A stretch of DNA of 64,000 nucleotides from Thiomonas sp. X19. Lineage in GTDB: Bacteria > Pseudomonadota > Gammaproteobacteria > Burkholderiales > Burkholderiaceae_C. The notes beneath the pieces are model-generated. The model saw only the letters and a program-made list of their open reading frames with translations. It ran no database searches and was not told the DNA's origin. Position 1 is the stretch's first letter, and every line of letters starts with the position of its first letter. The stretch is taken from positions 421,501-485,500 of the forward strand of contig NZ_LT605203.1 in the NCBI RefSeq assembly GCF_900089495.1, in the 5' to 3' direction. A program made the translations under genes and the position numbers. Shown piece after piece: positions 1 to 64,000 of the stretch.

Positions 1-27
1 CGGCCCGGTTTCCTGACGGGGGCGCAC

Positions 28-920
28 ATGATCTTGCTGGGACAAGTTCACGAGTGGGTGTCAGGCTTGGCCTCGGTGCCGGGTTTGCAGCAGGCGCTGG
101 CCAGGCGCTACGAGCGGCGTTTCGCGCGCAACCAATCCGAAAACCTGTTCCGCGGCGTCTATCCCAGTTTCGAAGCGGCCGCCGCTTCGGCGCCGAAGAC
201 CCGGCCCCTGGGGTACGACAACCCGGATTCGGCGCTGATGTACCGCGACCGGCTTCAGAAAATCTATCCCAGCGACTGGCCCGTGCTGTTCTGGTTGCAG
301 CAATGTTTCGCCCAGGGCTGCACGCGCGTGTTCGAGCTCGGTGGGCATATCGGCATCAGCTACTACGCCTACCAGACGGTGATGGCCTATCCGCAAGCCA
401 TGCGCTGGATGGTGTCGGACGTGCCCGCGGTGATGGAGCGCGGCGCTGCTTTCGCGCGCAACAAGGACACGCTGGGCAAGCTGAGTTTCGAGGCCGATTT
501 CGCCCTGGCCGCCGAGGCCGAGGTGTTCATGGCCCTGGGGGTGCTGCAATACCTGCCCGAGACCCTGGGCCAGCGCCTGCGCGGCCTGCCGCACCTGCCG
601 CGGCACGTCATCGTCAACCTCACGCCGCTGCACGCCGACGAGGCCTACTTCACGCTGCAGAGCATCGGCACGGCGTACTGCCCCTACCGCGTGGACCCGG
701 CGCAGCGGTTTTTGCAAGAGCTGACCGAACTGGGCTACAGCGTGCGCCAAGCTTGGACCAACCCCGACAAGGCTTGCGAGACTTGTTGCTGCTCGCGCTG
801 GGCTTCCTGTCGTGGCGCCAAGCTTGGACCAACCCCGACAAGGCTTGCGAGATACCCTTTCATCCCCGCCACAGCCTGCACCACTACCACGGCTTTTACC
901 TGCAACGCACGGGGGTGTGA
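28..920 (+). pseudogene. TIGR04325-type methyltransferase, frame broken by a 71-bp partial duplication
   Basis: The first 251 or so codons read as a SAM-dependent methyltransferase of the TIGR04325 (LIC12133-like) family. An FRGVY segment lies near residues 41-45 and a SAM-binding segment VFELGGHIGI near 101-110. From base 782 the frame is wrong. A 38-bp sequence at 744-781 recurs at 815-852, offset by 71 bp, which shifts the frame by two. Removing 71 bp restores one continuous frame of 273 codons that ends IPFHPRHSLHHYHGFYLQ and stops at 918-920. As written, the upstream frame instead runs on to about 1683, antisense to the next gene. The product is probably inactive or has an aberrant tail, unless the duplication is an assembly artefact. 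The substrate is unknown; relatives often sit in polysaccharide clusters. The upstream neighbour lies outside the window. Confidence 0.75.
744..852. repeat. 38-bp direct repeat pair (71-bp offset)
   Basis: Two identical 38-bp copies occupy 744-781 and 815-852, separated by 33 bp of unrelated sequence. Both begin GCGCCAAGCTTGG. The offset of 71 bp is not a multiple of three and accounts for the frameshift in the methyltransferase gene. The intervening 33 bp encodes, in another frame, a leucine-rich stretch that does not resemble the family. Confidence 0.9.
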
Positions 921-1002
921 GTGCTGCTGGCAAGGTCCGGCGGCTGCGCTACTTGGCGCGTCGTTTGACGCAGTGCACATCGCGTCAGGGTCCGTTGCCT
1001 CC

Positions 1003-2328
1003 CTACTGGCGCGCTTCGCGCAGGCTGAACAGCAGGTAGTTGTCGGCGGACTGTTGCAGCCGGATTTGCACCGGCAGGTTTTGCAGCGCGGGAGCCAGCC
1101 AGACCTCGGCGCCGAGGCCGTGGGAGTCGGCCGGGTGCGCGAGGTGCCAGGTGACGAGCGAGCCGACGCCGGTTTGCAGCGTGTCCTGCCCGAGGATGGT
1201 GAAGTCCCAGGTGGTGGTGCCGCTGGGCCGGGCCACTTCGAAGGCCAGATGCTGGCCGACGCGGAAATCCTGCGGCCGGGTGCTGAGCTGGTGGGCGAGC
1301 TGCATGAAGATGCTGGCGCTGTCCTGCAGGTGTGGCGGCAGCGGCATGACGGTGCTGATGGCGGAGAAACTGAGCGTGCCCTTGTCGCGGTTGAAATTCA
1401 CCGCCTTGCGCCGCGTGAAGATGCGCTCGACATAGCGGTCGGGCGCCAGCCAGTTGCCGTCGATGCGCCCGGTGCTGGTGTAGGAAAAACTGACCAGCGC
1501 GGCGCCGGAGATTTCAAGCCGATAGCTGTTGCCGTCGCGCACCCACAGCAGCGCGCCGTCGCCATGCAGAGGGCCGCGGTAGTTGCCACTGAGTTCATAG
1601 CGCAATTCGGTCGATGGCGGCCAGCCGAAGGCGTCGGTTGTGGCGGGTGTCGAAGCCGGCGCCGATGCGGTGGAACTGGCTGACGCTGCTGTCGCTGTCG
1701 CGGCGGGCTGGATGGCCCCAGCAGCACTGGCTGGCTTCGCCGCTTGGGAGGCGCCGCCTGGCGCCGTCCCGGTCTGCACGCCGGGCTTTGCGGGCGGCGC
1801 ACCCGACGCGACCGCCGGCGGGGTTGGCGTCGCAGCCGAGGCGGGGAATGGCGGCGCCGATGGCGCCATCGCGGGCGGACGCGAAACCGCCACCTGGCCG
1901 GACGCATCCCCCCCACCCAGGGAGCGCGCCACGGGCGGCGCCGATTCCACCGGCGGCGGCCCCATGCCGGTCTGGGTTTGCGAGGCCGCGAGCTCGGGCC
2001 GGGACGCTGCCGCCTGGGGGGAGGCCGGTCTCAGTTGCAAGCCGCGCGCAGGCGCGGCGGCATGTGGCGCGGCGGCCGCGGCAGGCCGGGCCGTGGTGGT
2101 TGCGGGCGTGGCACCTGGGGCCGGGCGGGCGCTGGGCATGAGCAGGCGCGCGAAGATGGGCTCGGGCAGGCGCCCGGGCTCGATCGGGGCGAAGGCATCG
2201 CCCAGCGCGTGCAGCGCCAGGGCATGCAGCACGAGCACCAGTGCCAGCCAGACCCCCATCAGGCGCCAACCCGGCCCGCCCCCTGGGCTTGGGGGTCGGG
2301 CGCGTGTTGGCGGATGTGTTCGCGGCAT
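1003..2328 (-). CDS. DUF3108 domain protein with N-terminal membrane anchor and long Ala/Pro linker
   Basis: The protein has 441 residues from the chosen start. A basic, proline-rich N-terminus is followed by one hydrophobic segment (about residues 22-40) that probably anchors it in the inner membrane. A low-complexity Ala/Pro/Thr linker of roughly 200 residues follows. The folded C-terminal part starts near TDAFGWPPSTELRYELSG and matches DUF3108, a periplasmic beta-rich domain of unknown function common in Burkholderiales. The frame is open upstream to 2544, but the extra residues are not conserved-looking, and the ATG at 2326-2328 sits just ahead of the membrane segment. It is divergent from the FAH-family gene, with about 200 bp between them. 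No enzymatic role can be inferred. Confidence 0.8.
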   Translation of the reverse strand: MPRTHPPTRARPPSPGGGPGWRLMGVWLALVLVLHALALHALGDAFAPIEPGRLPEPIFARLLMPSARPAPGATPATTTARPAAAAAPHAAAPARGLQLRPASPQAAASRPELAASQTQTGMGPPPVESAPPVARSLGGGDASGQVAVSRPPAMAPSAPPFPASAATPTPPAVASGAPPAKPGVQTGTAPGGASQAAKPASAAGAIQPAATATAASASSTASAPASTPATTDAFGWPPSTELRYELSGNYRGPLHGDGALLWVRDGNSYRLEISGAALVSFSYTSTGRIDGNWLAPDRYVERIFTRRKAVNFNRDKGTLSFSAISTVMPLPPHLQDSASIFMQLAHQLSTRPQDFRVGQHLAFEVARPSGTTTWDFTILGQDTLQTGVGSLVTWHLAHPADSHGLGAEVWLAPALQNLPVQIRLQQSADNYLLFSLREARQ

Positions 2329-2531
2329 GTGCGCATTGTGCCGCGCGGCTCGACGCTCGCGCCCGAGGCGAATCGGCGGGACGAGCATGTGGCCGCATGC
2401 GGTGCGCGCTTGGTCTGTCGTGTGTCGCCGCCGGAGTGCAAGCTCGCGGCTTTTGCCTGCACCCCCCGAGTCCGACGCGCTCCTAGAATCGTTCGGATCC
2501 TTCAGCATCGCGGCCAGCAGGCCCCCATTCC

Positions 2532-3518
2532 ATGAAACTCGCAAGCCTCAAGGACGGATCGCGCGACGGCCAGCTCGCCGTGGTGTCGCGCGATCTCAAA
2601 CATGCCGTGTTCACGCAAGGCATCACCCGGTTGCAGCAGGCGCTGGACGACTGGGATTTCGCCGCGCCGCAATTGCAGGACTTGTCGGACGCGCTCAACG
2701 CCGGGCGCGCGGCGCAGGCTTTCGCCTTCGACCCGGCGCAATGCATGGCGCCGCTGCCGCGCGCCTACCAGTGGGCCGACGGCTCGGCCTATCTCAACCA
2801 CGTGGAGCTGGTGCGCAAGGCGCGCGGCGCCGACATGCCGCAGAGCTTTTTCACCGACCCGCTGATGTACCAGGGCGCGAGCGACCACATGCTGGGTGCG
2901 CGCGAGGCCATCGAGGCCGCCAGCGAAGACTGGGGCATCGACTTCGAGGCCGAGGTGGCGGTGGTCACCGGCGATGTGCCGATGGGCACGACGGCCGATG
3001 CGGCGCTGGAGCACATTCGCCTGGTGATGCTGGCCAACGACGTGAGCTTGCGCCATCTGATTCCCCCCGAACTGGCCAAGGGCTTCGGCTTTTTCCAGAG
3101 CAAGCCCGCCAGCGGTTTCAGCCCGGTGGCGGTCACGCCCGATGAGCTCGGCACGGCGTGGAAGGGCGGGCGCCTGCACCTGGACATGCGGGTGCAGTGG
3201 AACGGCCGATTGGTGGGCTCGGCCAACGCCGGGCCGGAGATGCGTTTCCACTTCGGCCAACTCATCGCCCATGTGGCCAAGACGCGGGTGCTGGCGGCGG
3301 GCAGCATCGTCGGCTCCGGCACGGTGTCGAGCCAGGACCGCGCGCGCGGCTATTCCTGCATCGCCGAGCTGCGGGCGCTGGAGATGATCGAGCATGGCGA
3401 GGCGCGCACCGCCTTCATGCATTTCGGCGACAGCGTGCGCATCGAAATGCTCGACGCGCAGGGCAAGAGCGTGTTCGGCGCTATCGAGCAGAGGGTGGTG
3501 CAGGCCGGCGCAGCGTGA
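2532..3518 (+). CDS. Fumarylacetoacetate hydrolase (FAH) family protein
   Basis: The 328-residue protein matches the FAH superfamily. These metal-dependent enzymes hydrolyse or decarboxylate beta-keto acid-like substrates, often in aromatic or amino-acid catabolism. Visible signatures are the acidic metal-binding segment DFEAEVAVVTGDVP near residues 138-151, an early PLPRAYQWADGSAYLNHV segment typical of the longer subfamily, and a C-terminal GSIVGSGTVSSQD stretch (GSGTV motif). The start is the only good ATG ahead of the conserved MKLASL opening, and the length is normal for the family. No tyrosine-catabolic genes sit beside it, so the substrate cannot be named. It lies between the divergent DUF3108 gene and a convergent small secreted protein. 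Confidence 0.85.
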   Translation: MKLASLKDGSRDGQLAVVSRDLKHAVFTQGITRLQQALDDWDFAAPQLQDLSDALNAGRAAQAFAFDPAQCMAPLPRAYQWADGSAYLNHVELVRKARGADMPQSFFTDPLMYQGASDHMLGAREAIEAASEDWGIDFEAEVAVVTGDVPMGTTADAALEHIRLVMLANDVSLRHLIPPELAKGFGFFQSKPASGFSPVAVTPDELGTAWKGGRLHLDMRVQWNGRLVGSANAGPEMRFHFGQLIAHVAKTRVLAAGSIVGSGTVSSQDRARGYSCIAELRALEMIEHGEARTAFMHFGDSVRIEMLDAQGKSVFGAIEQRVVQAGAA

Positions 3519-3542
3519 TGCTGCGCCTGGACGCAGCCGTGG

Positions 3543-3782
3543 TCAGGGATGCTGGTTGCCGTAGCGGACGCCGGCCTTGACCGAAGCGATGGCCTGGTCG
3601 ATCTGGGCGATGGCATGCACACGCCATCCGCCCTTGTTGGGGCTGGCTACTTGCAGCTGCTGGCGCGCGGCCATCAGCGCACGCAGGGCTTCATGCATAT
3701 GCGGCTGCGGCGCGGCGCTGGCCAGCGGCAGGCCGGCGATGAGCGCGCTGCCCAGGGTGAGGGTGGCGATGATTTTTTGCAT
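3543..3782 (-). CDS. Small secreted protein of unknown function
   Basis: The product has 79 residues. It begins with a clear Sec signal peptide: MQKIIATLTLGSALIAGLPL followed by an Ala-rich ASA cleavage region near residue 24. The mature part is about 55 residues, predicted helical, and contains HEALRALMAARQQL and IDQAIASVKAG. This resembles small periplasmic helical proteins annotated only as hypothetical. A strong ribosome binding site (AAGGAG) lies 8-9 bases upstream of the ATG at 3780-3782. A longer in-frame extension to 4037 is rejected because it lacks the signal peptide context. The gene is convergent with the FAH-family gene. Its function is unknown. Confidence 0.75.
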   Translation of the reverse strand: MQKIIATLTLGSALIAGLPLASAAPQPHMHEALRALMAARQQLQVASPNKGGWRVHAIAQIDQAIASVKAGVRYGNQHP

Positions 3783-4035
3783 GCAATAACTCCTTGAGAT
3801 GGGCCTGCGGGCGACAGGTTGTTGGTCGGCTTTGCCTGCGGGCGAGGGCTGCGAGTTTGCGTTTCGCCGTTCCCGCCAGTTGGCGGCTTGGGCTTGGCTC
3901 TGTAACGTTGCGGCGCGCCGAATTGCGACAGCCTGCGGCCTGCCGATGTAAGCGCTTGTCACCACGCGCAGCCAAGCCATGTTTCCAAGCCCTGCGGGCG
4001 GCGCTATGCTGGCCGCATCGCTTGCGAGGCCCGCC

Positions 4036-4887
4036 ATGAACCCCTACACCCAAGGTCAAGCCATGCCCGGCATGGAGTTTTTCCAGTCGCTGCTCAAGGG
4101 CTCGGGCATGCCTACGGGTTTTGCCAGCTGGATGGCGCCGACCATGGACCCGAAGGAGCTGGAGCAGAAGATCACCGACTTGAAAGCGGTGCTGCAATGG
4201 CTGGAGGCCAATGCGCGCCTGACCCAGGCCACGATTCAGACCCTGGAGGTGCAGCGCATGACCTTGTCGGCGCTGAAGACCATGAATGTCGATCTGGGCG
4301 ATCTGGCCAGTCGCATGACCGAGGCCATGCAGGCCGGCGCCCAGACCATGGGCGCTGCGGCCGCGCCGTCGGCCGGTGGCGCGACGAACCCGGAGGAATC
4401 CCATGCGGAGGATGAGCCTGAGCCCGAAGCGGTTTGGGACGAAGAACCAGAGCCTGAATCGGAGTCCGGGGCGGCAGCGCAGCACGCCACGGCCGAGTCG
4501 CCAGGCGCTGCATCGGCCCTGCCAGGCGTGATGGATCCGATGCAGTGGTGGAATGCGGTGAGCCAGCAGTTCTCCCAGGTGGCGACGCAGGCGCTGCGCG
4601 AAAGCCCCTGGCCCATGCCGCCGGGGGGTGCTGCGGCTGGCGTTGCCGGCGCGTCCGAATCGCCGCCTTCGCCTGCGCGTCGATCCGCCAGCAAGCCCGT
4701 GGCGCGCAAGCCCAAATCCGTCGTGCGCGGCTCCGGTGGTCAGGCGGCGTCCAACGCCGCGGCCAAATCCCCAGCCAAAGCCGCCGCCAAAGTTTCGACC
4801 CAGGCCCCAACCCAGACCGCCCCGAGCTCCGTGCGCAAGGCCGCCGGTGCGCCGCGCTCGGCAGCAAGCAGGACGCGGCGCAAATAA
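4036..4887 (+). CDS. phaM: PhaM-like polyhydroxyalkanoate granule-associated protein
   Basis: This 283-residue protein has the layout of PhaM, which binds PHB granules, activates PHB synthase PhaC and links granules to DNA in Ralstonia. The N-terminal 90 residues include the family segment MEFFQSLLKGSG and the motif LEQKITDLKAVLQWLEANAR followed by LTQATIQTLEVQRMTLSALK. A long acidic and Ala-rich middle follows. The C-terminus is a Lys/Ala/Pro histone H1-like tail (repeats such as AAKSPAKAAAK) suited to DNA binding. The ATG at 4036 was chosen over 3979 because conserved sequence begins there; 4063 is also possible. It suggests the host stores PHA. No phaC or phaA is present in the window. Confidence 0.78.
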   Translation: MNPYTQGQAMPGMEFFQSLLKGSGMPTGFASWMAPTMDPKELEQKITDLKAVLQWLEANARLTQATIQTLEVQRMTLSALKTMNVDLGDLASRMTEAMQAGAQTMGAAAAPSAGGATNPEESHAEDEPEPEAVWDEEPEPESESGAAAQHATAESPGAASALPGVMDPMQWWNAVSQQFSQVATQALRESPWPMPPGGAAAGVAGASESPPSPARRSASKPVARKPKSVVRGSGGQAASNAAAKSPAKAAAKVSTQAPTQTAPSSVRKAAGAPRSAASRTRRK

Positions 4888-5147
4888 CACGCTGTAGCGT
4901 GCAGGCGCAGAGCAAAGGTTGCAAGCGACGGGCTTGCTGCTGACGTGGCTTGCCGAAGGTTGGGCAAGGCCCTGGCTCAGCGCTTGAACGTGACCCTTGT
5001 CGGCGTCCGGCTCTTGGCCGCCATCCACACCTAGCCGCATCCGTGGCGTGAAAATAGCGTCGACAAGCCCTAGCATCGTGCCCTTGTGGAGTCGGCCCGG
5101 TGTCGTCCGGCCCGTTTGATCCAAGCCCTTCGTTGCACCATTTCTTC

Positions 5148-6377
5148 ATGCGCTTCATCACTGCCCACTCAAGCCACACCCACTGGACCGCCGCGTTGGA
5201 GCAGGCGCTGGGCCAAGTGGCGCGCGCGCGAGCGCAGCCCGACACGATTGCGCGGCCGAATCTGGGCATCGTCTACTTCACCGAGGCGTTCGCCCCCGCT
5301 GCCGAGGCGCTGCTGGCGGCGTTACGCGCCCGCACCGGGGTGGCCCACTGGGTCGGCGGCGTGGGCGTGGGCATCGCGGCCGATGGGCAGGAGTATTTTG
5401 ATCAGCCCGCGCTGGCTTTGATGTTGCTGCAAATTCCCTTGCGCGACTTCCGCGTGTTCTCCGGACTCAAGCCGCTGGCACCGGCATCCACGGGTTGGCG
5501 CGGCGCCGAGACCGCGCTGGTGCATGGCGACCCGGCGACGCCGGACATGGATGACCTGGTGCGCGACATGGCTGGGCGCACGGCGTCGAACCGCGTCTGG
5601 GGCGGCCTGGTGTCATCGCGCCAGGCGGCGGTGCAGATTGCCGACGGCGTGTTCCAAGGTGGCATTTCGGGCGTGGCGTTTTCCGCGCGGGTGGCCTTGG
5701 CCGGCGGGCTCACCCAGGGTTGCGAGCCGGTGGGGCCGCCGCGTGCCATCACCCGCTGCACGCAGAACGTGATTTACGCCCTCGACGGCGAACCGGCGCT
5801 GGGCTTGCTGCTGCGGGACCTGGGCGAGGAGGTGCTGGAACTTCCCCGTCTGGCGCCGCGGCTGCGTGCCACCCTGGCGGGACTGTCGCCGGGCGTTGCC
5901 GAGGCGCAGCCCATGCCGCGCCACATAGGCGCGGAAACCTCCATGCGCCATCTCATCGGCGTGGACCCATCCGGGCGCGGCGTGGCCATTGCCGGCTCTC
6001 CCGAGCCGGGCATGCTGTTGCGCTTTTGCCGACGCGATGTGCACGCGGCGCGGCGTGACCTGATCCGCCTGTGTGCCGAAGTGCGCGAGGAACTGGAGCA
6101 GCGTCGCGAGGCGCGCACGGCCACCACGTTGCAGCATGCCGCCGCCAGCGCTGGTGCGCCCCAGGCTTCGGTGCCGGCGCGTGGGGCGGTCTACGTGTCG
6201 TGCACCGGCCGTGGCGGGGCGCATTTCGGCGGACCTTCGGCTGAGTTGGCGTTGGTCCGCCAGCATCTGGGCGATATGCCGCTGATCGGCTTTTTCGCCG
6301 CGGCGGAAATTGCCGGTGACCGCCTTTACGGCTACACCGGGGTGTTGACCGTCTTCAGCGAAGACCCGGCAATGTAA
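5148..6377 (+). CDS. FIST N- and C-terminal domain sensory protein
   Basis: The 409-residue protein carries the FIST_N and FIST_C domain pair, thought to sense small ligands (possibly amino acids) in signalling proteins. Supporting segments are NLGIVYFTEAFAPAAEALLAAL (FIST_N beta-alpha start), WVGGVGVGI, and at the C-terminus the diagnostic stretch ending GDMPLIGFFAAAEI followed by YGYTGVLTVF. There is no transmitter, kinase or GGDEF domain, so this is a stand-alone FIST protein, as seen in many Burkholderiales. The ATG at 5148 begins MRFITAHSS; the frame extends 16 codons upstream without recognisable homology. The 260 bp upstream hold no gene. Its partner is unknown. Confidence 0.82.
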   Translation: MRFITAHSSHTHWTAALEQALGQVARARAQPDTIARPNLGIVYFTEAFAPAAEALLAALRARTGVAHWVGGVGVGIAADGQEYFDQPALALMLLQIPLRDFRVFSGLKPLAPASTGWRGAETALVHGDPATPDMDDLVRDMAGRTASNRVWGGLVSSRQAAVQIADGVFQGGISGVAFSARVALAGGLTQGCEPVGPPRAITRCTQNVIYALDGEPALGLLLRDLGEEVLELPRLAPRLRATLAGLSPGVAEAQPMPRHIGAETSMRHLIGVDPSGRGVAIAGSPEPGMLLRFCRRDVHAARRDLIRLCAEVREELEQRREARTATTLQHAAASAGAPQASVPARGAVYVSCTGRGGAHFGGPSAELALVRQHLGDMPLIGFFAAAEIAGDRLYGYTGVLTVFSEDPAM

Positions 6378-6703
6378 GTACTCGCTTAGCTTGCAGCCAA
6401 GCCTGGCTAGGCTCGCGAGCAGCCAAGCCGGCGCTGCGCCCCAGGGTGGCGAAGCCGCAGGCGCACCCAGACGGGACGCCGGCTGACGCCGAGATTGTTG
6501 TGGGCTGAACGCTGGAACAGGCGGTCTGGCAGCTGTGTGACCTGCGCGGCTTCAAGATTCGCGCCAGCCTGCTGCCACGAACCGGAACGCAGCCCAGCTT
6601 CCGTTCAGGGTGCGCGCTGCGGCAGCGGTACGCGGGGCAGCAAGAGGGCTGGTGCCGCGGCGGCAGCCGTGAGCGTGATGCGCCCCGGGCACGGCAGGCT
6701 GCT
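6378..6703. other. Gene-free stretch
   Basis: About 326 bp between the FIST gene and a doubtful small gene. The open frames here are short, lack ribosome binding sites and show the composition of antisense frames. Short self-complementary GC-rich segments occur near 6400-6480, but no T-run follows, so no terminator is called. Confidence 0.5.
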
Positions 6704-6970
6704 TCAAGACGGTGTGGCGAGCTTTGCCTGGGGGCTGAAAGCGCCAGTGGTGCGCGCCATGGCTTGCATTCCAGCACGTCTCATGAACGCTGTGCCGGCT
6801 GGGGCATGGAGCGGCGCCGCGGCCGGCGCCAATGGAGCAGAAGGCGCAGAGGGAGGCGGTTGCGCCAGCAATGCAGCCGGCAGCCATGCGCCCAGCCCGA
6901 GCAGAACAACCAGCGGCCAGATCAGGGGCCTGCCGGCCCTGCGGCCCGATGGCGATGACCAAAGCCCCAT
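6704..6970 (-). CDS. Possible small single-span membrane protein (doubtful)
   Basis: A frame of about 88 codons begins MGLWSSPSGRRAGRP and contains one hydrophobic stretch (IWPLVVLLGLGAWLPAALLA) followed by a Pro/Ala linker and a short C-terminus. The pattern of basic N-terminus, membrane segment and low-complexity tail is that of a small anchored protein, and a weak GGAG lies upstream. No family is recognised. The overlapping minus-strand frame to 7124 looks less protein-like. It lies downstream of parB on the same strand, about 200 bp away. Confidence 0.3.
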   Translation of the reverse strand: MGLWSSPSGRRAGRPLIWPLVVLLGLGAWLPAALLAQPPPSAPSAPLAPAAAPLHAPAGTAFMRRAGMQAMARTTGAFSPQAKLATPS

Positions 6971-7173
6971 GATGGCGCGCGCTCCACGGTAAGACCCCAA
7001 GGCCAATCAAGCGGGTGGAGGTTGCAGTGTCGGGGCCAGTGCTGGGCTGCCAGCGCCCGCTCAGGGGGCGCCGCCGGCTCGGCGCCTGGGCTTCCAAGGG
7101 CATGCGGTTTTTGCAACCGAACACCCTTCACACCTGCAGGAGGCAAAGCCGGCTGGCGGATTTTGGGCGCGGC

Positions 7174-8088
7174 TCAGGCCGCTGGGCGCAGCAGGGCGAT
7201 GAGGCCGTTGAGCTCGTCGAGCGAGTGAAAGCCCAGGCTGATTTCGCCGCGCAAGGCGGCTCCGCTGCCCTTGACGCGAATGTGCACCGGCGCGGCCAGA
7301 TGCTCGGCCAGCTCGGTTTCGATGCGTTGCAGCTCGCGCGCATCGCGGTCCGGCGCTGCCGCAGCGCGTGGCTTGGCGCTGCCGTCTTGCGCGGCGCGGG
7401 CGCACAGGCGCTCGGTTTCGCGCACCGACAGGCGCTTGGCATGCACTTGTTGCGCCACTTGCACCTGGGCGGCGCCGTCCAGCGCCAGCAGGGCGCGGGC
7501 GTGGCCCATGTCCAGGTCGCCGGCCAGCAACATGGCCTGTACCGGCTGGGCAAGGTTGATGAGGCGCAGCAGATTGCTCACCGCGGTGCGCGAGCGCCCC
7601 ACCGCCTGCGCCGCCTGCTCGTGGGTGAAGCGGAACTCGGCGATGAGGCGCTGAATGCCCTGGGCCTCCTCCAGCGGGTTCAAGTCTTCACGCTGGATGT
7701 TCTCGATCAGCGCCATCGCCAGCGCGGTCTGGTCGGGCACCTCGCGCACCAGCACCGGCACCACGTCCAGCCCGGCCAGCCGCGCGGCCCGGGTGCGGCG
7801 TTCGCCGGCGATTATCTCGTAGCGGCCTTCGCCCAGCGGGCGCACCAGGATGGGCTGCATCACGCCCTGGGCCTTGATGCTCTCGGCCAGTTCGTACAGT
7901 GAGCCCTCGTCCATGCGGGTGCGCGGCTGGTATTTGCCGGGCACCAGGACTTCCAGCGGCAGGCTGGAGGGGCTGCCGGCCGGGGCGATATCGGCCCCTT
8001 GCGCGCCGAGCAGGGCTTCGAGGCCCAGACCCAGGCCTTTGCGTTTTTTGCCGGAAGCCGGCGGCGGAGTGGAGGGATTGGCGCTCAT
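7174..8088 (-). CDS. parB: Chromosome partitioning protein ParB
   Basis: ParB/Spo0J is a CTP-binding clamp that loads at parS and spreads to form the segregation complex moved by ParA. The 304-residue protein has an N-terminal KKRKGLGLGLEALLG segment, which stimulates ParA ATPase. The ParB/Srx CTP-binding fold carries IIAGERRTRAARLAGL (residues 92-107). NIQREDLNPLEEA is followed by a helix-turn-helix around 154-180 (GRSRTAVSNLLRL). The C-terminal part (about 250-304) is the dimerisation domain. The ATG at 8086-8088 overlaps the stop of the upstream hydrolase gene by 4 bp, implying translational coupling. Two parS-like sites lie 4-5 kb away. Confidence 0.96.
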   Translation of the reverse strand: MSANPSTPPPASGKKRKGLGLGLEALLGAQGADIAPAGSPSSLPLEVLVPGKYQPRTRMDEGSLYELAESIKAQGVMQPILVRPLGEGRYEIIAGERRTRAARLAGLDVVPVLVREVPDQTALAMALIENIQREDLNPLEEAQGIQRLIAEFRFTHEQAAQAVGRSRTAVSNLLRLINLAQPVQAMLLAGDLDMGHARALLALDGAAQVQVAQQVHAKRLSVRETERLCARAAQDGSAKPRAAAAPDRDARELQRIETELAEHLAAPVHIRVKGSGAALRGEISLGFHSLDELNGLIALLRPAA

Positions 8089-8723
8089 GGGAGGTTCGAT
8101 GAATGGAATGGGGATGCTGCTGGCGGTGCCGCCGAACCGGCGGGGTTCGCCGCCACGGCAGCCGCAGCCAGTTCCTGCAGCCAGGCGCGGCCCTGCGGCC
8201 AGTCGCCCAGGCCGCTGGCGCTGTTGATATGCCCGAGCGCGCCGACATCCGTGTGGCGGGCGCCCCAGGTTGCGGCCATGCGTGCCGCGGCCTGGGTGCT
8301 GCAAAACGGGTCGTCGCTGCTGCTCAGCAGATGCGCCGGAAATGGCAGGCGCCGCAGCGGGTGGCTGGTCCAGCTGCGCAGGGCGGGCGGCAAGTCGGCG
8401 CGGGTCAAGTCGGGCGGCGCCACCAGCAAGGCTGCTAGCACCCGCCCGGCGCGGTTGTTGCTGGACGGGCTGAAGTTCGGACTGGCCGCGACCCAGCCTG
8501 CGACGAGATGGCAGCCCAGGCTGTGCGCGGCCAGCAGCACGGGCCCACGGGCCTGGTTGACGGCTTCTTCGAGCTGGCAGATCCAGTCGCCGCGCAGTGG
8601 GGTGTCCCAATCGTGCTGCTGCACACGCAGGTCGCCATGCAGCGCTTCCCAGCGGCTTTGCCAGTGCTCGGGCCCCGAGCCTTGCCAGCCGGGCAGCAGC
8701 AGAACGGTGGGGGTGGCGATCAT
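8085..8723 (-). CDS. RBBP9/YdeN-type alpha/beta hydrolase between parA and parB
   Basis: The 212-residue protein belongs to the RBBP9/YdeN family (Pfam Ser_hydrolase) of small alpha/beta hydrolases. Visible features are the opening VLLLPGWQGSGPEHW (oxyanion region), the nucleophile elbow AHSLGC with Ser68, an Asp candidate in LLSSSDDPFC and a catalytic His candidate in VGALGHINSASGLGDWPQG. The substrate is unknown. It starts 4 bp after the parA stop, and its own stop overlaps the parB start as ATGA, so it is embedded in the par operon. ParA and ParB are normally adjacent, which makes the insertion notable. A role in segregation is not implied; the position may simply provide cotranscription. 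Confidence 0.85.
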   Translation of the reverse strand: MIATPTVLLLPGWQGSGPEHWQSRWEALHGDLRVQQHDWDTPLRGDWICQLEEAVNQARGPVLLAAHSLGCHLVAGWVAASPNFSPSSNNRAGRVLAALLVAPPDLTRADLPPALRSWTSHPLRRLPFPAHLLSSSDDPFCSTQAAARMAATWGARHTDVGALGHINSASGLGDWPQGRAWLQELAAAAVAANPAGSAAPPAASPFHSSNLP

Positions 8724-8727
8724 GGCT

Positions 8728-9522
8728 TCAGGCGGCAGCCACGGAGGCCGTAGCCGGAGTGCGGACGCGGCGCACCATTTCCTGGGCGAACTCGATGTAG
8801 GCGACCGCGCCCCGGCTGGATTTGTCGAACACCACACCGGGCTGGCCGTAGCTCGGCGCCTCGGCCAGGCGCACGTTGCGCGGAATGACGCTCTCGAACA
8901 CCTTGGCGCCGAAATGGGTCTTGAGCTGTTCGCTGACCTGCTGCTGCAGGGTGATGCGCGGGTCGAACATCACGCGTAGCAGGCCGATGAGCACGAGTTC
9001 GGGGTTGAACTTGGCATGGACCTGGCGCACGGTGTTGACCAGGTCCGACAGGCCTTCGAGGGCGAAATATTCGCATTGCATGGGCACGATCACGCCATGC
9101 GCGGCGCACAGGCCGTTGAGGGTGAGCAGACCGAGCGAAGGCGGCGTGTCGATGAGGATGAAGTCATAGTCCGGCGCGATCGGCTTGAGCACGTCTTTCA
9201 GCCGGTGTTCGCGCCGCTCCAGGTCCACCAGTTCGACTTCGGCGCCGGCCAGTTCGCGGTTGGCGCCGAGCACGTCGTAGCCGGCCTTGTCACTGTGGCG
9301 GCGGACTTCGGCCACGCCAGCCATGCCCAGCAGCACCTGGTAGACGCTGGGCGCGAGGCCGCGCTTGTCGATGCCCGAGCCCATGGTGGCATTGCCCTGC
9401 GGGTCGAGGTCGACCAGCAGCACGCGCTGGCCGACCTGGGCCAGCCCGGCGGCAAGGTTGACGCAGGTGGTGGTCTTGCCGACCCCGCCTTTTTGATTGG
9501 CGACGCAAAAAACCGATGCCAT
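8728..9522 (-). CDS. parA: Chromosome partitioning ATPase ParA
   Basis: ParA/Soj is a deviant Walker ATPase that moves ParB-parS complexes over the nucleoid. The 264-residue protein begins directly with the deviant Walker A motif (QKGGVGKTT, residues 10-18). It also has Walker A-prime LLVDLDPQGN (35-44), a Walker B-type FILIDTPPSLG near 120 and the conserved PRNVRLAEAPSYGQP segment near 215. There is no N-terminal DNA-binding extension, so this is the short chromosomal type. It lies 9 bp downstream of rsmG and 4 bp upstream of the hydrolase gene, in the origin-proximal mnmG-rsmG-parA-parB arrangement. Confidence 0.97.
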   Translation of the reverse strand: MASVFCVANQKGGVGKTTTCVNLAAGLAQVGQRVLLVDLDPQGNATMGSGIDKRGLAPSVYQVLLGMAGVAEVRRHSDKAGYDVLGANRELAGAEVELVDLERREHRLKDVLKPIAPDYDFILIDTPPSLGLLTLNGLCAAHGVIVPMQCEYFALEGLSDLVNTVRQVHAKFNPELVLIGLLRVMFDPRITLQQQVSEQLKTHFGAKVFESVIPRNVRLAEAPSYGQPGVVFDKSSRGAVAYIEFAQEMVRRVRTPATASVAAA

Positions 9523-9531
9523 GGGGTTTCC

Positions 9532-10305
9532 TTACTGACCTTGCACAGGGTCGGGCGATGTTGAAATGCTGCGCCGCAGCATCCACACCACGCAGCGTTG
9601 CGCATCCAGCTCGGGCACGGTCAGTGCCTCCACATGGGCGTCGATCTCGGCCGGTAAGGCGGCCAATTCGGCTTGCGGCGCATGGCCCTTCATCGCGGCC
9701 CAGCAGCCGCCCTCGCCCAGCAAAGGCGTGGTCAACTGGATCAGGGTGCCGAGGTCGCTGAACGCGCGGCTGGTGATGCAGTCGAAACTGGGCTGCGTCA
9801 GGCGTTCCACCCGGCCATGCGCCACCTGGACCTGGGGCAAGCGCAATTCGGCCGCCGCTTGTTGCATGAACGCGCACTTTTTTTGCACTGCGTCATTCAA
9901 CACGATCGGCCTCTCGGGCAGCATGATGGCCAGCACCAGCCCGGGCAAGCCGCCGCCGGAACCGACATCCAGCAAGCGCCGCGGCGCCCGTGCCGCCAGG
10001 CCCGGCACGAGGGCGAGGCAATCCGCCAGATGCAGGGTGAACATCTGCTGCGGCGCGCGCACCGCGGTGAGGTTGTAGACCCGATTCCAGCGTTCGAGCA
10101 GTTCCAGATAGGCCAGGAGCTGCGCGCGCTGCGTTGGGGTGGCTGGCAATTGCAGCGCGAGCAGCAGACGGTCGAGGCGCTCGGATGCGCTCGCGTTCTC
10201 GGCAGGGTGCTGCCGCCTGCTGGTGGGGCTGATGACGTTGGCCTGGCCATGGACGGCCGAGGCATGTTCTTTGGCGCGGCTTGCGGGGAGGCGTTGCATC
10301 GGCAA
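9532..10305 (-). CDS. rsmG: 16S rRNA (guanine527-N7)-methyltransferase RsmG
   Basis: RsmG (GidB) makes m7G527 in 16S rRNA; its loss gives low-level streptomycin resistance in several bacteria. Key segments are LELLERWNRVYNLTAV near 67-82, the SAM-binding loop LLDVGSGGGLPGL (111-123), and SFDCITSRAFSDL in the second half. At 257 residues it is about 45 longer than the usual 205-215. The extra sequence is a low-complexity N-terminus, so the true start may be internal, although no better ATG precedes ASERLDRLLLAL. It lies 7 bp after mnmG and 9 bp before parA, in one apparent operon. Confidence 0.95.
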   Translation of the reverse strand: MPMQRLPASRAKEHASAVHGQANVISPTSRRQHPAENASASERLDRLLLALQLPATPTQRAQLLAYLELLERWNRVYNLTAVRAPQQMFTLHLADCLALVPGLAARAPRRLLDVGSGGGLPGLVLAIMLPERPIVLNDAVQKKCAFMQQAAAELRLPQVQVAHGRVERLTQPSFDCITSRAFSDLGTLIQLTTPLLGEGGCWAAMKGHAPQAELAALPAEIDAHVEALTVPELDAQRCVVWMLRRSISTSPDPVQGQ

Positions 10306-10312
10306 TGGCGAA

Positions 10313-12241
10313 TCAGGCGGCTTGTGACGGTGCGGCCGCGGAGCGCAGCCGGCGTTTGCGCAAATGCACCAGCAAAAGCGAGATCGCAGCCGGCGTCACG
10401 CCAGAAAGGCGTGAGGCTAGGCCCAGGGTTTGCGGCCGCGCGCGCCCCAGTTTTTGCCGCACCTCGATGGACAGGCCGGAAACGGCGTCGTAGTCGAGAT
10501 CGGCCGGCAGGGGTAGATGCTCGTACTCGGCCGCGCGCAGCACGTCTTGCTGCTGCCGGTCGATGTAGCCGGCGTACTTCACGCCAATTTGCACCTGCTC
10601 GGCCTCTTCGGGCTGCAGGGCCTCCGGCGGGGCGAAGCGGCCCTCGAGCGCATTGACCAGGCGGTTGTATTCGACTTCCGGCCGGCGCAGCAGGTCTTCG
10701 AGCCGGTATTCGCGCTCGATCGTCTGGCCGACGAGTTGCAGCGCCTCCGCAGGCGGCAAGGCCTCGGGCTGTACCCAGGTGGAGCGCAGACGCTGGCGCT
10801 CGCGCTCGATGGCGTCGCGCTTGCGGCAGAAGGCGTCCCAGCGGGCGTCGTCCACCAGACCGAGTTTGCGGCCGGCCTCGGTCAGACGCAGGTCGGCGTT
10901 GTCTTCGCGCAGGCTCAGGCGGTATTCGGCGCGGCTGGTGAACATGCGGTAGGGCTCGCTCACACCCTTGATGATGAGATCGTCGACCAGCACGCCGAGA
11001 TAGGCTTGGTCGCGCGCCGGGCACCAAGGCTCGCGCCCCTGCACCTGCAGCGCGGCGTTGGTCCCAGCCAGCAGACCCTGCGCCGCGGCCTCCTCGTAGC
11101 CCGTGGTGCCGTTGATTTGCCCGGCGAAGAACAAGCCGCCGATGGCCCGGGTTTCCAGCGATGTTTTCAACGCGCGCGGGTCGAAGTAGTCGTACTCGAT
11201 GGCGTATCCTGGGCGCAGCAGGTGCGCCTGCTCCAAACCCGGAATGCTGTGCACCAGTTCGAGTTGCACGTCGAATGGCAGGCTGGTGGAAATGCCGTTG
11301 GGATAGAACTCGTGGGTGTTCAGACCCTCCGGCTCGAGGAAAATCTGGTGGGCGTCCTTGCTGGCAAAGCGGTGAATCTTGTCTTCGATGCTGGGGCAGT
11401 AGCGCGGTCCGACACCTTCGATCATGCCGGTGTACATCGGGCTGCGGTCGAGGCCGCCGCGGATGATGTCGTGGGTCCGCGAGTTAGTATGCGTGATCCA
11501 GCAGGGGACCTGTGTTGGATGCTGTTCGGCACGACCGAGGAAACTGAAGACGGGAACGGGATGGAGGTCGCCGGGCTGCTCTTCCATCTTGGAAAAGTCG
11601 ATGCTGCGGCCATCGATACGCGGCGGCGTACCCGTTTTGAGACGCCCTTGGGGCAGCTTCAGTTCGCGAAGGCGCTGCGCGAGCGAAATGGCGGGAGGGT
11701 CGCCAGCGCGGCCTGCGGCGTAATGGTCCAGGCCGATGTGGATTTTGCCATCGAGGAAGGTGCCGGCCGTGAGCACCACGCTGCGCGCACGGAAGCGGAT
11801 CCCGCTTTGCGTGATGGCGCCGTTGACGCGATCGCCCTGCCCGGTGGATTCGATCATCAGATCATCGACGGCCTGCTGGAATAACCAGAGCCGGGTCTGA
11901 TTTTCGAGCCGTTTGCGGATGTCGGCTTTGTACAGCAGTCGATCTGCCTGGGCGCGAGTCGCTCGAACCGCCGGGCCTTTGCTGCCGTTGAGGATGCGAA
12001 ACTGGATGCCAGCTTCGTCGGTGGCTGCCGCCATGGCCCCGCCGAGCGCGTCGATTTCTTTCACCAGATGGCCCTTGCCGATGCCACCGATGGACGGATT
12101 GCACGACATCTGACCCAGGGTTTCAATGTTGTGCGTCAGCAGCAAAGTCGCCGCGCCCACGCGCGCAGCCGCCAACGCTGCCTCGGTGCCGGCATGGCCC
12201 CCGCCGACGACGATGACATCGAAAATATTGGGAAAGTCCAT
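10313..12241 (-). CDS. mnmG: tRNA uridine-5-carboxymethylaminomethyl modification enzyme MnmG
   Basis: MnmG (GidA), with MnmE, makes the (c)mnm5 modification at tRNA wobble uridine 34 using FAD, 5,10-methylene-THF and NADH. The 642-residue protein has the N-terminal FAD motif [14 protein letters not shown] (10-23), the family signature [22 protein letters not shown] near 48-69, [13 protein letters not shown], and the second signature [19 protein letters not shown] near 370-390. The C-terminal helical domain binds MnmE. The frame stays open upstream through a parS site to 12361, but the conserved [15 protein letters not shown] start at 12241 is clearly right. It heads the mnmG-rsmG-parA-hydrolase-parB run. 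Confidence 0.97.
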
Positions 12242-12299
12242 GGGGTTCAATTGGCGGCGACGCGCTGATTGTAGGGCGCCCCTGCTTCGCTTGCTGCGA

Positions 12300-12315
12300 T
12301 GTTTCACGTGAAACA
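12300..12315. promoter_or_regulatory. parS centromere site (TGTTTCACGTGAAACA)
   Basis: The 16-bp palindrome TGTTTCACGTGAAACA matches the near-universal chromosomal parS consensus exactly and extends to an 18-bp perfect palindrome with its flanking A and T (12299-12316). It lies 59 bp upstream of the mnmG start, in the non-coding gap, about 4 kb from parB. Binding by the local ParB is inferred from the consensus. Confidence 0.93.
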
Positions 12316-12342
12316 TCGCCACCACCACCACCAACCAAAGCC

Positions 12343-12457
12343 GCAACATATCCACTCCCAAGGAAATGCAGGGGGCCGTCCCAAATTTCCTTGACCCCCA
12401 CGGGGGCGGGTCGGCAGCCGACCCTGGGGGCGCTCAAAATTTGAGTGGATATGTTGC
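12343..12457. repeat. 15-bp inverted repeat enclosing an 85-bp structured segment
   Basis: GCAACATATCCACTC at 12343-12357 is repeated as its exact reverse complement at 12443-12457. Between them lie smaller inverted repeats: AAGGAAAT with ATTTCCTT, GGGTCGGC with GCCGACCC, and CTCAAA with TTTGAG. Each 15-mer contains TATCCAC, the core of a DnaA box, but the outer bases differ from TTATCCACA. The segment sits between parS and the DUF2892 gene. It could be a structured RNA, a small non-autonomous element or part of a replication origin; the sequence alone does not decide. Confidence 0.7.
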
Positions 12458-12660
12458 CTGGGCCGGCGCGCACCACGCGTTTGCGGCCGCCTCATGGGAA
12501 TTCCGGCACTCACGCGTTTATGCGGTGGTGGCCATTGAGGCCAGCACAGCACTTGCCTTTGACGTGAATCATGGATAGATTCAGGTCCATGACCTAAATT
12601 ACATCCAAGCCATGGATCCATGCATCTAGTCGGTAGACGCAACCATTGGAGGAGCGTGCG

Positions 12661-12861
12661 ATGAAGAAGAATGCTGGTGGGTTGGATCGCGGTTTCCGCA
12701 TTGCTGTCGGTGTGGTCTTGATTGCACTTGCTGCAAGCGGGACCGTCGGGGTTTGGGGTTACATCGGCGTGGTTCCCTTGTTGACCGGCCTGTTCGGTTT
12801 TTGCCCTGTGTATACCTTGCTTGGCATGAACACCTGCCCGGTGAAAAATCGCCAAAGCTGA
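12661..12861 (+). CDS. DUF2892 small inner-membrane protein
   Basis: The 66-residue protein matches DUF2892 (YgaP-like transmembrane family). A short N-terminus (MKKNAGGLDRGFRI) leads into two membrane helices, and the family motif FCPVYTLLGMNTC sits near residues 48-59. In other bacteria this domain is often fused to, or encoded next to, rhodanese and persulfide-handling genes. A strong GGAGGAG lies 6 bases upstream of the ATG; a TTG start five codons earlier is less likely. The next genes are a metallo-beta-lactamase hydrolase and a TauE exporter, a context compatible with sulfur handling. A palindrome that doubles as a terminator follows 50 bp after the stop. Confidence 0.88.
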   Translation: MKKNAGGLDRGFRIAVGVVLIALAASGTVGVWGYIGVVPLLTGLFGFCPVYTLLGMNTCPVKNRQS

Positions 12862-12910
12862 TGCACTGGGTTCTTGTGGATCCTGTCGGGCTCTCAAGAG
12901 ACAGTAACAA

Positions 12911-12946
12911 CGGGGGACGTTCCACGTGGAACGTCCCCCGCTTTTT
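12911..12946 (+). terminator. Perfect 30-bp palindrome: parS-like core inside a Rho-independent terminator
   Basis: Bases 12911-12940 form a perfect palindrome with five G-C pairs at each outer end, followed by CTTTTTT (12941-12947). That is the form of an intrinsic terminator for the DUF2892 gene. Its central 16 bp, CGTTCCACGTGGAACG (12918-12933), contain the parS-type core GTTCCACGTGGAAC known from pseudomonads and differ from TGTTCCACGTGGAACA only in the outermost pair. One sequence may therefore serve both as transcription terminator and as ParB-binding site. Confidence 0.82.
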
Positions 12947-13068
12947 TGGGGTTCCGCGTCGGTCGGCGCAGCGATGTCTTCATCGCGATGCGTGCTTTCC
13001 AGCAGACCGTGTCTCATCATGTCAGCTACACTCGGTTACATCCAATTCAATCCATGGGTGAGCCTGAC

Positions 13069-14043
13069 ATGAAGCATTCATCCCTGTTTCGGCGGCATGC
13101 CCTGCGCGCCTGTTTGGTGAGCGTGCTGTGGTTGTGCCTGGGATCGGTGCAGGCCGCGACGCCTGCGATGACGATTGCGCTGAAGCAACTGACCGAGCAG
13201 GTCTATGTCGCCGTGGGCGAGGCAGGTCCCGCCAGTTCTGCCAATCGGGGATTCAACTCCAATGCCGGGTTCGTCATCACCAAGGCTGGGGTTGTGGTCT
13301 TCGATGCCCTGGGCACGCCGGTGCTGGGCGAAGCTCTGGTGCGGGCCATCAAGACCGTCACGGATCAACCCATCAAACTCGTGATCGTGAGCCATTACCA
13401 CGCGGACCATTTCTATGGCCTGCAGGCCTTCAAGGATCAGGGGGCTGAAATTTGGGCGGACGTGAAAGCAAGACATGAGTTGGGCACGGACCTTTTCAAG
13501 CAGCGTCTCCAGCAACGTCAGCGTGACTTGTTTCCCGACGTGGACGAAAACCAAAAAATCGTCCCAGCCGATCGCTGGCTGAATGGCGACACCCATTTCG
13601 AGATGGGCGGCACCCACTTCAAGATCATCTATGCCGGCCCGGCGCATACGGCCGAGGACATTCTGCTCTGGGCGCAGGAGCCCCGGGTGCTCTTCGCTGG
13701 CGACTTGTTCTTCCAGGGGCGGGTGCCTTATGTCGTTGGAGCCAATCTGCGTGGCTGGCTGGCGTCGATGGACAAGATGACGACGCTGGATGCAGCCTGG
13801 GTGGTGCCTGGGCATGGCCAGCCTTCGAAGGATCCGACGCCGGGCATCGCCATGACGCGGGACTACTTGCAGTTTCTCATGGCGCAAATGGGCCGGGGCG
13901 CGGACGACATGCTCTCCTTTGATGAGGCCTATGACCGCGTCGACTGGGGACGCTGGAAGTCCATGCCGGCCTTCGACGCTGCCAACCGGCTGAATGCCTA
14001 CACCGCTTACCTGGAGATGCAGCAGGAGACGCTGAAGAAATAG
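13069..14043 (+). CDS. Secreted metallo-beta-lactamase fold hydrolase (SoxH-like)
   Basis: The 324-residue protein has a signal peptide (cleavage probably after SVQA, near residue 29) and an MBL-fold domain. The zinc motif is SHYHADHFYG (109-114 for HYHADH). Later metal ligands are the His in AGPAHTAEDILLW, the Asp in VLFAGDLFF and the His in VVPGHGQPS. The pattern resembles SoxH and the quinoprotein-relay zinc metallohydrolases, which act in the periplasm on unknown, possibly sulfur-containing substrates. Neighbours are a DUF2892 gene upstream and a convergent TauE/SafE exporter. The ATG at 13069 was chosen for the signal peptide; 13054 is an alternative. The exact reaction is unknown. Confidence 0.82.
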   Translation: MKHSSLFRRHALRACLVSVLWLCLGSVQAATPAMTIALKQLTEQVYVAVGEAGPASSANRGFNSNAGFVITKAGVVVFDALGTPVLGEALVRAIKTVTDQPIKLVIVSHYHADHFYGLQAFKDQGAEIWADVKARHELGTDLFKQRLQQRQRDLFPDVDENQKIVPADRWLNGDTHFEMGGTHFKIIYAGPAHTAEDILLWAQEPRVLFAGDLFFQGRVPYVVGANLRGWLASMDKMTTLDAAWVVPGHGQPSKDPTPGIAMTRDYLQFLMAQMGRGADDMLSFDEAYDRVDWGRWKSMPAFDAANRLNAYTAYLEMQQETLKK

Positions 14044-14077
14044 GCCACGACCCAACGCGGCCGCTGCCCATGCAATC

Positions 14078-14854
14078 TCAGCGGGCAACCGCGCCGAAAA
14101 AGGCGTCCCAGGCGGTTTTGGCAATGAGGAGCGCAACGATGGCCAAAAACATCCAGCGGACGAAGTGCGTGCCACGGCGCATCGCCAAGCGCGTGCCCAA
14201 AACACTGCCAGTGATATTGCTCACGGCAATGAGTGCCGCGTAAGGCCACATCACATGGCCCTTGGCGGCGAACAGGATGAGCGCGGCAAGATTGCAGGCG
14301 ACGTTGACAACTTTGGCGCTGGCGGTGGCGTGAAGAAAGTCATAGCCAAAACCACGCACGAACAGGAACACCAGAAAATTCCCCGTTCCCGGCCCGAAAA
14401 ATCCATCATAAAAACCAATGACGCCGCCGCCAATCACCGCAAGAACCGTCTCGGTACGCCCTGTCAGGTGCGGTTTGTGATGATGCCCCAGATCCTTGCG
14501 CCAGAAGGTGTAGACCAGGACGATGGTGAGGATGAAAGGCAGTGCCTTGCGAAAATCGCCCGATTCAACATGCGATATGGCGAGCGCGCCGAAGAAGGAT
14601 CCGACGAAGGCAGCCAGGGCGGCCGGCAAAACCGTGCTCCAGGGGATACGAACCCGCCGCAGGAAAGACAGCATGGCTGCGGAAGTCCCCCAGATGGCCC
14701 CGCCCTTGTTGGTGCCGAACAAGGTTGCCGGTGGCGTGGTGGGGAAAGCCGAAAACAGCGCCGGGACCAGAATCAGCCCGCCGCCGCCCACAATGGAATC
14801 CACAAAGCCGGCGGCCAGCGCGGCAAGAGCCAGGGTCAACAGGCCATAGTCCAT
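14078..14854 (-). CDS. TauE/SafE family anion exporter
   Basis: The 258-residue integral membrane protein has about eight hydrophobic segments and both TauE/SafE (DUF81) repeats. The first begins ALAAGFVDSIVGGGGLILVPAL near residues 12-33. The second has GGGVIGFYDGFFGPGTGNFL near the middle. The family exports sulfite, sulfoacetate or other organic anions. The FVDSIVGGGG and FYDGFFGPGTG motifs are those of the common YfcA-like branch, for which sulfite export is an inference rather than a proven role. It is convergent with the metallo-hydrolase gene. A second, more divergent TauE gene lies in the sulfolactate operon. Confidence 0.88.
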   Translation of the reverse strand: MDYGLLTLALAALAAGFVDSIVGGGGLILVPALFSAFPTTPPATLFGTNKGGAIWGTSAAMLSFLRRVRIPWSTVLPAALAAFVGSFFGALAISHVESGDFRKALPFILTIVLVYTFWRKDLGHHHKPHLTGRTETVLAVIGGGVIGFYDGFFGPGTGNFLVFLFVRGFGYDFLHATASAKVVNVACNLAALILFAAKGHVMWPYAALIAVSNITGSVLGTRLAMRRGTHFVRWMFLAIVALLIAKTAWDAFFGAVAR

Positions 14855-14910
14855 AGGCGGGAGACGGAGGATTGCATGACGGGTGCATGAGGACGCACCG
14901 CCGTGGTGCG

Positions 14911-14947
14911 AAAAAGAAAAGGCGCCTGAACCGCTGGTTCGGGCGCC
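14911..14947 (-). terminator. Rho-independent terminator on the minus strand
   Basis: A 12-bp stem with one wobble pair and a 3-base loop (14921-14947) is followed, on the minus strand, by TTTTCTTTTT. It would stop transcripts arriving from marC, about 200 bp to the right, and keep them out of the TauE gene that starts at 14854. Confidence 0.75.
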
Positions 14948-15151
14948 CGTTTCAGCATATGGCCGCTGATGGCTTGGGGATTTTGCGGTGGACCGCTACC
15001 CCTATGGGCTGTCTCCTCAGTGCTCCCCTTGTGTCATTTGACGCGTGAGCATTGCGAATACGCAAGATTATTGAGGCATACAAGCAAAGGCGCACGCGGG
15101 AAAACCCGAGCTATTTTGCTGCATTGCAGCAAGACTGGGCTGCCGTTCGGC

Positions 15152-15775
15152 TCAGTGTCCCAGGCCGGGGAATAGCTTGAGCAAGCCGTCGCTCATCATT
15201 TCCACCGAGAGCGCTGCCAGAATCAAACCCATGAGCCGCGTCATCACGTTGATTCCGGTCTTGCCCAGTGCCCTGGCAATGGGTTGGGCCGCACGAAACG
15301 CCAGCGCGCAAGCCAGGGCGATGATCACGCCGTAGGCCACCAGCACGAACTGGTCGGTCCAGTGATGCGCCTTATTGGCATAGATGATGACCGTGCTGAT
15401 GGTGGCCGGGCCGGTGAGCAGGGGGATGGTCAGCGGCACGACGGCGACGCTGTCGCTGGCAACGGCTTCATCCACCTCTTCCGGCGTGGATTTGACGGCG
15501 CCCGGATGGGCATTGAGCATGCTGAAGGCCGAGACCAGCAGCAGCATGCCACCGCCAACTTGAAAAGATGCCAGCGAGATGCCGAAGAAATGCAGCAGAT
15601 CGATGCCGATGAGTGCGCTGACGGCAATGACCATAAAAGCGGAGAACGCGCTGATGAGAATGGTGCGCTGGCGCTGCGCCGACGTGAAGTTTTCAGTGAA
15701 GGCGATGAAAAATGGAATCACGCCCAGAGGGTTGACGATGGCCAGCAGCGCCACCAACGGTTTGATGAGATTCAT
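15152..15775 (-). CDS. MarC family integral membrane protein
   Basis: The 207-residue protein has six predicted membrane helices and the MarC/YchE family pattern: LLAIVNPLGVIPFFIAFTEN near residues 9-28, SFQVGGGMLLLVSAFSML in the third helix region and PLTIPLLTGPATISTVI near 120-136. MarC was once linked to multidrug resistance but has no proven transport substrate. The ATG at 15773-15775 begins the conserved MNLIKPLVAL; the longer open frame to 15958 adds an Arg/Ala-rich stretch that is not part of the family. It is transcribed alone, with the minus-strand terminator at 14911-14947 downstream. Confidence 0.9.
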   Translation of the reverse strand: MNLIKPLVALLAIVNPLGVIPFFIAFTENFTSAQRQRTILISAFSAFMVIAVSALIGIDLLHFFGISLASFQVGGGMLLLVSAFSMLNAHPGAVKSTPEEVDEAVASDSVAVVPLTIPLLTGPATISTVIIYANKAHHWTDQFVLVAYGVIIALACALAFRAAQPIARALGKTGINVMTRLMGLILAALSVEMMSDGLLKLFPGLGH

Positions 15776-15965
15776 GGCGTGGGGTATGGATGCGCAGCCA
15801 CAAGCGTAGTGCCTGGCGGGCGCTGCAGGAAGCGCCTGGCCGAAGTTGCCCGACAAGGCCCTGGCCCGACCGACACCGCGCACGCGGCGCCCGGGGCGCG
15901 ACCTTGCGGCCTTGGAGTGGAGGCAAAGACGCGCCACGCCACAATAGGACGTGGCCAAGTCGACG

Positions 15966-16925
15966 TCACTGCACGAAGCCGATGCGTCCTCGCTTGCTGG
16001 CCTGGTGCGGCGTCAAATCCTGCGCCAGCACCTCGCGACGCCCGGCGAGCTTGGCGGCGCCGAAGGCGCCGGTGATGAGGCGACGCATTTCGCGTGGCTT
16101 GCATTTTGTCAGCAAGTCGAGCGCGCCAGGACTCAGGGTTTCCGGGAAGGCGGCGCCCCAGTCATGGCTGTTGCGGATGCTGCTGTACAGGCGCTCGGCG
16201 ATGCTGCGCAGCCCGGCTTCGTCAGGCGGGTCGATTTCATAGACATTGAGCCGGTTGAGCAGGGGCTCGGGAATGCCGGCGGCGTCATTGGCGGTGGCCA
16301 CCCAGACCACGGCGCTGCAGTCGATCGGCACTTCGGCGAATTCGTCGGTGAAGTGCTGCGCCGTGTCGAATTCCAGCAGGCTGTAGAGCGCACCCAGCGG
16401 ATCGTACTGCGCCCCGCCCGCGGCCTTGTCGATCTCGTCGATGACCACCACCGGGTTGGCGAAATCGCCCTGCACCAGGGTCTCGAACACCTTGCCGGGA
16501 CGCGCGCCTTTCCACTGCGAGGACGAGCCCGACAGAATCCACCCGGCGGTGAGCGCATTCATGGGCGCGAGTGCCCAGGTGGTGCCCAACAGCTGGGCGA
16601 CGCGGCGCGCGAAATGGGTTTTGCCGATGCCCGGTTCGCCCAGCAGCAGCATGGGCGTGACCTCGATGGCGTCGCGGCTGTTGGCTGCGAGCGCGACGGA
16701 GCGGCAGATGTCTTCCAGCGGCTCAGTGAAGTTGGGCAGTTCGTGATGCAGCGTGTCCCTATCGGGTAGCTCGGCCGGCTTGATCGCCAGGCGCTGGCCG
16801 CCAGCCTCGATCATGCGCGCATAGGTGTGGCGCAACTGTTCATGCGCCTCGGGCGGCAGGCCTTTGAGCTTGCGCTCGACCTCGTCCACCGCATAAACCG
16901 ACTTGTAGGCAGCCACGGCAATCAT
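15966..16925 (-). CDS. AAA+ ATPase (Lon-like ATPase domain, no protease)
   Basis: The 319-residue protein is a single AAA+ module. It has Walker A GEPGIGKTH (96-104), Walker B VVVIDEID (159-166), a sensor-1 region in VVWVATANDAAGIPEPLLNRL and sensor-2-like PREMRRLITGAFG near the C-terminus. Its order of motifs resembles the ATPase domain of Lon, but the serine protease domain and the N-terminal substrate domain are missing. The ATG at 16923-16925 follows a good GGAGGTG site; upstream codons lack homology. Its role is unknown. It lies between marC and kup, all on the minus strand. Confidence 0.8.
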   Translation of the reverse strand: MIAVAAYKSVYAVDEVERKLKGLPPEAHEQLRHTYARMIEAGGQRLAIKPAELPDRDTLHHELPNFTEPLEDICRSVALAANSRDAIEVTPMLLLGEPGIGKTHFARRVAQLLGTTWALAPMNALTAGWILSGSSSQWKGARPGKVFETLVQGDFANPVVVIDEIDKAAGGAQYDPLGALYSLLEFDTAQHFTDEFAEVPIDCSAVVWVATANDAAGIPEPLLNRLNVYEIDPPDEAGLRSIAERLYSSIRNSHDWGAAFPETLSPGALDLLTKCKPREMRRLITGAFGAAKLAGRREVLAQDLTPHQASKRGRIGFVQ

Positions 16926-17076
16926 GATGCACCTCCTCGGCAAACACAGAGCCCATGCAAGGCCATGCACCAATCATGCCAGACCGAGACCACCAAGCAA
17001 GTCTGCTCGCCGTGGCCGAGGGCCAATGGCGTGAACTTTTGCACACTTTGGCCCAAACATGTATGCGGGGCTGGCC

Positions 17077-18963
17077 CTAGATTTCGATCTGCGTGCCCAG
17101 TTCCACCACGCGGTTGGGCGGGATGCGGAAGTAGTCGGAAGCTTCCTGCGCGTTGCGGCTCATCCACGAGAACAGCACTTCGCGCCACAGCACCATGCCT
17201 GGAATCTTGGACGGAACGATGGTCTGGCGGGCGAGGAAGAACGAGGTTTCCATCAGGTGGAATTCCAGCCCGAAGAGGCGTTCGCAGTCTTTCAGCAGGC
17301 GCTGAATGTCAGGCTCGTCCTTGAAGCCGAAGTCCACATGCAGCAGGTAGATGCCCTCCTCCATCGGCGTGAGCTCAATGGCTTGCTCGGGTGGCACATG
17401 CGGCACATCGGCGGCCTGCGCCGACAGGAAGAACACGCGCTCATGCAGCACCTTGTTGTGCTTGAGGTTGTGCAGCAGCGCATGCGGCACGGTGTTGACA
17501 TCGGGCGTGAGATAGATGGCCGTGCCTTCCACCCGCGTGGGCGGGTAGGTGGACAGGCTGTGGACGAAGTCCTTCAGGTTCAGCGCATGTTCCTGCAACT
17601 GCCGCTTGAGCAAGGTGCGGCCGCGCTTCCAGGTGGACAGCATGACGTAAACCGACGCGCCGAACACCAGCGGGAACCAGCCGCCGTGGTCGATTTTCAG
17701 CGAGTTGGAAGCCAGGAACAGCAACTCCACCAGCGCCAGCGGAGCGAACACGACATTGGCGCGCCGAGAGCTCCACGCCCAGCGCTTGGGCGCCACCATC
17801 CACAGGAACACGGTGGTGGTGAGCATGGTGATGTTCACGGCGATGCCGTAGGCGGCCGCCAGGTTGTCGGAGCTGCGGAAGGTCAGCACCAGAATCACCA
17901 CGAAGATGAGCATCATCCAGTTGATGAAGGGCACATAGATTTGCCCCTGATTGCTGGCGTTGGTGAACAGCACTTTCATGCGCGGCAGATAGCCGAGTTT
18001 GATGGCCTGGGTGGTCATGGAATAGGCGCCCGAGATCACCGCCTGCGAGGCAATGACCGTGGCCATGGCCGCCAGGATGACCAGCGGCCACAGCGCCCAG
18101 TCGGGCGCCAGGTAGAAGAACGGGTTCTTCACCGTTTCGGGCCGTGCCAGCACCAGCGCGCCCTGGCCGAAGTAGTTCAGCAACAAGCCTGGCATCACCA
18201 CGCCCAGCCAGGCCCAGCGGATGGGTTCGCGGCCAAAATGACCCATGTCGGCGTACAGCGCCTCGCCGCCGGTGAGGGTGAGGAACACCGCGCCCAGCAG
18301 GAACAATGCCAGCCCCGGTTCGCGGATGAACATATCCATGCCCCACCAGGGGTTGAGCGCCAGCAGCACGGCGGGGTTTTGCACGATTTGAAGCAAGCCC
18401 AGCACGCCCAGCACGCCGAACCACACCACCATGACCGGCCCGAAGTAGGAGCCCACCAGCGCGGTGCCGCGCTTTTGCACCAGGAACAGGCCAATGAGAA
18501 TGAGCACGGTGATGGGCACCACGGCATCCTGCAGCAGCGGCGTGGCCACTGCCGTGCCCTCGATGGCCGAGAGCACCGAGATGGCCGGGGTGATGATGCT
18601 GTCGCCATAGAACATCGACGCGCCGATCAGGCCCAGCGCCACGGCGATGGTGCGGCCGCGGGTGCGCGGCGCATAGCGCCGCATGACCAAGGCCATCAGC
18701 GCCAGGATGCCGCCTTCGCCGTTGTTGTCGGCGCGCAGCGCCAGCATGACGTACTTGACGGTGACGATGATGGTCAGCGCCCAGAAAATGAGTGACAACA
18801 CGCCGTAGATGTTGGGGATGCTGTAGCCCAGGTCGTGCGCCGGGTTGAAGGCTTCTTTGAAGGCGTACAGCGGACTCGTGCCGATGTCGCCATACACCAC
18901 CCCCAAGGCGCCCAGACTGAGGGCGGTCATCGATCCCTTGTGTTGTGTTTCGGTGTTTTGCAT
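17077..18963 (-). CDS. kup: Low-affinity potassium transporter Kup
   Basis: Kup (TrkD) is a K+:H+ symporter of the KUP/HAK/KT family. The 628-residue protein has the expected twelve hydrophobic segments in the first 430 residues and a soluble C-terminal domain. Diagnostic segments are LGALGVVYGDIGTSPLYAFKE (17-37), ALRADNNGEGGILALMALV near 75-93 and GDSIITPAISVLSAIEG near 124-140. The C-terminus (LMETSFFLARQTIVPS and VELGTQIEI) is typical. Length matches E. coli Kup (622). Transcription is minus, divergent from hemN with about 175 bp between. No Trk or Kdp genes are present. Confidence 0.96.
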   Translation of the reverse strand: MQNTETQHKGSMTALSLGALGVVYGDIGTSPLYAFKEAFNPAHDLGYSIPNIYGVLSLIFWALTIIVTVKYVMLALRADNNGEGGILALMALVMRRYAPRTRGRTIAVALGLIGASMFYGDSIITPAISVLSAIEGTAVATPLLQDAVVPITVLILIGLFLVQKRGTALVGSYFGPVMVVWFGVLGVLGLLQIVQNPAVLLALNPWWGMDMFIREPGLALFLLGAVFLTLTGGEALYADMGHFGREPIRWAWLGVVMPGLLLNYFGQGALVLARPETVKNPFFYLAPDWALWPLVILAAMATVIASQAVISGAYSMTTQAIKLGYLPRMKVLFTNASNQGQIYVPFINWMMLIFVVILVLTFRSSDNLAAAYGIAVNITMLTTTVFLWMVAPKRWAWSSRRANVVFAPLALVELLFLASNSLKIDHGGWFPLVFGASVYVMLSTWKRGRTLLKRQLQEHALNLKDFVHSLSTYPPTRVEGTAIYLTPDVNTVPHALLHNLKHNKVLHERVFFLSAQAADVPHVPPEQAIELTPMEEGIYLLHVDFGFKDEPDIQRLLKDCERLFGLEFHLMETSFFLARQTIVPSKIPGMVLWREVLFSWMSRNAQEASDYFRIPPNRVVELGTQIEI

Positions 18964-19139
18964 GGTTTGCGCGCCGCAGGCGACTGCTCACACTGCGTGC
19001 CCGAATGAAGGGACTGCCATCTTAGGACTGTTTTGCGCTGCAGCATCGCTCGCATTCCCCCTGTTGCCAGGGCGCCACCGACACTCTTTTTTGCGCCACA
19101 TCAAAACCACGCCGTCGGCGTGCCGCCATCATCCAATCC

Positions 19140-20537
19140 ATGATGCCCGCCAATCTCGATTTCCAGCCCGAGCTGATCCGCCGCTTCGACGTGGCCGGTC
19201 CGCGCTACACCTCCTACCCCACGGCCGACCGTTTTCGCCCGGATTTCAGCGCGGCCGATTACGCCGCTTCGCTGCGCGAACGCGGCTGCGATACGGTCAC
19301 GCCGCTGTCGCTCTACGTGCACATCCCGTTTTGCGAAACCCTGTGCTACTACTGCGGCTGCAACAAGATTCCCACCAAAAACCATGCGCGCAGCAGCCCC
19401 TACCTCGACCAGGTCGGGCAGGAAATGGGCTTGGTGGCCGGCCTGCTGGGCGCGCGTTTGCCCGTGACGCAATTGCACTGGGGGGGCGGCACGCCCACCT
19501 TCTTGTCGGACGCCGAGGCCGAGCGCCTGATGGACATGACGCGGCGCCACTTCGACCTGCAACCCGGCGGCGAATACTCCATCGAAATCGATCCGCGCAA
19601 GGTCAGTGCCACGCGCGTGGCGCATCTTGCGGCGCTGGGCTTCAACCGCATGAGCGTGGGCATCCAGGACTTCGACCCCGCCGTGCAACAGGCGGTCAAC
19701 CGCATTCAGAGTTTCGAGGAAACCCGGGACGTCATCGTCGCCGCGCGCGCCAACGGTTTTGCGTCGATCAGCGTCGACCTGATCTACGGCTTGCCCAGGC
19801 AGAACGCCTTCAACTTCGCCGCCACGCTGGAGCAAGTCATCACGTTGCGGCCCGACCGCGTCGCGCTCTACAGCTACGCCCATCTGCCCCAGCGCTTCAC
19901 CCCGCAGCGCCGCATCCACGCCGCCGACCTGCCCGAGCCGCAAGCCAAGCTCGTGCTGCTGGGCCTGGCCATCCGCCGTCTGGCGCATGCCGGTTACGTC
20001 TATGTCGGCATGGACCATTTCGCCCTGCCCGACGACGAACTCGCCCGCGCGCAGCAGCAGGGCAAGCTCCAGCGCAATTTCCAGGGCTATTCCACCCAGG
20101 CCGATCTGGACTTGCTGGCCTTTGGCGTCTCGGGCATCTCCAAGCTCGGGCGTCAGTACATCCAAAGCGTCAAGACCTTGGAGGCCTATGGCGCGGCGCT
20201 CGCCGCCGGCGAGCTGCCGGTGGAGCGCGGCCTCAGCTTGAGCGCCGACGACCTGTTGCGCCGCGACGCCATCCAACGCCTGATGTGCGATTTCGCCCTC
20301 GACCTGCAGGCCTTGGCGCAGCGCCACGGCGTGGACGATGCCGCGAGCTATTTCTCTGCCGACCTGCGGCGCCTGCAGCCGCTGGAGCAAGCCGGCTTGC
20401 TCCAGCGCGAGGGGCTCAAGCTGCGGGTCACGCCGCAAGGCCGGCTGCTGGTGCGCATCATCGCCATGCAGTTCGATCATCACCTGCACGACGCTGCCGC
20501 CCTGTTGCAGGCACCACGCTATTCGCGGGTGATTTGA
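19140..20537 (+). CDS. hemN: Oxygen-independent coproporphyrinogen III oxidase HemN
   Basis: HemN is a radical SAM enzyme that decarboxylates coproporphyrinogen III to protoporphyrinogen IX without oxygen, in haem synthesis. The 465-residue protein has the N-terminal RFDVAGPRYTSYPTADRF signature (15-32) that separates true HemN from HemW. The radical SAM cysteines are C65, C69 and C72 in FCETLCYYCGC. HWGGGTPTFL lies near 116-125 and a HemN C-terminal domain follows 350. Length fits E. coli HemN (457). The start is ATG at 19140 or the adjacent ATG at 19143. It implies growth with little or no oxygen. It is divergent from kup. Confidence 0.96.
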   Translation: MMPANLDFQPELIRRFDVAGPRYTSYPTADRFRPDFSAADYAASLRERGCDTVTPLSLYVHIPFCETLCYYCGCNKIPTKNHARSSPYLDQVGQEMGLVAGLLGARLPVTQLHWGGGTPTFLSDAEAERLMDMTRRHFDLQPGGEYSIEIDPRKVSATRVAHLAALGFNRMSVGIQDFDPAVQQAVNRIQSFEETRDVIVAARANGFASISVDLIYGLPRQNAFNFAATLEQVITLRPDRVALYSYAHLPQRFTPQRRIHAADLPEPQAKLVLLGLAIRRLAHAGYVYVGMDHFALPDDELARAQQQGKLQRNFQGYSTQADLDLLAFGVSGISKLGRQYIQSVKTLEAYGAALAAGELPVERGLSLSADDLLRRDAIQRLMCDFALDLQALAQRHGVDDAASYFSADLRRLQPLEQAGLLQREGLKLRVTPQGRLLVRIIAMQFDHHLHDAAALLQAPRYSRVI

Positions 20538-20562
20538 CGCCGTCGCGCCGTCGCGCCGCCGG

Positions 20563-21066
20563 TCAAGCCGCCTGCGCGCGCGAGCCGAAGCGAGTGTGCA
20601 ATGCCGCGCGCAGGCTCGCATCCAGGGCTGGCAGGCGAGCCCGCACGGCGGCACAGCGCTCATCCGCTGGCGTGCGCCGGGCTGCGGCCCACACCGGCTG
20701 CGGCCAATGCGCGTCCCAGCCCCAGCGGGCGATCACATGCCAGTGCAGGTGCGGCACGACGTTGCCCAGGCTGGCGAGGTTGATCTTGTCGGGCGTCAGA
20801 TGCGTGCGCAGGCCCTGCTCCACCAGCGCCAGCGCGTCCATGCAGGTGCTGCGCTGCAACGGGGTCAGGTCGGTGAATTCGCGGGCATGGTGTTGCCAGA
20901 CCAGACGGTAAAAAGCCGGGTGCAGCGCATCGTCAGCGCGGATCAGCCGCATCCAGTCGCCGCTCCACACCAGCAAGCCGCCGGGCTCGGTGCAAAGCGG
21001 GCACCCTGGCGTCAAAGCGTCTGCGACCGGCCCCTGCGCCACGGTCGGCTTATTCGTAGAAATCAC
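20563..21066 (-). CDS. HIT family protein
   Basis: The 167-residue protein has the histidine triad HLHWH (H106, H108, H110) preceded by INLASLGNVVPHLHWHV, the layout of HIT-family nucleotide hydrolases or transferases such as diadenosine polyphosphate hydrolases. The N-terminal CPLC may bind zinc, as in some family members. The substrate cannot be assigned. The first 17 bases overlap the end of the anti-sigma factor gene, so it is likely the last gene of the sigma/anti-sigma/HIT operon. Confidence 0.88.
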   Translation of the reverse strand: MISTNKPTVAQGPVADALTPGCPLCTEPGGLLVWSGDWMRLIRADDALHPAFYRLVWQHHAREFTDLTPLQRSTCMDALALVEQGLRTHLTPDKINLASLGNVVPHLHWHVIARWGWDAHWPQPVWAAARRTPADERCAAVRARLPALDASLRAALHTRFGSRAQAA

Positions 21067-21817
21067 CGCCGCCCTGGCCCGGGGCCAGATGCGCCTGGCC
21101 GGGTTGCAGCCGGGTCATCGCCACGACATCGCCCACATAGGTGATGGGTCCGGTGGGTTGCCCGGTGGGCGAGCCACCGGCGGGCTCGACGCTGATGGCG
21201 AAGCCCTTGGCCTGGGACAGGGCCAGCAGCGCCGGTGCGGGTAGTTGCAGCGTGTCGGAGGAGCGGAGCTGCACCAGGCCCACGGCTTGAGGCTTGCCTT
21301 GCTTGGGCAGCATCCACAGTTCGAACGACTTGTTGCCGGGCGTGGCCACCGGACCCACCGCCGTGAGCACGAGGCGGCTGCCGTGCACGGTGAGCACGGC
21401 GCTGTGACCCTCGGGGCCCTTGAGCACGGCGGCCATTTGCGCCGCCGATGGTGCTCCCGGGCCGGGTTGCTGCAGCAGCATGACCAGCGACACCATGAGC
21501 GAGGCCGTCAGCACGCCGAAGCCCAGCGTCAGGCCCATCCAGGTGCGTTTGGCCCAGCCCTTTTCGAACCGCTGCGACACGGGTGTGCCGGTGCCAGGTT
21601 GAACGCGGGCAAGTATGCCGTCCCAGGCACGTTCCGGCGGTTTCTGGCGGAGCAGACCGTCGTCGAGCCGCTGGCGCCAAGTCCGCAGGGCTTGCGCCAG
21701 CGTGGGTTCGGTTTGCAGCAGCGCCTCGAAGCGCCGCCGCGCGGCCGGGCTCATGCCGCCGGTGAGGTAATCGCTCGCCAGCCGGTTGCAGAGTTCGGGT
21801 TGGTGGTAGCGCGTCAT
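21050..21817 (-). CDS. RskA-type anti-sigma factor
   Basis: The 255-residue protein has a cytoplasmic N-terminus (residues 1-90), one membrane helix at about 93-115 (MGLTLGFGVLTASLMVSLVM) and a periplasmic C-terminal domain of the anti-sigma-K (RskA) type, with the family segment NKSFELWMLPKQGKPQAVGL and ending FAISVEPAGGSPTGQPTGPI. It probably holds the adjacent ECF sigma factor at the membrane until a periplasmic signal triggers release. Its ATG overlaps the sigma stop by 4 bp (21814-21817), and its end overlaps the HIT gene. The ATG at 21815-21817 was chosen because it gives that coupling and opens the conserved MTRYHQPELCNRLASDYLTGG. Confidence 0.88.
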   Translation of the reverse strand: MTRYHQPELCNRLASDYLTGGMSPAARRRFEALLQTEPTLAQALRTWRQRLDDGLLRQKPPERAWDGILARVQPGTGTPVSQRFEKGWAKRTWMGLTLGFGVLTASLMVSLVMLLQQPGPGAPSAAQMAAVLKGPEGHSAVLTVHGSRLVLTAVGPVATPGNKSFELWMLPKQGKPQAVGLVQLRSSDTLQLPAPALLALSQAKGFAISVEPAGGSPTGQPTGPITYVGDVVAMTRLQPGQAHLAPGQGGGDFYE

Positions 21818-22371
21818 GACCCGGCGCCCTCCCCGAGGCATGCGCGCAGGGCGAGGATGGCGCGGCGAAGAATGGTCTTGACGGTGCCCAGGGCCATGCC
21901 GCTGAGCTTGGCAAGTTCGCCATGCGACATGCCCATCACATACGAGTGGGTCAACAATTCGCGCTGCCGCGGTTTGAGTTCATCGAAGCAACGCTCGAGC
22001 GAGCCATGCGACATGCTGCGCTCCAGCAACTGCTCCGGCCCGGGCGCGGCGTCGGCCGGGTCCAGCGGCACTTCCATGGCGTCGAGGCTCTCCACGGGTT
22101 CGCGCCCTTTGGCGCGCAGCTTGTCGAGGCAGGTGTTGCGCACCACGGTGGCCAGCCAGGCTTCGGCCGCACCTTGCGTCGGGCGGTAGCTGGCGGCTTG
22201 ATGCCAGATCTTCACATAAGCATCCTGCAAAGCGTCCTCGGCTTGCGCCGGATCGCGCAACAGGCGCAGGCAGATGGCCCAGCCGCGGCGGCGTGTGGCT
22301 TCGTACAGCGCGGCGAAAGCCTGCTGGTCGGCCAGCGCGGTGTAAGCCAGGAGTTTTTCCAGATCGGGCAT
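21814..22371 (-). CDS. ECF RNA polymerase sigma factor (SigK/RskA-coupled group)
   Basis: The 185-residue protein has sigma region 2 (QAFAALYEATRRRGWAICLR, then AEDALQDAYVKIWHQA) in the first 70 residues and region 4 near 120-178 (LKPRQRELLTHSYVMGMSHG, then ALGTVKTILRRAILALRACL). There is no region 3, as in all ECF sigma factors. The ATG at 22369-22371 opens MPDLEKLLAYTAL; the frame is open further upstream without homology. It is coupled by a 4-bp overlap to its RskA-type anti-sigma factor. The signal and regulon are unknown. The ferritin-like gene just upstream is a candidate target. Confidence 0.92.
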   Translation of the reverse strand: MPDLEKLLAYTALADQQAFAALYEATRRRGWAICLRLLRDPAQAEDALQDAYVKIWHQAASYRPTQGAAEAWLATVVRNTCLDKLRAKGREPVESLDAMEVPLDPADAAPGPEQLLERSMSHGSLERCFDELKPRQRELLTHSYVMGMSHGELAKLSGMALGTVKTILRRAILALRACLGEGAGS

Positions 22372-22609
22372 TGGAGAAGGTCGGGTGGTGTGGGCCGGCG
22401 CAGCACACCAGAGCGGAACAAGCGCATCCGCCACCGCGCCTCAAGCCGCAGCTGCAACAGGCCCGATGGCCGCGGCAGCCGCCCCGGCGCGGGGGCGTTG
22501 CCGCATCTTAATGGGAGGGCTTGCGCTTGCGCAGCCGGACTGAAACCAGTCATGACGAATCCAGTGAAAGCGTGGGCTTGCGATTGACCGGGGTCAGTCC
22601 AGTGTTCCA

Positions 22610-23194
22610 TCAGGCGATGAACGCCGCCGGAACCGGATTCTCGCCCAGGGCGTTGAGCAGAATGGCCCAGTGCATGGTTTCGTCACCCATGATGCTGGCG
22701 GCAGCCTTGGCCAGGCCGCGGTTGTGGAACTGCGGAACCGTGCCGAGATAGGCGCTGGCGGCGCCCTTTTCCAGCCCGGCGGCAAAGCGCAACACGTCGG
22801 CCTGGTTCTTCAGCTTGTCGGTCGGAAAGTTGTAGGCCGCTGGTTTCATCGACATCACCGGCGTGCCGCCGAGCTTGTTGATCGTGCTTTCCAGCACGCC
22901 GGCGTGCGCCTTGTGCTGGCCCTGGAATTCCACCGCCACAGCCAAGACCGGCTTTTGCAGCAGGCCCGATTCGGCGCCCACCTGATAGGCGGCGATCGCC
23001 TGGTATTCCAGGCCCAGAGCGACGTTCAGCATCTTGATGTCATCTTCGTTGGACATCGACGCGGCGAAGCTGCGGGCCGGCAACGCCAGGCCGCTGGCAG
23101 CGGTGAGGCCGGCGACGAACAGGCCGCCTTTCTTGAACCAGGTGCGGCGGTCGAGTGCGGGAGAATCCATACGGGCGTTGGTATCCATGATCAT
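22610..23194 (-). CDS. Tat-exported ferritin-like domain protein
   Basis: The 194-residue protein has a twin-arginine signal (DRRTWFKKGGLFVAG near residues 15-29, cleavage near ARSFAA) and a ferritin-like helical domain after residue 50. Possible di-metal ligands are Glu63 in LGLEYQAIAAY, Glu and His in AVEFQGQHKAHAGVLE, and Glu and His in MGDETMHWAIL. This is the pattern of the periplasmic ferritin-like proteins often encoded beside ECF sigma/anti-sigma pairs. It lies upstream of the sigma gene on the same strand, about 240 bp away. The start is ATG at 23194 or six bases later. The role, possibly in oxidative or metal stress, is inferred. Confidence 0.85.
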   Translation of the reverse strand: MIMDTNARMDSPALDRRTWFKKGGLFVAGLTAASGLALPARSFAASMSNEDDIKMLNVALGLEYQAIAAYQVGAESGLLQKPVLAVAVEFQGQHKAHAGVLESTINKLGGTPVMSMKPAAYNFPTDKLKNQADVLRFAAGLEKGAASAYLGTVPQFHNRGLAKAAASIMGDETMHWAILLNALGENPVPAAFIA

Positions 23195-23484
23195 GTCCTT
23201 GGCAAAGTGGTTGAACGAACAGGCCGTGCCGATGCGCGACCTTGCAAACCACTACGCCGAGATACGGAACTTGGATTCATGCTGCCCCATCGGCAGCTCT
23301 TAAGTTTCACCGAGCTTTGAACTCGCGGAGTTGATGGTTCCATGACTTCGAGGTGTGCATGCCCTCGGGGGCAAGGCTCCCTTACCGAAGGTCGATCATT
23401 GCAAATTCGAACTGGCTTTTCATTGAATTTTTAGCGAATGCCGGGCGCTATATCACTCTGTCGCTGGCAAATTTTGTCAAGGTC

Positions 23485-24381
23485 TCATGTTTTCTTGGCA
23501 TCAACTGCTGTGTAATGGTGTTGCTTGATGGCGTCGGTAAAGCGCATGCGGGTGTGGCTGGCACGCTCGATCAGACCTACATGGCGTTGAACGTCGACCC
23601 CCGGCAACGTGATCACACGCAGCGAGCGATCGGTTGCCCAGTTGACGTTGGCCAGGCGCGGAACGATCGAGACGCCGAAGCCTTGGCGCACGATTTCTAT
23701 CATCGCCTCGACCGAATTCAACTCCATCTCGTCCGACGTCGATACGTTGCAGCGGTGCAAAACCTCGTTCACCAGATGGCCGGTCCATGTGTGTCGGTCG
23801 AAGCGAATGAAGGGTGCTTGGCGAAGCATGTCCAGCGGTTCGTCTGGCAATTTGAACTGCGCGCGGCGCGGAACGATCAGCACCATGGCCTCGGTGTACA
23901 GGGGTGTCCAGCGTAGGCTGGAAGCCAGCGGGCGGGGCGACTTCGTCACCACCGCGGCGTCGAGTTCGCCGCGTTCGACGCGATCCGCGAAATCGCTTGA
24001 AAGGCCGGCCAAGATCTTGACCTTCAACCGAGGATGCTGCCGCTTGACTGCGCGCAGCGCATCGGCAAACGCTCCCATCAGCGCCGAGATCAACGCGCCG
24101 ACGACGACAGTGCCCGACAACGCATCTTGGTCGGTCTCGGCGACCAGGGAGTCGTAGAGCAGCACCAGTTGCTCGATGTGAGGCGCCATGGCCCGGCCCG
24201 CCGTGTTCAGCACGACCGAGCGCGGGCCGCGGTCAAACAGCGCCTGCTCAAGGCTTTGCTCAAGCGCTCGCATCTGCAATCCGACCGCGGCCGGGGTCAG
24301 GCCGACTTCCCTGCCTGCCGCGGTAAAGCTGCCATGACGAACGACGGCCAGAAAAGTCTTGAAGCTGCGGATCGAGGACAT
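23485..24381 (-). CDS. LysR-type transcriptional regulator
   Basis: The 298-residue protein has the LysR N-terminal winged helix (SIRSFKTFLAVVRHGSFTAAGREVGLTPAAVGLQMRALE region, residues 3-41) and a periplasmic-binding-type effector domain from about residue 90 onward. The Ser-Phe-Thr-Ala-Ala of the recognition helix and FDRGPRSVVLNTAGRA are typical. It is divergent from the Fe-S/fumarase-like operon that starts at 24576, with 194 bp between, the classical position of a LysR activator and its target. The effector is unknown; by context it would be a substrate or intermediate of that operon. Confidence 0.93.
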   Translation of the reverse strand: MSSIRSFKTFLAVVRHGSFTAAGREVGLTPAAVGLQMRALEQSLEQALFDRGPRSVVLNTAGRAMAPHIEQLVLLYDSLVAETDQDALSGTVVVGALISALMGAFADALRAVKRQHPRLKVKILAGLSSDFADRVERGELDAAVVTKSPRPLASSLRWTPLYTEAMVLIVPRRAQFKLPDEPLDMLRQAPFIRFDRHTWTGHLVNEVLHRCNVSTSDEMELNSVEAMIEIVRQGFGVSIVPRLANVNWATDRSLRVITLPGVDVQRHVGLIERASHTRMRFTDAIKQHHYTAVDAKKT

Positions 24382-24575
24382 AAGGCGGTTGCTTCGGATT
24401 GGTTTGACGTTGCGCAGTTGCCGTGGCTTTGGCGGCAGAAGCGGCTTTCACGAGCATCCATCCGCAATACTAAAGTTTTTCTTGTCCTCAACGAAACAAA
24501 GGTTCGCTTTTCTTTTTTAAGGGGGCTGGCCACAATAGTCATATTGAGACGCAGTCGCCCCATCGCTCGAACCCC
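24382..24575. promoter_or_regulatory. Divergent control region of the LysR gene and the Fe-S/fumarase operon
   Basis: The 194-bp gap is markedly more AT-rich than its flanks around 24470-24545 and holds short partial dyads such as CGAAAC with GTTCG near 24490-24515. It should contain both promoters and the LysR binding site, but no unambiguous T-N11-A site or sigma-70 pair could be fixed by eye. Confidence 0.5.
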
Positions 24576-25301
24576 ATGGCGGACAAAAATTCCCACCTTC
24601 ATGTATCGATCTGGCGTGGCAAGGAACAAGGCAGTTTCGCCAGCTACGACGTCCCGAGACTGGAAAGCCAGACCGTGCTCGACGTCGTCACCTATATTCA
24701 GCGCCAGCTCGACCCCAGCCTGAGTTATCGCTACGCCTGCCGCGTGGGCATGTGCGGCTCGTGCGCGATGAACGTCAACGGCGTGGCGCGCTGGACCTGC
24801 CGCACACATGTGGCCAAGGTCGAACGCAACGGGGCGCTGGAGATCGCCCCGTTGTCGAATTTGCCGGTGATCAAGGATCTGGTCACCGACATGCGGGAAT
24901 TTTTCGACAAATGGGCACGCTCGATGGGCCGTTTCCAGGGCAGCAGGACCCGCTCCGACGCGTTCGCGCGTGTCGATCCTGCCAGTCGCGAGCGCCGTGC
25001 CGCCGATGCCGGCATCGAGTGCATCGGCTGCGGTGTGTGCTACGCATCGTGCGACGTGGTCGGCTGGCGACCCGAGTTCCTGGGGCCGGCGGCGCTGAAC
25101 CGTGCCTGGACCCTGGTGAACGACGTCCGCGACGTACTGCGTGACGAGCGGGTGCAGGCGACCTCTGGCGACAGCGGCTGCCACGCTTGCCACACCCAGG
25201 GCTCGTGCACCCAGCGCTGCCCGAAATCGATCGCGCCGACCGCCGGCATCGCCGGGCTCAAGCGCCTCGCGCTGGGCGGCAGCTTCCTGGGCCGGCGATG
25301 A
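24576..25301 (+). CDS. Succinate dehydrogenase/fumarate reductase-type iron-sulfur subunit
   Basis: The 241-residue protein is an SdhB/FrdB homologue. The N-terminal ferredoxin domain has the 2Fe-2S cysteines C55, C60, C63 and C75 (CRVGMCGSC then C in WTC). The C-terminal domain has CIGCGVCYASC (C149, C152, C155, C159) and CHACHTQGSCTQRCPKS, supplying the remaining 3Fe-4S and 4Fe-4S ligands. All three clusters look intact. It opens a six-gene plus-strand operon in the unusual order Fe-S, two membrane subunits, fumarase alpha, fumarase beta, flavoprotein. Its stop overlaps the next start as ATGA. It is a paralogue to the housekeeping Sdh expected elsewhere; the oxidised or reduced substrate is unknown. 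Confidence 0.92.
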   Translation: MADKNSHLHVSIWRGKEQGSFASYDVPRLESQTVLDVVTYIQRQLDPSLSYRYACRVGMCGSCAMNVNGVARWTCRTHVAKVERNGALEIAPLSNLPVIKDLVTDMREFFDKWARSMGRFQGSRTRSDAFARVDPASRERRAADAGIECIGCGVCYASCDVVGWRPEFLGPAALNRAWTLVNDVRDVLRDERVQATSGDSGCHACHTQGSCTQRCPKSIAPTAGIAGLKRLALGGSFLGRR

Positions 25302-25639
25302 ACACGCGCATGCAGGTGCGGCTGTGGCTGTGGCAGCGCATCAGCGCCGCGGTGCTGGCGCCGCTGGTGCTGATCCACCTGGGCACCATCATCTACGCGG
25401 TGCACGCGGGTCTGAGCGCGGCCGCCATCCTCGGGCGACTGCACGACAACGCGTGGTTCGGCGGCTTCTACGCGCTGTTCGTGCTGGCCTGCGCGGCGCA
25501 CGTGCCCGTCGGCATGGCCCGCATCGCCGAGGAATGGCTGGCGTGGCGCGGCGCGAAGGCCATGCTGCTGGGCGGGGCTTTCGGCCTGCTGGTGCTGGTG
25601 GCCGGGCTGCGCGCGGTCTACGGCGTGGTGCTGTCATGA
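25298..25639 (+). CDS. Membrane anchor/cytochrome b-type subunit (SdhC/FrdC-like)
   Basis: The 113-residue protein has three hydrophobic helices, about residues 12-33 (AAVLAPLVLIHLGTIIYAVH), 52-74 and 84-107. His residues in the first and second helices (LIHLG and CAAHVPVG) could bind haem b. The size and the position between the Fe-S subunit and another small membrane protein identify it as one half of the quinone-reactive anchor. Sequence similarity to canonical SdhC is low. It overlaps the Fe-S gene and the next gene by 4 bp each (ATGA), so the three are probably translated together. Confidence 0.8.
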   Translation: MNTRMQVRLWLWQRISAAVLAPLVLIHLGTIIYAVHAGLSAAAILGRLHDNAWFGGFYALFVLACAAHVPVGMARIAEEWLAWRGAKAMLLGGAFGLLVLVAGLRAVYGVVLS

Positions 25640-25992
25640 AGCGCCGCAACGACTTTCGGGCCCGCAACCACCCGGCGTACTGGGCCTTCTGGCTGCACCG
25701 GGTCTCGGGCCTGCTGCTGGCGCTGTTCCTGCCGCTGCATTTCTGGGCCCTGGGCCAGGCGCTGCACGGCGCGGCCTCGCTGCAGGGTTTCCTGCGCCTG
25801 GCCGACCAGCCGCTGTTCCGCTTCGCCGAGTGGGGTCTGGTGATGCTGCTGGCGCTGCACATGACCGGCGGCATCCGCCTGCTGCTCATCGAGTTCGCCC
25901 CGTGGTCCGGCCTGCGTCAGGACTGGATCGCGGTGGCGCTGGGCGCGGCGGCCGCCGCGGGCATGGCCTTCGCGCTGGCCCTGCTCGGTTGA
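25636..25992 (+). CDS. Membrane anchor/cytochrome b-type subunit (SdhD/FrdD-like)
   Basis: The 118-residue protein has three membrane helices and the segment WAFWLHRVSGLLLALFLPLH near residues 16-35. This is close to the SdhC-type HRxSG motif, in which Ser and Arg line the quinone site. LHMTGGIRLLLIEF near 75-88 carries another haem-ligand candidate (His). With the preceding 113-residue protein it should form the b-type anchor for the Fe-S and flavoprotein subunits and pass electrons to or from quinone. The start overlaps the upstream stop as ATGA. A 34-bp gap separates it from the fumarase-like alpha gene. Confidence 0.82.
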   Translation: MKRRNDFRARNHPAYWAFWLHRVSGLLLALFLPLHFWALGQALHGAASLQGFLRLADQPLFRFAEWGLVMLLALHMTGGIRLLLIEFAPWSGLRQDWIAVALGAAAAAGMAFALALLG

Positions 25993-26026
25993 GCGCGCCC
26001 AAGCAGACCTGTCGAGGAAATCCGGC

Positions 26027-26902
26027 ATGAACATCGACCTGCAAGCCATCGAGGACACGGCGCGCGAGCTTTACATCCGCGCGCTCAAGGTGCTGCCGCC
26101 CGACATCAAACAAGGCTTTGGGCGACTCGTCGGCAGCGAAAGCGTGCCGCGCGCGCAAGGCGTGCTCAGGACCATGGTGACGAACATTGAGGTCGCTGAG
26201 CGCACCGACAACTTGCTGTGCCAGGATACAGGGGTACCGATCTACAACCTGCGCATCGGCAGCGGTGTCGAGTTCGATGGTCATGCGCTGAAGGCGGCGA
26301 TCCGGCGTGGCTGCGAGCGGGCCACGCGCGAGTACCCGTTGCGTTCGTCGGTGGTGCATCCGCTGACACGCCGCAACGAGCACACCTCCTGCGGCATCGA
26401 GGTGCCGGTGATCCACATCGATTTCGTCGATACGACGGACTTTCTTGACATCGAGATGATCCCGAAGGGCAGCGGCTCGGAAAACAACTCATTCCTGAAA
26501 ATGGCGATCCCCGCGGAGGGCCTCGACGCCATCAAGACCTTCGTCGTCGACTGCGTGATCGCCGCCGGTGGCAAGACATGTCCGCCGACCATCGTTGGCG
26601 TCGGCCTGGGCGGCACGTCGGATCTGTGCGTCGCGCTGGCCAAGCGCGCTGCCACGCGGCCGCTCGGTACCCGCTGCGACGACGTCGACGGCGCACTTCT
26701 CGAGGATGAGCTGTCGCACGCGGTCAACCAGCTCGGGGTCGGACCGCAGGGACTCGGGGGCGACTCCACCGCCTTTGCCGTGCACATCGAACTGGCGGCC
26801 ACGCACATCACGATGAACCCGGTCGCCGTGAACATGCAGTGCCATTCCGCACGCCGCGCCCGCGCCAGCTTCACCCCGGCCGGCGTTCACTACGGATTCT
26901 GA
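26027..26902 (+). CDS. Class I fumarase/tartrate dehydratase-like hydratase, alpha subunit
   Basis: The 291-residue protein matches the alpha subunit of two-subunit class I fumarases and TtdA, [4Fe-4S] hydro-lyases that add or remove water across a C4 dicarboxylate. The three cluster cysteines can be placed at C65 (LCQDTG), C185 (GGKTCPP) and C272 (NMQCHSARR). The fumarase-type KGSGSENNS lies at 147-155. The Asn-Thr-Gly-x-Asn stretch seen in FumA and TtdA reads NEHTS here (117-121), a change at a substrate-contact region that may signal a non-fumarate substrate. It sits inside a dehydrogenase operon and is followed 2 bp later by the beta subunit. Mesaconase or an unsaturated-sulfonate hydratase are alternatives. 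Confidence 0.88.
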   Translation: MNIDLQAIEDTARELYIRALKVLPPDIKQGFGRLVGSESVPRAQGVLRTMVTNIEVAERTDNLLCQDTGVPIYNLRIGSGVEFDGHALKAAIRRGCERATREYPLRSSVVHPLTRRNEHTSCGIEVPVIHIDFVDTTDFLDIEMIPKGSGSENNSFLKMAIPAEGLDAIKTFVVDCVIAAGGKTCPPTIVGVGLGGTSDLCVALAKRAATRPLGTRCDDVDGALLEDELSHAVNQLGVGPQGLGGDSTAFAVHIELAATHITMNPVAVNMQCHSARRARASFTPAGVHYGF

Positions 26903-26904
26903 CC

Positions 26905-27519
26905 ATGGCCCACCACGCACTGAACACCCCGGTCAGCGAGGCGCAGGTACGCGCGCTGCACGCGGGCGACACGGTGACCCTGCAGTCCACGCTGTTCGGC
27001 ATCCGCGATGCGACCCAGATCCACATGTTCGACCGCGGGCGCGCGACCCGCTTCGATCTGCGTGGGCACGCCGTGATCCACACCGCGCCGAACGTGCGCC
27101 GGGTCGCGGCGAGCCCCGAGTTCCCGGCGGGGTACGCGCCGGTGTGCGTTGGCACGACGACCTCGGACCGCATGGAACGCTTCACCTGGCCGCTGATGCA
27201 GCAGTATGGCGTGCGCATGATCGTCGGCAAAGGCGGCCTGCGCGCCGACTCGCTCGAGGCCTTCGCCAAACTTGGCGGCGTGTATCTGGCCATCGTCGGC
27301 GGCACGGCGGCCCTGGAGAGCACCTGGATCGAGCAGATCGAGGACGTCGACCTCGACGACCTGAACCCGGAATCGCTGTGGAAATTCCGCATCCGTGATT
27401 TCGGGCCGCTGCTCGTGGCGATGGACAGTCACGGCAACAGCCTGTACGACGACGTGAAGCACGACGTGCAGGAACGCCGCGCCCGCGTGCTGGCCGAGCT
27501 CGGCGTGAGAACGGCGTGA
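26905..27519 (+). CDS. Class I fumarase/tartrate dehydratase-like hydratase, beta subunit
   Basis: The 204-residue protein is the beta (TtdB/FumB-type swivel) subunit that completes the active site of the alpha subunit. Signature segments are TTTSDRM followed by VRMIVGKGGL (residues 100-109) and GGVYLAIVGGTAALESTWIE. The C-terminus ESLWKFRIRDFGPLLVAMDSHGNSLYDD matches the family end. The ATG at 26905 is 2 bp after the alpha stop; a longer frame from 26839 lies inside the alpha gene. The short linker to the flavoprotein gene (13 bp) supports one transcript. Which unsaturated acid it hydrates is not shown by the sequence. Confidence 0.88.
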   Translation: MAHHALNTPVSEAQVRALHAGDTVTLQSTLFGIRDATQIHMFDRGRATRFDLRGHAVIHTAPNVRRVAASPEFPAGYAPVCVGTTTSDRMERFTWPLMQQYGVRMIVGKGGLRADSLEAFAKLGGVYLAIVGGTAALESTWIEQIEDVDLDDLNPESLWKFRIRDFGPLLVAMDSHGNSLYDDVKHDVQERRARVLAELGVRTA

Positions 27520-27532
27520 GGCCAGCGCGCAC

Positions 27533-29284
27533 ATGGACTTGAAGCGGATCGACATCGATATCCTGATCCTCGGCTCGGGTGGCGCCGGGCTGTTCGCAGC
27601 GCTGCACGCGCACCAAGCCGACCCTCGACTGTCGATCACGGTCGCGGTCAAGGGCCTGCTGGGCAAGTGTGGCTGCACCCGCATGGTGCAGGGCGGCTAC
27701 AACGTTGCCCTCGCCGAGGGCGACTCGGTCGAGCGGCACTTCATGGACACCATCGAGGGAGGCAAGTGGCTGTCCAACCAGGATCTGGCCTGGACCCTGG
27801 TGACCAAGGCGGTGGAGCGCATCCACGAGCTTGAAAACGAACTCGGCTGCTTTTTCGACCGCAACCCGGACGGCACCGTGCACCAGAAGGCCTTTGCCGG
27901 GCAGACCTTCGACCGCACGGTGCACAAGGGCGACCTGACCGGGATCGAGATCATCAATCGCCTGGCCGAGCAGGTCTGGGCGCGCGGCATCGACCGGCTC
28001 GAGGAGCACCGCGCCATCGAACTCGTGCGCACGCCCGACGGCAGGGCGCTGGCTGGCGTGCTGATGATCGACATGCGCAGCGGCGGGTTCGTGTTCGTGC
28101 GCGCCGGCGCGGTGCTGCTGGCCACCGGCGGCGGGCCGACCATGTACAAGTTCAACACGCCGTCGGGCGACAAGAGCTGCGACGGCCTGGCCATGGCGCT
28201 GCGCGCCGGGCTGGCGCTGCGCGACATGGAGATGGTGCAGTTTCACCCCACCGGACTGCTGGCGGGCGCGCACACGCGCATGACAGGTACCGTGCTCGAG
28301 GAGGGGCTGCGTGGCGCCGGAGGCTGGCTGCTCAACGGCCGGGGCGAGCGCTTCATGCACAACTACGACCCGCGCGGCGAGCGCGCCACGCGCGACATCG
28401 TGTCGCGCGGCATCTTCGCCGAGATGCGTGCCGGGCGCACCTCGCCCAACGGCGGCGTGTACATCCAGATGTCCCACCTCGGCGCGGACAAGGTCAGGCA
28501 GCAGTTCAAGGGCATGGTCGAGCGCTGTGCCGACTGCGGTTTCGACTTGGCGGGCGGCAAGGTCGAGGTCGTTCCCACCGCGCACTACATGATGGGTGGC
28601 GTGGTGTTCCGCCCCGACTGCAGCACCGAACTGCACGGGTTGTTCGCCGCCGGCGAGGACACCGGCGGGGTGCATGGCGCCAACCGCCTGGGCGGCAACG
28701 GCGTGGCCAATTCGACGGTCTTCGGCGGCATCGCCGGCGAAACCATGGCGCTGTGGGTACGCGGCAACCCGGGTCGCCGCGAGCCGGATCTGGGGGCGAT
28801 CCGGCGCAGCATCGCCGCGCACGAAACCCCGTTTACGCAAAAGCCAGGTGATCTCAATGCGATTCGCGAGGCGCTATACGGCTGCATGTGGGAAGACGTC
28901 GGCATGCTGCGCGACGCGAGCGGACTGGCGCGGGCCCAGGCCCGGCTGGCCGAACTGGAAGGCGAACTGGCCGCGGTCGGCGTGGCTGACGGCGAGCGTG
29001 CCTACAACCTGAGCTGGCACGACTGGCTGAACCTGCGCAACCTGATCGCGGTCAGCCGCGTGATTGCTGCGGCGGCAGCCAGCCGGGAGAATTCGCGCGG
29101 CGCGCATTTTCGCGAGGACTTTCCGGATGCCGGCGAACTCGCCACGTCGACCTACAGCGTCGTGCGCCAGGATGGCGAGCGCGTTGCCGTGTCGCACGAC
29201 ACCGTGGTGTTCTCCCGCGTCCAACCCGGGCAGACCATCCTGGTTGACATCGGCCCGGCGCAGGCGAAGTTGGCCGCGGCGTGA
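27533..29284 (+). CDS. Fumarate reductase/succinate dehydrogenase-type flavoprotein without the flavinylation histidine
   Basis: The 583-residue protein is an SdhA/FrdA homologue. It has the FAD motif ILGSGGAGLFAALHA (12-26). Dicarboxylate-binding residues seen in FrdA are all placed: H238 in QFHPTG, E256/E257 in TVLEEGLRG, R287 in ERATRDIV, H351 in PTAHYMMGG and R385 in GANRLGGNG. The His that covalently carries FAD in SdhA/FrdA (RSHT) is replaced by Cys48 in CGCTRMVQGG, so FAD is predicted to be non-covalent. In E. coli FrdA, changing that His abolishes succinate oxidation but not fumarate reduction. The gene is last in its operon, convergent with the sulfolactate operon. The substrate may be succinate-like but not necessarily succinate. 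Confidence 0.9.
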   Translation: MDLKRIDIDILILGSGGAGLFAALHAHQADPRLSITVAVKGLLGKCGCTRMVQGGYNVALAEGDSVERHFMDTIEGGKWLSNQDLAWTLVTKAVERIHELENELGCFFDRNPDGTVHQKAFAGQTFDRTVHKGDLTGIEIINRLAEQVWARGIDRLEEHRAIELVRTPDGRALAGVLMIDMRSGGFVFVRAGAVLLATGGGPTMYKFNTPSGDKSCDGLAMALRAGLALRDMEMVQFHPTGLLAGAHTRMTGTVLEEGLRGAGGWLLNGRGERFMHNYDPRGERATRDIVSRGIFAEMRAGRTSPNGGVYIQMSHLGADKVRQQFKGMVERCADCGFDLAGGKVEVVPTAHYMMGGVVFRPDCSTELHGLFAAGEDTGGVHGANRLGGNGVANSTVFGGIAGETMALWVRGNPGRREPDLGAIRRSIAAHETPFTQKPGDLNAIREALYGCMWEDVGMLRDASGLARAQARLAELEGELAAVGVADGERAYNLSWHDWLNLRNLIAVSRVIAAAAASRENSRGAHFREDFPDAGELATSTYSVVRQDGERVAVSHDTVVFSRVQPGQTILVDIGPAQAKLAAA

Positions 29285-29395
29285 TCCCGGCAACCCGGGA
29301 CGCCATGACGCCGGCACTGGACTTTCTAGGTTGCGCGATCGACGCCGCACCCGGCCTGTTGAGCGCGCGCAGACTGTTTGCCGGGATTGGCTTGG

Positions 29396-30145
29396 CTAGA
29401 GGTTGTGCCAGATCAGACTCGTGCCGCCGGCGATCAGGATCGCCCATACTGCCTGCACGATCCGATGTGCCGGCAGCTTGCGGCTCAGGTGGCTGCCCAG
29501 GTACAGACCACCCATCACGACGGGCAGCAGGGCGAGCGCAAGTTGCAGCACATGCGGCTGTTTGTACAGTCCCACCGATGTGAAAAGGACGAGTCGCGTG
29601 AGGCCGCTGAAGAAAATCAGGGCGCTGATCGTCGCACGCAGGGCGCGCACGTCGGGCAGGCGGCGCGCCAGGTAGGCAACGTAGATGGGACCGCCCGTTC
29701 CGAACAGCGCCGTGAACAAGCCGCCGAGCAAGGCCAATGGTGCTGCCCACGCCACCGAAATTGGCCGCTGCTGCACCCGGAACACCAGGCTCCATGCCGC
29801 GTAGGCCAGAATGAAGCAGCCCAGCGTGATGAGCAGCGGTCTTTGCGGCGCGCGCACAAGCAGCGTGACGCCGATCAGCATGCCGGCGACCATGAACGGA
29901 ATGATGCGCAGCAACTCGTCGCGCGCCACGGCGCTGTGGTTGCGCAGTCCCAGCACGATGCCGGCGCTGAGGTCGAAGATCAGCATCATCGGCACCACCG
30001 ATCGCAGCGGCAGGAAATGCGTCAGCAGCGGTACCGCGGTGATCGACGAGCCGAAGCCGGTCAGACCGTAGATGGTGTAGGCCAGCGCGATGATCAGGGT
30101 CGCGCTGAGCAGCGTGACCCACGGAAACGGCAGATCGATCACCAT
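29396..30145 (-). CDS. TauE/SafE family exporter of the sulfolactate operon (candidate sulfite exporter)
   Basis: The 249-residue protein has about eight membrane helices with TauE/SafE features: an ALAYTIYGLTGFGSSITAVPLL first repeat near 18-39 and ALLGGLFTALFGTGGPIYVAYL in the second repeat. TauE-type exporters encoded beside sulfonate lyases (CuyZ, SuyZ, TauZ/TauE in other bacteria) are assigned to sulfite export. Here it is the last gene of the minus-strand operon holding suyA, suyB, slcC and comC, which would make sulfite. The ATG at 30143-30145 follows the comC stop by 100 bp. It is distinct from the TauE at 14078-14854. Function is by context. Confidence 0.85.
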   Translation of the reverse strand: MVIDLPFPWVTLLSATLIIALAYTIYGLTGFGSSITAVPLLTHFLPLRSVVPMMLIFDLSAGIVLGLRNHSAVARDELLRIIPFMVAGMLIGVTLLVRAPQRPLLITLGCFILAYAAWSLVFRVQQRPISVAWAAPLALLGGLFTALFGTGGPIYVAYLARRLPDVRALRATISALIFFSGLTRLVLFTSVGLYKQPHVLQLALALLPVVMGGLYLGSHLSRKLPAHRIVQAVWAILIAGGTSLIWHNL

Positions 30146-30245
30146 GCGCGCGCTGCCGTGGGTGGCAAGCCGAGCTTGGCCGGGCTCTCGTTGCGGTGCC
30201 GCCGGGGCATGGCCCCTCGCCTTGCGGGCCTGGGCAGCGGCCGCT

Positions 30246-31250
30246 TCACCCGCGTGCCAGCGCCTGCAGCTGCTCGTACAGGGGCACGGCGACCTCGATG
30301 CCGTCCGCGCGCGCCTTCTCGGCCAGTTCGAAACGGCGCTGTCCCGGTAGCCTGACCTCGGGGTCCTGGCACATCGCCGCGACCAGGGTTTCCAGCCGTT
30401 CGTCGAACACGTCGCTGCCGGCGAGCGCGCCCGGGTCGATGACCATGAAGGCCTGGCCGATGCGCGGCCGGTTGCCGGCGTCCGTGAAAAACGAATCGGC
30501 CTCGAAGCCAAACGACGCGCCGGTCAGTGCGCAACACAGCAGCTCGACGACCAGCGCCAGCATCGCCCCCTTGACCCCGCCGGCCGGCAGCATCGAGCCC
30601 TCGAGTCCGGCCTTCGGGTCGGTGGTTGGCCGACCCTCGCGGTCAACTGCCCAGCCCAGCGGAATGCTGCGCCCCTCCTTGGCCGCCACCATCAGTTTGC
30701 CGCGAGCGACCTCGGACAGTGACAGGTCGATGACCAACGGCGCCGCCTTGCGGCGCGGAAACACCGCCGCGATCGGGTTGGTGCCGAACAGCGCACGCTT
30801 GCCGCCCCAGGCTGGCATCGCCGCTGGCGAGTTGCCGAAGGCCAGCCCGACCATGCCGGCGCTGCTGACCGGGCCCAGGTGTTCGGCGGCGACGCCGAAG
30901 TGGTGGCTGCGCGTGACCCCGGCGAAAGCCGCGCCGCAGAGCCGCGCGCGGGCGATGGCCTCGCGCACCGCCAGCGCACAGGCGGGAAACGCCAGGCCGT
31001 CGTCGGCGTCGACAAGGCAGGCTGCGCTCTTGGCATGAATCACTTTCGGCACGGCGATGCCGTTGACGCGGCCGTTGCGCAGATGCGCGGTGTACTGCGC
31101 CACGCGCGACAGGCCGTGCGACGGCAGCCCCTGGGACTCGGCCGCAACCAGCGCCTGGGCGGTGGACTGTGCCATGGGTGGCGAGGCCCCGGCTCGGCGC
31201 AAGGCGCTGGCGACGAGATCGGTCAGAGCGGACAGCGCGATGTGAGGCAT
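30246..31250 (-). CDS. comC: Malate/L-lactate dehydrogenase family; probable (R)-sulfolactate dehydrogenase ComC
   Basis: The 334-residue protein belongs to the Ldh_2 family of NAD(P)-dependent dehydrogenases, which includes ComC, YlbC and Mdh. Family signatures are SQGLPSHGLSRVAQY (39-53), THHFG-like RSHHFGVAAEHLG near 113-125, GTNPIAAVFP near 155-164 and GGVKGAMLALVVELL. In (S)-sulfolactate degraders, ComC reduces 3-sulfopyruvate to (R)-sulfolactate, the substrate of SuyAB. The name rests on the adjacent slcC and on suyAB in the same operon; the sequence alone would fit malate, ureidoglycolate or delta-1-pyrroline-2-carboxylate reductases. It ends 100 bp before the TauE gene and starts 27 bp after slcC. 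Confidence 0.82.
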   Translation of the reverse strand: MPHIALSALTDLVASALRRAGASPPMAQSTAQALVAAESQGLPSHGLSRVAQYTAHLRNGRVNGIAVPKVIHAKSAACLVDADDGLAFPACALAVREAIARARLCGAAFAGVTRSHHFGVAAEHLGPVSSAGMVGLAFGNSPAAMPAWGGKRALFGTNPIAAVFPRRKAAPLVIDLSLSEVARGKLMVAAKEGRSIPLGWAVDREGRPTTDPKAGLEGSMLPAGGVKGAMLALVVELLCCALTGASFGFEADSFFTDAGNRPRIGQAFMVIDPGALAGSDVFDERLETLVAAMCQDPEVRLPGQRRFELAEKARADGIEVAVPLYEQLQALARG

Positions 31251-31277
31251 GGGTGAGTGGTTTGAGATGGCGGCTGA

Positions 31278-32213
31278 TCAAGTGGCGAGGGCCTGCAGGA
31301 AATCGCCGACCTTTTCGGCGATCATCGTGCTGACGCGGGTGTTGGATTCGCGCGTGACACCGGCTACGTGCGGCGTGAGGATCAGGTTGCGAAGGCCGGC
31401 CAGCGGCGAGCCGGCGGCGAGCGGTTCGTGCTCGAATACATCGAGTGCGGCGCCGCCGAGCTGGCCGTTGCGTAGTGCCGCGGCCAGTGCCGGTTCGTCG
31501 ATCACGCCGCCGCGCGCGGTGTTCACCAGCACCGCCCCGAAGCGCATCAGCGCCAGTTTTCCGGCGTCGATCAGGTGGTGTGTCTGCGGGGTCAACGGAA
31601 CGTGCAGGCTGACGACGTCGGATTCGGCGAGCAGCGCGTCGAGTTCGCGCCGCGCCGCGCCGGTCTGCGCCCACATCGGGGAATGGAGCTCGACCATCGG
31701 GTCGTGAGCCAGCACACGCATGCCCAGCGCAACGGCCAGGCGCGCCGTGCAGCGCCCGATGTCGCCGAAGCCGACCAGACCAAGGGTCTTGCCGGCGATT
31801 TCGCGTCCTTCGGACAGGTGCGCGCGCGGCCAGGCGCCGGCGGCCACCTCGGCGCTGGACAGATAGGCGCCGCGCAGAAGCAGCATGGCCGTAGCAATCA
31901 CGTATTCGGCCACCGCCCGCGCATTGGCGCCGGAGGCGGGAATGACTTGGATGTCGCGCGCGGCACAGGCCGTCAGATCGATGTTGTCCAGCCCGACGCC
32001 GAGCCGGCCGACCACGCGCAACTGCGGCGTCGCCGCCAGCAGTTCGGCATCGACGCGGGTGCGATTGCGCACGATCAACGCGTCGGCCGCGTGCAACCGC
32101 GACAACAGCGCGGCGCGGTCGTCGACCAGCTGCGGCGCGTAGGCGACCTCGAAGCGGGTACGCAGCTTCGCAACGGCCTGCTGATCCATGAATTCGCTGA
32201 CGACGATCCTCAT
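31278..32213 (-). CDS. slcC: D-isomer 2-hydroxyacid dehydrogenase; probable (S)-sulfolactate dehydrogenase SlcC
   Basis: The 311-residue protein is a D-2-hydroxyacid dehydrogenase of the SerA type. It has the NAD-binding GKTLGLVGFGDIGRCTA near 144-160 and catalytic Arg, Glu and His in GRLGVGLDNID (substrate loop), NTARGGVIDEPALAAAL, and LTPHVAGVTRES near the end. SlcC oxidises (S)-3-sulfolactate to 3-sulfopyruvate; with ComC it forms an epimerising pair that yields (R)-sulfolactate. No C-terminal ACT domain is present, unlike long SerA. It lies between the ABC permease and comC. The specific name is inferred from operon context. Confidence 0.82.
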   Translation of the reverse strand: MRIVVSEFMDQQAVAKLRTRFEVAYAPQLVDDRAALLSRLHAADALIVRNRTRVDAELLAATPQLRVVGRLGVGLDNIDLTACAARDIQVIPASGANARAVAEYVIATAMLLLRGAYLSSAEVAAGAWPRAHLSEGREIAGKTLGLVGFGDIGRCTARLAVALGMRVLAHDPMVELHSPMWAQTGAARRELDALLAESDVVSLHVPLTPQTHHLIDAGKLALMRFGAVLVNTARGGVIDEPALAAALRNGQLGGAALDVFEHEPLAAGSPLAGLRNLILTPHVAGVTRESNTRVSTMIAEKVGDFLQALAT

Positions 32214-32258
32214 CTGGCTTGCTTCTCGATCAGGACAGGGCCAACGGTCGCGCGCTGT

Positions 32259-33137
32259 TCACGCCTGCATGCCCCACTTGCGTACGCTGTGGCGCTCGAT
32301 GGTGCGGAAAATGAGGTTTTCGACGATCAATCCGATGATGATGATGGTCAGCAGCCCGGCGAACACCTTAGAGATTTGCAAAATGTTACTGTTTTCGTAG
32401 ATATACCAACCAAGGCCACCCGAGCCGGAGCTGACGCCGAACACCAGCTCGGAGGCGATCAACGTGCGCCAGGCAAAGGCCCAGCCCACTTTCAGCCCTG
32501 TGAGAATGCTGGGGAACGCCGCTGGAATTAGGATCTTGGCGATGTACGGAAAGCCCCTGAGCCCGTAATTGCGCCCGACCATGCGCAGCGTGTTGGAAAC
32601 CGACAGAAAACCTGACTGTGTGTTCAGCGCCACCGCCCAGACCACCGAGTGCACCAGCACGAAAATCAAGCTGCCGTTGCCCAGGCCGAACCAGATCAGC
32701 GCAATCGGCAGCAGTGCGATGGCCGGCAACGGGTTGAACATCGCCGTCAAGGTCTCGAGAAAATCAGCGCCCACACGCGTGGTCACTGCAAAGGTGGTCA
32801 GCACCGCGGCGAAGGCTACGCCTAGCGTATAGCCGATAAGCAAGATCTGGAGAGAGGTCCAGATCTTGATCAAGAGTTCGCCGCTGACGATGCCCTTGAC
32901 GAAGGCGAGAATGGTCGATGAGAAAGTCGGAAACAGCAGGCTGTTGTTGATCAGGCGCGCGCCGATTTCCCATGCGATGGCCAGCAGGATGACGATGACC
33001 GTTTTGCGCACCGTGGCGCTGTTGTAGCAGGTCTCGAAGCGCGACAGAGGTTTTTCGACGACACCGAAGCTCGCCGAATCGGTGGGCTCCCGATAGATCT
33101 CGGGACGCGGCAGTTGCAGGCTGTCGCTTTCAGGCAT
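32259..33137 (-). CDS. ABC transporter permease, taurine/nitrate/sulfonate type
   Basis: The 292-residue protein has six membrane helices and the BPD_transp_1 EAA loop (NYGLRGFPYIAKILIPAAFP near 200-219). This matches SsuC/TauC-type permeases for organic sulfonates, nitrate or thiamine precursors. A roughly 50-residue cytoplasmic N-terminus precedes the first helix (TVIVILLAIAWEIGARLI). It overlaps the ATPase gene by 8 bp (33130-33137) and is followed by slcC. With the ATPase and the binding protein it should form a complete importer whose substrate is inferred to be a sulfonate from the surrounding enzymes. Confidence 0.9.
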   Translation of the reverse strand: MPESDSLQLPRPEIYREPTDSASFGVVEKPLSRFETCYNSATVRKTVIVILLAIAWEIGARLINNSLLFPTFSSTILAFVKGIVSGELLIKIWTSLQILLIGYTLGVAFAAVLTTFAVTTRVGADFLETLTAMFNPLPAIALLPIALIWFGLGNGSLIFVLVHSVVWAVALNTQSGFLSVSNTLRMVGRNYGLRGFPYIAKILIPAAFPSILTGLKVGWAFAWRTLIASELVFGVSSGSGGLGWYIYENSNILQISKVFAGLLTIIIIGLIVENLIFRTIERHSVRKWGMQA

Positions 33138-33939
33138 GCTGGGCCTCCTGGTTCATGTTCTCGCCCGCGAAGAGCAGGTCGTTGATCTTCGCTTCGAGGC
33201 GGCTGGCTTCCTCGCGGTCGGTGCTGTCGCGCGCGCGACCCTCGAGTTCGGCGCGGACCTGGCCCGGGTGTGGGGACAGCAGCAGGATGCGGTTGCCGAG
33301 TTTGATCGCCTCGGGAATCGAGTGGGTGACGAAAATGACCGTGAAATGGGTGTCATCCCACAGTTGCAGGAGTTCGTCCTGCATCTTGCGCCGGGTCAGC
33401 GCGTCGAGCGCGGCGTAGGGCTCATCCATGAGCAGCACGTCGGGTTCCATCGCCATGCCGCGAGCGATGGCCACGCGCTGTTTCATGCCTCCGGACAGCA
33501 TGTGGGGATAGTGGTTGGCGAACTTCATCAGGCCGACCATCTCCAGGTAGAACATCACCTTGTCTTCGGCCGCGCGCCCCTTCCATTTTCCGGATGACAG
33601 CAGCGGGAACATGACGTTCTGCTTGACGGTCTTCCAAGGCAGGAGTTGGTCAAACTCCTGGAAAACCATCATGCGGTCGTAGCCCGGTTTGGAGATCGCC
33701 GCCCCCTTCAGCATGATTTCCCCCTCCGAGGGCGTGAGAAACCCCCCGATGGCCTTGAGCAGGGTGGACTTGCCGCAGCCCGAAGGCCCGAGCACGATGT
33801 AGCGGTCGGACTTGTGGACCTGGAAATCGACCCTATAGGTCGCAGTTACAAGGTGGCTTTGAGTCTTGTATTGCAGCGTCACCCCCCGCACGTCCAGCAG
33901 CACCTGCGGGTTCGGACTCACCGATGGATTCATGGTCAC
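33130..33939 (-). CDS. ABC transporter ATP-binding protein, taurine/nitrate/sulfonate type
   Basis: The 269-residue protein has the usual ATPase motifs: Walker A GPSGCGKST (52-60), Q-loop in MMVFQEFDQLLPWKTVKQN, signature LSGGMKQRVAIARG (about 150-163), Walker B DVLLMDEPYAALDALTR and the switch His in VTHSIPEAIKLGNRI. The QEFDQLLPW segment is typical of the TauB/SsuB/NrtD group. The start may be the ATG at 33939 or the one six bases later. It lies between the binding-protein and permease genes, all on the minus strand. Confidence 0.93.
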   Translation of the reverse strand: MTMNPSVSPNPQVLLDVRGVTLQYKTQSHLVTATYRVDFQVHKSDRYIVLGPSGCGKSTLLKAIGGFLTPSEGEIMLKGAAISKPGYDRMMVFQEFDQLLPWKTVKQNVMFPLLSSGKWKGRAAEDKVMFYLEMVGLMKFANHYPHMLSGGMKQRVAIARGMAMEPDVLLMDEPYAALDALTRRKMQDELLQLWDDTHFTVIFVTHSIPEAIKLGNRILLLSPHPGQVRAELEGRARDSTDREEASRLEAKINDLLFAGENMNQEAQHA

Positions 33940-34008
33940 TACACAAACTCCTCAGGCACGGGAAACGCTGCCGGAATCAGTCGAAGCAAAAGCAAGCCCT
34001 GCAGCGGC

Positions 34009-35013
34009 TCAGCTGCCGGGAAGGTTGTCCACGTTCGGGAAGAACAGATCCTTCCACGACTGCGGAACAGCCTTGATAGTCCCGACTTTGTGCATGAATC
34101 GCACATATTTCATCACGTGCTGGGGCGTGGTCGTGTAGTCCATCTGCGGATTCTGTAGCATGTTCAGGATGAACCCGACCTTGTCCTTGGTGTCGTGGGT
34201 CGATTTCAGGTACTGCTCGGCAGCCCATTTCTTGTCATGGTTGATCTCGCTGATCGCCTGCCTAAGAGCGGCATAGAACGCGGCGTAGATTTTTGGGTTT
34301 TCTTTGTAAAACTTGGACGTAGTCCACACCAGGTTGAACGACGCTGGCCCGCCCAGGACTGTGTACGAGTTCAGTATCGTGTGGACATGAGGCATCGTCA
34401 GTTCCTGGTACTGGAACGGAGGCGCGCCGAAGTGCGCAGTGATTGCCCCGCTGGCCAGCGCCGCCATCGCAGCAGGGTGACTCATCGATACTGTGAGCGC
34501 GTCGAGCTTGTGTTCCTGGCCAGGGCCAAAAATTTGCTCGGCTGCCATTTGCAGTGTCACGGCTTGGATCGAGACTTTGACCGCTGGTAACCCGATCTTG
34601 TCCTTGCTCGTGAAATCCTTGATGGACTTGACATTCGGATCGGAGGTGTTTAGGTACAACGGCATGGAATTGAGCGCGGCTACACCTTTAATCCTGTAGT
34701 TGTCGCGGGTACGAGCCCAGGCAATGACCATCGGCGCCACACCGCCGGAGGCGAACTGCAGGCTATCCGACAGAAGCGCTGTGTTCATCACGTTGCCTCC
34801 AGCGAACTGCACCCACTTGACCTTTAAGTCCTTGATGCCCCGCGCGGCAGCTTGCTTCTGGATTAGGTTCTGCTCCTGCATGACGATCAGCGGCAAATAG
34901 CTGATGCCGAATTCGCGTGCAACTGATATCTCGTTAACCTCGGCGCTGGCTGTCGCAGAAGTGGCCAGCAGGACTCCGGCCAACAGAGTGGCTCCGATCA
35001 GATGCTTTTTCAT
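34009..35013 (-). CDS. ABC transporter substrate-binding protein (sulfonate/nitrate type)
   Basis: The 334-residue protein has a signal peptide (MKKHLIGATLLAGVLLATSA, cleavage near ATASAE) and a type II periplasmic-binding fold of the SsuA/TauA/ThiY group. Segments supporting this are REFGISYLPLIVMQEQNLIQ near residues 33-52, WVQFAGGNVMNTALLSDSLQFASGG near 66-90, and DKIGLPAVKVSIQAVTLQMAA. Its ligand is unknown; the operon suggests sulfolactate or a related C3 sulfonate. Known sulfolactate degraders mostly use TRAP or other importers, so the ABC type is a variation. It lies between suyB and the ATPase gene. Confidence 0.9.
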   Translation of the reverse strand: MKKHLIGATLLAGVLLATSATASAEVNEISVAREFGISYLPLIVMQEQNLIQKQAAARGIKDLKVKWVQFAGGNVMNTALLSDSLQFASGGVAPMVIAWARTRDNYRIKGVAALNSMPLYLNTSDPNVKSIKDFTSKDKIGLPAVKVSIQAVTLQMAAEQIFGPGQEHKLDALTVSMSHPAAMAALASGAITAHFGAPPFQYQELTMPHVHTILNSYTVLGGPASFNLVWTTSKFYKENPKIYAAFYAALRQAISEINHDKKWAAEQYLKSTHDTKDKVGFILNMLQNPQMDYTTTPQHVMKYVRFMHKVGTIKAVPQSWKDLFFPNVDNLPGS

Positions 35014-35180
35014 GGTGTCTCCTCATGAATGTCAGGCGATGATGTTGGGCGATGTGGTATCGCTCCCCGTTGCGCGCCTTCACAGTCCTCTGTTGCAGGC
35101 GCTGGTTAAACCCCGGCACGATGAATGGTCCGCGCCGGGCGCAACCTCCTTGTGATTGCCAGCGGCAATGATCGACACGT

Positions 35181-36356
35181 TCATGCGCTTTCGTACAGAC
35201 GGGTCAACACGAATTCACGGTGGCCCAGCGCTTCGGCCGCGGTCAGGCGTCCGTTGGCGGTGCGCAAAAGGCATTCCAGCGCCTTGTCGCCAGCCTGGTC
35301 GAGGTTGATCTCGCGCTGCAACAGCCCCGAGACATCGACGTCGATGTGCTCGTTCATCAGGCGCACCGTGCGCGGGTTGGCGCATAGCTTGATCACCGGC
35401 AAGATCGGGTTGCCGATCACGTTTCCCTGGCCCGTCGGAAAAAAATGCGCCACATAGCCCGAAGCGGCGCACAGTGTGACCATCTCGGCCGCGGCTGACG
35501 ATGAATCCATGAACCACAGCCCCGAATGGGTCGGCACCTCGGCTTTGTCGAGCACTCCGTCAACGCGGCATTGCTTGCCGATCTTCTGGATGTTGCCCAG
35601 CGCCTTTTCCTCGATCGTCGTCAGCCCGCCGGCAATATTTCCCTTGGTCGGTTGGCTATCCGACAGATCGCTCGTCTTATGCCGATTGATCATGTCCTGG
35701 TAACGGTTGAACATGAACATGAAGCGCTCGCGCACCTGATCGTTGGCGCAGCGTGCCGCCACGATGCTCTCACCGCCAGTAATCTCAGAGGTTTCGCCGA
35801 ACACCAAAGTGTTGCCCAGTTCGTAGAGCTTGTCGAAGGCGTTGCCCACGGTCGGGTTGGCGCCACAGCCCGAGGTGGTGTCGCTTTCGCCGCATTTGGT
35901 CGACACCCACAGTTCGCTCAATGGGCAGGGCTCGCGCTGTTTCTCACTGGCCCATTGCACATACCCGCGCGCGGCCTGGCTGGCGCGCTTGATGGTGTCA
36001 TGGTCGCCGTGGCCCTCGATGCCGAAGCCAACCACCGGCTTGCCCGTCGCGGCGATGCCGTCGACCACCTTCTTCGTCCAGCCGTCCTCAATGCCGATGA
36101 CCACCACGGCCGCGACGTTGGGGTTGCATCCTGTGCCGATCAGCGTGCGGAAATGCAACTCCAGGTCGGCACCGAACTGCAGGCGGCCGTATGGGTGGGG
36201 AATCGCCATCGTGCCCTTGATGTTGTGGGCCACGGCCTCGGCGGCGGCGTTGGATAGATCATCCAGGGGAAGAATGATGACATGGTTGCGTACACCCACC
36301 CGGCCGTTTTCACGGCGATAACCCAGGATCGTGGTGTCTTTGGAAATGGTTGGCAT
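35181..36356 (-). CDS. suyB: (2R)-sulfolactate sulfo-lyase, large subunit SuyB
   Basis: SuyB with SuyA splits (R)-3-sulfolactate into pyruvate and sulfite. The 391-residue protein belongs to the altronate dehydratase (UxaA C-terminal) family. It begins [20 protein letters not shown], has [18 protein letters not shown] near 75-92, and [20 protein letters not shown] near 156-175 with probable metal-binding cysteines. Its length is that expected for SuyB. The ribosome binding site AGGAAA is retained 5 bp upstream, but an IS element begins only 14 bp before the ATG, separating the gene from suyA and from its native promoter. Transcription must come through or from the IS. Altronate or galactarate dehydratase is less likely because suyA, slcC and comC are present. 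Confidence 0.88.
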
Positions 36357-36366
36357 TGGCTTTCCT

Positions 36367-37976
36367 CTAGGAGACTGTCGGACTTTGCGGTCTTCCGGAT
36401 GAAGACGCTATCCGAGACAATTGCTGCTGCACAACCGAGAGCCCGAGCCGATGAGCCGCTTCGTCCCTGTTGACCGAGACACCGCATATCTGTTGCCACC
36501 GTCGGTGGACGAATGGCTGCCCACTGATCACTTGGCGCGCTTCGTGGTCGAAGTCATCGAGCAGCTTGATCTGGGCGATCTGGCCCGACAGTACGCAGGC
36601 CGGGGCTCGGCGGCGCACCATCCGGCGGTGCTGCTGGGCCTGCTGATCTACGGCTACGCCAACGGCGTGCACTCCAGCCGCAAGATCGAGCGGGCGACCT
36701 ACGACTCGGTGGCGTTCCGCTTTGTTGCGGCCAATACCCACCCCGATCACGACACGCTGGCGACGTTCCGCCGCCGCTTCTTGAAGGAGGTGGAGGCACT
36801 GTTCGTGCAGGTGCTGGTTCTGGCGCGCGAGATGAAGCTGCTCAAGCTCGGACACATCGCGCTGGATGGCACCAAGATCGACGCCAACGCCAGCAAGCAC
36901 AAGGCCTTGTCGTGGGCTCATGCCAACAAGATCGAGGCGCAGCTGCGCCAGGAAGTACAAACGCTGCTGGCGCTGGCAGAGAACAGCGACCGCGCGACGG
37001 TACCCGACGGCATGGATGTGCCGGCGGAGATCGCCCTGCGTGCAGATCGCTTGAGCGCAATCGCGCAGGCCAAGGCCAAGATCGAGCAGCGCGCCAGCGA
37101 ACGCCATCAGGTCGAGCAGCAGGAGTACGAGGCCAAGACCGCCAAGCGCCAAGCCCAGCGCGAGGCGGGCAAGAAGCCGCGCGGCAAGGACCCTGAGCCG
37201 CCAGAGGCCGGCCCCCGGAGCAGCGATCAGGTCAACCTCACGGATGAAGAGTCGCGCATCATGCCCGTGTCGGGTGGGGGCTTCGAGCAAAGCTACAACG
37301 CACAAGCCGGCGTGGACATCGCGACGATGATGGTGATCACCCAGCATGTGAGCCAGGCATCCAACGACAAGCGCGAAGTTGTGCCTACGCTGCAGCAGAT
37401 CCAAGCGTTACCCGCGGTGCTGGGCGAGGTGCACACGCTCATCACGGACAACGGCTTCTTCAGCCAAGCCAACGTGATCGCGTGCAACGACGCGGGTATC
37501 GAGCCGCTGCTGGCGCTCAAGCGGGAGTCGCATCACACGCCGGTGATGGGGCGCTTTGCACCCGATGTGCCCGAGCCCCAGACGACGGATCCGCTCGTGC
37601 AGATGGCACACCGCCTGGGCACGCAAGCAGGCCGAGCCCTGTACGGCCTGCGCAAGCAGACAGTGGAGCCGGTGTTCGGCATCATCAAGCAAGTGATGGG
37701 TTGGCGCCAGATGAGCATGCGCGGGCTGGCCAAGGCACAAGGCGAATGGAGCTTGGTGACCATGGCTTGGAACATCAAGCGCATGCACGTCCTGCGAGCC
37801 GCGTGAGGGCAATAGTGCGCCCCGACCACGCCAAAACCGAGTCCCCAGGCCGCCCCATGTGCCCTCACAGTGTCTCGCCAACCATCGAGAGCGTTCGATC
37901 AGCGCGCCGCTGTCAAAAAAAACGCGTCGCACTGATCAATCGGATTCGCTCGGGTTCAAGTCCGACAGCCTCCTAG
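36367..37976. mobile_element. IS1182-type insertion sequence between suyA and suyB
   Basis: The element spans 36371-37972 (1602 bp) and is flanked on both sides by CTAG (36367-36370 and 37973-37976), a likely 4-bp target duplication. Terminal inverted repeats are GAGACTGTCGGACTT on the left and, reading inward, GAGGCTGTCGGACTT on the right, with one mismatch. It carries one intact transposase gene on the plus strand, opposite to the suy operon. Intact ends and gene suggest a recent insertion. Right-end sequence 37910-37922 has a run of eight A. Confidence 0.9.
36451..37806 (+). CDS. IS1182 family transposase
   Basis: The protein has 451 residues from the ATG at 36451; a TTG start ten codons earlier is possible. 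It has the N-terminal Tnp_DUF772 domain (DEWLPTDHLARFVVEVIE near residues 14-31 and LGLLIYGYANGVHSSRKIE) and a DDE catalytic domain. Candidate catalytic residues are Asp in IALDGTKIDANASKHKAL, Asp in TLITDNGFFSQANV and Glu in VEPVFGIIKQVMGWRQMSMRG. A charged, coiled-coil-like insertion (KIEQRASERHQVEQQ, then Lys/Arg-rich) separates the first two. The open frame is intact, so the element may still move. Confidence 0.92.
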   Translation: MSRFVPVDRDTAYLLPPSVDEWLPTDHLARFVVEVIEQLDLGDLARQYAGRGSAAHHPAVLLGLLIYGYANGVHSSRKIERATYDSVAFRFVAANTHPDHDTLATFRRRFLKEVEALFVQVLVLAREMKLLKLGHIALDGTKIDANASKHKALSWAHANKIEAQLRQEVQTLLALAENSDRATVPDGMDVPAEIALRADRLSAIAQAKAKIEQRASERHQVEQQEYEAKTAKRQAQREAGKKPRGKDPEPPEAGPRSSDQVNLTDEESRIMPVSGGGFEQSYNAQAGVDIATMMVITQHVSQASNDKREVVPTLQQIQALPAVLGEVHTLITDNGFFSQANVIACNDAGIEPLLALKRESHHTPVMGRFAPDVPEPQTTDPLVQMAHRLGTQAGRALYGLRKQTVEPVFGIIKQVMGWRQMSMRGLAKAQGEWSLVTMAWNIKRMHVLRAA

Positions 37977-38097
37977 GGCTTGTCAGAAGTTCCGGGAGCG
38001 TCGAACGGATTGGCGCAATGTGCCGGCAGCGGGGCTATCCCATGCTGTGCCCGGGCCGGCGCGCAAGTCGACGCGGCATGGCGCACATGACGGCTGC

Positions 38098-38379
38098 TTA
38101 CCAGCGCTTGGTCTTGATGTTGTGGACATGCGCGTGCTCGCCGGCATGGATCGGGGCGACGACCTTGCCGATATCGACGGCGTATTTCCAGACGGTGTCG
38201 CCAACGGCCATGTCCTTGAGCGCGACCTTGTGGCCGATCGGGATGTCTTGCGCCGCCTTGACGCCGGTCATGCGGTCTTCATCCATGATCCAGCCATTGA
38301 GTTCCATGCCTGCCTTGACGCCCTCAACGACGACGACGGCAACGGAATCCTTGGAATCGTGCAGTACGAAGTGAATCAT
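38098..38379 (-). CDS. suyA: (2R)-sulfolactate sulfo-lyase, small subunit SuyA
   Basis: The 93-residue protein is the SAF-type small subunit matching the N-terminal part of altronate dehydratase. It begins MIHFVLHDSKDSVAVVVVEG and contains AAQDIPIGHKVALKDMAVGD (42-61), a typical SAF turn, and ends IHAGEHAHVHNIKTKRW; the HAHVHN segment is shared with UxaA. It has a strong AAGGAG site upstream. It is the first gene of the minus-strand sulfolactate operon, divergent from the GntR regulator, but is now separated from suyB by an IS element. Without the IS the original suyA-suyB gap would have been about 135 bp. Confidence 0.88.
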   Translation of the reverse strand: MIHFVLHDSKDSVAVVVVEGVKAGMELNGWIMDEDRMTGVKAAQDIPIGHKVALKDMAVGDTVWKYAVDIGKVVAPIHAGEHAHVHNIKTKRW

Positions 38380-38448
38380 TCTGTCTCCTTGGGATGTATG
38401 TGCCTCGGGCTCGCGCCCACACTGCTTCGTGCCAGCATACGCATGCAT

Positions 38449-38478
38449 ATCATCTAAGTCAACTAGATGACCTAGATG
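38449..38478. promoter_or_regulatory. Candidate GntR operator between suyA and the regulator gene
   Basis: TCATCTA and TAGATGA form a 7-bp inverted repeat with a 7-bp spacer (38450-38470), and a further TAGATG lies at 38473-38478. The site is 70-100 bp upstream of suyA and 80-110 bp upstream of the GntR gene, where a single operator could control both. Binding is inferred from position and symmetry only. Confidence 0.55.
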
Positions 38479-38560
38479 TATTCCCGGGTAAAATAGAACC
38501 GAATGTTTCGGGCTATGGCGTGCCCGGCCTTGCCACCCAGCACAAAACGAACGAGTCGCG

Positions 38561-39313
38561 ATGACAGACGAAATCTCAACGGGAATGTCTCCGGGCACAC
38601 ACCTGTACAAAGAGGTGAAGCACAAGATCACCGAATCGCTGCGCACCGGGGAGTGGAAGCCTGGCGAGGTCATCCCCTCGGAAAAAAAGCTCGGCGAGCG
38701 CTTCTCCGTGAGCATCGGCACGGTGCGCAAGGCGGTCGACGAGCTCACTGCGGAGAACGTGCTGATCCGCCACCAGGGGCGCGGGACCTTCGTCGCCTCG
38801 CATGGTCGAGGACGGTACTTTTTTTCGTTTTTCCATATCGTGCGCCAGGATGGGCATCGCGAATTCCCCACCGTCGAACTCGTCGAGTTCGACAGGCGTC
38901 AGGCTGATGCGAAAACGGCCGCCGTCCTGGGCATCGGTGTCGGCGACAAAGTCCTGTGCTTCACCAACAGGCTCAGCCTGCAGGGCGACCCAGTCATCCT
39001 GGATCAAATCATCGTGCCCGCCGCGCTGTTCAAGACCCTGACCGAGCGCACGCTGCGTGAGCGTCGCTCCACCATCTACCAGCTTTACCAGGAACAGGCC
39101 GGCATCAGTGTGATCCGGACCGCAGACCGCGTTCGCGCGACCAAGGCGGATTCCGGCAAGGCGCGGCTGTTGCGGGTGCCAACGGGACACCCGCTTCTGT
39201 TGGTGGTGCGCGTGGCCCATTCATTCAAGGACCGGCCGGTCGAATTGCGCCACTCTTACGTCAACACCGACCGTTACGAATACGCCGTCGACCTGATCGG
39301 TGACCAGCTCTAG
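38561..39313 (+). CDS. GntR/HutC family regulator, candidate SuyR
   Basis: The 250-residue protein has a GntR winged helix (LYKEVKHKITESLRTGEWKP, IPSEKKLGERFSVSIGTVRK, up to RGTFVASH near residue 82) and a UTRA effector domain of the HutC subfamily after residue 95, ending VELRHSYVNTDRYEYAVDL. It is divergent from suyA across 181 bp with a dyad in the middle, so it most likely controls the sulfolactate operon, as the regulators named SuyR do elsewhere. The effector is probably sulfolactate or an intermediate; this is inference. It is followed by the ggt pseudogene. Confidence 0.88.
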   Translation: MTDEISTGMSPGTHLYKEVKHKITESLRTGEWKPGEVIPSEKKLGERFSVSIGTVRKAVDELTAENVLIRHQGRGTFVASHGRGRYFFSFFHIVRQDGHREFPTVELVEFDRRQADAKTAAVLGIGVGDKVLCFTNRLSLQGDPVILDQIIVPAALFKTLTERTLRERRSTIYQLYQEQAGISVIRTADRVRATKADSGKARLLRVPTGHPLLLVVRVAHSFKDRPVELRHSYVNTDRYEYAVDLIGDQL

Positions 39314-39403
39314 CCCATGGCGGCAACGGCCGCCGTAGAGTGACTGCGGCCAAATCTCCCGCCGTCAGATGCCGTCCCTTCCGTTTCGTGAGGTGAATCG
39401 GCC

Positions 39404-39915
39404 ATGCAGTCTTTCAGCTTCCGTGCAACCTATCCGTCAATCCGGCAGCCGGTGTTCGCGCGTAACGTGGTGGCCACCGCACAGCCGGGCTTTGCCGCAG
39501 CCTTCATGCCCGATGGCCGTGCCCCCGAGATCGGCGAAACTTGGCGGTTTCCTGCAGCGGCGCGCGCACTGCAGCCATTGGCATGAGCAGCGGGGAAGCC
39601 TTCTATCGCGGGGAGATCGCAGAAGCGCTGGCGCGACACTCTGCCGCCTATGGGGGCGCCATGAGTCGCGACGCTCTGGGGGGATCTCATTCCAGAACCG
39701 CGGCCACGCTTTTTCGCTGCAGCCCGGACCCAATGTGGTCGCACCGGGCAGGCGCCCGTTCCACACCATCATCCCCGGTTTTGTGACTAAGGGGGATCTG
39801 GCCGTGATGGCCTTCGGGGTCATGGGCGTCACAACATGCAGCCGCAAGGTCGTGTACAGACCCTCGCACGCATGCTGGCCTGGGGCCAGAACCCGCAGAG
39901 GCAATGCGTTAGAAA
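39404..39915 (+). pseudogene. Decayed gamma-glutamyltransferase gene (ggt remnant)
   Basis: Pieces of a gamma-glutamyltranspeptidase occur in order in three frames. They are [16 protein letters not shown] joined to [20 protein letters not shown] (39434-39561), then [26 protein letters not shown] (39592-39669), [25 protein letters not shown] (39750-39824) and, after a one-base deletion near 39826, [21 protein letters not shown]. Long internal segments and the C-terminus are missing, and no piece contains the catalytic Thr region. The gene is therefore a deleted, frameshifted relic cut off where the next regulator ends. The intact enzyme would cleave glutathione-type gamma-glutamyl bonds in the periplasm. 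Confidence 0.82.
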
Positions 39916-39918
39916 ATG

Positions 39919-40734
39919 TCACGGGCCTGTGTGATGGGGCACGACGGTCGTCAGCGAAACGCTCAATTGGTAGACATCAGGACGCAGAAAATGCGTCGTC
40001 ATCTCGATAGGCGCCCCGGACTTATCTCGCGAGATTCGGTCGAGGACGAGTAGGAAGCTGCTTTGCGACAGGCCTAAGAGCCGGCTGATACTTGCTGATG
40101 GCTGTTGGCAGCTCACCAGATTGTCTGCCCTTGTCACCTGCAAACCAAGCTTGGCCTGAAGCACTTCGTAGATCGGCGTCGACTCGAAGTCCGCGCGGCT
40201 GAGGTGGCGGCCAATCTCGCATGGCACTCTGACCCGCGTCAACGCATGCGGAATGCCCCGTGATCGGTACAGCCTCAGAAAGGTGAACACCGGCCTTTCC
40301 CAAGCATCGAGTTCAGGTGGCAAGTCCGGTGATTCTTCCCAAAAAGAATCAATGACTTCAGTATGCAGGTCGGCGCCGACTTGACGAAACGTCTCGAAAA
40401 AGGGGGCTAGGCGATCTAGCGAGTGAACAATTTTTGGAACCGGCTGCGAGACAAAGGTGCCCTTGCCCCGCCTTCTGAAAAGAACCCCTTCATCCACCAA
40501 ACGTTGCACCGCCTTGCGTACCGTGGAACGGCTCACCGCATAACGCTGCATGAGGGCGTCATCCGTCTGCAACTGCATGCCTGGCTGGTTATGCGATGCG
40601 ATGTAGTCGCGAAGACGATCGGCGATCTGCTCGTAGAGCGCATGAGCGCTATCGCGTTGGAGTGCGCCTACGTCGATTCCCTGCGCTGTCGTCGATGTCT
40701 TCGCTCGACGTGCGGCGGCGGTTGAGTGCGGCAT
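39919..40734 (-). CDS. GntR/HutC family transcriptional regulator
   Basis: The 271-residue protein has a GntR winged helix at about residues 30-100 ([53 protein letters not shown]) and a UTRA domain in the second half, ending [12 protein letters not shown] and [19 protein letters not shown] 30-residue Ala/Thr-rich N-terminus precedes the DNA-binding domain, so the true start may be slightly downstream. It is divergent from the aconitase-X operon, separated by 842 bp that include operator-like dyads just upstream of this gene. It is a plausible regulator of that operon; the effector is unknown. Confidence 0.88.
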
Positions 40735-41576
40735 AAAGCGATATCTCCCTAGAAGACGTTGGTGCGACCATCAATTGACACACCATAAAAAGTATGTCAA
40801 TGTATGCATACAAGTACAGCTAATTCAAATTGGATGGGTACGGTGTTGCCAACAAATCAAAGTATTGTCTCGTACCCCGGCCTCTTGCGGTCTCATCCCG
40901 GTCAGGCAATCGAGCAGCAGGTTCGCAGCGGTGGGGAACATGCCCGCGTGTGTAGCCTTGTCTCCTGCAGAGACGCCAACCACGACCAAGTCGGACAGTC
41001 CGCGAGCACGGGACTGGCTTTCCCCATCGCGCGCGTGACGAGGCGCGTAAGCACGGATTCGAGAGGCCGCCGATGCGGCGCGCTCGTGCGTGTGTTTGGG
41101 CTTTGGCGCAAGGTCAACTCGCATGGGCTAAAGAGCGCACCTGACGTTATCGCCAATACCGCCTCGGCCCATCAGACGAGCGTTCTGCCCGACATCGCCA
41201 CGAATCCCAGTGCCACACAAACCAGGGCGCTTATCCGATATGGGAGGCGTGACGCGGGCACACCGCGGGCTCGTGCCCGCGCGCCGATGCCCACTGACCT
41301 GGCCGCAAAGGCGCACGAATGGTGCAGACAACGTTTTTGCCTGGGTCGTCTGCGCAGGTCGCATGTGGCGCCAGTCTTTGCGCGCGCTCAGAGTGCCAAA
41401 CAAGGCCCCATGTATGACAGCGTATTCCTGAACAGCGTGTGGCATATACCTCGAAGCCGACCACCCCCCAAGCAGCGCGCGGACGAAATCTCGAGGCTCG
41501 CTTGCATCGAGCGGCGCGGTCCGCGTGAGGCGGCAACAAGTCATCACAACAATTTTGATGAAGCACGGAGAACACT
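40735..41576. other. 842-bp intergenic region upstream of the aconitase-X operon
   Basis: No convincing gene is seen. An open plus-strand frame (40804-41580) has no homology pattern and poor codon character. A short minus-strand frame near 40900-41050 has a hydrophobic stretch (DLVVVGVSAGDK) that may be a relic of an unidentified gene. The first 80 bp are AT-rich and hold dyads that may be operators. The length suggests a decayed gene between the regulator and the operon. Confidence 0.5.
40776..40812. promoter_or_regulatory. Operator-like dyads upstream of the second GntR gene
   Basis: TTGACA and TGTCAA form an inverted repeat across about 16 bp (40775-40800), immediately followed by the perfect 12-bp palindrome TGTATGCATACA (40801-40812). 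Both lie 40-80 bp upstream of the regulator start, which suits autoregulation. The TTGACA could also be a -35 element. Assignment is by symmetry and position. Confidence 0.45.
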
Positions 41577-42818
41577 ATGAGACTGACCCCTGAAGAACAG
41601 GGCATGCTAGATGGCAAGAACGGCGAGGCAGTACGAGAGGCCCTTGAATACCAGTTGGAGATCGGGAAATTCTGGGGTGCCGAACGATTCGTCAAGATTA
41701 CAAATGCCCACATGATGGGCGATATCGAAGTGATGGGAGATGCGGGTCTCGGTTTCATGAAGCGCGCGTGCGAACACCATACACGATGCAGCGTCCCAAT
41801 CACCACCAACGCCCGGTGCATGGATTTTCCTTACGTCGACAAGCTCGGCCAACACCAGGCCGAGGCGGTGAAGGAAAAGCAAATCATCCAATATCTGCGC
41901 AAAATGAATGTATGCACCAGCGATACGTGCATCAACTATCAAACCGTCTATCAGCCGCACATCGGGGAGCATGTGGCGTGGGGTGACACCGGCACGGTCA
42001 TTTATGCCAATTCCGTATTTGGCGCGCGTACCAATTTCGAAGGAGGGCCATCAGCGCTCGCTGCCGCAGTCACTGGCCGCACGCCTGAATATGGCTTTCA
42101 TTTGGAACGTCATCGCAAGGGAACGATCAGCGTGCGTCTGGACGCGCAGCTTAATGATCTTGCCGACTGGGGGGCGATCGGAAAAATCGTCGGCGAGAAA
42201 CATCCAAATTATTACGCAGTCCCTGTTTTCCATGGCATGCGACGCGCGCCCGTTGCCGACGAGCTGAAACATCTCGGTTGTGCCTTGGCCAGCTACGGAT
42301 CGATGGCAATGTTCCACATGGTCGGCGTAACCCCAGAGGCGCCAACGTTGGAAGCAGCGTTCGGAACGAATGCGCCTGCCGAAGAAATGGTCATCACAGA
42401 CAGCGATTTGGCGCGCGTCTACGCAAGTTACAGCTTGGGCGATCGGAGTGCCAATCTGGTGGTGTTTTCGGGACCGCAACTGTCGTTGTTTGAGATGAAG
42501 GACATCTCCCAGAGATTCGCGGGGCGTCATGTCCATCCCGGGACGCAAGTCTTCGTCACAACCGCGGCATCCGTCAAAGCATCAGCTCGTGAGCTGGGCT
42601 ACCTCAAAGATCTGGAAGACGCGGGAGTGACCGTGCTCGAAGGTGTGTGCTTCTACATCCTCGAAAACCTCTCAGAAATGCGTGTCAAAAACCAATGGAC
42701 CAACATGATTTCGAATTCGGCAAAGATCGTCAACATCATCGGAGCACATCGCTTCAACACCATTCTGCGCGAGACACAGGCCTGCGTGGATATCGCGTGT
42801 ACGGGAAAACTGGTCTGA
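41577..42818 (+). CDS. Aconitase X (AcnX) catalytic subunit, hydro-lyase of unknown substrate
   Basis: The 413-residue protein is an aconitase X catalytic domain (DUF521). Family segments are MRLTPEEQGMLDGKNGEAVR at the start, CTSDTCINYQTVYQPHIGEH (residues 113-132), the strongly conserved YANSVFGARTNFEGGPSAL near 144-162, and C-terminal CFYILENL and TNMISNSAKIVNII. Known AcnX enzymes are archaeal mevalonate-5-phosphate dehydratase and bacterial cis-3-hydroxy-L-proline dehydratase, both [Fe-S] or metal dependent. Here the small swivel domain is a separate downstream gene. No proline-catabolic partner is adjacent, so the substrate is open. GC content is clearly lower than in the core genes, suggesting transfer. 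Confidence 0.87.
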   Translation: MRLTPEEQGMLDGKNGEAVREALEYQLEIGKFWGAERFVKITNAHMMGDIEVMGDAGLGFMKRACEHHTRCSVPITTNARCMDFPYVDKLGQHQAEAVKEKQIIQYLRKMNVCTSDTCINYQTVYQPHIGEHVAWGDTGTVIYANSVFGARTNFEGGPSALAAAVTGRTPEYGFHLERHRKGTISVRLDAQLNDLADWGAIGKIVGEKHPNYYAVPVFHGMRRAPVADELKHLGCALASYGSMAMFHMVGVTPEAPTLEAAFGTNAPAEEMVITDSDLARVYASYSLGDRSANLVVFSGPQLSLFEMKDISQRFAGRHVHPGTQVFVTTAASVKASARELGYLKDLEDAGVTVLEGVCFYILENLSEMRVKNQWTNMISNSAKIVNIIGAHRFNTILRETQACVDIACTGKLV

Positions 42819-42825
42819 GGACGCC

Positions 42826-43260
42826 ATGATGAAAGGCCAACATGACTCAATTACCGTCAAGCGTGCCTTCGGCCCAGTGGTTGAAGGCGAAGCGGTTATT
42901 TCCGAAGAGGGTTTTTCACCCCGCTACGACCTCGATCGATGGACCGGCATAATCACAAAGCCAGGCCATAAACTCGAAGGAACGAATATCAAGGACAAAA
43001 TCTGTTTTTTCCCGACGGCAAAAGGTGGAATTGCCGCTGGCTGGGCCTTTTACGATATCAAAAACAAAGGCATCGCGCCACGCGCATTCATCTTTGGGGT
43101 CACAAATCCTGTCATGGTGCAAGGCGCAATATTCGCCAACATCACAATCACCGAAGGATGGTCGCAACATCCGGCTCAGATTATCCATACGGGAGATTGG
43201 GTGCGTGTCGATCCTGGGCGCAAAATAATAGAAGTCTTGCGTCGTTCCACAGAGTCGTGA
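42826..43260 (+). CDS. Aconitase X small swivel subunit (DUF126)
   Basis: The 144-residue protein matches DUF126, the swivelling domain that completes AcnX. Signature parts are KRAFGPVVEGEAVISEEGFS (12-31), the substrate-loop region DRWTGIITKPGHKLEGTNI, CFFPTAKGGIAAGWAFYDI near 65-83, and the C-terminal IHTGDWVRVDPGRKIIEVL. It starts 7 bp after the large-subunit stop and forms a heterodimeric enzyme with it, as in the type IIb arrangement. It is followed after 155 bp by an MFS transporter gene. Confidence 0.88.
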   Translation: MMKGQHDSITVKRAFGPVVEGEAVISEEGFSPRYDLDRWTGIITKPGHKLEGTNIKDKICFFPTAKGGIAAGWAFYDIKNKGIAPRAFIFGVTNPVMVQGAIFANITITEGWSQHPAQIIHTGDWVRVDPGRKIIEVLRRSTES

Positions 43261-43415
43261 CACGGTTAAAGTTGGAGGCGAAATAACCCAACCAATAACT
43301 ATTAACCGTAGCTCGCGCCACACGGCCTGGCATGGGTGTTATGAGCATGGCGCAAAAGCAGTTTCAGGTGAGATTCGAAACAGCCTATCAATCGATATGT
43401 TTCTAGGAGGGGACA

Positions 43416-44705
43416 ATGAGCGTAACACCAAGCACAGAGAGCGGCACGACACAGTCGCGATTAATGGTGCGCCAGCGGGCGCAGATCTATCCCTGGATCA
43501 TTGTGGGGATGGGGGCAATGGTTTTCATGAGCAATTATACCGACAAGACATTGATGTCGGTTGTCGCACCGCATTTAATGGCCGATCTAAATGTGAGCAA
43601 AATCGCGATGGGCTGGATTTTTTCCGCATTTGCGATCACTTATACCTTGCTGCAACCATTGCTGGCATATCTATCCGACATTTTTGGGGCGAGGCGCTCT
43701 GTAGGATTGATGGTGCTTTGGTATGGCGCCTTCACCATTCTTAGCGGCGTTACGGCTCTGAACATCGGGCAACTGGCGTGGATGCGAGCGGCCACCGGGG
43801 CCGGGGAGGCTGCATCGATGCCTGCGGCGACGGGCGGTGTTTCTCCCTGGGTGCCCACTGGCAAACGGGCGCTGTCGCAAGGATTGATGCATGCGGCGAC
43901 GCGACTCGGCGCAGCAATCACCGTACCGATCTCGGTTGCCAGCATCATCGCGTTCGGTATCTCCGGGCCGTTCTGGGTATTCGGTATTGCAACCGTGGCG
44001 ATTGGCCTTGTGTGGCTCATCGTCTATCGCCCGCCATCGATAAGCCATACTCAGAAAAATCAATTGATCCATGGAAAAAAGCTTTGGAGTGCCGTTCTCA
44101 AGAGCAGGAGTATGTGGGCCCTGTGTATTGCAGATTTCTGCTACTTCTACACACTGACGATCTATCTCACTTGGCTACCAACATTTTTGATCAAAGATCA
44201 CCATTTTACGATGCTGAAGGTCGGTATTTATGGCTTTCTTCCGTTCATAGGTGGCATGATGGGAAGCGTCCTCGGGGGAGCAATGTGCGATCACTTATGT
44301 GCGCGCACAGGCAATAAAAAGTTATGGAGGCGCCTCATTCCATCCGTCGGCATGATTTGTTCCGTGTTGCTACTTTTGCCAGCCGTCTATGCGCAAAGCC
44401 AGTTTGTAACAATTCTGCTTTTTTCCTGCTCGTTTTTCTTTCTTGACGCCACGATATCTATTTTCTGGGCTATTGCCATGGACATGGGGGGGTCGTATGC
44501 ATCGACCTCTGCGGGCTGGATGAACACTTGGGCCAACGTCGGTGGAATTATTTCTCCTATCGCGTTTGGCGCTCTTGTGCAGTGGAGCGGAAGTTGGACC
44601 TTGCCATTTATCGTGGCGAGCGGGCTCATGGTTATCGGAGCTGGTTTTGTATGGCTGATAGACACTGAGATGCGCCTATCAGACCTTATTGAAGTAGCGC
44701 ATTGA
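43416..44705 (+). CDS. MFS transporter, anion:cation symporter type
   Basis: The 429-residue protein has twelve predicted membrane segments. Its MFS family A-motif region reads LAYLSDIFGARRSVGLMVLW near residues 83-102, and GAGEAASMPAATGGVSPWVP near 125-144 resembles the ACS branch (hexuronate, glucarate, phthalate or organic anion transporters). A strong AGGAGG ribosome site precedes the ATG. It probably imports the substrate of the AcnX enzyme encoded just upstream; the substrate is likely an organic anion. GC content is low relative to the chromosome. An IS5-type relic follows downstream. Confidence 0.88.
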   Translation: MSVTPSTESGTTQSRLMVRQRAQIYPWIIVGMGAMVFMSNYTDKTLMSVVAPHLMADLNVSKIAMGWIFSAFAITYTLLQPLLAYLSDIFGARRSVGLMVLWYGAFTILSGVTALNIGQLAWMRAATGAGEAASMPAATGGVSPWVPTGKRALSQGLMHAATRLGAAITVPISVASIIAFGISGPFWVFGIATVAIGLVWLIVYRPPSISHTQKNQLIHGKKLWSAVLKSRSMWALCIADFCYFYTLTIYLTWLPTFLIKDHHFTMLKVGIYGFLPFIGGMMGSVLGGAMCDHLCARTGNKKLWRRLIPSVGMICSVLLLLPAVYAQSQFVTILLFSCSFFFLDATISIFWAIAMDMGGSYASTSAGWMNTWANVGGIISPIAFGALVQWSGSWTLPFIVASGLMVIGAGFVWLIDTEMRLSDLIEVAH

Positions 44706-44772
44706 TTTTTGTGTAATCGCCATGAATTGGTATCGTCAATACTGAGTCCATCCTGAAAAATAATGTTTTCAG

Positions 44773-45024
44773 TCAGCCGGGGGCATTTCGATAAAAGCTG
44801 GCGCCCCATACGCCGCCAACCGCATGCACTGCGCGGGCGATTCGGGGGCAAGGAAGCCGCAGCTTCTTCAGGATCAGGCGGATGTTGTGGACGGCGCTGC
44901 GAATCACCGCATGCAGGGCGTCGTCCAGGGCGCCCTGGAGCGGATTGCTGGCCAGGCGCCCGTCCGATTGCATGTGGCCGATGGCGGGTTCGATCGTACT
45001 GCGCCGCTTGACCATGGCGTGCAA
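44773..45024 (-). pseudogene. IS5-type transposase C-terminal fragment
   Basis: About 80 codons on the minus strand match the C-terminus of IS5-type transposases: VKRRSTIEPAIGHMQSDGRL followed by NPLQGALDDALHAVIRSAVH and NIRLILKKLRL. The Glu of IEP is the third catalytic residue of the DDE triad. The N-terminal three quarters of the gene and the element ends are missing. It lies between the AcnX/MFS operon and the groES promoter and may mark the right edge of the accessory island. Confidence 0.83.
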
Positions 45025-45101
45025 TGTTCACGTCAGGCCGCGCTTCTGTCCGGAGCGCAGGATGCAGGATGTGCGCAACTCGATCTCTCGCAAGGCAGGA
45101 C

Positions 45102-45129
45102 TTGAAATCAGCAGCTTCGCCCCTACAAT
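45102..45129 (+). promoter_or_regulatory. groESL promoter (sigma-70, with overlapping heat-shock-type sequence)
   Basis: TTGAAA at 45102-45107 and TACAAT at 45124-45129 are separated by 16 bp, a good sigma-70 promoter. The same stretch reads CTTGAAA followed by CCCCTACAAT, close to the RpoH consensus. The last base of the -10 is the first base of the CIRCE element, so HrcA binding would block initiation. Confidence 0.75.
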
Positions 45130-45155
45130 TAGCACTCGCATCCAGTGAGTGCTAG
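45129..45155. promoter_or_regulatory. CIRCE element (HrcA operator)
   Basis: TTAGCACTC-N9-GAGTGCTAG matches the CIRCE consensus TTAGCACTC-N9-GAGTGCTAA at all but the last base. It lies about 110 bp upstream of groES and abuts the -10 box. HrcA repression of groESL is the established role; hrcA itself is not in the window. Confidence 0.95.
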
Positions 45156-45262
45156 CGAAACGCAACTCGCAACCGAGTCAAGCTTCCAAGCACCCCTAGC
45201 CAGCCGCTCGCGGTGTGGCATGCGTTTCAACCTCTCGAATTCCATCAACAGGAGCAACACGA

Positions 45263-47228
<1,966 letters not shown>

Positions 47229-47325
47229 CGCGTCCAGTTCGCGGGGTTCCAGGTGCGGCGTCATGCCGCTCCATGAAGCTCCGGCCCGAAAGGGACGGCG
47301 GCCGCTTGCGGCCGCCGGGAGCGAT

Positions 47326-47366
47326 GATGGGCCTGCGGACCTTGCGGTTTGCGGGCCCATTTTTTT
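47326..47366 (+). terminator. Rho-independent terminator of groESL
   Basis: ATGGGCCTGC (47326-47335) pairs with GCGGGCCCAT (47351-47360), one wobble, followed by seven T. A second GC-rich hairpin with a two-base loop (47298-47317) precedes it. The rest of the 362-bp gap between groEL and the next gene holds no gene that can be supported. Confidence 0.85.
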
Positions 47367-47590
47367 GGCCAGCTCTTGCCGCAAGCCTTGCGCGGTCACA
47401 CCATGGGCCAGCCCCGCGCCATTTGCCGTCGGGGGCGCTGCTGCCGCCCCAAGTCTTGCCGAAACATCCGGTGGTCGTACGATCGATCGCTGGCGGTTTT
47501 CAAAGCCGCACCTTGCCAGAGAGCTTGCGGCTGGATGGATGCCAGGCCGCTTTCGCCATGCGGCGCGATGAACCACACAGGGAGATTGCG

Positions 47591-48781
47591 ATGACCGTGA
47601 AAACCACCAACAACCTCGGCGTGCTGTTGCGCAGCTACGAGGCGCTGCACAACTGGCAGGCGCTCGCGATGCTGGCGGGCAGCTTCATTCTGGCCGGGCT
47701 GGCCATGATGGGCGGGGCCGCTGCCACGGCCAGTTCCGGCAGCTACGCCGTGAGCATGCTGATGGGCTTGGTCGGGGCCATCATTGCCATTATCGGCATC
47801 AACGCCAGCGGCCTGATGCTGGTCGATCAGGCCTACGACCAGCCGGTGCGCGGCTTCGGCGCCGCATTTCTCGGCGGCCTGCAGGCGGCGCTCCACGTGA
47901 TTGGGGCGCTCATCCTGCTCGGTGTGGGCTTTGCCATGGTGCTGGTGGCGGCCTACCTGCTGTCGCTGCTCGGGCGCATTCCCGGCGTCGGCGGGGTCTT
48001 TGGCTTCCTCCTCGCCGGTCCCTCGGTGGTGATCGTCGCGCTGGCGTATGCCGTGCTGGTGCTGGCCACGCCCTTGATGGTGGCGGCCATCTGGCATGGC
48101 GAGGGATTGATCTCCAGCCTGTCGCGTGCGGCTGACATCGTCATCAAGAAGCCGCTGGAAGTGCTCATGCATTTTCTGGTGCTGGGGTTGGTCGTGTTTC
48201 CGGCAGCAGTCTTCATCTTCGGCCTGGTGTTCGGCGCCAGCACCGAGATCGCCAGGATGTATGCGGCGGTCGGGCTGGGCGGCTTCGAGCCCGGCGATGG
48301 CTCGAGCCCGATGCAGATGCTGTTGGCGCAGATGACCAGCCACGGTTTCGGCGGCGCCGGAATTTCCATCGGGCTGGTGACCTTCCTCGCCTGGTCCGTC
48401 GTCAGCCTGATCTACGTCCTGGGCCTGATCTTCGTCTACCGCGCGGTCAACGAGGGGGTGGGCTCGGAAGCGGCTGAACTGGTCGGCCAGCGCTTGTCGC
48501 AGTTCAAGCAAAAGCTGGACGACAACAAGCCGCGCACGGGTTCCGCGCCGCCTGTGCCTCCGGAAGCGACTCAGGATGCAACTCCGGGTGCCGCCCCTGG
48601 GGCAAGCGCGCCAACGCCGGGCCCGATCCAACCCTCGGGGCCCTTGGCCGAAACTCCAGCGCAACCGAGGCTCGCAAGTCCAGCCAGCGCCGACACCAGG
48701 CGGTGCCCGGCATGCGGAGCCGTCGTTGCGGCGGACGATGCCTTCTGCCGCGGTTGCGGGCAACCCTTGCATTCCAGGTAA
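47591..48781 (+). CDS. Multi-pass membrane protein with C-terminal zinc ribbon
   Basis: The 396-residue protein has about six membrane helices between residues 20 and 300 (for example WQALAMLAGSFILAGLAMMG and VIVALAYAVLVLATPLMVAA). A Pro/Ala linker follows at about 320-370, and a zinc ribbon CPACG-N10-CRGCG lies at the end (residues about 376-394). The central helices resemble DUF975-like or glycerophosphoryl-diester-phosphodiesterase membrane domains only loosely. The zinc ribbon is of the double zinc-ribbon type found in assorted bacterial membrane proteins. The ATG at 47591 follows GGGAGATT; the longer frame overlaps groEL. The function is unknown. A terminator follows. Confidence 0.8.
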   Translation: MTVKTTNNLGVLLRSYEALHNWQALAMLAGSFILAGLAMMGGAAATASSGSYAVSMLMGLVGAIIAIIGINASGLMLVDQAYDQPVRGFGAAFLGGLQAALHVIGALILLGVGFAMVLVAAYLLSLLGRIPGVGGVFGFLLAGPSVVIVALAYAVLVLATPLMVAAIWHGEGLISSLSRAADIVIKKPLEVLMHFLVLGLVVFPAAVFIFGLVFGASTEIARMYAAVGLGGFEPGDGSSPMQMLLAQMTSHGFGGAGISIGLVTFLAWSVVSLIYVLGLIFVYRAVNEGVGSEAAELVGQRLSQFKQKLDDNKPRTGSAPPVPPEATQDATPGAAPGASAPTPGPIQPSGPLAETPAQPRLASPASADTRRCPACGAVVAADDAFCRGCGQPLHSR

Positions 48782-48794
48782 GGCGCGCAGCCCG

Positions 48795-48833
48795 GGCCTC
48801 GGAGGGCGCCGGCGCCGCCGAGGCCGGATTTTT
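48795..48833 (+). terminator. Probable Rho-independent terminator
   Basis: GGCCTCGG (48795-48802) pairs with CCGAGGCC (48818-48825) around a self-complementary GC-rich loop, followed by GGATTTTT. It lies 14 bp after the zinc-ribbon gene. Confidence 0.65.
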
Positions 48834-48913
48834 GCAAGCTTGCGCAGCACCGCTGCAAAAACCCTTCGATGGGTTTGCCACGCCTTGAGCGGTGTTCGTT
48901 AGGCTTCACAACC

Positions 48914-51403
48914 ATGCGCGCGACCCGAAGACTTCACCACTATTGCTGCTTATCCGCCCTCTCCCTGGGGGTGGCCGTGGCGAGCCCTGCGCCGGCGGAG
49001 GCGGCCCCGGACGGGCATTCCACCCCCAAGCCGACCGTGCCGTTGCGCGATGTGGCCCCGGCAGCGCTGGGTGTGCCCAAAGCTGCGGCGCACATCACGC
49101 CGGGGGCGGCAGGCTTGCCGCGCAAGGGTGCCTCCACCACGCAGGAGGGTGCGGGAGGACTGCCGCCCGAAGCGGGCCAGGCAACGCCAACCACCGCGAC
49201 ACCACCTGCCACGGCGACGCCAGCGGCAACCATGCCAGGCGCTCATGCCGATGCGGCCCAGGCGCGCGAGCCGCGCATTTGCCTGGCCCTGTCCGGCGGC
49301 GGGGCGCGGGGGCTGGCGCATATCGGCGTGCTGATGGCGTTGCGCGAGCTGCGCATCCCGGTGGACTGCATCGCCGGCACCAGCATGGGGGCCATCGTGG
49401 GCGGGCTGTATGCCGCCGGGGTGCCGCTGGCGGTGCTGCGGCAGCAAGTGGCGGGGCTGGACTGGAACGCGATCTTCCGCGGTCGGCCGCCGCGCGCGGG
49501 GCTGGATTTCCAGCGCAAGTCCGATGACACGCGCATGCCTGGCGGCATCGAGCTGGGCATCAACGGTCGCGGCCAGCTCAGCCTGCCCGATGCGGCCATC
49601 AACAGCACCGCGCTCGAAACGGTGCTGACCAACCTCACGTTGCAGACGCGCGCCGTGCGCAACTTCGCCGACTTGCCGATTCCCTTTCGCGCCGTGGCCA
49701 CCAATATGGTGAATGGGCGCAAAGTCATTCTTCAACGCGGTGCGCTGGCCACGGCGTTGCGGGCCAGCATGTCGGTGCCGGGCGTCTTTCCGCCGATCGA
49801 AACCCACGGCGAACTGTTGGGCGATGGCGGACTGGTGGACAACATGCCCGTCGACGTCGCGCGCGCCATGGGGGCGCAAGTGGTGATCGCGGTGAACATC
49901 TCCACCCCGCTGTCCTCGCGCGAGGCCCTGGGCAGCATCGTCGGGCTCACGGGGCAGATGATCAACATCCTGATGGAGCAGAACGTCGAAGTCCAGCTCA
50001 AGTCCCTGACCCCGGCCGACGTGCTGGTCACGCCGGCGCTGGGCGACATCTCCTCGCTCGATTTCAACAGGGGCGAGCAGGCCTTGCGCGATGGCTATGC
50101 CGCCACCATGGCGGCGGCGCCGCAGCTGTCGCGCTATGCCTTGTCGCCCGAGGCCTATCGGGCTTGGCGCATCAAGGTCGATACCCAGGCGCAAGGCCTC
50201 GTGGCCAGCCTCGGAGAATTGTCCATCGATTCGGTGCGGGTGGAAGGCTCGAAGTGGGCGCCGGCGCCCGCACTCGAAGCCAATTTGCGCCAAAAACCGG
50301 GAAAGCCGCTGAATTTCAGCGACGTGCACGACGACGTCGACCAGCTTTCCGGACTGGGCGATTTTTCACGCGTCGACTACCGGCTCTACGACGAGCCCGA
50401 CGGCAGCGACGCGCTGGTCTACCGCGTCGCCGACAAGTCCTGGGGGCCCAACTTTCTGCGCTTCGGCCTGGGGCTCTACACCAATCTGCGCAACCAGACC
50501 CGCTTCGAGCTGCAGCTCGCCCAGCGCCGGCCCTGGCTCAACAACCTGGGCGGGGAGTGGCGCAACTTCGTGCAACTGGGCTGGGAGAATCGCTGGCTGT
50601 CGGAGCTGTACCAGCCGCTGGACAGCACCGACCGCGTTTTCCTGGCGCCGTATTTCGATCTGGATGCGCGCCCGATCGACGTCTACGCCGGCAGCCAGGC
50701 CATCGATCGCTACCGCCTGAGCACCTCGCGCGTGGGGCTGGACATCGGCACGCCGGTGGCCGACTACGGCGAGCTGCGCCTGGGCTACAGCGTGGCGCAG
50801 ATTTCGGCCAACACCATCCTGGGCAGCAGCAACCTGAGCGGCAGCGTGCGCGAGGCCGGCATCCGCGCCCTGGCCACGTTCGACCGGCTGGACCATGCCT
50901 ATTTCCCGCGCGAGGGCTGGCGCGCGCGTCTGGAGACCTTCAGCGCCGACCGCAAGCTGGGCAGCGCCGCCAACTATGTGCGCCTCGACCTGTCGGGCCA
51001 GATCGACCAGAGCTTCGGCCGGCAGACGGTGGAGGCGGCGACGCGGCTGGCCAGCTTCCGCGACATCTCGGGCACCGGCTACAACTACTTCGCGCTCGGC
51101 GGCTTCGACCAACTCTCGGGCTTCCAGGAGGGCCAGATCATCGGCAACTACCTGGCGTATTTCCGCTTGGGTCTGCGCACCGAAATCACCACCGCCGGGC
51201 TGTTTGGCGGCGCCACTTACGCCGGCGTGAATCTGGAGCGCGGCAATGCCTGGGCGAACCGGAATCAAGTGTCCCTGAGCGATTTGCAATCCAGCCTGGC
51301 GCTCTACCTCGGCGCCGACACGCCGCTCGGGCCGGTTTACTTCGGCATCGGCAAGGCGCCGGGGCAGACGGTGAACTACTACCTGATGCTCGGGCGCCCC
51401 TGA
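48914..51403 (+). CDS. Patatin-like phospholipase with POTRA and outer-membrane barrel (PlpD-like, type Vd)
   Basis: The 829-residue protein has a signal peptide (cleavage near APAEA, residue 30), an unusually long Ala/Thr/Pro linker (31-118) and a patatin domain at about 121-330. The catalytic parts are GGGARG (128-133, oxyanion hole), GTSMG with nucleophile Ser157, and DGG with Asp304. A POTRA-like segment (LGELSIDSVRVEGSKWAP) precedes a C-terminal Omp85/surface-antigen barrel of about 400 residues. This is the architecture of PlpD of Pseudomonas aeruginosa, a type Vd autotransporter that moves its phospholipase A1 domain across the outer membrane. The start at 48914 suits the signal peptide. 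Host or predation roles are speculative. Confidence 0.88.
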   Translation: MRATRRLHHYCCLSALSLGVAVASPAPAEAAPDGHSTPKPTVPLRDVAPAALGVPKAAAHITPGAAGLPRKGASTTQEGAGGLPPEAGQATPTTATPPATATPAATMPGAHADAAQAREPRICLALSGGGARGLAHIGVLMALRELRIPVDCIAGTSMGAIVGGLYAAGVPLAVLRQQVAGLDWNAIFRGRPPRAGLDFQRKSDDTRMPGGIELGINGRGQLSLPDAAINSTALETVLTNLTLQTRAVRNFADLPIPFRAVATNMVNGRKVILQRGALATALRASMSVPGVFPPIETHGELLGDGGLVDNMPVDVARAMGAQVVIAVNISTPLSSREALGSIVGLTGQMINILMEQNVEVQLKSLTPADVLVTPALGDISSLDFNRGEQALRDGYAATMAAAPQLSRYALSPEAYRAWRIKVDTQAQGLVASLGELSIDSVRVEGSKWAPAPALEANLRQKPGKPLNFSDVHDDVDQLSGLGDFSRVDYRLYDEPDGSDALVYRVADKSWGPNFLRFGLGLYTNLRNQTRFELQLAQRRPWLNNLGGEWRNFVQLGWENRWLSELYQPLDSTDRVFLAPYFDLDARPIDVYAGSQAIDRYRLSTSRVGLDIGTPVADYGELRLGYSVAQISANTILGSSNLSGSVREAGIRALATFDRLDHAYFPREGWRARLETFSADRKLGSAANYVRLDLSGQIDQSFGRQTVEAATRLASFRDISGTGYNYFALGGFDQLSGFQEGQIIGNYLAYFRLGLRTEITTAGLFGGATYAGVNLERGNAWANRNQVSLSDLQSSLALYLGADTPLGPVYFGIGKAPGQTVNYYLMLGRP

Positions 51404-51442
51404 CGGCGGCGGCAACTTCGCAAGCGGGTTAACAGGCCCTGA

Positions 51443-51564
51443 GGCGACGCTGAACAAGTTCCCGTGAGCAGCGCGCCTTGCATCGGGATGGGATGCAAGG
51501 TGCAAATCCGCAGACCGCCCGAGGCGCGGATGCGATGCGCACGAGGGACTTGTTCAGCGTCGCC
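51443..51564. repeat. 122-bp MITE-like inverted-repeat element
   Basis: GGCGACGCTGAACAAGT (51443-51459) is repeated as its exact reverse complement at 51548-51564. Inside lie a second pair, CCTTGCATC with GATGCAAGG, and shorter complements (ATCCGC with GCGGAT). There is no open frame. The element sits between the convergent patatin gene and engB, reaching to the base next to the engB stop codon. It may be a non-autonomous transposable element or a strong bidirectional RNA structure; no T-run favours a classic terminator. Confidence 0.75.
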
Positions 51565-52266
51565 CTAAACCGCTGGTTCCTCGTCCGCAGGGGCCTGCAG
51601 CCAGTCTTCCAGCACCTGGCTGGCCTCGCGCAGGCCTTGGCGCTTGGTGGCCGAGAACATCTGCACCGAAGTGGGCGCCATCAGGCCCGCCCCCGCGGCA
51701 TGGCGCTGCAGGTCGTCGCGCACGGCCTGGGCCTGGGCGTGCTGTTCGCTGCGGGTGAGCTTGTCGGCCTTGGTCAGCAGCACATGCACGGGCAGGGCGG
51801 CGGGTGAGGAATAGCTCAGCAGCGTCCAGTCCAGCGGCGTGAGACCGTGGCGGCTGTCGGCAATCAACACCAGCCCCACGAGCTGCGCGCGTTGCGCCAG
51901 ATACTGGGCGATGAAGCGCTCCCAGCGTTGTTTGGTGGCCAGTGGCACCGAGGCGTAGCCATAGCCCGGCAGGTCGGCCAGCAGCCCGGCCGCGGCACCG
52001 CCCAGGCCGACCGTGAACAGATTGATGTGCTGGGTGCGCCCGGGCGTCTTCGACGAGAACGCCAGACGGCGCTGACCGCACAGCACGTTGATGGCGGTGG
52101 ATTTCCCGGCGTTGGAGCGGCCGACGAAAGCCACTTCCGGCAAGTTGCCGGCGGGAAGCTGGTTGAACTGCGCGGCCGTGGTGAAAAACCGGGCCGATTG
52201 CAGCAGCGGACTGGTATCGGCGGCCGCCTTGGCTGCGACTGTGCTGGAATTCCCTATATTCGTCAT
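51565..52266 (-). CDS. engB: Ribosome biogenesis GTPase EngB (YsxC/YihA)
   Basis: EngB is an essential TRAFAC-class GTPase in 50S assembly. The 233-residue protein has G1 GRSNAGKST (49-57), G2 SSKTPGRTQHINLF, G3 DLPGYGYA, and G4 LLTKADKL near 165-172. The last domain segment is SVQMFSATKRQGLREA (G5 SA). Length fits, with a slightly long N-terminus. It is convergent with the patatin gene and divergent from a cytochrome c gene, a frequent arrangement in betaproteobacteria (engB next to a cytochrome c4 and ccs genes). Confidence 0.95.
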   Translation of the reverse strand: MTNIGNSSTVAAKAAADTSPLLQSARFFTTAAQFNQLPAGNLPEVAFVGRSNAGKSTAINVLCGQRRLAFSSKTPGRTQHINLFTVGLGGAAAGLLADLPGYGYASVPLATKQRWERFIAQYLAQRAQLVGLVLIADSRHGLTPLDWTLLSYSSPAALPVHVLLTKADKLTRSEQHAQAQAVRDDLQRHAAGAGLMAPTSVQMFSATKRQGLREASQVLEDWLQAPADEEPAV

Positions 52267-52315
52267 GACTTATACGTCGTTAGCATGCGGCATCTTATTC
52301 CCCATACAAGTCGCC

Positions 52316-53044
52316 ATGCTGCCAGACGAGGAAGGTTTGCGTCCAACCCCAGCTCCTGACCCCCGCGCCTTCGTGCCCGTTCGGGCTGCGCTGGGGGCAT
52401 TGCTGCTTGCCGTGGCGGCCGCGGCCGCCGTTGCGGAAGGCGCTGCGCCCACCGCGCCCACCTTCGAAGTCTCGGCCACCGCGCCCACGGCGGCGCAGCT
52501 GGCGCATGGCAAGCAGCTGGCGCAGACCTGCGCCGCCTGCCACGGGATCGACGGCAACGCCACGAGCACGCAGTTTCCCAAGCTGGCGTCGCAGCGCTCC
52601 GGCTACATCGTCCAGGAGTTGACGCGCTTCAAACCTGCCGCCCCCGGCAAGAAGCCGGAGCGGGTGAATGCCATCATGAACGGCATCGCATCCACCTTGT
52701 CGCCGCAGGACATGCGGGATCTGGCCGATTACTACAGCCGCCAGACCATCAAGCCCGCCATCGCGACCCATGCCGAATGGGTCAAGATCGGCGAGGGGAT
52801 CTGGCGCGGCGGTATTGCCAACCGCATGGTGCCGGCCTGCGCCGCTTGCCACGGCCCTGGCGGCCTGGGCCTCCCCGGAGAGTATCCGCGACTGGCCGGG
52901 CAATGGTCGGAGTATGTCGCCGCCCAATTGCACGCCTTTCGTACCGGGGCGCGGGGCGACAATACCCCCATGCATGAGATTGCCTCGCGCATGAGCGATC
53001 GCCAGATTCGTGATGTGTCAGATTTTGTTGCAGGTTTGCGTTGA
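52316..53044 (+). CDS. Dihaem cytochrome c (c4-like)
   Basis: The 242-residue protein has an N-terminal hydrophobic signal segment (ALGALLLAVAAAAAVA near residues 25-40) and two haem c motifs, CAACH at 72-76 and at 175-179. The two halves are similar, as in cytochrome c4, a periplasmic electron carrier to terminal oxidases. Axial Met candidates are in NAIMNGIAS and DNTPMHEIA. The start is uncertain: an ATG at 52265 would overlap the divergent engB start codon, and 52316 was chosen as the nearest ATG ahead of the signal peptide. The resB-ccsA genes for haem c attachment follow. Confidence 0.88.
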   Translation: MLPDEEGLRPTPAPDPRAFVPVRAALGALLLAVAAAAAVAEGAAPTAPTFEVSATAPTAAQLAHGKQLAQTCAACHGIDGNATSTQFPKLASQRSGYIVQELTRFKPAAPGKKPERVNAIMNGIASTLSPQDMRDLADYYSRQTIKPAIATHAEWVKIGEGIWRGGIANRMVPACAACHGPGGLGLPGEYPRLAGQWSEYVAAQLHAFRTGARGDNTPMHEIASRMSDRQIRDVSDFVAGLR

Positions 53045-53362
53045 ACGTTTCCACCCGGGGCTGCTCCATGCCATGATGGGTTTCCATCAATCAACCGTGG
53101 ATATGGCAAGGGCGGAAAAGGCAGGTTTTGCTATAGTGCAGATGTCGAAAAGCCCTTCAAAAAACCGCTTGGACCAACGTCGACTCATACCCAGGTCTGT
53201 ATTTGGGCGCAATCGGGAGCGGGTCTTGGCATTTCTGGCGACATCCATTGTTCTGCCTGCAGCCCGATCCAGTCGGGCGCAACCGACGCTGATGTCCCGC
53301 TGCAATGGCCGCATCCGCGGCAAAGCCTGATCGGCGCATCGCCGGCTTCGAATCCGAAATCC
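53045..53362. other. Leader region of the resB-ccsA operon
   Basis: The 318-bp gap has no supportable gene. It contains an extended -10 promoter candidate at 53129-53137 and is otherwise featureless to the eye. Confidence 0.5.
53129..53137 (+). promoter_or_regulatory. Extended -10 promoter candidate for resB
   Basis: TGCTATAGT (53129-53137) fits an extended -10 (TGnTATAAT with one mismatch). No good -35 is present 16-18 bp upstream, which is acceptable for extended -10 promoters. It would give a leader of about 220 bases before resB. Confidence 0.4.
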
Positions 53363-55561
53363 ATGTCATCCCTATCCAACGTCAGCACTTCCGGTTTGCA
53401 GTTGCGCCGCGGCTCCCGCTCTTGGCGCAGCTTCGTCGAACTGCTGTCGTCCATGCGCTTTGCCATTTCGCTGTTGGTGGTCGTGGCCATTGCCAGCATC
53501 ATCGGCACGGTGCTGCAGCAGGGCGAGCCGCTGAACAACTACATCGACCAGTTCGGCCCGTTCTGGGCCACGGTGTTCCACCGCATCGATCTGTTCAATG
53601 TCTACAGTTCCTGGTGGTTCCTGCTCATCATGGGGTTCCTGACGGCGTCCACCACCCTGTGCCTGACCCGCAACACGCCCAAGATCCTTGCCGACCTGAA
53701 GAGCTACAAGGCGAATATTCGTGAGCAGGGACTGCGCTCCTTTCACGAAAAGGCCGAGGTCGAGGTGGATGCGCCACGCGAGAACATGGTGGCGCACCTC
53801 GTGGCCCAGCTCAAGGGGCATGGTTATGGCGTGAAGGTGCAGCCGGTGGAGGGCGATCCGCAAGGCGCCACCATGGTGGCGGCCAAGACCGGCGGGCTCA
53901 ACCGCATCGGCTACATCCTCGCGCACAGTGCCTTCGTGCTCATCTGCCTCGGCGGTCTGCTCGACGGCGACTTGATGATCAGGCTGCAGATGCTGCTGAC
54001 GGGCAAGCAGGCGCTGAAGTCGAACATGGAAATCTCCCAGGTTCCGCCGCAGAACATCCTGTCCGTGAACAACCCCACCTACCGTGGCAACCTGTCCATC
54101 CCCGAAGGCGGCAGCTCGAACACCGCGGTGCTGACCATCGGTGACGGCTCGGTGCTGCAACCGCTGCCGTTCATCATCACGCTGAAGAAGTTCGTGGTCG
54201 ATTTCTACTCCACCGGCATGCCGCGGCTGTTCGCCAGCAATGTGGAAATCACCGACCGCAAAACCGGCAAGACCTTCCCGGCGACGATCAAGGTGAACGA
54301 GCCGCTGGAGTACGACGGCGTCACGGTGTTCCAGTCCGGCTTCGACGACGGCGGCTCGCATCTGATGCTCAAGGCGTGGCCGATGCAAGGCCCGGGCGAC
54401 AAAACCTTCGACCTCAAGGGCGATGTCGGCAGCTCACGCCAGCTCACCAACGGCAATCAGGCGCTGCGGCTCGAACTCACCGGTTTTCGCCTGATGAATG
54501 TGGAGAACCTGAGCCGCGCCGAGGAAAGCGGCAAGAAGCCGGCCGGCCAGGGCCTCACGCAGCTGTTCGAGCAGCACCTGGGCGCCGCCGTCAAGCGCAA
54601 CGAAACCAACCAGCTGACCAATGTCGGTCCGGCTGTCATCTACAAATTGCGCGACGCTGCCGGGCAGGCGCACGAGTTTTTCAACTACATGCTGCCAGTC
54701 GAGCTCGATGGCACCAAGATTTTCCTCGCCGGGGAGCGCAGCGAACTCGGCGGCGCCTACCACTACCTGCGCATTCCCGCCGACTCGAAGGATTCAGTCG
54801 ATGGCTGGATGAACTTCCGCGCCGCGCTCGACAACCCCACCGCACGCCAGCAGGCCGTCGATGCCTACGTGAAAGAGTCACTGCCTCCAGGCGCTGCGCC
54901 GGCTCTGGTGCAGCAGTTGCGGGCCACGGCCGGCCGCACCCTCGATATCTTTGCCGGCAATATTCCGCGTGATCCCAAGACCGGACAGCCCCTGGTGAAG
55001 GCGCCCGGCGGCCTGCCCGCCCTGGCCGAGTTCCTGGAACTCAATGTGCCCAAGGCTGAATTGACCAAGGCATCCGATGTGTTCATCCGCGTGCTCAACG
55101 GCACGCTGTGGCAGCTGTGGCAAGTCTCGCGTGTCCAGGCCGGCCAGGCGCCGGCGGTCGACACTCCCGACAACAACCGCTTTTTCAATGCGGCCGTGCT
55201 CGCGTTGTCCGACTCCACCTTCTACCCGGCGCCGCTGTATCTGCAGCTCACCGACTTCAAACAGGTCCAGGCCAGCATCTTCCAGGTGGCGCGTGCCCCG
55301 GGCAAATACATCGTCTATTTCGGCGCCATCCTGCTCATCCTCGGCGTGTTCTCCATGCTCTATATCCGCGAGCGCCGGGTGTGGTTCCTGGTGCGCGACA
55401 ACGGCCCGTCGGGCAGCAAGACCTTGATGGCCATGAGCACCAATCGCCGCACACTCGAATTTGAGAAAGAATTTGAAACCCTGCGCTCTGCCTCCCTGGG
55501 CGTAGGATCACAGGCACCGGCTTCTGCGGCATCTGCAGCACCGGGTTCGGATCACCCCTGA
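53363..55561 (+). CDS. resB: Cytochrome c biogenesis protein ResB (Ccs1)
   Basis: ResB, with CcsA, forms the System II synthetase that carries haem across the membrane and attaches it to apocytochrome CxxCH motifs. The 732-residue protein has three N-terminal membrane helices (for example MRFAISLLVVVAIASIIGTV near 31-50 and WWFLLIMGFLTASTTLCL near 84-101), a fourth near 187-205, a large periplasmic domain and a final C-terminal helix (GKYIVYFGAILLILGVFSML). The His in the last-but-one region and the RNTPKIL motif are usual. It is followed 13 bp later by ccsA. Betaproteobacteria typically have this system rather than CcmA-H. Confidence 0.94.
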   Translation: MSSLSNVSTSGLQLRRGSRSWRSFVELLSSMRFAISLLVVVAIASIIGTVLQQGEPLNNYIDQFGPFWATVFHRIDLFNVYSSWWFLLIMGFLTASTTLCLTRNTPKILADLKSYKANIREQGLRSFHEKAEVEVDAPRENMVAHLVAQLKGHGYGVKVQPVEGDPQGATMVAAKTGGLNRIGYILAHSAFVLICLGGLLDGDLMIRLQMLLTGKQALKSNMEISQVPPQNILSVNNPTYRGNLSIPEGGSSNTAVLTIGDGSVLQPLPFIITLKKFVVDFYSTGMPRLFASNVEITDRKTGKTFPATIKVNEPLEYDGVTVFQSGFDDGGSHLMLKAWPMQGPGDKTFDLKGDVGSSRQLTNGNQALRLELTGFRLMNVENLSRAEESGKKPAGQGLTQLFEQHLGAAVKRNETNQLTNVGPAVIYKLRDAAGQAHEFFNYMLPVELDGTKIFLAGERSELGGAYHYLRIPADSKDSVDGWMNFRAALDNPTARQQAVDAYVKESLPPGAAPALVQQLRATAGRTLDIFAGNIPRDPKTGQPLVKAPGGLPALAEFLELNVPKAELTKASDVFIRVLNGTLWQLWQVSRVQAGQAPAVDTPDNNRFFNAAVLALSDSTFYPAPLYLQLTDFKQVQASIFQVARAPGKYIVYFGAILLILGVFSMLYIRERRVWFLVRDNGPSGSKTLMAMSTNRRTLEFEKEFETLRSASLGVGSQAPASAASAAPGSDHP

Positions 55562-55574
55562 AGGGACTTTCGCC

Positions 55575-57023
55575 ATGGAACTCACCAGTAAATCCCACAC
55601 CTTAGGCCTGGGTTCGGGCCCGCAAGATGTGAAGCAGACCGGCCCGCTGGCCTACTTGCGCCGCCGATCGACCTACGACTGGATCTTTCTCGCGCTGATC
55701 GCCGGCGGGGATGCCTACGTCCTGAGCCGCTACGGCCAGGATATGAACTACTACGTCAAGCTCATTTTCCTGGGCGCGACGACCTCCCTGCTGTTCCTCG
55801 GTTGGGGCTGGACGGCGATCAAGAATCTGGCGATTGTCGTCGCCGTGCTGTCGCTCTTCGGCATCTGGCTGTACAACGGCCCCGCCGGTGTGCCCGTGCT
55901 GGCGCGTGGTGAGCAGAACTTCTTCCTCAAGTACTTCCTCTCCAGCCAGACCGCCATCATGTGGATGGCCTTCCTGTTCTTCCTCAGCACCGCGTCGTAC
56001 TGGGTGGGCATGTTCACAGGACCGGCACAATCCCTGGCCGGTGGCACGATGACGGCGGGCGGCCCAGTGAGTGAAGGCGCCATGATTCGCGATGGGCGCG
56101 GCTGGCAATCCAACTTTCCGCAACTGTTCGGTTCGCGTCTGGCCTGGGTCGGCATCACCATGGCGCTGGTTGGCACCATGATGCGCTGGTTCGAGAGCTA
56201 TCTGATCGGCGCCGACGTCGGCCATATCCCGCTGTCGAATCTGTATGAAGTGTTCGTGTTGTTCTCCTGGCTCACGACCGCTCTCTACCTGTATTTCGAA
56301 TACAAGTACAAGACCCGCAGCATGGGCGCTTTCGCCATGCTCGTGGTCAGTGCCGCGGTGGTGTTCCTGCTGTGGTTCAGCTTCGCGCAAAGCGGCTATG
56401 TCATCCAGCCTCTGGTGCCCGCCCTGCAAAGCTGGTGGATGAAGATTCACGTCCCGGCCAACTTCATCGGCTACGGCACCTTCGCCATTGCCGCCATGGT
56501 CGGTTTCGCCTACCTCATCAAGGCCCATGCCACCACCACGTCGCTGTGGAAGTTGGCGCCGCTGTGGCTGCTGGGTTTCACCATGTTCTTCGAACCCATG
56601 GTGTTCCGTCAGGGCGGCATCTCCGAGTATTGGGGTGTGTTCGCCGGCATCTCGGCCTTGATCGTCGGGGGCATTCTCTATGGCCGCAAGCGCATCGCCA
56701 TGCATCTGCCCTCCATGGAAGTCATGGACGACGTGATGTACAAGTCCATCGCCATCGGCTTCACCTTCTTCACCATCGCCACCATTCTGGGTGCGATGTG
56801 GGCTGCCGAAGCCTGGGGCGGCTACTGGAGTTGGGACCCGAAGGAAACCTGGGCGCTCATCGTCTGGCTGAACTATGCGGCCTGGCTGCACATGCGCCTG
56901 ATGAAGGGTTTGCGCGGCCAAGTGGCGGCCTGGTGGGCGCTCACCGGCCTGCTTGTGACGACCTTTGCCTTCCTCGGCGTCAACATGTTCCTCTCCGGCC
57001 TGCATTCCTATGGCAAGCTGTGA
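55575..57023 (+). CDS. ccsA: Cytochrome c biogenesis protein CcsA (ResC-type)
   Basis: The 482-residue integral membrane protein has the WWD-type haem-handling domain in the segment AEAWGGYWSWDPKETWALIV near residues 411-430, plus conserved His residues in neighbouring helices (VPANFIGYGTFAIAAM region and WLHMRLMKG). It partners ResB. The N-terminal 150 residues form extra helices found in betaproteobacterial members. It is second in the resB-ccsA pair and is followed by a strong terminator. Confidence 0.95.
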   Translation: MELTSKSHTLGLGSGPQDVKQTGPLAYLRRRSTYDWIFLALIAGGDAYVLSRYGQDMNYYVKLIFLGATTSLLFLGWGWTAIKNLAIVVAVLSLFGIWLYNGPAGVPVLARGEQNFFLKYFLSSQTAIMWMAFLFFLSTASYWVGMFTGPAQSLAGGTMTAGGPVSEGAMIRDGRGWQSNFPQLFGSRLAWVGITMALVGTMMRWFESYLIGADVGHIPLSNLYEVFVLFSWLTTALYLYFEYKYKTRSMGAFAMLVVSAAVVFLLWFSFAQSGYVIQPLVPALQSWWMKIHVPANFIGYGTFAIAAMVGFAYLIKAHATTTSLWKLAPLWLLGFTMFFEPMVFRQGGISEYWGVFAGISALIVGGILYGRKRIAMHLPSMEVMDDVMYKSIAIGFTFFTIATILGAMWAAEAWGGYWSWDPKETWALIVWLNYAAWLHMRLMKGLRGQVAAWWALTGLLVTTFAFLGVNMFLSGLHSYGKL

Positions 57024-57040
57024 CTGGCACTTGAAGCCAT

Positions 57041-57065
57041 AAAAAGGCCCTTCGGGGCCTTTTTT
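57041..57065 (+). terminator. Rho-independent terminator of resB-ccsA
   Basis: A 10-bp stem AAAAAGGCCC/GGGCCTTTTT with the stable tetraloop TTCG ends in six T. It lies 17 bp after the ccsA stop and would work in both directions. Confidence 0.93.
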
Positions 57066-57367
57066 GTTTCGCAGCGAATCTGTGCCCCGGGATGCGGCGT
57101 GGAAGAAAGTAGCCGTCAGCAAAACAGGGTTGGCGCGCACGTGTAAGGTTTCGGGCCATGGTTCGACCAAACCCTAACCGCAACACCCGCGGGGATGGGC
57201 ATGGGGAGCAAGGCCGGAATAAACCTGCCGGTTTCTCGTCTATCCACAGGCACCAGGGGCCCGAGGCGGATGTCTGAACTGAATGTCTAGGCTCACAGCG
57301 CCTGAAACCGGGCGATGAAGCGGGGCTCCAACACTGCACACTCACTGCACACCACCGAGAGGTCGTC
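57066..57367. other. Upstream region of msrP
   Basis: About 300 bp between the terminator and msrP. Only short frames are present. No clear promoter was fixed by eye; the msrPQ promoter must lie here. Confidence 0.5.
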
Positions 57368-58378
57368 ATGAACAAGCGCCAAGAGCAAGGTTTTGAGCAT
57401 CCCGTGCCGTCCGACATCACCCCGCGCGAGGCCTATCGCGATCGGCGGCGCTTCCTCGCCGCGGCCGGGGTCGGTGCCGCAGCGACGGTCGCTGCGGTCG
57501 CAGCGCAGCGCGCGCACGCCGTGCCTGCGACGGTGGCCGATGCGGCCCATCCCGGAAACCTGCCGCTGCTGCCCGCCACCAAGGACGTCGCGCTCTCCAC
57601 CAAGGAGGCGCTCACGCCCTACAAGGACGTGACCAGCTACAACAATTTCTACGAATTCGGCACCAGCAAGAGCGACCCGGCGAGGAACGCCGGCAGCTTG
57701 CGCACGCAGCCCTGGACGGTGGTGGTCGAGGGCGAAGTGGGCAAGCCGCGCACCTTCGACATCGACGACCTGCGCAAGCTCGCACCGATGCAGGAACGCA
57801 TCTACCGCCACCGCTGCGTCGAGGGCTGGTCCATGGTCATTCCCTGGCTGGGCTATTCGCTCTCCAACCTGATCAAGGCGGCGCAGCCCACGGGCAACGC
57901 CAAGTATGTGGAATACATCACGCTGCTCAATCATGCCGAGATGCCGGGGCAGAACGACCCCATCCTGCAATGGCCCTACCTCGAAGGCCTGCGCATGGAC
58001 GAAGCCATGCACCCGCTCACGCTGCTGACGTTCGGCCTGTATGGCGAGGTGTTGCCGAATCAGGACGGCGCCCCCATGCGCATGGTGATTCCCTGGAAGT
58101 ACGGCTTCAAGGGCGGAAAGTCCATCGTCAAAATCCGTCTGGTGGAAAAGCAGCCGATCACCTCATGGATGCGCGCGGTGCCGCAGTGGTACGGCTTCTA
58201 CTCCAACGTCAACCCCAACGTCAGCCCGCAGAACTGGAGCCAGGCGAACGAGCGCCGCATCGGCCAGGGTGGTTTTGGCGGCCTGTTCTCGCCTCGCATT
58301 CCCACCAAGATGTTCAACGGCTATGGCGAGCAAGTCGCCAGCCTGTACAAGGGCATGAACCTGACCCGAGATTTTTGA
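57368..58378 (+). CDS. msrP: Periplasmic methionine sulfoxide reductase catalytic subunit MsrP
   Basis: MsrP (YedY) is a molybdopterin enzyme that reduces protein-bound methionine sulfoxide in the periplasm with electrons from MsrQ. The 336-residue protein has a twin-arginine signal ([10 protein letters not shown], residues 25-34). The Mo-ligating cysteine is C150 in [11 protein letters not shown], and the cofactor-binding segment is [15 protein letters not shown] near 241-255. Length matches E. coli MsrP (334). It is followed 14 bp later by msrQ. Confidence 0.96.
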
Positions 58379-58392
58379 GCGATTCCGGGATC

Positions 58393-59085
58393 ATGAACGC
58401 CTCCACGCCTTTGGCCCCGAAACAGGCTCGGCTGTCACTTCGCTTGCGCCGTGCAACCCTGCAGGCCCGCTGGTTCAAGCCCGTGGTCTTCATCCTGTGC
58501 CTATTGCCGCTGTCCTTGCTGGTGTGGCGCGCCTTCACGGTGGAACTCGGCCCCAACCCCGAGCAGACGCTGATCTGGACCACCGGGCTGTGGGCCTTGC
58601 GCTTCCTGCTGGTGACGCTTGCCATCACGCCCCTGCGCAAACTCACCGGCTGGGCCGAGCTGGCGCGGCTGCGGCGCATGTTCGGGCTGTTCGCCTTCAG
58701 CTATGCAAGCTTGCACTTCACCTGTTATCTCTGGCTGGTCAATGATTTCAGCCTCGATGCCGTGCTGAAGGATGTGGTCAAACATCCCTTCGTGCTCGCC
58801 GGCATGACGGCGCTCACGTTGATGCTGCCGCTGGCCGCCACCTCGACCAACGGCATGATCAAGCGCCTGGGCGCAGCGCGCTGGCAGGCCTTGCACAAGC
58901 TGGTTTATGTCGTGGCCATCGTCGCCGTGTTCCATGACTGGTGGGGCAAGCTCGCGAAGAACAACACGGCCGATCCGAAGATCTACGCCCTGATGCTTGC
59001 CGCGCTGCTCGGCTGGCGTGTGGCCAAGGCGTGGCGGGAACGACGGCTGCAGGCGCGCCGCGCACAGTTGCCGGCGCGGGTTTGA
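58393..59085 (+). CDS. msrQ: Haem b membrane subunit MsrQ
   Basis: MsrQ (YedZ) is the membrane haem b protein that passes electrons from quinones or a flavin reductase to MsrP. The 230-residue protein has about six helices, with haem-ligand His candidates in YASLHFTCYLWL, WQALHKLVYVVAIVAVFHDW, and the family segment RRMFGLFAFSYASLH near 94-108. The ATG at 58393 begins MNASTPLAPKQ; the longer frame overlaps msrP. It is convergent with lysA. Confidence 0.94.
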   Translation: MNASTPLAPKQARLSLRLRRATLQARWFKPVVFILCLLPLSLLVWRAFTVELGPNPEQTLIWTTGLWALRFLLVTLAITPLRKLTGWAELARLRRMFGLFAFSYASLHFTCYLWLVNDFSLDAVLKDVVKHPFVLAGMTALTLMLPLAATSTNGMIKRLGAARWQALHKLVYVVAIVAVFHDWWGKLAKNNTADPKIYALMLAALLGWRVAKAWRERRLQARRAQLPARV

Positions 59086-59114
59086 TGGCGTGATGGCGGG
59101 CCGGGTCCCGGCGT

Positions 59115-60413
59115 TCAGAACACCAGCAATTGTTCGCCCGCCACCAGGTGCTCGAGGTTCTCGCGTTCACGAATGAGGTGGACTCGAGCGCCGTCCACCA
59201 GCACTTCGGCGGCGCGTGGGCGGGTGTTGTAGTTCGAGGCCATGGCCATGCCGTAAGCGCCGGCCGAGAGCACGGCGAGCAGGTCGCCCTCGCGCAGGTC
59301 GAGTTCGCGCTCGCGCCCCAGCCAGTCGCCGGACTCGCACACCGGACCGACCACGTCGTAGCGCAGGCTGTGCTTGCCGTCGCGTGGCTGCACCGGCACG
59401 ATGGCCTGCCACGCTTGGTAGAGCGCCGGGCGCATCAGGTCGTTCATGGCGGCGTCCACCACGGCGAAGTGGCGCTCCAGGCTGGACTTGAGCGTGACCA
59501 CCTCGGTCAGCAGCAGGCCCGCATTGCCCACCACGGAGCGCCCCGGCTCGAACATCACCTGTCGGTGGCCATAGCCGCGCTGCGCCAGGCGTTCGAGCAA
59601 GGCGCCCATCCAGGCGGCGATGCTCGGCGGGGTTTCGTCGGCGTAGCGAATGCCGAGCCCGCCGCCGAGGTCGATGTGCTCGAGCTTGACGCCGTGATGC
59701 TCGATGTCGGCCACCAGGTCGAGGATGCGGTCGAGCGCGTCCAGGTAGGGGCCGATCCGCGTGATCTGCGAGCCGATGTGGCAGTCGATGCCGACGATGC
59801 GCAGGTTCGGCAGCAGCGCCGCGTCGGTATAGGCCGTGCGCGCCAATCCCTGGGGAATGCCGAACTTGTTGCCCTTCAGGCCGGTGGAAATATAGGGGTG
59901 GGTTTTCGCGTCGACGTCGGGGTTGATGCGCAGGCTGACCGGGGCGACCACGCCGCGCTCGCCGGCAATGCGGCTCAGGCGCCGCAGTTCGCTTTGCGAC
60001 TCCACGTTGAAGCATTGCACGCCAGCTTCCAGCGCCGCACGCATTTCGGCGTCGAGCTTGCCGACGCCCGAGAACACCACTTTGGACGCCTCGCCGCCGG
60101 CGGCCAGCACCCGCGCCAGCTCGCCGCCGGAAACAATGTCGAAACCCCAACCCAGATGCGCCAGCAGTTGCAGCACGGCCAGGCTGGAGTTGGCCTTGAC
60201 CGCGTAGCGCAGCGAAACCGGCTTGCCCTGCGCCGCAGCCTGATACGCACCCGCCGCCTGCTCGATGCCGGCCCGCGAGTACACATACAGCGGCGTGCCG
60301 AATTGCCGCGCCAGCTCGGCTGCCGGTAGCGCCTCGACCATCAAGGCGCCATTGCGGTAGGCCAGGTGCGGATGGCCGGGAAGTTCGGTGAAGGCAGCAG
60401 AGGGTTGCGACAT
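59115..60413 (-). CDS. lysA: Diaminopimelate decarboxylase LysA
   Basis: LysA converts meso-diaminopimelate to L-lysine with PLP. The 432-residue protein has the PLP lysine K73 in RYAVKANSS, the glycine-rich phosphate loop HIDLGGGLGI near 240-249, FEPGRSVVGNAG near 290-301, and the active-site CESGDWL near 360-366, where Cys is supplied across the dimer interface. The ATG at 60411-60413 opens MSQPSAAFTELPGHPHL; the open frame upstream overlaps the lptM gene in another frame. It is followed in the usual order lptM-lysA, divergent from cyaY. Confidence 0.96.
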   Translation of the reverse strand: MSQPSAAFTELPGHPHLAYRNGALMVEALPAAELARQFGTPLYVYSRAGIEQAAGAYQAAAQGKPVSLRYAVKANSSLAVLQLLAHLGWGFDIVSGGELARVLAAGGEASKVVFSGVGKLDAEMRAALEAGVQCFNVESQSELRRLSRIAGERGVVAPVSLRINPDVDAKTHPYISTGLKGNKFGIPQGLARTAYTDAALLPNLRIVGIDCHIGSQITRIGPYLDALDRILDLVADIEHHGVKLEHIDLGGGLGIRYADETPPSIAAWMGALLERLAQRGYGHRQVMFEPGRSVVGNAGLLLTEVVTLKSSLERHFAVVDAAMNDLMRPALYQAWQAIVPVQPRDGKHSLRYDVVGPVCESGDWLGRERELDLREGDLLAVLSAGAYGMAMASNYNTRPRAAEVLVDGARVHLIRERENLEHLVAGEQLLVF

Positions 60414-60505
60414 GGGCTGGTTGTCGTGGTTGAGGAAGGGTTTGGATCCATGGCGCACGGGCGAAACAAAGCGGCCTGGCGCAATGGGCGTGACGGCTGA
60501 GACGA

Positions 60506-60664
60506 TCAGCCCTGGCTCGGAGCGGCGGGCGGCGGCTTGGGCAAATACAGCGGCCCACGCTGGCCGCAAGCGCTCAACAGACCGCATGCGGCGAGCAGCA
60601 CGGCGAGCCCGACAATGCGCGCTGTACGGGCAAATCTTGTTCCTAGAATGGTTCGGTCAAGCAT
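60506..60664 (-). CDS. lptM: Small lipoprotein LptM (YifL-like)
   Basis: A 52-residue lipoprotein is encoded between lysA and cyaY, the conserved place for LptM, which helps mature the LptD/LptE translocon. The signal segment (IVGLAVLLAACGLLSAC) leads to a lipobox LLSAC, with the lipidated Cys at residue 33. The family hallmark GQRGPLYLPKPP follows immediately. It ends PAAPSQG. The stop is TGA at 60506-60508. The start ATG is 37 bp from the divergent cyaY start. Confidence 0.9.
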   Translation of the reverse strand: MLDRTILGTRFARTARIVGLAVLLAACGLLSACGQRGPLYLPKPPPAAPSQG

Positions 60665-60701
60665 CGATTCAGTGTATCAGCCGCACCCGGAAAACCACCT
60701 C

Positions 60702-61019
60702 ATGAACGACCTGCCGCAAACCGACTATTTGAGCCTTGCCGATGCCATGTTGAGCCGGGTGGAAGCGGCTGCCGACGCTGTCGATATCGACTCCAAGCGC
60801 GAAGGCTCGGTGCTGACCCTGGAACTCGACAACGACGAGAAAATCATCATCAATCTGCAAGCGCCGCTGCAGGAATTATGGCTGGCAAGCAAATCCGGCG
60901 CCCATCACTTCCGCTACGGCGCCGGGCAGTGGCTGGACACGCGCAGCGGCTTGCGCTTCGAGGATTTGGTGCAGCAGGCGGTGCGTCAACAAGGCGGGCC
61001 GTTGCTGGCGCCGCTCTGA
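60702..61019 (+). CDS. cyaY: Frataxin homologue CyaY
   Basis: CyaY is an iron-binding regulator of Fe-S cluster assembly on IscS. The 105-residue protein has the acidic helix YLSLADAMLSRVEAAADAVD (residues 9-28), the beta-sheet segment LTLELDNDEKIIINLQAPLQ (39-58) and ELWLASKSGAHHFRYGAGQW near 59-78, all standard. Length matches E. coli CyaY (106). The ATG at 60702 follows a short leader shared with the divergent lptM; its stop lies 2 bp from the convergent mrcA stop. Confidence 0.95.
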   Translation: MNDLPQTDYLSLADAMLSRVEAAADAVDIDSKREGSVLTLELDNDEKIIINLQAPLQELWLASKSGAHHFRYGAGQWLDTRSGLRFEDLVQQAVRQQGGPLLAPL

Positions 61020-61021
61020 AT

Positions 61022-63391
61022 TCAGTTGCGCGTCGGGAACAGTTTGGAGAGGGCGTCTTCCGCGCTTGAAGCGGCTGGCGGCGGTGCTGCTGCTGGAATG
61101 CCGAGCGCATGCACGCCGCCACCGGCGGCATAGTCGTCGTACACATAGTCGTTGCCCAACTGCACGACACCGGGAGGCGGGGCGTATTGCGTCACGGCAA
61201 CGCCTTGCAGCGCGGTGCGCATGAAGTCGATCCAGATGGGCAGTGCCACACGCCCGCCGGTTTCTTTCGCCCCCAGTTTCAGCGGTGTGTCGTACCCCAC
61301 CCAGGCCACGGCCGCGAGTTGCGGGTTGTAGCCGCAGAACCAGGCGTCCACCGAATCGTTGGTGGTGCCGGTCTTGCCGTAGAGGTCGGGCCGTTTGAGT
61401 TCGGCCTGGGCGCGCGCCGCCGTGCCGGTGCGCGTCACCTCTTGCAGCAGGGTGCTCATGACGAAGGCGTTGCGCGGGGTGATGGTGCGCAGGCTTGGGT
61501 CGCCGGCGCGTTGGGGCTTGGGCGCGGCCAGCACATGGCCCGAGGCGTCGCTGATGGAGCTGATGAAATAAGGCTGCAACAGATAGCCGCCATTGGCGAA
61601 CACCGCGTAGGCACGCACCATGTCCATCGGCGTGGCCGAGCCCGCGCCAAGCGCCAGGGTGAGGTAGGGCGGCTGCTTGCTGGCGTCGAAGCCGAACCGG
61701 CGGCTCCATTGCTGCGCGTACTTCGGCCCGATGCTGTCGAGCACGCGGATGGCGACCATATTCTTGGACTGCGCTACGCCTTGCTTGAGGGTGATCGGCC
61801 CGTCGTAAGTGCCGTCATAGTTTTTCGGCTCCCAGGCCTGGCCGCCAGTGGCGGCCGCGTCGAAAAACAGCGGCGCGTCGTTCACCATGGTCGGCGGCAT
61901 GAAGCCCTTGTGCAATGCGGCCGAGTAGATGAAAGGCTTGAAGCTCGACCCCGGCTGGCGCTGCGCCTGGGTGACGTGGTTGAACTCGCTCTGCTGGAAG
62001 TCGAAGCCGCCGATCAGCGCCTGGATCGCGCCGTTGTTCGGGTTCATCGCCACGAACGCCGCTTGCACGCGGGGGATCTGGGTGATGACCCAGCGCCCTT
62101 GAGGTTGCTTCCAGATGCGCACCACGGCGCCCGGGCGCAAGGCCACGTTGGGCTGCGCCTTGGGCCCCAGACCCAGGGCGGCGACCTGCTGCAGGCCGTC
62201 GCCGGCCACGTCCAGCAACTCGCCGCCCGGGCGCATCACCTGCACCTGCTTCGGGCTGGCCGCCGTCACCACGGCGCAGCGCAGGCCCTCGGTGTCGGGA
62301 TGATCGTTGCAGGCGTCGTCGACGGTTTGCGGCCACAGCGAGGCTTGGGTCGGGGGGTCGATATAGGCCTCGGGGCCGCGCCAGACCTGGCGCAGTTCGT
62401 AGCGCATCACCCCCGTGTGCAGGGCTCGCCAGGCAGCGTCCTGATCGCGGCTGACGATGGTGGTGGTGACGTTGAGGCCGCGGGTGTAAGCCTGCTCGCC
62501 ATAGCGCGCGAACATGGCTTGCCGCACCATCTCCGCCACATAGCTCGCATGGACCGAGGTTTCGGTGGCGCGGCTGGCGCGCAGGCCGAGTGCGGCATCT
62601 TGGGCCTTGGCGTAGTCGTCGGCGCTGATCCAGCCCAAAGCGCGCATGCGGCCGAGGACATACTGCTGGCGAATCTTGGCGCGCGGCAGGTTGACGAAGG
62701 GGTTGTAGGCCGAAGGCGCTTTGGGCAGCCCGGCCAGCATGGCCGCCTGCGCCAGGCTGATTTGCGCCAAAGGCTTGCCAAAATAGGTTTGCGCCGCGGC
62801 TGAAAAGCCGTAGGCATGCTGGCCAAGGTAGATCTGGTTCATGTAGAGCTCCAGAATCTGGTCCTTGCTCAGTTCGCGCTCGATCTTCAGCGCCAGCAGC
62901 AGCTCGAAGAGCTTGCGCGTGAATGTCTTTTCACTGCTGAGATAAAAGTTGCGCGCCACCTGCATGGTGATGGTCGAGGCGCCCTGGCTCTTCGCCTTGT
63001 GCAGGTTCGCCAGCGCGGCGCGGGCAACGCCCGTCCAGTCGATGCCGCCATGCTGATAGAAGCGGTCGTCTTCCGTGGCCAGCACCGCCAGCTTCATGAC
63101 TTTGGGAATCTGCCCGATCGGGACGAAGTCGCGACGCTCCTCGCCGAACTCGCCGAGCAGGACATGGTCGGCCGAATACACCCGCAGCGGCAGCTTGGGC
63201 TTGTAGTCCAGCAGTTGCTGAACATCGGGCAGGCGCGGCCAGGCGAAAGCCAGAACCACGCCGACGAGCAGAACCGCTGCCAAAAACAGACCCGTCAGCA
63301 TGGCAATGAGGCCACCCACGAGTCGAACTCCCAGGCTGCGAGGGGCGGTGGAAGGGTCGGGCGGGGGTTTGGTGGGCGGGGATGTCGCCAT
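61022..63391 (-). CDS. mrcA: Penicillin-binding protein 1A (bifunctional transglycosylase/transpeptidase)
   Basis: PBP1A builds and cross-links peptidoglycan. The 789-residue protein has a short cytoplasmic N-terminus, one membrane helix (about 25-55) and a glycosyltransferase 51 domain with the catalytic Glu in LATEDDRFYQHGG and SQGASTITMQVARN. An OB-like insertion follows, and the transpeptidase has SxxK in PGSSFKPF, SxN in QSKNMVAI and KTG in LYGKTGTTND. The ATG at 63389-63391 gives the usual start; an open frame to 63661 is not conserved. It is divergent from pilM, the common mrcA/pilMNOPQ arrangement. Confidence 0.95.
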   Translation of the reverse strand: MATSPPTKPPPDPSTAPRSLGVRLVGGLIAMLTGLFLAAVLLVGVVLAFAWPRLPDVQQLLDYKPKLPLRVYSADHVLLGEFGEERRDFVPIGQIPKVMKLAVLATEDDRFYQHGGIDWTGVARAALANLHKAKSQGASTITMQVARNFYLSSEKTFTRKLFELLLALKIERELSKDQILELYMNQIYLGQHAYGFSAAAQTYFGKPLAQISLAQAAMLAGLPKAPSAYNPFVNLPRAKIRQQYVLGRMRALGWISADDYAKAQDAALGLRASRATETSVHASYVAEMVRQAMFARYGEQAYTRGLNVTTTIVSRDQDAAWRALHTGVMRYELRQVWRGPEAYIDPPTQASLWPQTVDDACNDHPDTEGLRCAVVTAASPKQVQVMRPGGELLDVAGDGLQQVAALGLGPKAQPNVALRPGAVVRIWKQPQGRWVITQIPRVQAAFVAMNPNNGAIQALIGGFDFQQSEFNHVTQAQRQPGSSFKPFIYSAALHKGFMPPTMVNDAPLFFDAAATGGQAWEPKNYDGTYDGPITLKQGVAQSKNMVAIRVLDSIGPKYAQQWSRRFGFDASKQPPYLTLALGAGSATPMDMVRAYAVFANGGYLLQPYFISSISDASGHVLAAPKPQRAGDPSLRTITPRNAFVMSTLLQEVTRTGTAARAQAELKRPDLYGKTGTTNDSVDAWFCGYNPQLAAVAWVGYDTPLKLGAKETGGRVALPIWIDFMRTALQGVAVTQYAPPPGVVQLGNDYVYDDYAAGGGVHALGIPAAAPPPAASSAEDALSKLFPTRN

Positions 63392-63766
63392 AGATCTCCG
63401 GAGGTGCGAGCGGTGCAGGAGGTGGGCCGATTGGGTCGCGGGGCCAGGGGCGAGCGCGATCCGAACGCTGACGAAGGCCGGGAAGACGACGGGGGGGGCG
63501 CGAAACCGGGTCGATGCGCCAGCCCCGAGAAGATGTCCGATTGTAAAAATTCTCGGAGAGCCACCGGGATTTTCCGTTTGGCGCGCCGCCTTCGTCTGTG
63601 CACCCGTGGGCCTTTTGCAACGAATCACGGTTGGCCGCGGGAAAACCTGACAAACAATCAAACACTTGTTGTTAGGATTGAAAAAAACATTGAACTCATG
63701 CCGCCCGGGTCGATGCGGCCATCAGTTCCCAGCGAGCTTTTTCAAGTTCCACTCATTCAGGGGGTT
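63392..63766. promoter_or_regulatory. Divergent control region of mrcA and pilM
   Basis: The 375-bp gap should hold both promoters. It has an AT-rich patch near 63640-63690 with TTGTTGTTAGGATTG, but no unambiguous -35/-10 pair was settled on. No gene is seen. Confidence 0.5.
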
Positions 63767-64000
63767 GTGTTGTCCATCTTCAGCAGCATGCTTCGCAAGC
63801 GTTACGCGCCGCTGATCGGCCTGGACATCAGCAGCTCCAGTGTCAAGCTGGTCGAGTTGGCGCTGGATGAGCAAAACCGCTACACCCTGGTGCGCGCCGC
63901 CATCGAGCCGCTCGAGAAAGGTGCCATCACCGACGGCAACATCGAAAAACACGACGACGTGGTCGACGCCGTGCGCAAGCTGGTGAAAAAGAGCGGCACC
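63767..64000 (+). CDS. pilM: Type IV pilus assembly protein PilM, 5' part
   Basis: PilM is a cytoplasmic actin-like ATPase that starts the PilMNOP alignment complex of type IV pili. The visible 78 codons include the phosphate-1-type motif PLIGLDISSSSVKLVEL near residues 14-30, then YTLVRAAIEPLEKGAITDGN. The gene runs off the window end. The GTG at 63767 gives a start matching other PilM N-termini (hydrophobic IFSSML before the basic RKRY); the ATG at 63788 is the alternative. pilNOPQ are expected beyond the window. It suggests twitching motility or DNA uptake. Confidence 0.9.
   Translation, partial: MLSIFSSMLRKRYAPLIGLDISSSSVKLVELALDEQNRYTLVRAAIEPLEKGAITDGNIEKHDDVVDAVRKLVKKSGT

Follow-up and report, generated by a model that had tools for sequence, protein, structure and literature searches.

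A complex II-like dehydrogenase and a fumarase-type hydratase associated with sulfolactate genes suggest a bacterial route for 3-sulfopropanoate

Several described systems resemble parts of the locus analyzed here. The mineralization of sulfolactate by SlcC, ComC and SuyAB is fed, in the published accounts cited here, by DHPS (through HpsNOP) or by sulfolactaldehyde, and the C. pinatubonensis cluster hpsRNOUPsuyAB has been described (PMC11382572). Complex II enzymes (SdhABCD, FrdABCD, TfrAB) and the two-subunit class I fumarases and tartrate dehydratases (7xky, TtdAB) provide the closest relatives of the other genes. Bacterial coenzyme M synthesis passes via sulfoacrylate, using XcbC and XcbD of the argininosuccinate/fumarase superfamily, and this system is biosynthetic and has no dehydrogenase. 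Degradation of 3-sulfopropanoate through sulfoacrylate and sulfolactate is attributed to a thesis on the use of homotaurine by Roseovarius nubinhibens ISM, cited in PMC11489063; the passages of this paper on the compound call its bacterial degradation otherwise unreported, and a 2026 review (PMC12890257), where it treats Bilophila, calls the mechanism there unclear. According to the citing text, the intermediates proposed for Roseovarius are the same as those considered below. The original prediction for the present locus had been made without knowledge of an established pathway with this gene set. The route itself had already been put forward in that thesis, as PMC11489063 cites it, whereas we found no paper naming genes for it in the open-licence literature, to which our search was limited.

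The window (64,000 nucleotides from Thiomonas sp. X19, contig NZ_LT605203.1) contains a LysR-flanked operon (24576-29284) encoding an Fe-S subunit, two anchors, a two-subunit Fe-S hydratase and a flavoprotein, and a facing, convergent operon with the order tauE-comC-slcC-ABC importer-suyB-suyA (Table 1). This is the arrangement that had been predicted, a succinate dehydrogenase-like operon with a class I fumarase-like hydratase inside it, converging on suyA/suyB, slcC, comC, an ABC importer and a TauE exporter, and the named genes belong to the expected families. To this list we add the two membrane anchors, both Sdh_cyt, and an insertion sequence between suyB and suyA that the earlier reading had overlooked. 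A scan of the DNA between the two convergent operons found no terminator. Among the 80 nearest loci, members of the LysR cluster recur in 26, often directly 5' of the Fe-S gene and elsewhere in others, and members of the GntR/UTRA cluster in 31, mostly adjoining suyA.

Table 1. Features of the dehydrogenase and sulfolactate operons (positions are those of the window)
Feature	Coordinates	Strand	Evidence
LysR-type regulator, divergent from dehydrogenase operon	23485..24381	-	HTH_1 and LysR_substrate
Fe-S subunit, SdhB/FrdB-like	24576..25301	+	TIGR00384 192 bits (cut-off 88); Fer2_3, Fer4_8
Membrane anchor 1	25298..25639	+	Sdh_cyt 26.7 bits (cut-off 25.8)
Membrane anchor 2, cytochrome b type	25636..25992	+	Sdh_cyt 46 bits
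Fe-S hydratase alpha subunit, proposed 3-sulfoacrylate hydratase	26027..26902	+	Fumerase 288 bits; PRK06246 296 bits (cut-off 276); CHSARR
Fe-S hydratase beta subunit	26905..27519	+	Fumerase_C; TIGR00723 137.9 bits, below cut-off 145.15; aligns with 7xky_B; profile scan run from upstream start 26839
Flavoprotein, SdhA/FrdA-like, proposed 3-sulfopropanoate dehydrogenase catalytic subunit	27533..29284	+	FAD_binding_2 and Succ_DH_flav_C; alignments
TauE-family sulfite/sulfonate exporter, start codon not fixed	~29396..30235	-	TauE 101 bits
ComC-like sulfolactate dehydrogenase	30246..31250	-	Ldh_2 337 bits; NF040650 209.9 bits, below cut-off 500
SlcC-like 2-hydroxyacid dehydrogenase	31278..32213	-	2-Hacid_dh_C 197 bits
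ABC importer permease	32259..33137	-	BPD_transp_1; SaoP, SsuC, TauC models below cut-offs
ABC importer ATPase	33130..33939	-	ABC_tran; best model taurine ATPase, below cut-off
ABC importer solute-binding protein	34009..35013	-	NMT1_2; SsuA family 54 bits, below cut-off
SuyB, sulfolactate sulfo-lyase large subunit, UxaA family	35181..36356	-	GD_AH_C; 84% identity to C. pinatubonensis counterpart
Insertion sequence, suyB/suyA gap	36367..37976	+	19-bp inverted repeats (36367-36385, 37958-37976); DDE_Tnp_1 transposase 36421-37806 (+)
SuyA, sulfolactate sulfo-lyase small subunit	38098..38379	-	Altronate hydrolase domain 3k3s, E 1.5e-10; adjoins suyB in relatives
GntR/UTRA regulator, divergent from suyA	38561..39313	+	GntR and UTRA domains

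The first operon has the layout of complex II, with a flavoprotein made of FAD_binding_2 and C-terminal domains, an Fe-S subunit and two Sdh_cyt anchors. Counterparts of FrdA Arg287, Arg390 and His355, the last of which we take to be part of the catalytic set, are kept in the alignment to 1kf6/2b76 and conserved across the family; Arg287 is the catalytic arginine and Arg390 the flavin/substrate arginine (PMC9557727). The locus differs from described complex II in that its operon includes a hydratase and sits with suyAB, and in the scores of its flavoprotein (TIGR01812 426.8 bits, cut-off 567; TIGR01816 328.4, cut-off 727; PRK06263 501.7, cut-off 718), which falls below the cut-offs of all 25 flavoprotein models among the matches listed, the top NCBIfam score being that of the fumarate reductase TfrA. 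The genome's own SdhA passes both TIGR01812 and TIGR01816 (939 bits, cut-off 727). It belongs to a separate sdhCDAB operon, whose SdhA, SdhC, SdhD and SdhB each exceed their curated cut-offs, and a FumC over cut-off is encoded elsewhere. The presence of these genes makes a plain C4 metabolism, or a duplication of this part of the TCA cycle, unlikely.

Two residues further separate the flavoprotein from known complex II: a Cys replaces His44 of FrdA, the histidine that binds FAD covalently, and a Glu, which the earlier reading did not mention, replaces Thr244. Both changes are present in every one of 106 family rows, and the pair in neither of the two paralogue rows from the same genome; the comparison outside the family comprises these paralogues and three PDB sequences, since the protein database rows listed are all at least 80% identical and include no outgroups. 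The changed flavin site had been presented as fitting a specialized substrate. It is indeed present, and family-wide, so that we reject a peculiarity of the window alone, but it does not simply fit such a substrate and counts partly against oxidation, because complex II enzymes without the FAD-linking histidine cannot oxidize succinate (PMC2680327, PMC10238741). The Cys may bind FAD instead, or the substrate couple may be easier to oxidize; each would be a way round the missing histidine. The open-licence literature yielded no paper on the role of Thr244, which is presumably a substrate carboxylate contact, and a Glu at this place is not an obvious fit for binding an anionic sulfonate.

The hydratase resembles 7xky and TtdAB in its Fumerase and Fumerase_C domains, its KGG and TTSxRM motifs and its cysteines at the cluster-ligand places, which we assume to bind the Fe-S cluster. 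Its alpha subunit exceeds the cut-off of a fumarate hydratase model and its beta subunit remains below that of TIGR00723. It differs from these enzymes in an altered H-x-A-S-x-P stretch and in the motif CHSARR, found where three solved relatives have C-x-A-D-R and present in 65 of 68 alpha rows of this type (type a); the substrate-region change noted earlier corresponds to this substitution. The facing operon has the four genes of sulfolactate mineralization together with TauE, and its feed would be the dehydrogenase/hydratase module. SuyB aligns over 100% of its length with the UxaA-family gene that occupies the suyB position on a C. pinatubonensis HN-2 plasmid carrying hpsN/hpsO, and the profile scan of the SuyA ORF gave no Pfam match. 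The ComC-like protein fails the curated ComC model, and L-sulfolactate dehydrogenase 2x06 ranks second in its PDB match list; the SlcC-like protein matches generic PGDH profiles and neighbors the ComC-like and suyAB genes. We use the names ComC-like and SlcC-like on the grounds of relationship and neighborhood, in place of a curated cut-off.

The association between the two operons extends well beyond this strain. Among 300 genomes of the host's order (Burkholderiales), the flavoprotein occurs in 38 and SuyB in 50, and SuyB is found in 36 of the 38 genomes with the flavoprotein compared with 14 of the 262 without it (both 36, flavoprotein alone 2, SuyB alone 14; Fisher p 1.3e-32, uncorrected for kinship). 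The two genes share a contig in 29 of these 36 genomes, and 28 pairs lie within 20 kb. Many genomes with SuyB alone and few with the flavoprotein alone is the pattern expected of an optional upstream module feeding sulfolactate. In this set, two genomes with the flavoprotein (G196, G254) have no SuyB match. The genome G652, rated 100% complete in 50 contigs, has the flavoprotein and the type-a hydratase with no SuyB above 36% identity, and neither ComE nor Xsc over cut-off. A suyA or suyB gene is present in 44 of the 80 nearest loci, and 56 have one or more of suyA, suyB, slcC and comC (34 of 42 where each flank extends for 9 kb or more). On the same strand, suyB lies upstream in 23 loci and downstream in 12; in another 7 it is downstream on the opposite strand. 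Where the local stretch has no suyA/B (36 loci), 28 genomes were checked and 25 encode a SuyB of at least 69% identity; the genomes of L070 and L073 have no match and that of L083 has one of only 40%. Co-occurrence in related genomes had been set beforehand as the test on which the prediction could fail, and it was found strongly and with varying gene order. These counts and the varying order lead us to reject chance adjacency. Proteobacteria show the association, and so do one actinobacterium and two haloarchaea. All the genes stand in a single block on a Methylobacterium oryzae plasmid, and in Rhodococcus jostii RHA1 a stretch of about 25 kb includes the flavoprotein, the type-a hydratase, suyAB and genes like slcC and comC. 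The pair of homotaurine transaminase and sulfopropanal dehydrogenase is absent from the recurrent neighbor families that were annotated, a subset of the clusters.

The type of hydratase varies among loci. On both haloarchaeal plasmids examined, the flavoprotein and Fe-S genes occur with suyAB and TauE, and the class I hydratase is replaced by an argininosuccinate-lyase-like gene. This lyase scores 323 bits with ArgH, over cut-off, and XcbC is among the next models (257 bits, below its cut-off of 575), a possible tie to coenzyme M synthesis. A second hydratase type (b) has the Asp of C-x-A-D-R in 0 of 9 rows, and SuyB is missing in 8 of the 12 genomes carrying it. We considered that type b always releases sulfite directly, given the absence of SuyB; this is weakened by the sulfopyruvate decarboxylase beta subunit (the only subunit scored), over cut-off in 7 of these 8 genomes, and by Xsc, found in all 8. 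The remaining genome, G657, is the only one lacking both SuyB and this decarboxylase, and there a malonate-semialdehyde-type dehydrogenase adjoins the locus; such a gene (at least 50% identity) lies near 4 of 21 type-b loci. For loci of this kind, such as that of Pseudomonas MPC6, direct release is conceivable, in which water would attack the sulfonated carbon to give sulfite and malonate semialdehyde. Sulfite-oxidizing enzymes are annotated near type-b relatives. A search of 107 loci turned up a TPP enzyme in 33, of which 27 have the type-a and 6 the type-b hydratase, with 47% identity between its representatives from the two types; an aminotransferase is found near it in Sulfitobacter THAF37.

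Taken together, we infer with a probability of about 0.7 that the module is a quinone-linked 3-sulfopropanoate dehydrogenase with a 3-sulfoacrylate hydratase that feeds (R)-sulfolactate to SuyAB, where substrates, direction, stereochemistry and electron acceptor are our deductions from the gene content. The membrane-bound complex would oxidize 3-sulfopropanoate to 3-sulfoacrylate, passing electrons to quinone, and the Fe-S hydratase would hydrate the latter to 3-sulfolactate. Should the enzyme favor the same face as fumarase does in making L-malate, the (R) enantiomer is expected, since the sulfonate inverts the CIP priorities. SuyAB would then cleave (R)-3-sulfolactate to pyruvate and sulfite, SlcC and ComC would handle the opposite enantiomer, the ABC system would bring the sulfonate in and TauE would put sulfite out. 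This is the sequence of reactions originally predicted, to which the co-occurrence lends support. Against it stand the lost FAD histidine, the Glu at the Thr244 place, the genomes that have the flavoprotein or the type-b hydratase and no SuyB, the fumarate hydratase cut-off exceeded by the alpha subunit, the lack of homotaurine genes among the annotated neighbor families and the recurrent TPP enzyme, for which this reading has no explanation.

The same enzymes could work in reverse, with sulfolactate dehydrated to sulfoacrylate and the latter reduced by the flavoprotein to 3-sulfopropanoate, an electron sink like fumarate respiration. The FAD histidine is lost here as in enzymes that reduce fumarate and cannot oxidize succinate, and TfrA is the best, if sub-cut-off, model; yet SuyAB uses up the same sulfolactate, a sulfonate-type importer and TauE adjoin, and sulfite-oxidizing enzymes accompany the type-b relatives. 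Many hosts are moreover ubiquinone-using aerobes, and the potential of ubiquinone is too positive for such a reduction, which makes this direction improbable. We regard sulfosuccinate as an equally doubtful substrate. Its oxidation would yield sulfofumarate and then sulfomalate, or oxaloacetate and sulfite if water hits the sulfonated carbon. The pocket may accept such a bulkier acid, and half of the 80 loci (40) have TctC (tricarboxylate-type) binding proteins, with TctABC sets in type-b loci, but neither product suits SlcC, ComC and SuyAB without an extra decarboxylation, for which the TPP enzyme is conceivable but absent from the window operon, and direct sulfite release would leave the tight SuyB link needless.

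That the module serves ordinary C4 or methyl-C4 acids (succinate/fumarate, methylsuccinate/mesaconate) and merely lies near sulfolactate genes seems very unlikely, even if every part comes from the families of SDH or fumarase, with an alpha subunit that exceeds a fumarate hydratase cut-off. Such a role would leave unexplained the co-occurrence in varying gene orders, the exchange of the hydratase for an unrelated gene beside suyAB in two haloarchaea and the replacement of Thr244 throughout the family, in a genome with its own SDH and FumC. There is similarly scant probability that another sulfonate joins at sulfolactate, for example a C4-C5 sulfo-acid first processed by the TPP enzyme, for which the recurrence of this enzyme and the Sulfitobacter aminotransferase could speak: the window operon has no TPP gene and neither have 47 of 74 type-a stretches (some ending early), and a dehydrogenase and a hydratase suffice to join 3-sulfopropanoate to sulfolactate.

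Homotaurine users excrete 3-sulfopropanoate, and the gene set probably lets bacteria use this sulfonated waste compound. Enterococcus gilvus also forms it from sulfoquinovose-derived DHPS, and similar genes are found in other Firmicutes (PMC11489063). If the preferred reading, 3-sulfopropanoate oxidation, is true, these are genes for an aerobic 3-sulfopropanoate route and an example of complex II recruited to sulfonates; the Cys44/Glu244 pair may help to spot such genes in metagenomes, and entries labeled succinate dehydrogenase, fumarate reductase, L-aspartate oxidase or fumarate hydratase could get new names. We lean slightly towards a wider picture, in which a respiratory 3-sulfopropanoate:quinone oxidoreductase forms a new complex II branch, marked by this residue pair, in Proteobacteria, Actinomycetota and haloarchaea. 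It would work with three interchangeable hydratases, namely type a (leading to sulfolactate and SuyAB), the unrelated haloarchaeal enzyme of the lyase superfamily and type b, with direct sulfite release possible in some type-b loci. The family tree is a quick one, in which the program marked the placements of L087, L002 and L003 and some joins as unsure.

Finally, suyA directly adjoins suyB in L009, L015 and L028, relatives that share this layout, and is parted from it by the insertion sequence in the Thiomonas strain, where the element may impair suyB expression. The element is multicopy: counting that of the window, the genome has 35 or more full-length copies with 100% identity (40 of 163 candidates scored).

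The tie between the dehydrogenase/hydratase module of the window and the desulfonation of sulfolactate is well supported by comparative genomics; its exact substrate and direction we infer. The module lies in a genome of 4.67 Mb (3 contigs). Its operon, from which a LysR gene diverges, carries genes for an SdhB-like Fe-S protein, a pair of Sdh_cyt anchors, both subunits (alpha and beta) of a class I Fe-S hydratase and an SdhA/FrdA-like flavoprotein. Opposite it are TauE, ComC-like and SlcC-like dehydrogenases, a sulfonate-type ABC importer and both UxaA-family subunits of the sulfolactate sulfo-lyase SuyAB. Along its full length the putative SuyB shares 84% identity with a protein that C. pinatubonensis encodes in a plasmid cluster containing hpsN and hpsO, in agreement with the published hpsRNOUPsuyAB cluster of that species (PMC11382572). 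The suyB reading frame is intact despite a neighboring insertion sequence, which has at least 35 full-length identical copies in the genome. Because it sits between suyB and suyA, this element may affect suyB transcription, possibly by parting the gene from its own promoter.

Coordinates of the features discussed (window positions, or locus handle and position for relatives elsewhere)
Feature	Coordinates	Strand
Operon, Fe-S protein to flavoprotein	24576-29284	
Hydratase alpha	26027-26902	
Hydratase beta	26905-27519	
Flavoprotein	27533-29284	+
suyB	35181-36356	-
Insertion sequence	36367-37976	
suyA	38098-38379	-
Aconitase X, large and swivel subunits	41577-43260	
Sulfatase-family gene	L055:5842-7251	
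TPP enzyme	L059:2696-4348	
CoA-acylating dehydrogenase	L090:19334-20824	

Why 3-sulfopropanoate (3-SP)? The substrate of SuyAB is (R)-sulfolactate, which it splits into pyruvate and sulfite (PMC12421959). A hydratase yielding sulfolactate would require sulfoacrylate, and a succinate-dehydrogenase-like enzyme yielding sulfoacrylate would in turn require 3-SP. The latter is the sulfonate analogue of succinate, and an L-malate-like addition would give (R)-sulfolactate under CIP rules. For sulfosuccinate or C4 substrates to reach SuyAB, additional steps would be needed. The genome has FumC and its own sdhCDAB, every subunit of which exceeds a curated cut-off. The pathway idea is not new: a thesis, as reported in PMC11489063, found that Roseovarius nubinhibens degrades homotaurine by way of 3-SP, sulfoacrylate and sulfolactate. 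Homotaurine and sulfolactate are both reportedly used by Paracoccus pantotrophus NKNCYSA (PMC12421959). A plasmid of this species, possibly from another strain, encodes part of a protein related to the flavoprotein (61% identity across 66% of the query). We found no gene set for the 3-SP route in print among open-licence papers.

The original prediction would have failed if the module and suyAB did not co-occur in related genomes; we found the reverse. Among 300 genomes of the order, drawn evenly, 38 have the flavoprotein and 50 have SuyB; 36 have both, two only the flavoprotein (G196, G254) and 14 only SuyB (Fisher p 1.3e-32, a statistic that ignores kinship). The two genes share a contig in 29 of the 36 genomes and lie within 20 kb in 28; in G095 they are 1.9 Mb apart. 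Phylum-wide the flavoprotein is rare (14/397 genomes). At least 589 of 590 candidate stretches encode a relative, and we analyzed the best 80. Among these loci, 44 have suyA or suyB, 56 have at least one of suyA, suyB, slcC and comC, and 47 at least two; when at least 9 kb is available on both sides, the proportion with at least one is 34/42. The position of suyB varies (same strand upstream, 23; same strand downstream, 12; opposite strand downstream, 7). The retrieved stretch lacks suyA/B at 36 of the 80 loci. We searched for SuyB in the genomes of 28 of these, and of L069, whose stretch does show suyA/B: SuyB is present in 25 of the 28, at 69-89% identity; the L083 genome yields only a 40% match and the L070 and L073 genomes yield none. 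A sulfatase-family gene lies inside the module at 9 of the 80 loci. Three loci with the module (L047, L078, L082) come from metagenome bins titled Bordetella parapertussis, a doubtful title since their flavoproteins group with betaproteobacterial bins in the tree.

Flavoprotein relatives of 47-73% identity are also found on plasmids of Methylobacterium, Paracoccus, Sulfitobacter, Cupriavidus, Pseudomonas, Rhodococcus and haloarchaea. Methylobacterium oryzae has the full set as a single block (binding protein, Fe-S, anchors, hydratase, flavoprotein, TPP enzyme, TauE, suyAB, symporter, slcC-like, comC-like, GntR, molybdopterin-dependent oxidoreductase, sulfate exporter). In Rhodococcus jostii RHA1, suyAB and slcC-/comC-like genes lie 15-20 kb from the flavoprotein (54%) and a hydratase of the window's kind, or type a (47% and 51%). 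On both haloarchaeal plasmids read, flavoprotein and Fe-S genes adjoin TauE and suyAB (SuyB 35-36% identity), and the adjoining Ldh of Haloarcula is ComC-like (340 bits; cut-off 500). Both have an argininosuccinate-lyase-like gene where the class I hydratase would be (ArgH 323 bits, above cut-off; XcbC 257 bits, below the cut-off of 575); sulfoacrylate is handled by Xcb enzymes. Since a different protein family occupies this place, the shared need may be an addition/elimination step on an unsaturated acid.

In an alignment with E. coli FrdA, the flavoprotein has counterparts of R287, H355, R390, H232 and E245. R287 and R390 have been described (PMC9557727). FrdA His44 is replaced by Cys and Thr244 by Glu in all 106 family rows, including haloarchaea and Rhodococcus; the two paralogues in the window's own genome have neither replacement. 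Known enzymes depend on covalently bound FAD to oxidize succinate, and the covalent link makes the flavin potential higher (PMC10238741, PMC2680327). Because the FAD-linking His is replaced by Cys, the family should, judging from sequence, oxidize succinate poorly, unless the Cys binds flavin; this is the chief point against an oxidative reading. The family-wide loss of this His is also the basis for a reverse direction, which we consider very improbable, in which sulfolactate would be dehydrated to sulfoacrylate and the flavoprotein would reduce sulfoacrylate to 3-SP. As for the hydratase proposed to act after 3-SP oxidation, its alpha subunit has CHSARR, found in 65/68 type-a rows, compared with C-x-A-D-R in three solved relatives.

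Many Proteobacteria outside the type-a clade combine the same flavoprotein with a second hydratase (type b), just 34-38% identical to the window's, usually encoded directly after the flavoprotein and also lacking the Asp of C-x-A-D-R. In the tree, type b is a basal grade (2 changes) and type a comprises the window's clade and Rhodococcus (11 changes, because rows without a hydratase in the retrieved stretch fall inside it). Among 12 type-b genomes, 4 have a SuyB of at least 65% identity and 8 none above 34%; two further ones have matches of 71% (L067) and only 40% (L083). In Paracoccus versutus, one plasmid carries type b and, some 21 kb from it, suyB. The eight SuyB-less genomes could still use sulfolactate as the hub, via sulfopyruvate, since all have Xsc and seven a sulfopyruvate decarboxylase beta subunit above cut-off; in G374 the gene for the latter and the flavoprotein gene are some 3 kb apart. 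In G657 and Pseudomonas MPC6, the hydratase is instead directly followed by a CoA-acylating (methyl)malonate-semialdehyde dehydrogenase. Such a dehydrogenase also lies near the type-b modules of L090, L113, L110 and L089, hinting at a direct release of sulfite to malonate semialdehyde, which would fit this neighbor. The genome G652, rated 100% complete, has the flavoprotein and a type-a hydratase but lacks any SuyB match exceeding 36% identity, and neither ComE nor Xsc scores over cut-off; it may break down sulfolactate in another way, or its module may have another function.

Other genes recur nearby. A TPP enzyme (acetolactate-synthase/2-hydroxyacyl-CoA-lyase kind) is found in 33/107 loci, with type-a and type-b hydratases alike; both representatives that were scanned fall short of every model cut-off shown. 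At L086 (whose protein was scanned in Pfam), L089, L110, L112 and L123, the next gene after the type-b hydratase is of the Amidohydro_2 type. Aconitase X is encoded 12 kb from the flavoprotein in the window, and relatives of 42-47% identity lie near the type-b flavoproteins of L092 and L067.
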